From a virus, in IMG/VR virus record IMGVR_UViG_3300025131_000391, positions 1 to 25,112 of that record: DNA of 25,112 nt. One strand, written 5' to 3'. The translations under genes were made by a program, and so were the position numbers. The notes below the pieces were generated by a model. The model searched no databases. It worked only from the letters and a program-made list of their open reading frames with translations, and was not told the DNA's origin. Positions within the stretch are counted from its first letter, which is position 1; every line of letters begins with the position of its first letter. Below, one piece after another: positions 1 to 25,112 of the stretch.

Positions 1-1496
1 GGGTTGCTGGTGAATTAGATGTTGATGGATATGCAAATTTCGACAATTCTTTGGGAGTAAAAGTTGATCTTACTGTAGATAATGATGCTAATATAGGCAA
101 TGATATTTATGTACAAGGAAATATAGATACTAATGGAAATATAGGATGTGGCGGGGACATAAATCCTACTGGCAATGTTAATGGCAGTGGTGACGTAAGT
201 GCAGACGGCTATCTTATTGCCAAAGAGGGATTGCTCATAGAGCAAATGTCAGTTCCCCCATTCCAAGAACTGGGAACTTCTTTTTTATATGGTTCTTTAG
301 ATGATGGCATTGTAGAGCTAGCACACTTAGATGAAATTGGGGGTGAAACATTACTAACACAAAATGGAATGGTTGGTCTTAGAGGAGCCGCACAAAATAA
401 TATAGTTTATATTGGTGCTGGTGGATATCCTGCCCCAAATATGTTTGATGGTTATGATATTGGATCACGATTTAATAATTTCACAGATGCTATTAACGCA
501 ATAGAGGGATATGGCTCTGGTGATGAATTTACACTTGTTTGTTTAGACAATAGCACATATACTGAATTTTTAGATATCCCTCAATATATAAATGTCTACG
601 CTCCAAATGCTATTTTATCTACGCCCAATGGAATATTTGGTGTAGACTATGCTGTTAAAATAAACAGTAATTCAAAAATTGTTTTTGGACAAATTAACCC
701 TGGTAATAATGTTGGAGCAGTATTAAGAAATAATTCAGCAAGCTTAACAGATGATGCTATAGTTGAAGTTGACTCAGTAAGACTTCAGGGTCAATCTGTT
801 GGATTTTTAAACTTAGATTCTGGCACTAATGAAGTTTTAAATATTAAGTGTAATAAAATCACTGTTGACAATAATGGATTTGCAATAGGATCATTGATTG
901 TTGGATTGGGTCATACAATAATTGATATAGGATCTATATATTTAAATGGATCAAATTCATATGGTATTGCTCAACTTTCTGGTATAATTAGTGGAAGAGT
1001 AAGTTCTATCGAAGGTGTGGGAAATAACCAGACAGGAGTTTATGTAACTTCTGATTCTGTTAATGTAGATATTAATGAAATTGTTACAGACGTAAGATAT
1101 AATTTACAAGGTGGTGAGTTTCGCTCATTTATAAATAATGCTGAAGGAACAAAAGTAGTTATGTTAGGTGCCGAGGCTTTAGTAACATATGCTGGGCAAT
1201 TAACCCCATATTCTTTTAATACAATACAGGGAAGTGTTTCTTTGTTAGAGGCTGATGGTTATGGGGCCACGTTAGTAGATACGGCATTGGGGAATGTCAC
1301 AATTACGTTGCCTGAAAATGAATCATTAATGAGTGGATCTTCATTAATATTTAAAAAGACAGATATTTCTGCTAATAATATGATTATAGAAGGATATGGA
1401 GGAAGGCAAATAGATGGTGCGGCCAATTTAAGTACAAATATTCAATATACATCATATACTTTAATGAATGATGGTTATGAATGGAATATAATTTAG
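1..1496 (+). CDS. Tail fibre / host-attachment protein, 3' part (5' end outside window)
   Basis: This is the C-terminal part of a fibre protein. The frame is open back to position 3, so the TTG at 51 is an internal codon and not the start; the true start lies upstream of the window. The visible N-terminal part (positions 3-240) is a run of short Asp/Asn/Gly repeats of the type that builds thin trimeric beta stalks. Positions about 400-1150 read as a beta-helix or pectin-lyase-like region with many Asn/Ile/Gly rungs. The last 100 residues fit the tip domain common at fibre C-termini: a stretch rich in TITLP, then FKKTD, IDGAANL and a final DGYEWNII, where many relatives have DG-x-NW. The role, host receptor binding or tail decoration, is inferred from this architecture. 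Five DGY tripeptides are present. The stop overlaps the ribosome binding site of the next gene. I am confident of the fibre class but not of the receptor. Confidence 0.8.
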   Translation, partial: VAGELDVDGYANFDNSLGVKVDLTVDNDANIGNDIYVQGNIDTNGNIGCGGDINPTGNVNGSGDVSADGYLIAKEGLLIEQMSVPPFQELGTSFLYGSLDDGIVELAHLDEIGGETLLTQNGMVGLRGAAQNNIVYIGAGGYPAPNMFDGYDIGSRFNNFTDAINAIEGYGSGDEFTLVCLDNSTYTEFLDIPQYINVYAPNAILSTPNGIFGVDYAVKINSNSKIVFGQINPGNNVGAVLRNNSASLTDDAIVEVDSVRLQGQSVGFLNLDSGTNEVLNIKCNKITVDNNGFAIGSLIVGLGHTIIDIGSIYLNGSNSYGIAQLSGIISGRVSSIEGVGNNQTGVYVTSDSVNVDINEIVTDVRYNLQGGEFRSFINNAEGTKVVMLGAEALVTYAGQLTPYSFNTIQGSVSLLEADGYGATLVDTALGNVTITLPENESLMSGSSLIFKKTDISANNMIIEGYGGRQIDGAANLSTNIQYTSYTLMNDGYEWNII

Positions 1497-1499
1497 GAG
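1495..1499 (+). promoter_or_regulatory. Ribosome binding site deciding the start of the holin-like gene
   Basis: AGGAG overlaps the stop codon of the fibre gene. It lies 6 bases before ATG 1506 but directly abuts TTG 1500, so ATG 1506 is the functional start. Confidence 0.75.
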
Positions 1500-1505
1500 T
1501 TGGAA

Positions 1506-1823
1506 ATGAAATTTAAAGAAAAAATGCAATCTAGAAAGTTTATGTTAGTTATTCTTATAATTATTATGGCAACTCTTGGTGCTTTTATTCCACCAATTGT
1601 AGGAATATTTGGAGTAGCCTTAAAGATTTTATCTGGTGCAGAATGGGTAACAGTAGTAAGTCTAGTAATATCTGCATATATAGCAGGTAACTCTTGGCAA
1701 AACAGAGCAGAAATTAGTGCCGGTACAGTTGAAGATACTCACATAAGAACAATTATTCAAGAAAAAAAATCCGATGTGGCTTCTGATGAAGAATTTGAAA
1801 ATAAAGAAGAGGCAGAAGCATAA
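1506..1823 (+). CDS. Small two-helix membrane protein, holin-like
   Basis: The product is 105 residues if started at ATG 1506, which has AGGAG six bases upstream; a TTG at 1500 would add two residues but touches the ribosome binding site. The N-terminus is short and basic (KFKEKMQSRKF). It is followed by a long hydrophobic segment (about residues 12-37, LVILIIIMATLGAF and onward), a short linker, a second hydrophobic segment around WVTVVSLVISAYIAGNSW, and a hydrophilic, acidic C-terminal tail ending in EEAEA. Size, two membrane segments and a charged tail match small phage holins, which form inner-membrane lesions that start lysis. The 'SRKF...AYI.G' pattern resembles several holin families, but this is recognition by eye. 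It lies between two fibre genes and no endolysin is visible nearby, so a virion-associated membrane role is an alternative. Confidence 0.55.
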   Translation: MKFKEKMQSRKFMLVILIIIMATLGAFIPPIVGIFGVALKILSGAEWVTVVSLVISAYIAGNSWQNRAEISAGTVEDTHIRTIIQEKKSDVASDEEFENKEEAEA

Positions 1824-1841
1824 AAAAGAGAGGTTAATAAA

Positions 1842-4800
1842 ATGACTAGTCCTTATCCATCAAGATTTAATAGTGATGTGGAAATTCCTAGAATTGATGA
1901 CAATATAACAGAAATCGGCGGAAGCGCAATAAACGGATTAAGAGATGCGGTTTTCGCAATAGAGAGAATCCTTGGTATAAATGTACATGGATCAGCAACT
2001 GATTTGGTTACAAGACTTAATCAGTCGCTTGACGTTAATGGAAATTTAAAAGCTTCAGCAATAACAACGCTTTGGTCTGGTTCTCCAATTGTAAATGCTC
2101 ATGTGGGAAATAATGCTGGAATTGAAGAAGTTAAACTCGATCTTGATTTTGGAACAACACAATTAAAAACTTGGATTGATACTCTCAGAGTTCGTGTTAA
2201 TACTTTATTTCAACAAGTCGCACAAGACATAAGTAATTTGGCCCAACACACAAGTATTCCAAGTAGTTTTGGTAGACATCGCACATCAGATATTGATGGA
2301 TATCTGGCACCATATGATGGTTATAATGCTCAAGGTATTCTTTCAGATATATTTAACAGATTAAATCAACATATTGCTCATGGAATCAATCCAACAACTG
2401 AAATAGGTGCTCACACAGCAGCCTCTATATCTGCCGATGATACAACTTTCTTTAGCGCAAGAGGAAATGATGTACAAGAAGTTTTAGAGTCTCTTGATCA
2501 TTTAGAAATGAGAGAACTTACTAGACATAGGGATAGGCAACATAGCAACGGTATCTTAAATACGCAAGAAACATTTTATAATAATACACAATATGGTGTT
2601 ACTGTTGTAGCGTCAGCAGCCATTGAACTTCAAACAGTTGGATATAAATTTATTAGATATACGGCACCTCCTGTAGGATTTAGTAATATTCAGCGGGATG
2701 ATGTTATTGTTATTTTAAATGGAGCATCTACTTATGTTTTTAAGGTTGATAGAATTGATACTGTTGGCCTATTTGATTTTGTATATATTCAGGGATCTTT
2801 GCCAGCAGATTTAATTGCTGCTGCCACTGTTACTGTTTATAGAAATACAGAAGAAGTATCTTCGCCCTCAGTATTGGCCAATGTTATAAAAGATAGAACT
2901 CTTGGCGCTCCAAAAATTGTAACTCTTGTTCATCCTGGAGCCCCATATGTTGTTGGAAGTGGTTTAAATCCCGGTCTTATTGCAAATGGTTCAGTTGAAA
3001 ATATAAGAATTGATTGGAGTACTGGGACTTATACGTTTGATTTAGAGACAAGATTAGCTGCCATATCAACAGCAGAAGATTGGGCCCCACAGATCATAGT
3101 TAATACTATGAATACAGAATTTGTAGATCAGAATCTTCCTTTAGTTGCTTTTTTATATGAAAATGAGATTGGAATTGCATTAGATGAACCATTACAAGAT
3201 GGATATGTTGGAATTGCAGCGCCAGCATCTAATTCTGCATGGGCTGCGCTGGGATTTTCTGAAGGAGTAACTTGGTATACTCATACAGAAAGAAAAACTT
3301 ATGTTGATGGTTATGAGGGAGTAGGTATGTCGTTGCTAATTGATGAAACAGCAACTTTAGCGCCTGGAGGAGCAACTATAACTTTTGTAACTACAACGCC
3401 TTTATCATTAGGAGTAACTATTGGTAGTCTTGTAAGAGTCGTAAATGGAACAGATGATGGCACATATTTAGTTTCTAGCATTATAAATAATGTTATTACA
3501 GTCATAAATGCTGCAGGGTTTATTGGTAATAGTGCAACAATAAAAGTTTATGCTGATACTTTTTATGATGCTCCCGCAACATCAAGAACTCTTTATGAAA
3601 CATATGTTGATATTTCAAAAACTGACGATACTCTTTATTTTAGAGGAGCTCCAAGAGTACAATACACTGATAATGTCGTTGTTGGCCAAACGCTCGCAGA
3701 TAAAGTGAGCATTATTGCCGTTTCTAGAAATTTTACTAAAAACACTGTAAGAGTTGTTTATGATGTTTCTGAAGACACATTACAATTGGGAGAGCCAGTC
3801 GGAGTTCTCGTAGGCTTATCTCCGGGAACTGAAGGACCAACTGTAGATGTTCCGGCATCTCCAATTGGAAAAATTTTTAGACTTTATGATAATTCAAGAA
3901 CAGCATATATCGAAGTTCAGGTAATAACTCCACTTGGTGCTTTTGATGGTATTTTAGATTGTGATGTGGAAGATAGAATTAGTGAAGAGTTTCATCTTCA
4001 AACAGGAACCGTTCTTTATAATTTAACTACATTTACTAGTTTAACTGATAGTAGACTTTTTGGAACTATTGGAAGAGCAGATGTTAGAACAGATTTTATA
4101 AGAGACTATACTTCTTATCCGTTATCAAGAATAAGAGGAAATGGCATTATATATGGATTTAATGTTGCGCCTCAAGGGTCAACGTCTATTGATGCCTATG
4201 GTGGAGAGATTTTAGTTGATGGGTCTGTTAAGAATGTAGGAACAAAAACTATTAATATCCCAAATGTTGCCGGTGTAGTTACTTATAATTTATTTGTAGA
4301 TAATAATGGAGAATTTAATTTTCTCATTGATAATAGAGAATTTAATTATACTCCTTCGCTTGCAGAAATTATTATAAGCGAAGATAAAACTATGATTGCC
4401 CAAGTTGCCGTAACTGCTGGGTCTATTGACGCAATTACAGATTATAAAAGATTTGTAAATAATTTAGATGATAAGATAGAACTTATTGTTGGAGATGATG
4501 ACACATGTGGGAATTTTGCCACAATAGGGGCAGCAGCTAACTGGATTAATGCAACTTTAGCAAATTTACCAATGGCTAAAACAATAAGAATAAGAGGGGA
4601 TATAACATATAATGTTTCTGATCTTGGGACTACTACATTGCCTAATGGTATAACTCTTGTTGGTGATACAAGATTTGGCTCAAAGATAACTGTCACAAAT
4701 AATACTGCTGGTACTGCCGTATTACTTCCTCAGGACAGTTGTACTATTAAAAATATTGCTTTTGAGGCTGCGGCGGCTCCAAGCGTAACAGACATGTCTA

Positions 4801-6398
4801 ATGGTTTCATTGGAAGTAGTACTGCCGATGTTGATGATTTAAAAATAGAAGGATGTTCTTTTACATATCCTTCACAAAGTGCAGATTTTTTTGGTATTGT
4901 TGTAGACAAATTTTTTGGCTTAAACATAAAAGATTGTAATTTTAAAAATTGTGGAACGGCAATAACAAATAGTTCAACTGCCTCAATTTTTGACATATCA
5001 AATTGTTATTTTGAAGATTGTTTTGATTATGGCATTTTATTAAATTATGTTTCAAATGGAAGCATTCATCATAATCAAATGAGATTTACGACGTTAAATA
5101 CAACTGGCAATGCTATAAAAATTAATTCTGCTTTTAGAATAAATATGACAGATAATATTATTTCATCATTTGTATCAAGTGTTCCACTTGCCACCAGGGT
5201 AATGATTTATATAGATACTGCCAGTGTATTTACTAATATTAAAAACAATATGCTCATAAATACATCAGCCACTAATCAGGGATTCGGGCTTGGAATATTT
5301 TATGGAAATAGTGGCAGTGCCTCTTTTGATCATTATTATGTAGATATTGTAGGCAATAAGTTACAAAATTTTTCAGGTCTTGCTGCGATACAAAAGGGAA
5401 TTAGATTATTAAAAACATCTAAGGCAACAATTAGAGGTAATCATATATTAAATTCTAGAAATGCTATAGATATTGCCGATGCTGATGACGAATGTGCTAG
5501 AATATCTATTATTGATAATGTATTAGAAACTGTAGATAGCGCGGTTAATATATTGCGAGTGAGGAATGCGAGCACATATCTTTTACGAATTATTGGAAAC
5601 CAATTTTACTCATCAGAAGGTGCTCCTGCTGGCCATTTAGTCAGCATAACAGGTTTTGGATATGGAGTAATATCAAATAATATTTTTGATTTTGATGGCG
5701 CAACTAACTTTAGTGCTCTTTATGTCGATATGGCGCAAATGATTATTTCTAATAATTCAATTTGGGGCGCAGATTTTAACAGTGCCGCAAATGCTCCCAT
5801 ACAAGTAGATAGTAATAATTGTAATATTATTAACAATAATATTGTTGGTCCTACAATTACAGCACCAGCAAGTATTGGAACTGGTACTAGATCTGGTGGA
5901 GCTGTTGATGGCTATGCTGGCGCAAATAATGTTGATCTATTTAATAAGGAACAAACATATTATGCCATTCTTCCAGTATCACGAACTATTTTCGGTCCTG
6001 GACTAAATTGGGCACACTTCCTTGCAGGTGTAGGCACAGGTTATGAAAAACCAATTCTTGTTAATGCTGCTGGTGTTGCGGCACAGGTATTAAATATAGA
6101 GTTTACCAATGCTGATATTCCTACTGGCGCAATAATATCAAAAGTAGAAGTAAGTGTGAGTTATGCTGTTGTTGGAGATATATCTGCTGCGCTACATAAG
6201 ACAACTTGGACTGATGCTGGCACAACTGGAGCAACACTCATTTACCCAACTGCTCCTGTTGCAAACATAATTACTCTGGACTTGGGAGCTACTCAAGTTA
6301 TGCAAACAGATGCTATATATACAGTTGTTATTTATCCAGGAGCTGTATTTACAGGTCCAATAACTTTTCGTGGAGCTAGAGTAACATATATACTATAA
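1842..6398 (+). CDS. Large tail fibre / baseplate-attached protein with right-handed beta-helix
   Basis: This 1518-residue protein is probably a tail fibre or side fibre. Residues about 1-260 are mostly helical and begin with a PRIDDNITEIGG segment and an LGINVHGS segment, which look like the virion-attachment part. The middle (about 260-860) is beta-rich and repetitive. From about residue 870 a right-handed parallel beta-helix of pectate-lyase type begins and runs to about 1345, seen as many rungs such as GCSFTY, DCNFKNC, NCYFEDC, NNIISSF and GNQFYSS. Residues about 1365-1518 look like a beta-sandwich tip. Beta-helices of this kind carry polysaccharide binding or depolymerase activity in phage tailspikes; I cannot identify catalytic acids. 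Five DGY tripeptides occur at residues 152, 159, 453, 489 and 1356. A GAGAGG-like ribosome binding site precedes the ATG. The fibre class is well supported; the substrate is unknown. Confidence 0.75.
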   Translation: MTSPYPSRFNSDVEIPRIDDNITEIGGSAINGLRDAVFAIERILGINVHGSATDLVTRLNQSLDVNGNLKASAITTLWSGSPIVNAHVGNNAGIEEVKLDLDFGTTQLKTWIDTLRVRVNTLFQQVAQDISNLAQHTSIPSSFGRHRTSDIDGYLAPYDGYNAQGILSDIFNRLNQHIAHGINPTTEIGAHTAASISADDTTFFSARGNDVQEVLESLDHLEMRELTRHRDRQHSNGILNTQETFYNNTQYGVTVVASAAIELQTVGYKFIRYTAPPVGFSNIQRDDVIVILNGASTYVFKVDRIDTVGLFDFVYIQGSLPADLIAAATVTVYRNTEEVSSPSVLANVIKDRTLGAPKIVTLVHPGAPYVVGSGLNPGLIANGSVENIRIDWSTGTYTFDLETRLAAISTAEDWAPQIIVNTMNTEFVDQNLPLVAFLYENEIGIALDEPLQDGYVGIAAPASNSAWAALGFSEGVTWYTHTERKTYVDGYEGVGMSLLIDETATLAPGGATITFVTTTPLSLGVTIGSLVRVVNGTDDGTYLVSSIINNVITVINAAGFIGNSATIKVYADTFYDAPATSRTLYETYVDISKTDDTLYFRGAPRVQYTDNVVVGQTLADKVSIIAVSRNFTKNTVRVVYDVSEDTLQLGEPVGVLVGLSPGTEGPTVDVPASPIGKIFRLYDNSRTAYIEVQVITPLGAFDGILDCDVEDRISEEFHLQTGTVLYNLTTFTSLTDSRLFGTIGRADVRTDFIRDYTSYPLSRIRGNGIIYGFNVAPQGSTSIDAYGGEILVDGSVKNVGTKTINIPNVAGVVTYNLFVDNNGEFNFLIDNREFNYTPSLAEIIISEDKTMIAQVAVTAGSIDAITDYKRFVNNLDDKIELIVGDDDTCGNFATIGAAANWINATLANLPMAKTIRIRGDITYNVSDLGTTTLPNGITLVGDTRFGSKITVTNNTAGTAVLLPQDSCTIKNIAFEAAAAPSVTDMSNGFIGSSTADVDDLKIEGCSFTYPSQSADFFGIVVDKFFGLNIKDCNFKNCGTAITNSSTASIFDISNCYFEDCFDYGILLNYVSNGSIHHNQMRFTTLNTTGNAIKINSAFRINMTDNIISSFVSSVPLATRVMIYIDTASVFTNIKNNMLINTSATNQGFGLGIFYGNSGSASFDHYYVDIVGNKLQNFSGLAAIQKGIRLLKTSKATIRGNHILNSRNAIDIADADDECARISIIDNVLETVDSAVNILRVRNASTYLLRIIGNQFYSSEGAPAGHLVSITGFGYGVISNNIFDFDGATNFSALYVDMAQMIISNNSIWGADFNSAANAPIQVDSNNCNIINNNIVGPTITAPASIGTGTRSGGAVDGYAGANNVDLFNKEQTYYAILPVSRTIFGPGLNWAHFLAGVGTGYEKPILVNAAGVAAQVLNIEFTNADIPTGAIISKVEVSVSYAVVGDISAALHKTTWTDAGTTGATLIYPTAPVANIITLDLGATQVMQTDAIYTVVIYPGAVFTGPITFRGARVTYIL

Positions 6399-6407
6399 GG
6401 AGAAAAC

Positions 6408-6878
6408 ATGGAAGAAAAGTCGGCTTTTGATCTTTTATCGGAATTATATAATGGACAAAAAGCTTTAAGTACAAGAATGGTTAATTTGGAAGAGGCACTT
6501 TTACTAATACTTAAAGAATTAAGAGAAAAAGAGGATTTGCTTAAAACAATCCCTGAAGAAAAAAGGAAGGAGTCTTTTGTTATGGAAACTCCTCAAGAGA
6601 TGCCAAAAGTAGAAGAGCCTAAGGAAAAAGTTGCTAAGAATATTAGGGTTGTTGGTAAAATTAAAAATGATCAAGACAAGGGACTGGGTGGTGTTGTGGT
6701 CCAAATATATGATATAAGAAATAACATTATTAAAACTACTAAAACAAATAAGGCGGGACAATATTTTAGTTTTCTGCCTCCAGGAAAATATACGGCGCAT
6801 TATATAAACGAAAAACCAAAAATTGACAAAAATATTAATTTTGAAATAGAGTTAAATGACAAAGAGGTTAGAATTTAA
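6408..6878 (+). CDS. Coiled-coil protein with carboxypeptidase-regulatory-like beta domain
   Basis: The 156-residue product has two visible parts. Residues 1-75 are highly charged and helical with heptad-like spacing (SELYNGQKALSTRMVNLEEALLLILK, read in pieces), suggesting an oligomerising coiled coil followed by a Lys/Glu/Pro linker. Residues about 78-156 fit the small beta-sandwich of the carboxypeptidase-regulatory-like (transthyretin-like) fold: VVGKIKND, GLGGVVVQIYD, TKTNKAGQYFSF, LPPGKYTAHY. Such domains appear on phage virion proteins as surface adhesion modules. The gene starts 6 bases after an AAGGAG site, and its stop overlaps the next start by one base (TAATG), implying translational coupling. 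The role as a virion accessory or adhesion protein is inferred from fold and context; I do not recognise a named gene. Confidence 0.55.
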   Translation: MEEKSAFDLLSELYNGQKALSTRMVNLEEALLLILKELREKEDLLKTIPEEKRKESFVMETPQEMPKVEEPKEKVAKNIRVVGKIKNDQDKGLGGVVVQIYDIRNNIIKTTKTNKAGQYFSFLPPGKYTAHYINEKPKIDKNINFEIELNDKEVRI

Positions 6879-7645
6879 TGGTTCAATCAACTTCACATAG
6901 GGTATATACAGATTTATTTGACCTATATAACTTTGTGTCTCAAACAGCAGTTGCTCAAGGTAAGAATCTTTTAATAGATACTTTGAGGGAGCATTTTAGG
7001 CAAGACACAATCTACACATATAGAACGAATGCTTATGGATTTCCTTTAACGCCCAATGTTACAGATTTACCTCCTGATATTCAAGAAGATAGAACGACTA
7101 GGATACATATTGGAGACATCTTTAGAATGGATAAACGTTATTGGCCATCAATAACAATAAGACATTCAAGTGCCAGATATAAACCTGTAAGTTTTAATCA
7201 GAATGACCAAACAACAAAATATCGTGTTGATTTGGTGATGGACGGTTATGGAAATGAGTCTTATGTGAAAGTCCCCACCCATAAGGTTATGGCTGGTGCT
7301 TGGGATCAGACATTTGAGGTAAAAATATCTGCCGAGAGTATTCCTGACAGAGAAGAATTGGCCGATATAGTTTCTGTATTTTTAATTAATGTTGCAAGAG
7401 AAAAATTACATAAGGCTGGATTGTTTATTAAAAGTGTATCTTTGGGGGCTGAATCTGAAGAAAAATACGCCAATGATAATGTTTATATACAGTCTATAAA
7501 TGTTGATTGTTATTCAGAGTGGAGAAGAGAGGCACCAATTAGTAATTTAACAGAAGTCATAAACTTTTGTTTTGAGTATGGCCTTTTTAATGTAGATTTT
7601 GGGTTCAATGGTTCTAGTGTGACTGATCAATTGATATTATCATAA
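6878..7645 (+). CDS. Putative tail terminator / sheath-stabiliser protein (gp15-like position)
   Basis: This 255-residue soluble protein has no membrane segment or signal. It begins with a helical segment (YTDLFDLYNFVSQTAVAQGK) and then becomes mixed alpha/beta, with the conserved-looking pieces DGYGNESYVKVPTH and AGAWDQTFEVKI and a helix carrying DREELADIVSVFL. Size and place, one gene before the tail sheath if the inserted minus-strand gene is ignored, match the T4-type gp15 terminator, which caps the tube and sheath and joins the tail to the head. The identification rests mainly on gene order and size, so another tail-end or neck protein is possible. It is coupled to the previous gene by a TAATG overlap. 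The DGY tripeptide is at residue 122. Confidence 0.45.
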   Translation: MVQSTSHRVYTDLFDLYNFVSQTAVAQGKNLLIDTLREHFRQDTIYTYRTNAYGFPLTPNVTDLPPDIQEDRTTRIHIGDIFRMDKRYWPSITIRHSSARYKPVSFNQNDQTTKYRVDLVMDGYGNESYVKVPTHKVMAGAWDQTFEVKISAESIPDREELADIVSVFLINVAREKLHKAGLFIKSVSLGAESEEKYANDNVYIQSINVDCYSEWRREAPISNLTEVINFCFEYGLFNVDFGFNGSSVTDQLILS

Positions 7646-7654
7646 AAAATATTT

Positions 7655-8143
7655 TTAAGACATATCTGCCCATTCTCTAATGGTTTTACAATTCTTACAA
7701 AGCAAAAAATAATCTTTCAGTTTTTCTGTCAACTTTTCTATAGACAAATGTTGTATTTTACTTATTGGGAAACTTTTTTCCCCATTGTAAAACATGAAAA
7801 CAGGTATTGGGAAAATATATCCACAATCACAACAAGATCCGCCCTTCATTTCAACCAAGGTGTGTAATTTTTCCTCTGCTTTTATTTTCTTAACTTTGTG
7901 TTGACATATTTTACAATAAGAGGCAATCCTATTGTTAATATTATAGAATTCGTCAACTTGTTTAACTTCTTCACATCTTGGGCAATATGATTCATTTTTG
8001 TTAGTTTCTATAATATATTGCCTAGTATTTCTAGATCCTATAGGTGAACATTCGGTACAAAACTTTCTAGAAGTAAGTCTGATAACTTTATTTTTTACTT
8101 TAATTTTTGATGGTATCTTTTTTTTACAATTTAAACATTTCAT
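7655..8143 (-). CDS. HNH-family zinc protein, catalytic residues lost
   Basis: The 162-residue Lys- and Cys-rich product is the only minus-strand gene in the window. Four Cys pairs are visible: C3/C6 with C29/C32, and C54/C57 with C77/C80, the latter looking like the zinc ribbon (CPRCEEVKQVDEFY...YCKIC) found at the front of many phage HNH endonucleases. The C-terminal part (residues 97-158) follows the HNH pattern: GGSCCDCGY, then a beta strand, then LLCKNCKT. Intact relatives have Phe-His-His after the first Cys pair and His right after the second; here these are FMF (116-118) and Lys153. A nuclease function is therefore unlikely, although zinc and DNA binding may remain. No ribosome binding site is seen before the ATG, which sits in AT-rich DNA. 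It points against the late operon between the terminator and sheath genes. Confidence 0.6.
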   Translation of the reverse strand: MKCLNCKKKIPSKIKVKNKVIRLTSRKFCTECSPIGSRNTRQYIIETNKNESYCPRCEEVKQVDEFYNINNRIASYCKICQHKVKKIKAEEKLHTLVEMKGGSCCDCGYIFPIPVFMFYNGEKSFPISKIQHLSIEKLTEKLKDYFLLCKNCKTIREWADMS

Positions 8144-8280
8144 ATTATTATATTCATTTATTAATAGTATCTTTTATGGCTTTTTTTAAGTGTAAGATTT
8201 TATTTATCAATCCTAAAAGTTCTATTAATAATAACACATATTCTTGAAGAGTTTTTATGTTCACAGGAGGATTTTAAACA
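8144..8280. other. Divergent intergenic region between HNH-like gene and sheath gene
   Basis: This very AT-rich 137-base gap is the only sizeable non-coding stretch. It must hold any upstream signals of the minus-strand gene. AGGAGG at 8265-8270, ten bases before ATG 8281, is the sheath ribosome binding site. I see no convincing -35/-10 pair; GATAAATA on the minus strand (8201-8208) resembles a T4-type late promoter core but is weak in such AT-rich sequence. Confidence 0.5.
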
Positions 8281-10833
8281 ATGGCAAACTTTCCAGGAAT
8301 ATCAGGTTATATTCAACCAACTACAATATCTCGTGTTCGCACACTACAAAGGGCTTTATCTATCCCCGGTGGTATAAGAACTTTGGCGATTATAGGAGAA
8401 GGAGCAAGAGAAGAAACTATTATAGAATCTGCCCAAGGTGGCGGAGCTGATGGCTTTAAGCCAGATTATACTACTGTCGCAACATCAAGTGATGGCTATG
8501 GTAGATATTTTACATTTGCTAACACAAATCTTGTTTCTGGAAGAACAGAGTTATATTTAAATAGCCAACAATTAAATGTTTTGGAAGAAACAATTGATGT
8601 TACAACAACTTTTGATGATGTATATGACGCAAGAGTTGATACTACTCTAGGTAGAATAGAACTACAGGGGGCTTCACTAGAATATCAGGGTGGAAGCCAA
8701 TATTTAGCATCAACGAGTAATAGGGGAGATGGTTATCTTTCTTCAATCAGTGTACAAGATGCTAATGCTCCTGGAGAAACTTGGACTGTTAAATGTATTA
8801 GCACAATACAAGATGGTAATGGAAATCCAATTCGTGGACAAGCAACCTTTACTGCGACCGGAAGTGTATCTGGCCAGCAAGTAGATTCATATGGGCAAGT
8901 TTATCAATGGCAGAGTGATGGTTATGCTGTTAATAATGGTATATTATCTTTTTCAATTTTTAACTTAGCCCCTAATGCTGTATTTCAGGCAGGAGACTTT
9001 TATACTATAAATGTTGCCAGCAGAGTATTACAAAATCGTGATCAGCTTACTGCAAGTTATATTGCCACTATAGATTTAGAAGATCCGGAATCTTTTACTG
9101 AGCCTTCTCAATTATTTGCAAAACACGGCCAAGCAAGTGAGGCAAATACCCTTTCACTAGCCGCACAAATAGCTTATGAGAATGGAGCGCCATCAATTAT
9201 GGCTGTTCAAGCAAAACCTGCTTTACCAAGAAGAACAACTGAAACAGTATTACCAGCATATGACGCAACAACTGGACTTGGTGGAGCAAGTGGCGGCGCA
9301 ACTGCCGATGATTTAATTTTTGATATTACTTCACCTGGCAAGCCAAAACAGGGAACATCTATTAACTTCTTTGTTTTAAATTCTTCGGGTACTGAAACAC
9401 AAATTTTCCCCAATGCGGTTCAATTTTATGGATCAAGCATTACAACAGCTTTTTCCAATTATGAAGATACTGGAAGCTCAGTAAACTTAATGGCTGCTTT
9501 TATGAACCCAGCAGTTTCAAGTTACACATATAGTTATACTGTTGTGTCAGATGATAAAATAGAATTAAACGGATTTGATGCTGTAATTACACCAATTCTT
9601 GCTGGGCTAACATGTAGTGTTAGAATTCCTTCGCAAACATTTGATGCCAATGATATAGGGAAAAGTATAGATTTTCAAAATGCTTTAGCAGCAAATACTG
9701 GTAGATTTGCTATTTCTTCTGTGACTGATGCAAATACAATTGTATTAACAAGAAGTATTGGAGCATTTGTCAGTGAGACTTCTGTACAATGGCAATTATT
9801 GTCATCTACGGGAACATCACAAAGAGTTCTATTAACAACAGATCTTGCTCTTCCAGCCCAAAGAGGCTTGAAGGTAACTTATATTGATGAAAATGATTAT
9901 GATTTTTATGATTCAAACTGGTCAACTGCGATTTCTAAATTGGAAACTCAAGACCTTTCTATTGTAACTGCATTTCCAACTCAAACTTATAGTGCCATAC
10001 AGCAAGCATTAAGAGTCCATTGCGAGAGAATGTCAGCATCATATTATAAAAAAGAAAGACTAATGATCATGGGAGCAATTAGTGGACTAACTACTGCTAA
10101 TGTTCTTGGAACATCAAATACTGCTGTTGAAGATTTGGGAGTTCTTGAGGGAATTCAAGGAGACTCTGCTGCAGAAATTTTAGCTGGAAACACTGAAGAC
10201 TTAACGAATTATAGTGTTTCTGCAAGTTTTGGTTCTTCATTTCGTGTAATTTATATGTATCCAGATCAAATCTGGAGAGTAATTAGTGGAACAAGAACTA
10301 CAATTGATGGTTTCTGGATGGCCGCTGCTTTAGGTGGTTGGTTTAGTGGAGTAACAAATATCGCGATGCCGGGAACATATAAAACATTGTCTGGTTTTAC
10401 TATTCCAAATTCTAAGGTATATACTAGAGTTGTTCAAGATCAACTTGGACAAGCTGGAATCACATTGGTTGAACCAGTTACTGGTGGCGGAAGAATGATG
10501 CATTGTAAAACCACAACATCAAGTGGCTTGGCAGAAGAAGAAGAGCCAAGTATTGTGTTCATCAAAGATAGAGTGGCTCAAGTATTTAGGTCAACCTTCC
10601 TATCATTTGTTGGACAGCCAGAAGACCCAACACTAGTTCCTTCATTAACTGCTTTGGCAATTGGAACAATTAATGCTTTTATCTCAGAAGGAATTATTAC
10701 AGATTTTAGAAATCTTACCATAGCAAGGGATCCTGTTGATCCAAGACAGTGGAATGTAACTGTTGAGTTACAACCTAATTATCCAGTTAATTGGATTTTT
10801 ATCGATGTCAGTGTGGGACTATTAACTACATAA
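8281..10833 (+). CDS. Contractile tail sheath protein
   Basis: The sheath polymerises around the tail tube and contracts to drive the tube through the host envelope. The 850-residue product is longer than T4 gp18 (659), suggesting extra outer domains. The N-terminal MANFPGISGYIQPTTISR is typical of sheath proteins. A GRYFTF...GRTELYLN segment (about residues 74-95) recalls the linker and first domain. The core around residues 559-604 contains FPTQTYSAIQQALRVHCE and KERLMIMGAISG. The last 50 residues match the conserved sheath C-terminal domain: FRNLTIARDPVDPRQW, then VELQPNYPVNWIFIDVSVGL. The strong AGGAGG upstream and the position before the tube genes support the call. DGY tripeptides at residues 71, 150 and 213 lie in the N-terminal and outer part. 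I am highly confident of the family. Confidence 0.9.
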   Translation: MANFPGISGYIQPTTISRVRTLQRALSIPGGIRTLAIIGEGAREETIIESAQGGGADGFKPDYTTVATSSDGYGRYFTFANTNLVSGRTELYLNSQQLNVLEETIDVTTTFDDVYDARVDTTLGRIELQGASLEYQGGSQYLASTSNRGDGYLSSISVQDANAPGETWTVKCISTIQDGNGNPIRGQATFTATGSVSGQQVDSYGQVYQWQSDGYAVNNGILSFSIFNLAPNAVFQAGDFYTINVASRVLQNRDQLTASYIATIDLEDPESFTEPSQLFAKHGQASEANTLSLAAQIAYENGAPSIMAVQAKPALPRRTTETVLPAYDATTGLGGASGGATADDLIFDITSPGKPKQGTSINFFVLNSSGTETQIFPNAVQFYGSSITTAFSNYEDTGSSVNLMAAFMNPAVSSYTYSYTVVSDDKIELNGFDAVITPILAGLTCSVRIPSQTFDANDIGKSIDFQNALAANTGRFAISSVTDANTIVLTRSIGAFVSETSVQWQLLSSTGTSQRVLLTTDLALPAQRGLKVTYIDENDYDFYDSNWSTAISKLETQDLSIVTAFPTQTYSAIQQALRVHCERMSASYYKKERLMIMGAISGLTTANVLGTSNTAVEDLGVLEGIQGDSAAEILAGNTEDLTNYSVSASFGSSFRVIYMYPDQIWRVISGTRTTIDGFWMAAALGGWFSGVTNIAMPGTYKTLSGFTIPNSKVYTRVVQDQLGQAGITLVEPVTGGGRMMHCKTTTSSGLAEEEEPSIVFIKDRVAQVFRSTFLSFVGQPEDPTLVPSLTALAIGTINAFISEGIITDFRNLTIARDPVDPRQWNVTVELQPNYPVNWIFIDVSVGLLTT

Positions 10834-10845
10834 GGAGTTTTTTAA

Positions 10846-10893
10846 ATGAAAAGAGAGATTGAAAATGAGATGTGTAAAATTCTAAAAAAAGCA
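10846..10893 (+). repeat. Leader repeat copy 1
   Basis: These 48 bases encode the first 16 residues of small protein A and match the first 48 bases of the next gene at about 42 positions. The similarity falls off sharply after this block. Confidence 0.7.
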
Positions 10894-11217
10894 ATAATGC
10901 TTGAAAAAAAATATAAAAGAAAGAATCAAGAAGATCCTATGGGGAAGAGATATCAACCAAGCCAAGATGCTGCCATGTCTTTAATTCATGAAGTCGGAGA
11001 AAGTGTAAAATACCTTGGCTTAGTTTTTAAGATACTAGAAGAAGTAGGAGTAGAAAAATTGGGAGAAATAATCAAAAATAACGGCAAAAATATTGATGAT
11101 TTACGTAGTAAGATTATGGATCTTAACAAAGATTGCCACGCCCTTGATTATAAAATTAAAAACTTTTTAGATGAAAATGTCGAGGATATTTTTGTGCTAA
11201 AAAATCTTTTAAAATAA
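10846..11217 (+). CDS. Small helical protein A with shared leader, function unknown
   Basis: The 123-residue product is charged, Lys-rich and predicted all-helical. It has no membrane segment and no motif that I recognise. Its first 16 residues (MKREIENEMCKILKKA) nearly repeat the start of the next gene. The C-terminal half has heptad-like spacing (VEKLGEIIKNNGKNIDDLRSK, in part) suggestive of a coiled coil. It starts eight bases after AAGGAG, 12 bases downstream of the sheath stop, and therefore belongs to the sheath-tube operon. A role in tail assembly or as a minor virion component is only a contextual guess. Confidence 0.6.
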   Translation: MKREIENEMCKILKKAIMLEKKYKRKNQEDPMGKRYQPSQDAAMSLIHEVGESVKYLGLVFKILEEVGVEKLGEIIKNNGKNIDDLRSKIMDLNKDCHALDYKIKNFLDENVEDIFVLKNLLK

Positions 11218-11231
11218 AGGAAATTTCAAAA

Positions 11232-11279
11232 ATGAAAAATGAGATAGAAAATGAGATGTATAAAATTCTAAAAAAGGCT
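11232..11279 (+). repeat. Leader repeat copy 2
   Basis: This is the second copy of the 48-base leader block, 386 bases after copy 1 in the same orientation and at the same codon positions of the adjacent gene. Confidence 0.7.
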
Positions 11280-11657
11280 AGCATGGAAGACGATTTTTGG
11301 GAAGAAGTTGAGAGGGAAAAAAGAGAAAAAACTCAACTAGATGATCTTCAAAAAAGATATACTGATGGCGAGTTTGGTGAGTTACCTAGGAAAGAATCAT
11401 TGGACATTACACCCTTATTTAATGAATTAGAAAAATTGAGAAATTCTGTATTATTAAAAGCATTTGAAGGTAATGCATTGGAAGAAATTAAGCAAGAGTA
11501 TATTAAAGAATCGGGCGAATTAGACTCAGATCGTTTAGAAATTGAAAAAAGAGAAATCGCAGATCTAATTGTTGGTATTAGAGCATTCAATCAGGTTCTA
11601 GATAACTTAGATAATATTTCTAATATTCATGCTTTGTTAGATGCTTTTGCATTATAA
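11232..11657 (+). CDS. Small helical protein B with shared leader, function unknown
   Basis: The 141-residue product is acidic, helical and unrecognised. The first 16 residues (MKNEIENEMYKILKKA) are nearly the same as those of the preceding gene, whereas the remainder (FWEEVEREKREKTQL, ITPLFNELEKLRNSVLLK, IADLIVGIRAFNQVLDNL) shows no obvious similarity to it. An AAAGGA site precedes the ATG. The gene lies 14 bases after protein A and 17 bases before tube gene 1, suggesting co-expression with the tail shaft. The shared leader suggests partial duplication or a common docking or sorting peptide; this is inference. Confidence 0.6.
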   Translation: MKNEIENEMYKILKKASMEDDFWEEVEREKREKTQLDDLQKRYTDGEFGELPRKESLDITPLFNELEKLRNSVLLKAFEGNALEEIKQEYIKESGELDSDRLEIEKREIADLIVGIRAFNQVLDNLDNISNIHALLDAFAL

Positions 11658-11674
11658 TTATTTTTGAGGTATAA

Positions 11675-12337
11675 ATGGCAGAATATCCGATAACAGGTTC
11701 TTCGTTAAATAAGAAAATAACTGCTGGGCTTTCAACACTTATAACAATAAAAGTTGGTAATAATCCAGTTGGAGCCTTACAGGCCATAACCATTGATCAG
11801 TCAAGACCCACTGTTAAATGGCAAGAAATAGGAACTGATGGATTTGTGGAGAATCATCCTAAAAATGCTGCTGAAGTAACTGCTGATGTAACAAGAATAG
11901 TTTTTGACGGATTGAGTATGACAGAAGCATTTTCAAGAGGCTTCTTTAATTTACAAGCACAAAGAATTCCATTTGATATTCTAATAATAGATCGACAGCC
12001 AGGCGATGATAACTTGGCGGTAGTTCACACACTTCATAGTTGTTGGTTTACCAAGTTAACTAAGCCATATAAATCAGATGATTATCTAATTACTGAATCT
12101 GCCTCGGTTGATTGTTTGAGGATAACAACATCAAGAATGGGAGAAAGTGCGGCAACAGGCGGAATAAGAGGTGTTGGATACGATTTTGACACGATAGAGA
12201 GAAAAACTGACACTAGAGGAATACCCGGAAGATTTAATTCTGCTGGATCAACATTTAGTAAATCATTGGGCGTTGACCCAATAATAACTGAAGCTAAGGC
12301 TTCTGGCGGCAAAAATTTTGGTCCTGGGCAAATATAA
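11675..12337 (+). CDS. Tail tube protein, paralogue 1
   Basis: The product is 220 residues. Tube proteins stack as hexameric rings that form the DNA channel inside the sheath. The call rests on position (after the sheath, before chaperone and tape measure), length (T4 gp19 is 163) and a beta-rich fold. The protein aligns almost without gaps to the gene at 13111 over its first 150 residues, with roughly half of the positions identical, including YPITGS, RIVFD, EAF.RGF, QRIPF, the GDD segment and CWF. It carries a C-terminal Gly/Lys-rich extension of about 20 residues (ending in GKNFGPGQI) that the second copy lacks. A GAGG site precedes the ATG. The homing endonuclease gene starts at the base after its stop codon. 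One of the two copies may serve as a specialised ring or tube-associated protein. Confidence 0.7.
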   Translation: MAEYPITGSSLNKKITAGLSTLITIKVGNNPVGALQAITIDQSRPTVKWQEIGTDGFVENHPKNAAEVTADVTRIVFDGLSMTEAFSRGFFNLQAQRIPFDILIIDRQPGDDNLAVVHTLHSCWFTKLTKPYKSDDYLITESASVDCLRITTSRMGESAATGGIRGVGYDFDTIERKTDTRGIPGRFNSAGSTFSKSLGVDPIITEAKASGGKNFGPGQI

Positions 12338-13099
12338 ATGCCAAAAAAGATTATTTTAAATAACGAAAAAATTTGCCAACTCTATAAAACAGGTTTTTCT
12401 TCTGTAAAAATAGCAAAAGAATTTAAAATTTCTAAGCCAACAGTTTTAAGAAGATTGAAAGAAAATGGCATAAAAATGAGAAGAAATTGTTTTAAAAGAC
12501 AATTTGATTTTGATGATAATATTTTTTCAGAATTTACACCAGAATCTTGCTATTGGGCTGGTTTTATCGCAGCAGATGGTTGTATTAGCAATGGAACTCT
12601 ATCAATAGAATTAAATATAAAAGACGAGATTCAATTAATTAAATTTTGTGAATTCTTAGGAAGAAAACCACATTTTTATTATAGAGAAAGAAGAGGGCAC
12701 AAATATTGTCATTTAGGAATAAGATCAAAGCAAGTGATAAATGATCTTAAAAATAATTTTAATATTATACCTAATAAAACTTTAATATTAGAAGCACCAC
12801 ATAGAATACCCAACTGTCTAATAAGATATTATATAAGTGGGTATTTTGATGGTGATGGAAGTATTAGTTCTTCTGAAAATAATTATAGACTTGTATTTGT
12901 TTCAGGAAACATAGAAATATTAAAATGGATAAAACGCTCAATTAAAGAAAGTGTTTCTGTTGGAAATCCCAAAATTCAAACAAGAAAAACGAATTGTTTT
13001 TGTTTAGAATTTAAGGGGAATGGGCAGGTTCCAGTTATTATGAACTGGATGAAAGACTTAAAAATTTACAATTTAAAACGTAAAAATATCAATAATTAG
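12338..13099 (+). CDS. LAGLIDADG homing endonuclease with N-terminal helix-turn-helix
   Basis: The 253-residue product is a site-specific DNA endonuclease of the LAGLIDADG type, a selfish element that spreads its own gene by cutting alleles lacking it. Residues about 10-46 form a resolvase-like helix-turn-helix (LYKTGFSSVKIAKEFKIS, then PTVLRRL). The two signature helices are present: WAGFIAADG at residues 73-81 (Asp80) and ISGYFDGDG at 166-174 (Asp173), each followed by a basic beta-rich region, so it is a two-motif monomeric enzyme with both catalytic acids in place. It is free-standing, not inside an intron, and occupies the junction between the two tube genes. The ATG directly follows the stop of tube 1 with no clear ribosome binding site, suggesting low or coupled translation. 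The reading frame is intact. Confidence 0.88.
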   Translation: MPKKIILNNEKICQLYKTGFSSVKIAKEFKISKPTVLRRLKENGIKMRRNCFKRQFDFDDNIFSEFTPESCYWAGFIAADGCISNGTLSIELNIKDEIQLIKFCEFLGRKPHFYYRERRGHKYCHLGIRSKQVINDLKNNFNIIPNKTLILEAPHRIPNCLIRYYISGYFDGDGSISSSENNYRLVFVSGNIEILKWIKRSIKESVSVGNPKIQTRKTNCFCLEFKGNGQVPVIMNWMKDLKIYNLKRKNINN

Positions 13100-13110
13100 G
13101 AGGAGTTACA

Positions 13111-13710
13111 ATGGTATCCTACCCAATAACAGGCTCAACATTAAATTCAAAGATTTCAACTGGATTATCTACACAGATAATTATCAAGGCTGGAACAGAA
13201 ACAGTTGGAGCAATTCAAAACTTAGGAGTGAAGCAAAACAGAGGATTAGTAAGAGTAAAGGAGATCGGGCTTGATGGTGTTTTAGAAATTGCGCCAAATA
13301 AGGCCCCTGAAGTTGACCTTAGTGTTAACAGGATTGTTTTTGATCAACTAAGTGTTTCAGAAGCATTTGCCAGAGGCTTTGTAAATGTTAAATCTCAAAG
13401 AATACCTTTCGAGATTTTAGTAATTGATAGAACTGCTGGTGACGATTCGTTATCTGTAATACATAAGTTTACTAACTGTTGGTTTCAGAGTATAAGTGTT
13501 ACATATAAGGCTGACGATTATATTATTGCTCAAGATGCAACAATATGGGCTGAAGATGTAAGCACAACAAGGAATGCCGAAAACGCCGCACAAGGTGGCG
13601 CTCGTGGCATCAACTATCAAATTGAAGAAAGAGAGCGTAACACGGATAAAGGAAGTTTTCGTGGGACAATGGATGCATCTGGAATTATTGATGCAGCATT
13701 TTCTAACTAA
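13111..13710 (+). CDS. Tail tube protein, paralogue 2
   Basis: This 199-residue protein is homologous to tube gene 1, with the same N-terminus (YPITGS.LN.KI), the same core (RIVFD.LS..EAF.RGF, QRIPF.IL.IDR, GDD.L.V.H) and the same YK.DDY.I segment. The two diverge after about residue 150. It has the strongest ribosome binding site of the region (AGGAGGAG, about 6-7 bases before ATG), consistent with high expression as expected for the main tube subunit, although which paralogue forms the bulk of the tube cannot be told from sequence. It follows the homing endonuclease and precedes the tail chaperone. Confidence 0.7.
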   Translation: MVSYPITGSTLNSKISTGLSTQIIIKAGTETVGAIQNLGVKQNRGLVRVKEIGLDGVLEIAPNKAPEVDLSVNRIVFDQLSVSEAFARGFVNVKSQRIPFEILVIDRTAGDDSLSVIHKFTNCWFQSISVTYKADDYIIAQDATIWAEDVSTTRNAENAAQGGARGINYQIEERERNTDKGSFRGTMDASGIIDAAFSN

Positions 13711-13732
13711 ACCTACCTTTTCTAGTAATAAC

Positions 13733-13757
13733 GCTTTCTTTTCAAAAGAAAAGGAGC
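13733..13757 (+). other. AT-rich hairpin next to the chaperone ribosome binding site
   Basis: TTTCTTTT (13735-13742) and AAAAGAAA (13744-13751) form a near-perfect inverted repeat ending at the AAGGAG site (13751-13756) of the chaperone gene. It could modulate translation, but A/T-only stems are weak and frequent in this genome. Confidence 0.25.
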
Positions 13758-13764
13758 AACACAC

Positions 13765-14238
13765 ATGGAAATAACCCACAATTCATTTGGAAAAGCAAAC
13801 CCAAATAATCAAGAACAAGAAATGCCAAAAAATAACTTACTTCAGTTATTAGAACTAGGAAGAATTGAAGATGAAATTGAGATACAGAAAGTCTCATTTA
13901 GTCTTAGGACGCTTAGCGCAATTGAACTAAGTGCAATCTATAAAGAGTTTGGCGATGCCCTAAATGAAATCGAAAATAAAAAACCCGAAGACGCATTTGT
14001 CGAAAATAATTCAAATTATTTAGCATTAAGTACAGCTATTTTATCTCATGCTATCATGAGTGTAAATGGAAGACCAATTGAACAATTTGTTGAAAGCAGT
14101 GATGGTGAAGATATTATCGCACTAAAAAAGGATATTATCGCAAATTTTCAATGGCCAATAATTCACAGATTAATGGAATTTTATAATCAAATGGCAATTA
14201 AGGCAAATGCTGGATTCGGTGAAGAATTAAAAAAATAA
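13765..14238 (+). CDS. Tail assembly chaperone, short form
   Basis: The 157-residue cytoplasmic protein has the features of the lambda gpG / T4-like chaperone class: placed directly between tube and tape measure, N-terminal LLQLLELGRIEDEIEI..VSFSLRTLSAIEL, a helical middle with AILSHAIMSVNGRPI, and a Lys-ending C-terminus. These proteins bind the tape measure and recruit tube subunits during tail assembly and are absent from the finished virion. The start has AAGGAG eight bases upstream. The gene ends with the codons TTA AAA AAA TAA, and a slippery A AAA AAA lets a fraction of ribosomes move into the -1 frame to make the long form. Function follows from gene order and the frameshift architecture. 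Confidence 0.8.
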   Translation: MEITHNSFGKANPNNQEQEMPKNNLLQLLELGRIEDEIEIQKVSFSLRTLSAIELSAIYKEFGDALNEIENKKPEDAFVENNSNYLALSTAILSHAIMSVNGRPIEQFVESSDGEDIIALKKDIIANFQWPIIHRLMEFYNQMAIKANAGFGEELKK

Positions 14239-14624
14239 TAGAGGAGCCTTACCAGAGGCTCCGCTGGTTTATTTGTAAGACTTTAAAAATTCCTGTAGAT
14301 AGTAAATTTTTTCAGAATATTAATAGTGTTCAATGGGCATGGTATGGAATGATGATTCAAGAAGATGAGAAAGAAAAGTTTGAGTTATTGAGAGATATGG
14401 CAGAACACAATGCTGCATTCCAAAATTCTGAAGGAGTAAAACAGGTGAGAGATATGAGAGAAAACGCGATATCTGTCCCAGATGATGACTTTAGAGATAC
14501 CGTTAAAGAACTTTTTGGAAGAGATATTAGTTTGAGCAAGGAAGAAGAAGAGGCTAAGAGAAAAGTTTTGCCAAATATTTATAATGAAATAGATGAAGTA
14601 AAATTTGTACCATTTGGAGAATAA
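13765..14624 (+). CDS. Tail assembly chaperone, -1 frameshifted long form (gpGT-type fusion)
   Basis: The fusion is read as 13765-14235 followed by 14235-14624, giving 157 + 129 = 286 residues. The -1 frame is open without a stop from the slippery site to TAA 14622-14624. Its first residues (IIEEPYQRLRWFICKTLKIPV) and the following VQWAWYGMMIQEDEKEKFEL read as real protein, typical of the second chaperone domain that contacts the tube or tape measure. The first ATG of this frame (14349) has no ribosome binding site and would lose the conserved-looking first 38 residues, so independent initiation is unlikely. The stop lies 3 bases before the tape measure ATG. In lambda and many other long-tailed phages the ratio of short to long form is critical. 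The frameshift itself is inferred, not measured. Confidence 0.82.
14229..14268 (+). promoter_or_regulatory. -1 programmed ribosomal frameshift signal
   Basis: The slippery heptamer A AAA AAA occupies 14229-14235 in the correct phase (zero-frame codons AAA AAA). After a 7-base spacer comes a perfect 7-bp stem, GGAGCCT (14243-14249) with AGGCTCC (14256-14262), and a 6-base loop TACCAG. The loop bases ACCAG (14251-14255) are complementary to CTGGT (14264-14268), so a pseudoknot is conceivable. GC-rich pairing stands out in this AT-rich genome. Confidence 0.82.
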
Positions 14625-14627
14625 TAT

Positions 14628-16616
14628 ATGGCTGACAAAGATATTATATCAGTATCTTCTATAGGTAATGCCGGTGAAGCCGGAAAAAAACTAAAAAAGG
14701 TATTTGGTGACATTGATACTACTACCATAAGTTTACTTGGTAATATTACTGGTGGATTTAGCAAACTAACCACGATATTAAAAGGGACTGGACTTGAATC
14801 CCTTAACTTGAAGAAGTCAATGGCTGATATGTTTGGTGGTGGAACTAATGGTGCAAAAAATTTAGCCACAACAGTTGCGGCGGTTTTACCTCCCGTTAAG
14901 TTTTCGCTAGTTAGAGATTTAATTGACCCAACAAAAACTGCAGCTGATGCCGTCAATCATATGGGTAAAGATGTTCAAGTTTTAAATAGCATATTAAAAA
15001 AATTAATTACAACTCAAAATATAGCTAGAACAGCAATTATGGCCACTTCTAATGGCACGGGTACATTTGCTGAAAAAATGAAGAATGCAACTAATATTGC
15101 GGAAGCATATCCAGCATCCCTCCATCGATCTGCAGCATCTACGGGATTTTTCACAACAGAGTTATTAGCTTTTGATAAAGCATCTAGAATGATTCCTGGT
15201 GCTTTTAAGGGTATTAACATTAGTGTTAGAGATTTTGGTGGTGTTTTAGCACGATCAACACTAACAAGTACTCAAATGATGGCAGTTGCATTAAGAGGAT
15301 TAGGTTTTGAGGCTGGAGAAATGACTGGCCAATTTCAAAAAGTATATGCCGAGTTTGGTCAAAAAGGAAAATCAGCCGCACTATCTTTGGCAGAAATCAA
15401 AATGGCAACAAAAGGAACTACTGTTCATTCAAAATTGGCTTATGAGCAAATTTCTGCATCATCACAAGCTTTTGCAATTTTCGGAGGAACGGTTAGTTCG
15501 GCTGCTGAAACTTGGAGAGATTTTAATATGGCTCTAAGAGATACAGTTCCAGTAGGAGAAATTAATAAATTAGTTACTTCTGTAACTCGTGGAATTACTA
15601 CAATGACCTTACAACATAGAGCATTTATTGCCCAAGTTAGTGGGGCTGCTCCTGGATCTGGTATGTTGGGCGGTGCCTTAAAAATGGAAATGGCATTAAG
15701 AACTCCAGAAGGCATGGGAAAGAATATGGATGCTTTGACGCAGACATTATCTCAATTTGCTGGAGGCAAAATAATAACACTAGAACAGGCAGTTGAAATG
15801 CCAGAACTTGAAACACAATTTGTTCTTCAAAGACAACTTCTAGGACAATTAACGAGCGTTCAGGGAAACGAGCAGCAAAATAGAATGTTGGAAGTTTTAA
15901 GTAACGTTCAAACTGGAGGAAGGTCTAGACTTGACGCATCAAAAGAAGTTGGAGACTTAATGAAAGGTGGAGTTTCATTACAGCAACAAGGTGTTACATT
16001 TTTAGAGAAAATTGCCTTTTCAACTAGACAATTTACTCATATATTTAATAATCATTTAAATAAACTTAACACTCCACTTTCGGCTGGTATGGGTGAGATC
16101 GCCAGTAATGCTGCAAAAACAACAAAAGGTAGAGAGGTGCCATTGATTCCAAAAATTGGTATTGGAAATATTGTTAAAAAAACATATGAACAAATGAAAA
16201 GAGATAACCCCAGACTGTCACTTCCTGGTGGTTTACCAACAAGAGAAGAATTGGGAATAAAAGGATCTTCGGGCGGAAAGACAGTAGGAACTTATCAGGC
16301 TCCTGAAACTCCAAATCTCAGAGGACAGAAAGTTCAAACATATTTCAGTGATCCTTTTTCAACAATTAAATCAGAAAGACTGCCAACTGGCCCAACAAAA
16401 ACAGCATCAGAAGCAAGAGGACCAGAACTTGATTCATCTTTGCTGATATTAAATAAATTAGAAAATACTATAAGAGAAAATATAAATGTAATAGGCAAAG
16501 AAGCAAATACACCAATAAAACTTGAACTTACGTCATCATGTCCTGATTGTAACCAATCAAAAATGGAAAAATTGATGGGTGAACGAGGTGGTGTTTATAG
16601 AGGAGCTAATGTATGA
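14628..16616 (+). CDS. Tape measure protein (probable)
   Basis: The 662-residue product follows the frameshifted chaperone, the place of the tape measure in nearly all long-tailed phages. It sets tail length while extended inside the tube and is thought to be ejected ahead of DNA. The sequence is Ala/Gly/Lys/Thr-rich and largely helical, with moderately hydrophobic stretches (LATTVAAVLPP, MMAVALRGLGF). T4 gp29 has 590 residues, so a tail of broadly similar length, about 100 nm by the usual rule of 1.5 angstrom per residue, is expected. The last 60 residues change character (Pro/Thr/Glu linker, then a segment with C638-P-D-C641). A GGAG site lies eight bases upstream of the ATG, and the stop overlaps the next start. 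No peptidase motif was recognised. The call rests on position and composition. Confidence 0.7.
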   Translation: MADKDIISVSSIGNAGEAGKKLKKVFGDIDTTTISLLGNITGGFSKLTTILKGTGLESLNLKKSMADMFGGGTNGAKNLATTVAAVLPPVKFSLVRDLIDPTKTAADAVNHMGKDVQVLNSILKKLITTQNIARTAIMATSNGTGTFAEKMKNATNIAEAYPASLHRSAASTGFFTTELLAFDKASRMIPGAFKGINISVRDFGGVLARSTLTSTQMMAVALRGLGFEAGEMTGQFQKVYAEFGQKGKSAALSLAEIKMATKGTTVHSKLAYEQISASSQAFAIFGGTVSSAAETWRDFNMALRDTVPVGEINKLVTSVTRGITTMTLQHRAFIAQVSGAAPGSGMLGGALKMEMALRTPEGMGKNMDALTQTLSQFAGGKIITLEQAVEMPELETQFVLQRQLLGQLTSVQGNEQQNRMLEVLSNVQTGGRSRLDASKEVGDLMKGGVSLQQQGVTFLEKIAFSTRQFTHIFNNHLNKLNTPLSAGMGEIASNAAKTTKGREVPLIPKIGIGNIVKKTYEQMKRDNPRLSLPGGLPTREELGIKGSSGGKTVGTYQAPETPNLRGQKVQTYFSDPFSTIKSERLPTGPTKTASEARGPELDSSLLILNKLENTIRENINVIGKEANTPIKLELTSSCPDCNQSKMEKLMGERGGVYRGANV

Positions 16617-17428
16617 CACCAATCGATCAAAGGACTTTTCCGCCAGCATATACAGATACAATTGCTGGAAGTCAATCATCATCAACCCCAATTGAAAAAC
16701 CTGCAATTCTTAGAAGGTATCCTGGAACACCAGATGGGAAAAGAATACGTCAACTTATTAGATGGAGAATACCCGCTCAAGGATATGTTGATATGTATAT
16801 AAACCCTCAGAGTTTAAAAATTGATGAACGAAAAATTGTCAAACATCAAAGAACAAAAGGCGGTTATGTTGTTCAATATTGGGGAGAAGAGTTAACTAAA
16901 CTTACTATAGATGGTTCAACAGCGGCATCTGGAATTGAGGGAATAAATGTTTTATATGATGTTTATAGAGCAGAGCAAAATGCCTTTCAAAAAGTTGCTC
17001 AGTCAATGGCAGACAGGTTAAAATCTTTTTCTGTTGGCAGTTCTGTTGCCGGAATGGTGGGATCTGCCTCTAAACAACAATTGGGTCAAGCAGTTGGCAC
17101 TGCCGTTAGTGGTTTGTTTGGTGGATCTTCCACACCACCAGTTTTACCAACTCTTGGGTCATTAGCATTGGCTGTTGAATTATATTATCAAGGATGGGTG
17201 TTTAAAGGATTTTTTGAGAATTTTAGTGTAACAGAATCTGTCTCAGATGGTCCTGGACTTTTTAAGTATAATATGTCATTTATTGTAACAGATAAAAGAG
17301 GGACAAGAACTAACACTATGCCTTGGCACAAAATGGCAGGAATTAAAGATGCTAAAACTGGCAAGTATACACATTTTTATAGGTCTAATGGTGACGTTAC
17401 TCCTATGAGTTTTGGAGACGAAAAATAA
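16613..17428 (+). CDS. Baseplate / tube-initiator-like protein
   Basis: This 271-residue protein starts at an ATGA overlap with the tape measure gene (AGGAG seven bases upstream) and ends in a TAATG overlap with the hub gene. Conserved-looking pieces are YVDMYINPQSLKIDERKI, RTKGGYVVQYWGEEL, LTIDGSTAASG and, near the C-terminus, VELYYQGWVFKGFFENF and FKYNMSFIVTDKRG. The two beta-rich halves around a low-complexity Gly/Ser/Ala linker recall tube-fold proteins that seed the tube on the baseplate (the gp48/gp54/gp53 group in T4, or the XkdP-type protein in simpler phages). No LysM motif is visible. Location between tape measure and hub supports a baseplate-centre role; the exact counterpart is uncertain. 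Confidence 0.55.
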   Translation: MTPIDQRTFPPAYTDTIAGSQSSSTPIEKPAILRRYPGTPDGKRIRQLIRWRIPAQGYVDMYINPQSLKIDERKIVKHQRTKGGYVVQYWGEELTKLTIDGSTAASGIEGINVLYDVYRAEQNAFQKVAQSMADRLKSFSVGSSVAGMVGSASKQQLGQAVGTAVSGLFGGSSTPPVLPTLGSLALAVELYYQGWVFKGFFENFSVTESVSDGPGLFKYNMSFIVTDKRGTRTNTMPWHKMAGIKDAKTGKYTHFYRSNGDVTPMSFGDEK

Positions 17429-20400
17429 TGATAATATTATCATCGCAAGCAGATGTAAATTTCGGTGACGGAATGGGTACATTTGGTAAGGTTATGACGG
17501 GATTATTTGATGGTGATCCATCAAATTCCTATCAGGGAGTCCCAGGAAGGAATAAGGCAACAGATTTAGCTTTGGGAGTTTTAAGTAAAATTTCTGGTAA
17601 TACTGGAGAATCTGGCGCAAATTTTGACCCCAATTTTGTAGATTCAGGAAAGCAACTTGTTCCTGGTGGATCAATATCTGGGGGTAAGATCCCGCCATTA
17701 GAAAATGGTAATGTGAGAGAGGTATATAATCAAACTCCTCAGGCCAGTATTTTAATTAAAAAAAGAGCATTTTCTTCTCTTAGTAGTTTATATGTTCCAG
17801 CACTTATGGACCCAGATGAACTTTGGCTTTTCAGAGCAACAAAAAAGTTATTTGCCAGCAAGTGTTCTCAGGTTGCTGATGTCGAACGACTAACAAAGAT
17901 AAGCAAACTTGTAGATCAAGGGGTTAGTACGGCGAGTTTAGTAACAAATCTCGTATCAAGTGTAAGTAATGATTTAATTGGTGATCTAGCAACAAGTAAA
18001 AATGCTGGAGATAAAATTGGTAGTTTTGCATTAGGTTCATTTATTATGGAACAAATTGCCAGGGCAAGATCTCCTGTGAATATTTCTACTTGGTTTCAAG
18101 ATCAAACTCTTCCAGCGATTGAGGAAATAGGATTTGGAACAGGAGTTTTCGAATTAACCAACATAGTTAACTTTTCCACCTCTCTTAACATTGGTGGAGA
18201 TGGGACATTTAATTTATCTATAGAAGATCCTTATAGCACTATGTTTATTACTGAAGGAGATATAGAAACGGCAATAAGAGACACTGTTCTTTCTGGTTTA
18301 ATTAATATCGCCAATAAATCTGCTGGACTTGCATTATCATCTGCTCAATCAGCAGATAATAAATTATCAGAATCTAGAACAAGGAGAAATGTGGGCCAAA
18401 TTTCATTTTCTATGAGTATAGGAAACGAACCGGCTGTTACCGCAACAATTGATACAACCGGATATAATTTAACACCAGATAATTTAGATAATGTAGAATC
18501 TCCACATGAATTATCAAATACTGAAAGGTCATTGTTTAATTCAGCATATAGTAATCTTACAAGTTATGCTAACTTATCGAAAAAAACATTAACAAGTGGC
18601 ACTTTAAGTTTTAATAAACATAAAAAAAATGTTGAGTATGTCAGAAACAATATGCGATTTGCATATCTTGGGAAAAATATTATTCAGCCAATGGACAAGG
18701 TACATATTTTTGTAGATTCTGGGACAAGAAAATCTGGAGAAGAAGTAGACGTTTCTGGAGAAAATAGAAATATTTTAGATTTTGATGGCGCTGTGAATAT
18801 GGCTAGTAGTTTGGGTCCAGATGAAACTGGCATTGATGAAAGTCTTTTAAAAGTTGAGTGGGAATTAAGCGGCAAGCAACTTCCTTTTGCTCAATTTAAA
18901 AAAATTGCTTCTACATATAATAGTGGAATACAAGTTATTTCAGGATTAGTAAAAAGTGTTACTGATTCTTTTAATGAAGGTGGATTAAACACAATAGCCG
19001 TTCAGGGAGTTACAGAGATGGAGTGGTTAAGGTTATCTCAATATAATGCTAAACCATCGTTAGATCAAACTCAGGGAATATTATTTGATCCTCTTACTCC
19101 GTTTGATTTTGAAACAGATGTTGCCACTGGACTTCCCATAGGTAGACCAAGACTTACTCAGGCCAACATTGATAGATTAAGTGGAAAAGCTCAGTTATAT
19201 GCTCACAATGGTCCTTTAACTGGTACGGGAAAAATAGAAGTTGTTGATGATCTAACAAGAGATATAAGAAATATTAATGGAAGTAATATGGCATTAGCAG
19301 ATCATGTTCCTGGGTTAATATATAAATGGAAAGAGGGAATTATTACTGCAACATATAATATGTCAACGGCTAATAAGTTTGACCAATCAAAAACATCTGC
19401 TGAACAATTAAGAAGAGATGTTGGTTTCTTTTGGACAAATACTGCGTTTGACAATATGGATGTTGCTAATATTTTAAGTGTTTTAATAACTGGTCAACCA
19501 TATAATTATATTTCGTTTTTAGATAGTGCTGTTAGAAGTGGAACTTATATTCCTGATGCCACATTAAATGATAGTAGAGATTATTTTAGTGTGTTACAAG
19601 ATGTACAAGGAACAATTAATGATGTACAAGGTAATTTCACGCCATTTAAAAGTTCTACAATAACCAGAAAAGAACTGGCAAAAATGGTTTTAACAAAACA
19701 AAAATTAGGATCACAGGCTGGTGAACTAACCCAACTAAGAAGGGAGTTCGCAAAACTAACTGATAGAAAATACAGTTTTCAATCTCCTTACTCTAAAAAA
19801 GAAGCTAAGCAAAATACTCCCAACAGGGTTGCCGCTGAGTTATCTGGAAACTTAGAAGTAAAAATTAAAAATATAGAAGACAGACTTAAGGTCGCAGAAA
19901 ATGAGTTGGTTGCTTCAAACAATGATAATAGTTTATCCGACAATGTTAGTGTTTATGGAAATGATGTAACATTTAATTATGATAGTAATGTAGATGATAA
20001 AAATCAAGCAAAATTATTTGGAGATAATCTAATTCATGCTACATTAAAGAGAAAAGAGGATGTAATATATAATAGAGATAAAACATATTTTATTGTATCT
20101 GATGAATATGATAAAGATTATGACGTACAAGCATTTTCTTTAGGACTTAAAAAACAAGCTCCAGCAATGTGGGAAAGTAATTGGGAAAAAGTCTATGATC
20201 TATGTAAAAAAGCTGTGGACATATTAAATTTTGAATTTTTTGTAAACACACAAGGACATATAGAATTTAGACCTCCACAATATAATAGAACACCATTAAC
20301 AGTTTTTGAAGCAATTATAAATTATGGACAACAAACTGGTGCTAACCTATTACCAGATTTTTTAAAGAAATTGTTTGATAATAGAGAAGTGTCTTTAATA

Positions 20401-22152
20401 AATCAAGTAATTGAATATGAGTGGAGAATAAGACTAAAGGCATCATTATTAGGAGCCACAAAAGATATCAAGGATGTTCATGAATTGCTAAAAAGTCAGG
20501 GACATGATATACAATTTATCAGTGTTAATAAAAATATTGTTCAAGCTGTAAATAGAGATGTTGCAATTGATCCTGGTAATAAAAAAATACTATTATCAAG
20601 AATTCAAAAAGAGAATGATTCTATATCTAAATCAAATCTTGGTTTGTTTAACCCACAAGCGCAATATAATTTACAAAGTTCAAAGGTTAAAACGATTTTT
20701 TCTTCAGACTCGGCTGATCCCAAGAAAAAACTAAAAGATTTTGGAAATGAAGCCGCATATAAAGAGGCCGTTGGGGAACTTTCAAAAATAACTGGAAAAC
20801 CAACAAATTTATTTGAAGATTTCTCGAAAGTTAAAGTTGGGGTTTCAAGAAGTGGTATTATAACTCCAGCAACAGACATTGCTAAAATAGTTTCAGATAT
20901 TGCTAAATTTGTAAGTCAAAGATCCAACACAATGAGATCTTTGGAAAGAGTTTTACAACAAAGAAGAGATATTGGAGAAATATCATCAACCGGAGGATGG
21001 AATTTTACAACAGGTGGAATAAGGCAGGCGTTAAACAATCCAGATGGTTTATTTGGGAGATTAATAGAAGATAATTCAAGAAATACTTTAGGTCACTTGT
21101 CAAAAGAAAGATTTGTAATTATGGATAAAGATGTTAAAACATCAACCTTTACAGAAGAGGCTCCAAAATTCACAACAGTCAAAGTAACTGGAACTGATCC
21201 GATTGTTGGAGAAGGTAACGGAAATATTGCTGGTGGAGTTCCACTTTATACTGCTTATGGTACTGATTTTGATACTTGGCGTCAATATGGCTGGAGATCA
21301 ACTCAACCATTTGATAGACCTTTCTTTTGGAGTGCTGAGTTACAATGTGCTCCTTATGCAAAAATGTTATTATCAAGAGCAAGAAGAAATATTGTTCATG
21401 GAAGTTTAAAAGTGAGAGGTAATGAATTTTATCAATTAGGAGATGTTGTTTTTTACAATGAAAGACAGTTATTGTTTTATGTAGAAGGTGTTAGCCATAC
21501 TTTTGATTATAATTCTGGCTTATTTGACACAAGCCTTACTTTAAAATATGGTCACCCGCCCGGTGTTTATATTCCATCTCCATTAGATATTATAGGTAAA
21601 AATTTATCAAATAAAACTGGGTCACAGACATCATTTAGAGTTAGGCGAGAAAGAAGCAGAGTTGACAGATTATTGGGTGTTGTTAAGTTTGATTCTGGCA
21701 AGCCAAATGATTTATTAGGTGGAACAAATGGCGCAAGAAATCAAAGTGTATTACAAAGAGCAGCTTCAATTGCACAACAAAGTATTGACCCATCAAAACC
21801 AACAACAAGTCAAAGACTTTATATAATGGGTTTTGGTAGTAGTAGTCAAGATACTCAGATTAATGCTGTAAAAAAATGGTTTTCTTCGCCTCAACAAAAT
21901 CCGCCTCCTTCAATGCCGACAGGAACAGACATAACAGGACCATCAAGTTCTAAATTTGTAGTTGATCCAAAAATGATTAAAACTGAAAAAATTAATCAAA
22001 CTATTGACTTAAGTAAATTATCTGCCTCAGAAAGAGATCTTATTAAACAGGGTATAGTGGCAAATAATGAGTCTTGGCTTTTAGATAAAACGCTAGAGAC
22101 TGTTGTTGAAATAAGACTTAGACCTGTACCAATTAAAGGATGGCAAGACTAA
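17428..22152 (+). CDS. Very large baseplate hub protein
   Basis: The 1574-residue product is probably the central hub (gp27-like role) that links the tube to the spike. Recognisable parts: a Gly/Ser-rich N-terminus; a beta region near residue 410 (RFAYLGKNIIQPMDKVHIFV) as found in hub and VgrG-like proteins; a helical, charged insertion at about 750-835 suggesting a coiled coil (LTQLRREFAKL, KIKNIEDRLKVAENEL); GHIEFRPPQYNRTPL at about residue 950; and a C-terminal hub segment at about 1290-1390 (ARRNIVHGSLKVRGNEFYQLGD and VEGVSHTFDYNSGLFDTSLTLKYGHPPGVYIP, in parts). The last 180 residues are a Ser/Pro/Gln-rich tail. It is several times longer than T4 gp27 (391), so it may combine hub and wedge functions. 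No lysozyme motif was recognised. It is coupled at both ends by TAATG overlaps. Confidence 0.65.
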   Translation: MIILSSQADVNFGDGMGTFGKVMTGLFDGDPSNSYQGVPGRNKATDLALGVLSKISGNTGESGANFDPNFVDSGKQLVPGGSISGGKIPPLENGNVREVYNQTPQASILIKKRAFSSLSSLYVPALMDPDELWLFRATKKLFASKCSQVADVERLTKISKLVDQGVSTASLVTNLVSSVSNDLIGDLATSKNAGDKIGSFALGSFIMEQIARARSPVNISTWFQDQTLPAIEEIGFGTGVFELTNIVNFSTSLNIGGDGTFNLSIEDPYSTMFITEGDIETAIRDTVLSGLINIANKSAGLALSSAQSADNKLSESRTRRNVGQISFSMSIGNEPAVTATIDTTGYNLTPDNLDNVESPHELSNTERSLFNSAYSNLTSYANLSKKTLTSGTLSFNKHKKNVEYVRNNMRFAYLGKNIIQPMDKVHIFVDSGTRKSGEEVDVSGENRNILDFDGAVNMASSLGPDETGIDESLLKVEWELSGKQLPFAQFKKIASTYNSGIQVISGLVKSVTDSFNEGGLNTIAVQGVTEMEWLRLSQYNAKPSLDQTQGILFDPLTPFDFETDVATGLPIGRPRLTQANIDRLSGKAQLYAHNGPLTGTGKIEVVDDLTRDIRNINGSNMALADHVPGLIYKWKEGIITATYNMSTANKFDQSKTSAEQLRRDVGFFWTNTAFDNMDVANILSVLITGQPYNYISFLDSAVRSGTYIPDATLNDSRDYFSVLQDVQGTINDVQGNFTPFKSSTITRKELAKMVLTKQKLGSQAGELTQLRREFAKLTDRKYSFQSPYSKKEAKQNTPNRVAAELSGNLEVKIKNIEDRLKVAENELVASNNDNSLSDNVSVYGNDVTFNYDSNVDDKNQAKLFGDNLIHATLKRKEDVIYNRDKTYFIVSDEYDKDYDVQAFSLGLKKQAPAMWESNWEKVYDLCKKAVDILNFEFFVNTQGHIEFRPPQYNRTPLTVFEAIINYGQQTGANLLPDFLKKLFDNREVSLINQVIEYEWRIRLKASLLGATKDIKDVHELLKSQGHDIQFISVNKNIVQAVNRDVAIDPGNKKILLSRIQKENDSISKSNLGLFNPQAQYNLQSSKVKTIFSSDSADPKKKLKDFGNEAAYKEAVGELSKITGKPTNLFEDFSKVKVGVSRSGIITPATDIAKIVSDIAKFVSQRSNTMRSLERVLQQRRDIGEISSTGGWNFTTGGIRQALNNPDGLFGRLIEDNSRNTLGHLSKERFVIMDKDVKTSTFTEEAPKFTTVKVTGTDPIVGEGNGNIAGGVPLYTAYGTDFDTWRQYGWRSTQPFDRPFFWSAELQCAPYAKMLLSRARRNIVHGSLKVRGNEFYQLGDVVFYNERQLLFYVEGVSHTFDYNSGLFDTSLTLKYGHPPGVYIPSPLDIIGKNLSNKTGSQTSFRVRRERSRVDRLLGVVKFDSGKPNDLLGGTNGARNQSVLQRAASIAQQSIDPSKPTTSQRLYIMGFGSSSQDTQINAVKKWFSSPQQNPPPSMPTGTDITGPSSSKFVVDPKMIKTEKINQTIDLSKLSASERDLIKQGIVANNESWLLDKTLETVVEIRLRPVPIKGWQD

Positions 22153-22154
22153 TG
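22135..22154 (+). promoter_or_regulatory. Ribosome binding site and start choice for the spike gene
   Basis: AAAGGA (22135-22140) abuts ATG 22140, which leaves no spacing, but lies 11 bases before ATG 22152. The latter forms TAATG with the hub stop, the same junction as at 6878 and 17428, so ATG 22152 is preferred. Confidence 0.55.
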
Positions 22155-24359
22155 CATATTGGAAATTATCTTAGATTAGTTGCTGTAACAAGTGTTGATT
22201 ACTCTCAAAATCAAATGGAGACAATTTGGCTTGATGATGGGGAAGATGGACCAACATTATCCATCCCACATCCTTTTGCTGGACTTGGAGAGGGGATTTT
22301 TGTTGGTATTCGTCCTGGTTCAATTGTAGTAGTAGATAGGGCGTCATATGAGAGATATATTCCATTAGCCACTATCCCAATGAGAGCATTCTCTTCTTCT
22401 GATATTGGTGATATTGATGATTTGGGCATTGACTCAATTCCTTATCCTGAAATCGACAGTGGAGAAATTTACATTCAAAGTGTTGAGGGTTCGGGAGTTT
22501 ATTTAGACAATGTTGGAAATGTCCAATTTTTTAATCCTTTTGGAGAGGGCTCTTTTCTTGGCGGTGACAGTTCAAGAGCAACGAGAGTCGGAATAGATGT
22601 TTGTCCTCCCACAAAGTATATCGTTTCAGATTCTGGATTATTAGTAAATGGGCTAGTTAGAAGAGACACCAATCTTGAATCTCAGGAGGAATTTGAGTTA
22701 ATTTCAGATCCATTATTAGATCCTCTTTATGAACAAGTTCTTGAAGAAGTTGGTAGAGATCCTACAAAAAATGTTGCTCTCATGTCGCCAGATCAACAAA
22801 CATCTGCTAAAAATATAAATACCAAGATTTTTAGAAATCCTGGGCTTGTAGAAAGCAGACAATTAATTTTAGAATATGGCAGAGATTGGGCAGTATCAAC
22901 AAAAGCAAATGAACTAAAAAGATTAAAAGAGGGAATTGTTACCAAAAAGAACCCAACTCATAGAAGTGAAAGAAGAAACAATGTTCTTGGGCTATCTTTA
23001 AATAATCCAAATGAACTTATTGAAATAGTTTATGGAACTTTGGTAGACTTTTTTGGAAGTCCACTAGACCTAAATAAGCATGTTTTACCAAGCTTTACAG
23101 CAAAAGAAGAAGAAGAATATTATGATAAGTTAGAGGCAAATGCTCGAAAAACTGTTGCATTTTTAAAAGAAATAAATACAAGAAAGGGTTATTCATATAG
23201 ATCAGATGGGCCAAATGGGTCAATACCTAAAATTTTAAATGGCGCTCCTGATGTTAGTACTGCTGAAAATAACGCAAGAGATAGAAGTAAGTGGAGCATC
23301 TTAGTAGACAAAGAGGGTTTAACAAAATTAAATATTCCGGCCTCATCAGAGACAGGCAATGTCCCGGTATTAGCTCGCGCAGAAAACTCAAGTTCTGTAG
23401 ATGTAGATTCTGATGGAAACGCAAAGAAAACCAAACCCAAAGATACACTAACTGTTAATAGAAATCCTAAAAAATCTCAGGATATTCATTTAGATCAAGT
23501 TGGACCTGGCGGAATAACAGTTTCTGGACAAAAATATAAAAATAGATTAGCTGGTGAAGATGCTGGTTGGATAGAAAATGGTAGTTCTGCAAAAGAGCAA
23601 CCTTCTGAAATACAGGCTGGAATGGCATTTCATGATATTACAAAAACAGCGGCAGATCTTCTTAAAAAAGATGCTAATAGAAATGCTAGTGATGTTTCAG
23701 CAGAATCTCCACCAGCGGTGGCAGAAGATGGAGGCGCGGTAAAAAATTCTATAGATAATGTGAAACCATCTATAACACCTATCTCAGCTCTTAGAGATGA
23801 GGCGGGAAGAATTAATAATTGTCCTAATGCTGGCGGAAGAAGTATACAAGCAAATTTAGATGGGAACCTAGAACTATCAATAGGAGCGAATACAGTAGAC
23901 AGAGTATCATGGATGCTTGATACTGCTGGAGGGATTGTTGCTAGATTAGGAAGAGACAGATATGGAAGAAGTGCTGTTATACAATCAGACGGCTCAGTTT
24001 TTCTTGAAGTTGGTGGTTATGATTATGTTGGTGAAAGTTCATCTGATAAAACCGATACAAGATTTTCTGGAGGAGGTACTTCAAGAAGTTCAGCGTTACC
24101 AAAAGACAAAGCAAGATTTAAAGCTGGTAAGGTTGTTATAAAAATAAAAGGTTCTACTACTACAGGAACTGCTGATCAAACAATTATCATAGACGAATCT
24201 GGAATAACTTTGGATTCATCAAAAAGAATAGATATAAATTCAAAAGGTGATTTAAATCTTCAAAGTAAAGCGGCTATAACAATTGATGCACCAAGAGTAA
24301 AATTTTTCAAAGGTGATATGTCAAGAGAAGTTATTAGATCGCAAAGGCCAATAACATAA
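22152..24359 (+). CDS. Central baseplate spike protein (gp5-like, no visible lysozyme domain)
   Basis: The product is 735 residues from ATG 22152 (739 from ATG 22140). Residues about 1-75 look like an OB-type beta-barrel (NYLRLVAVTSVDYSQN, TLSIPHPFAGLGEGIFVGIRPGS, in parts) as in spikes that sit under the hub. Residues about 180-340 are helical and charged and contain VYGTLVDFFGSPLDLNKHVLP. From about 560 to the end the sequence becomes a repetitive beta structure (NLDGNLELSIGAN, ARLGRDRYGRSAVIQ, DGSVFLEVGG, IIIDESGITLDSSK, GDLNLQSKAAITIDAP), the pattern of a triple-stranded beta-helix needle that punctures the outer membrane or wall. No glycosidase motif was recognised in the insert, unlike T4 gp5. 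The position after the hub supports the assignment. Confidence 0.7.
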   Translation: MHIGNYLRLVAVTSVDYSQNQMETIWLDDGEDGPTLSIPHPFAGLGEGIFVGIRPGSIVVVDRASYERYIPLATIPMRAFSSSDIGDIDDLGIDSIPYPEIDSGEIYIQSVEGSGVYLDNVGNVQFFNPFGEGSFLGGDSSRATRVGIDVCPPTKYIVSDSGLLVNGLVRRDTNLESQEEFELISDPLLDPLYEQVLEEVGRDPTKNVALMSPDQQTSAKNINTKIFRNPGLVESRQLILEYGRDWAVSTKANELKRLKEGIVTKKNPTHRSERRNNVLGLSLNNPNELIEIVYGTLVDFFGSPLDLNKHVLPSFTAKEEEEYYDKLEANARKTVAFLKEINTRKGYSYRSDGPNGSIPKILNGAPDVSTAENNARDRSKWSILVDKEGLTKLNIPASSETGNVPVLARAENSSSVDVDSDGNAKKTKPKDTLTVNRNPKKSQDIHLDQVGPGGITVSGQKYKNRLAGEDAGWIENGSSAKEQPSEIQAGMAFHDITKTAADLLKKDANRNASDVSAESPPAVAEDGGAVKNSIDNVKPSITPISALRDEAGRINNCPNAGGRSIQANLDGNLELSIGANTVDRVSWMLDTAGGIVARLGRDRYGRSAVIQSDGSVFLEVGGYDYVGESSSDKTDTRFSGGGTSRSSALPKDKARFKAGKVVIKIKGSTTTGTADQTIIIDESGITLDSSKRIDINSKGDLNLQSKAAITIDAPRVKFFKGDMSREVIRSQRPIT

Positions 24360-24368
24360 GGAGAAAGA

Positions 24369-25112
24369 ATGGTTTTAACACCACACAAAGACTTACAAAA
24401 TCCAAAAAAAGATGAAAGAAAAACTTATAATCAATGGGTGAATAGCACTAAGTGTAAATTTCCGGGAGGAGGAACTCTCCAAGGAACTCCTCCCCCAGAT
24501 ATGGCAAACTTAGGTGATATTATTGCTGATTTACAAAGGCAGTTAAACATGTTTACTTCTATGTATGCTGTAGTTGTAGCCATAATTCAAGTTATAATGT
24601 GTATTATTGAAGTAATATGTTCATTAACTAATCCTTTTGCGCTAGTTAAATCTATAATTAAACTATTTGGTGTGTGTATTCCAGAATTACTTTTGGTGAT
24701 TCCGCAACTAGCAGTTTTAGCATATATAATTTGTATGATAAAAATTATTACTGCTATTGTCACTTACATTTTAACTGTAATAGTTCCTTTAATTGCAAAT
24801 ATAATTACAAACATCGTTAATTTAAAAGAAGCAATTGTGGATGGCGATACTGATTCTTTAGCAGCGGTTGCCTTTAAGATAACATCTCTTATCAAAGAAC
24901 TTCTTAATTTGCTGGGTGTTTTAGCCCCGTTAGAAGCAATAATTGAAATAATTAAAGCACTTCTTGGCATGGCTGTAAGTTGGCCTCCTTGTGATGATGA
25001 TGATCCCTGTTGCGAAACATCTGTTTGTCCAGATGTTTTAAAAAATTATTATCTTGATGGGTATGATGGCGTATTAAAAACATATCTTTCTGGAGGGAGT
25101 TCATATGAAACA
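24369..25112 (+). CDS. Hydrophobic, Cys-containing protein after the spike, 5' part (continues past window)
   Basis: The frame is open from ATG 24369 (AAGGAG five bases upstream, ten bases after the spike stop) to the window end, giving 248 residues. Residues 1-60 are polar with a Gly/Pro-rich patch (FPGGGTLQGTPPPDM). Residues about 62-150 are almost continuously hydrophobic (AVVVAIIQVIMCIIEVI, LLLVIPQLAVLAYIICMIKII, ILTVIVPLIANIITNIV), and a second hydrophobic stretch covers about 171-204. Then comes a Cys/Asp cluster with C208, DDDD, C214, C215 and C220, and a DGY at residue 230. Multiple membrane segments or membrane-active helices are likely. Tight linkage to the spike suggests a baseplate component or a protein delivered into the host envelope. 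I do not recognise the family, and the C-terminus is not visible. Confidence 0.6.
   Translation, partial: MVLTPHKDLQNPKKDERKTYNQWVNSTKCKFPGGGTLQGTPPPDMANLGDIIADLQRQLNMFTSMYAVVVAIIQVIMCIIEVICSLTNPFALVKSIIKLFGVCIPELLLVIPQLAVLAYIICMIKIITAIVTYILTVIVPLIANIITNIVNLKEAIVDGDTDSLAAVAFKITSLIKELLNLLGVLAPLEAIIEIIKALLGMAVSWPPCDDDDPCCETSVCPDVLKNYYLDGYDGVLKTYLSGGSSYET

Follow-up and report, generated by a model that had tools for sequence, protein, structure and literature searches.

To our knowledge, glycosylation of phage virions is known from few cases. In mycobacteriophages, phage-encoded glycosyltransferases are said to modify the phages' own virion proteins (Freeman et al. 2023, via PMC12619734), with capsid and tail-tube subunits, at their C-termini, as the reported targets. 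General protein O-glycosylation in Bacteroidetes follows the motif D(S/T)(A/I/L/V/M/T/S/C/G/F) (PMC8698959), and bacterial S-layer proteins, e.g. SpaA of Paenibacillus alvei, are O-glycosylated on Tyr at 2–4 sites per subunit (PMC2943079). The literature that we searched contained no phage paper on a 'DGY motif', none on Tyr O-glycosylation of phage virions and no sequon for phage virion glycosylation; the combination of a Tyr-linked glycan, an Asp-first tripeptide and virion glycosylation appears to be undescribed in it.

Here we show that the tripeptide Asp-Gly-Tyr (DGY) is a protein-level short linear motif kept by a jumbo-phage clade on the exterior of the contractile tail: fibres, the baseplate periphery, the outer domains of the sheath and a terminator-like protein have it, and the tube, tape measure, hub, spike and major capsid proteins do not. 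In the most likely reading, to which we give about even odds, DGY is the acceptor sequon at which enzymes of the phage would O-glycosylate Tyr on the outside of the tail, the chemistry being the candidate part of this reading. Such a system would resemble the one reported for mycobacteriophages in using phage-encoded glycosyltransferases on the phage's own virion proteins and in a coat-like function, but the DGY sites lie in internal loops of sheath, fibres and baseplate, and the tube and major capsid proteins here have none. With the Bacteroidetes sequon it would share a length of three residues, Asp in first place and many unrelated surface proteins as targets, whereas the acceptor there is Ser/Thr at position 2, in cells, and here Tyr at position 3, after a strict Gly, in a virus. 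The S-layer proteins are alike in forming a repetitive surface array with few sites per subunit and variable sequence around the sites; in contrast, no shared tripeptide has been reported for them and a co-secretional oligosaccharyltransferase has been proposed, while the enzyme proposed here is a cytosolic GT4.

The window, i.e. the whole stretch of DNA analysed, is a linear virus fragment of 25,112 bases (IMG/VR record IMGVR_UViG_3300025131_000391). A sequence-only reading had claimed 15 DGY in it, all in five proteins of about 3,370 residues in which about one would be expected, and none in the roughly 4,900 residues of the others. All 15 were found where it had placed them, in frame and in exactly the five ORFs it had named, which total 3,368 aa (0.77 DGY expected by per-protein composition), and the other 4,855 aa have zero. 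The features are listed below, the DGY sites being read from the sequence unless a structure model or a homologue is named.

3–1496, + strand: fibre 1 (497 aa, 5 DGY; 5' end off the contig)
24–32, + strand: DGY site 1 of fibre 1 (VDGYA)
204–212, + strand: DGY site 2 of fibre 1
447–455, + strand: DGY site 3 of fibre 1
1254–1262, + strand: DGY site 4 of fibre 1
1470–1478, + strand: DGY site 5 of fibre 1 (NDGYEW)
1842–6398, + strand: fibre 2 (1518 aa, 5 DGY; weak right-handed beta-helix match)
2295–2303, + strand: DGY site of fibre 2
2316–2324, + strand: DGY site of fibre 2
3198–3206, + strand: DGY site of fibre 2
3306–3314, + strand: DGY site of fibre 2
5907–5915, + strand: DGY site of fibre 2
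6878–7645, + strand: terminator-like protein (255 aa, 1 DGY)
7241–7249, + strand: DGY site of the terminator-like protein
8281–10833, + strand: contractile tail sheath (850 aa; its three DGY are at residues 71, 150 and 213; PHROG 2839, Foldseek, 78 homologues)
8491–8499, + strand: DGY site at sheath residue 71, a loop in the structure model
8728–8736, + strand: DGY site at sheath residue 150, a turn into a strand in the structure model
8917–8925, + strand: DGY site at sheath residue 213, a loop in the structure model
11675–12337, + strand: tail tube paralogue 1 (PHROG 985; no DGY, inner-tail control)
13111–13710, + strand: tail tube paralogue 2 (PHROG 985; no DGY, inner-tail control)
14628–16616, + strand: tape-measure-position protein (no DGY, homologues included)
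17428–22152, + strand: hub-position protein (1574 aa; no DGY, homologues included)
22140–24359, + strand: spike-position protein (739 aa; no DGY, homologues included)
24369–25112, + strand: baseplate-region protein (1 DGY; N-terminal half hydrophobic, 3' end off the contig)
25056–25064, + strand: DGY site of the baseplate-region protein, conserved in L007 (NYYLDGYDGVLKT)

By per-protein composition 1.32 DGY are expected in the whole window, against the 15 observed. Of the 3,887 tripeptides that occur there, DGY is the most over-represented (Poisson P=1.5e-11, against 2e-4 for the runner-up), and the shuffling check that had been suggested gave at most 7 DGY in 3,000 per-protein shuffles. The DG and GY dipeptides are barely enriched once DGY is set aside. 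The excess in the window is not local chance.

The gene order is sheath, two tube paralogues, then chaperone-, tape-measure-, hub- and spike-position proteins. Most window proteins had no match in protein-family searches, and names other than those of the sheath, tube and endonucleases are based mainly on gene position. The sheath is identified by PHROG 2839 and by Foldseek matches to the sheaths of phi812, T4 and phiKZ. The C-terminal 73 aa of fibre 1 match a phage protein annotated as baseplate wedge. The exterior location of the five carriers is supported; the ORF at 24369, which the contig end cuts, is placed by position and by its relatives. Two endonuclease genes interrupt the block: an HNH endonuclease gene (7655–8143, - strand) between the terminator-like gene and the sheath, found at the same place in L001, L003 and G004, and a homing-type endonuclease gene (12338–13099) between the two tube paralogues, with similar genes nearby in relatives.

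Relatives were drawn from IMG/VR by sheath alignments, which gave 27 loci and then 80 kept of 282 matching. They include contigs of 266–459 kb, and therefore the window is most likely a piece of a jumbo phage genome. Searches with the sheath or terminator found no close relative of the clade among named phages, tblastn of hub, fibre 2 and terminator against named phages gave no matches, and neither did single-sequence scans of IMG/VR with the hub and with fibre 2. Homologues of fibre 2 hold 4–6 DGY each and those of the baseplate-region protein 0–3, while the terminator-like protein has one DGY in 7 of 7 homologues, with DSY in L003 at the place aligned with the DGY of the window. Fibre 1 has no relatives in the seven relative genomes compared, yet holds five DGY.

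Four relatives of 266–340 kb were compared genome-wide, with genes called by a simple longest-ORF rule, so that the expected counts include some spurious ORFs. G004 (340 kb; tail region about 0.56 G+C) has 103 DGY vs 14.3 expected (log10 P -51, first among the tripeptides tested), G005 has 61 vs 13.4, G010 60 vs 14.7 and G008 47 vs 12.2. The outer tail, fibre and baseplate blocks of these genomes hold 234 DGY vs 15.5 expected, an enrichment whose size is partly by construction, the blocks having been drawn around runs of DGY-carrying structural genes. The caveat spares the lineage-wide excess, the gene-by-gene homology to the outer and inner tail of the window, and the absence of DGY from the inner-tail homologues (tube, chaperones, tape measure, hub and spike), which have 0 vs 1.7 expected. 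The major capsid protein (PHROG 2522) has none. Equal DGY frequency in non-virion proteins had been named as a refuting outcome; the remainder of the four genomes is at chance, with 37 DGY vs 37.4 expected.

The sheath allowed site turnover to be followed. In 78 distinct sheaths, 0, 1, 2, 3 and 4 DGY occur in 3, 3, 15, 52 and 5 proteins, respectively (mean 2.68 vs 0.15 expected), and the sites are spread over 16 alignment columns. Since these sequences are not independent, the turnover argument is carried by changes on a tree, on which 72 sheaths require at least 29 changes among 25 different DGY site sets. The possibility that the tripeptides are simply fold-fixed turns in all homologues did not survive this comparison, and the number per protein is selected in the sheath while the positions drift. 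Because the number is kept while the place is not, sheath DGY is read from these alignments as a short linear motif selected for number, rather than as one fold-determined turn. Nor are the sites recent insertions, as alignment with homologues might have revealed; they align to ordinary positions. All but one of the 209 sheath DGY precede window residue 520, outside the conserved C-terminal core, and the C-terminal third is avoided. In the AlphaFold model of the sheath (pLDDT 77) the sites are in loops or turns, exposure being judged from domain logic and secondary structure rather than from computed accessibility. DGY is confined to one accessible compartment, the outer tail, in loops and with the C-terminal core spared, which supports the earlier suggestion of an exterior docking or Tyr-modification site. 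The tail protein adjacent to the glycosyltransferase gene described below has 43 DGY columns in 52 homologues, some of them common to up to 40. A sheath subclade (L017, L212 and L228) has no DGY.

The motif is strict. When one position at a time was varied over whole genomes, only DGY was consistently high (3.8–7.2x of expectation); NGY reached 1.0–1.6x, EGY 0.5–0.8x and DGF 0.9–1.2x, and DAY 1.7–2.2x in two genomes and 0.4–0.8x in the other two. Spaced and most permuted forms were at about 1x, with GYD up to 1.8x in two genomes. Tyr is thus distinguished from Phe, DGF being at chance genome-wide while DGY is enriched; the sheaths are rich in DGF (85 vs 19 expected), apparently through one conserved site near residue 57. 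The flanks have no consensus except that Pro is nearly missing at +1 (1 of 234), and some proteins of relatives hold DGY runs such as GDGYGPDGYRDGYDGYAPADGY. DGY thus recurs as an exact tripeptide, much more often than composition predicts, in many proteins that are not homologous, as a short linear motif under selection should. All four Gly codons are used in the window, as had been claimed, and the Tyr codon is always TAT, which is 93% of all Tyr codons there. The DGY codons broadly match each genome's own usage from 0.34 to 0.56 G+C.

A GT4-type glycosyltransferase (GT) gene follows the last DGY-rich tail genes, directly or past a few small genes, in G004, G005, G010, G008 and G012. Alignments with this GT gave 69 IMG/VR loci at 31–100% identity, and both DGY-rich tail protein families lie upstream of it in 56 of the 57 full-length loci; the clade has a phage-encoded glycosyltransferase linked to virion genes. 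One gene order recurs: tail A, tail B, GT4, GT2, a protein whose start looks membrane-like, GT2, a dTDP-glucose 4,6-dehydratase-like protein, an FtsZ/TubZ-like protein and a helicase. Other members have long variable sugar cassettes, with matches to GDP-mannose dehydratase and DegT aminotransferase in G004 and, by eye, further sugar genes in G005. No oligosaccharyltransferase of the S-layer type was found among the few cassette proteins scanned. When contigs were sampled by sheath, 16 of 22 had the GT gene. The six without it stop no more than 32 kb beyond the sheath, while the gene, by the coordinates of the loci, usually lies about 29–41 kb beyond it; every contig that clearly extends to this place was found to have the gene. 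The window ends before that point, and that its phage has the gene is carried over from the relatives.

The enzyme is assigned to family GT4 by its sequence profile, a model (pLDDT 94) that matches GT4 structures and has the GT-B fold, and the retained E-x7-E pair of retaining GT4 enzymes. It shares these traits with glycogen synthase, PimA, PglA and BshA, although most profile matches to the solved structures cover only the C-terminal donor half. Among GT relatives in bacterial genomes none lies beside DGY-rich genes, except in a 3.1-kb contig (L263) of a Thioploca MAG, which is a piece of a clade phage with a 452-aa fragment holding 10 DGY followed by GT4, a hint at a host. L263 also has a gene that looks similar to one in G010, where the DGY-rich tail gene and GT4 are separated by a gene for a 2H phosphoesterase that resembles the anti-CBASS protein Acb1, with a score below the curated cut-off (L103:18355-18963). 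In about 35 of the 57 loci the FtsZ/TubZ-like tubulin gene is found in conserved synteny on the downstream side of the putative glycosylation cassette (L140:14843-16435, G004:300288). A gene resembling, by eye, a cysteine desulfurase is found in three genomes (G010:224225, G008:94051 and G004:122052), in two of them within the tail block.

Phages outside the clade were used as controls. The structural-gene stretches of T4, phiKZ, P-SSM2, SPO1, Tunturi_5, phage G and LE2-3 hold 38 DGY vs 20.4 expected in total, and those of T4 (10 vs 2.8) and phiKZ (8 vs 2.4) are mildly high. Since these two are enriched without the GT of the clade, some background turn preference exists. Phages with capsid proteins 34–52% identical to that of the clade lack its DGY enrichment, the whole genomes with related capsid proteins having 34 DGY against 21.2 expected (phage G), 4 against 5.8 (Rctr197k) and 21 against 18.3 (LR745208). 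Bacillus phage G is related through its major capsid protein (52% identical to that of G004) and the C-terminal core of its sheath, but has no GT homologue and no comparable DGY enrichment. The GT was absent from six outgroup genomes at a sensitivity that found it in the clade. Common ancestry and gene order tie the GT to the motif, so that their association is not independent evidence; descent alone may account for it, and no case was found in which the two had moved together horizontally. A DGY-poor subclade lacking the GT would have served as a contrast, but none was found: the L017 genome, whose sheath lacks DGY, keeps the GT start at its contig end, which means that a phage with the GT need not have DGY in every protein.

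Enzymes of the GT4 class draw on the nucleotide sugars of the cytosol, the compartment in which phage tails are also put together. They usually act on lipids, sugars or small molecules, which counts against a protein acceptor. We infer a cytosolic enzyme acting on DGY because Asp and Tyr are strictly required and recognition is context-free, and the enzyme would be the neighbouring GT4, since this is the fixed neighbour and its class draws on cytosolic nucleotide sugars. As the virion assembles, the phage GT4 would place the first sugar on the Tyr hydroxyl in exposed DGY loops. The GT2 enzymes encoded next to it would extend this sugar with dTDP-, GDP- or similar deoxysugars, which the variable sugar genes in that cassette would supply. 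The resulting glycan coat might shield the tail, tune adsorption or resist host factors. The sugar cassette could instead serve to modify DNA or host surface glycans. More tentatively, and at somewhat less than even chance, we propose a clade-wide viral code in which one GT4 without a known protein-modifying relative reads a strict Tyr-centred tripeptide and glycosylates nearly every exterior tail protein, the sites per sheath subunit being selected at about three.

The main rival to Tyr glycosylation is docking, in which a single partner encoded by the phage (a whisker, decoration protein or assembly chaperone) would coat the tail exterior by binding to exposed DGY loops. Contractile tails decorated with whiskers are known from phage CBB (PMC5259590), and docking would explain the strict specificity, the exterior-only location, the conserved number per sheath (three in 52 of 78) and the turnover of sites. 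We consider it unlikely, as three residues are little epitope for some 30 unrelated proteins, the missing Pro at +1 is the only flanking preference, and no candidate partner was identified while a glycosyltransferase adjoins the genes. Phosphorylation, nucleotidylation, hydroxylation, cross-linking or sulfation of Tyr or Asp is less probable again: the near-absolute requirement for both residues suits any enzyme acting on either, so that this alternative draws on the same motif evidence as glycosylation, but in a non-exhaustive search no gene for a kinase, nucleotidyltransferase or oxygenase was seen as a constant neighbour of the tail genes; the neighbours that are constant encode GT4, GT2 and a sugar dehydratase.

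That DGY is only a sequence of beta-turns or calcium loops, fold-determined or favoured, of a kind often met in beta-rich fibre proteins is largely refuted, and we regard it as improbable. The loops and turns of the sheath model and the mild enrichment in T4 and phiKZ fit it, as do some sites of the distal tail protein, which are dockerin-like EF-hand loops. However, the turn synonyms NGY and DGF are not enriched genome-wide, so that the beta-turn preference offered by the sequence-only reading fails as a whole explanation; sites turn over with their number kept; and related phages with the same kinds of protein lack the DGY enrichment of the clade. Dockerin or EF-hand calcium loops were rejected as an explanation since the context D-x-[DNS]-x-D-G-Y fits only a small fraction of sites (3 of 271 in the four genomes; 22 of 313 in the distal tail protein). 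Selection on GAYGGNTAY in DNA or RNA, e.g. for packaging, recombination or regulation, is scarcely credible. The 9-mer GATGGTTAT does occur seven times in the window, but every site is in a protein frame, GAYGGNTAY is absent from the other frames and the opposite strand, as the claim of protein-level selection predicted, and the codons shift with genome G+C from 0.34 to 0.56, broadly tracking background; a DNA-level motif was rejected on this evidence of frame, strand and codon.

If the glycosylation reading is true, glycosylated phage proteins could be predicted from sequence by a three-residue rule across many uncultured jumbo phages, DGY would provide a new minimal tag by which Tyr could be glycosylated in the cytoplasm, and the sugar-synthesis cassettes beside the tail genes of the clade would be accounted for. 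Even if the chemistry is wrong, so sharp a virion-exterior code was not to be expected in a viral lineage, and it can be tested directly.

Other tripeptides were also conspicuous in these genomes. HRT/HRE, GPA and WYK/WYL are strongly over-represented genome-wide in G005 and G010, apparently owing to a multi-copy protein family with an H-R-x-D-G-P-A repeat. In Bacillus phage G (L295-L319), CPI and PIC occur 35 times each vs 2.8 expected, which suggests a Cys-Pro-Ile repeat protein.
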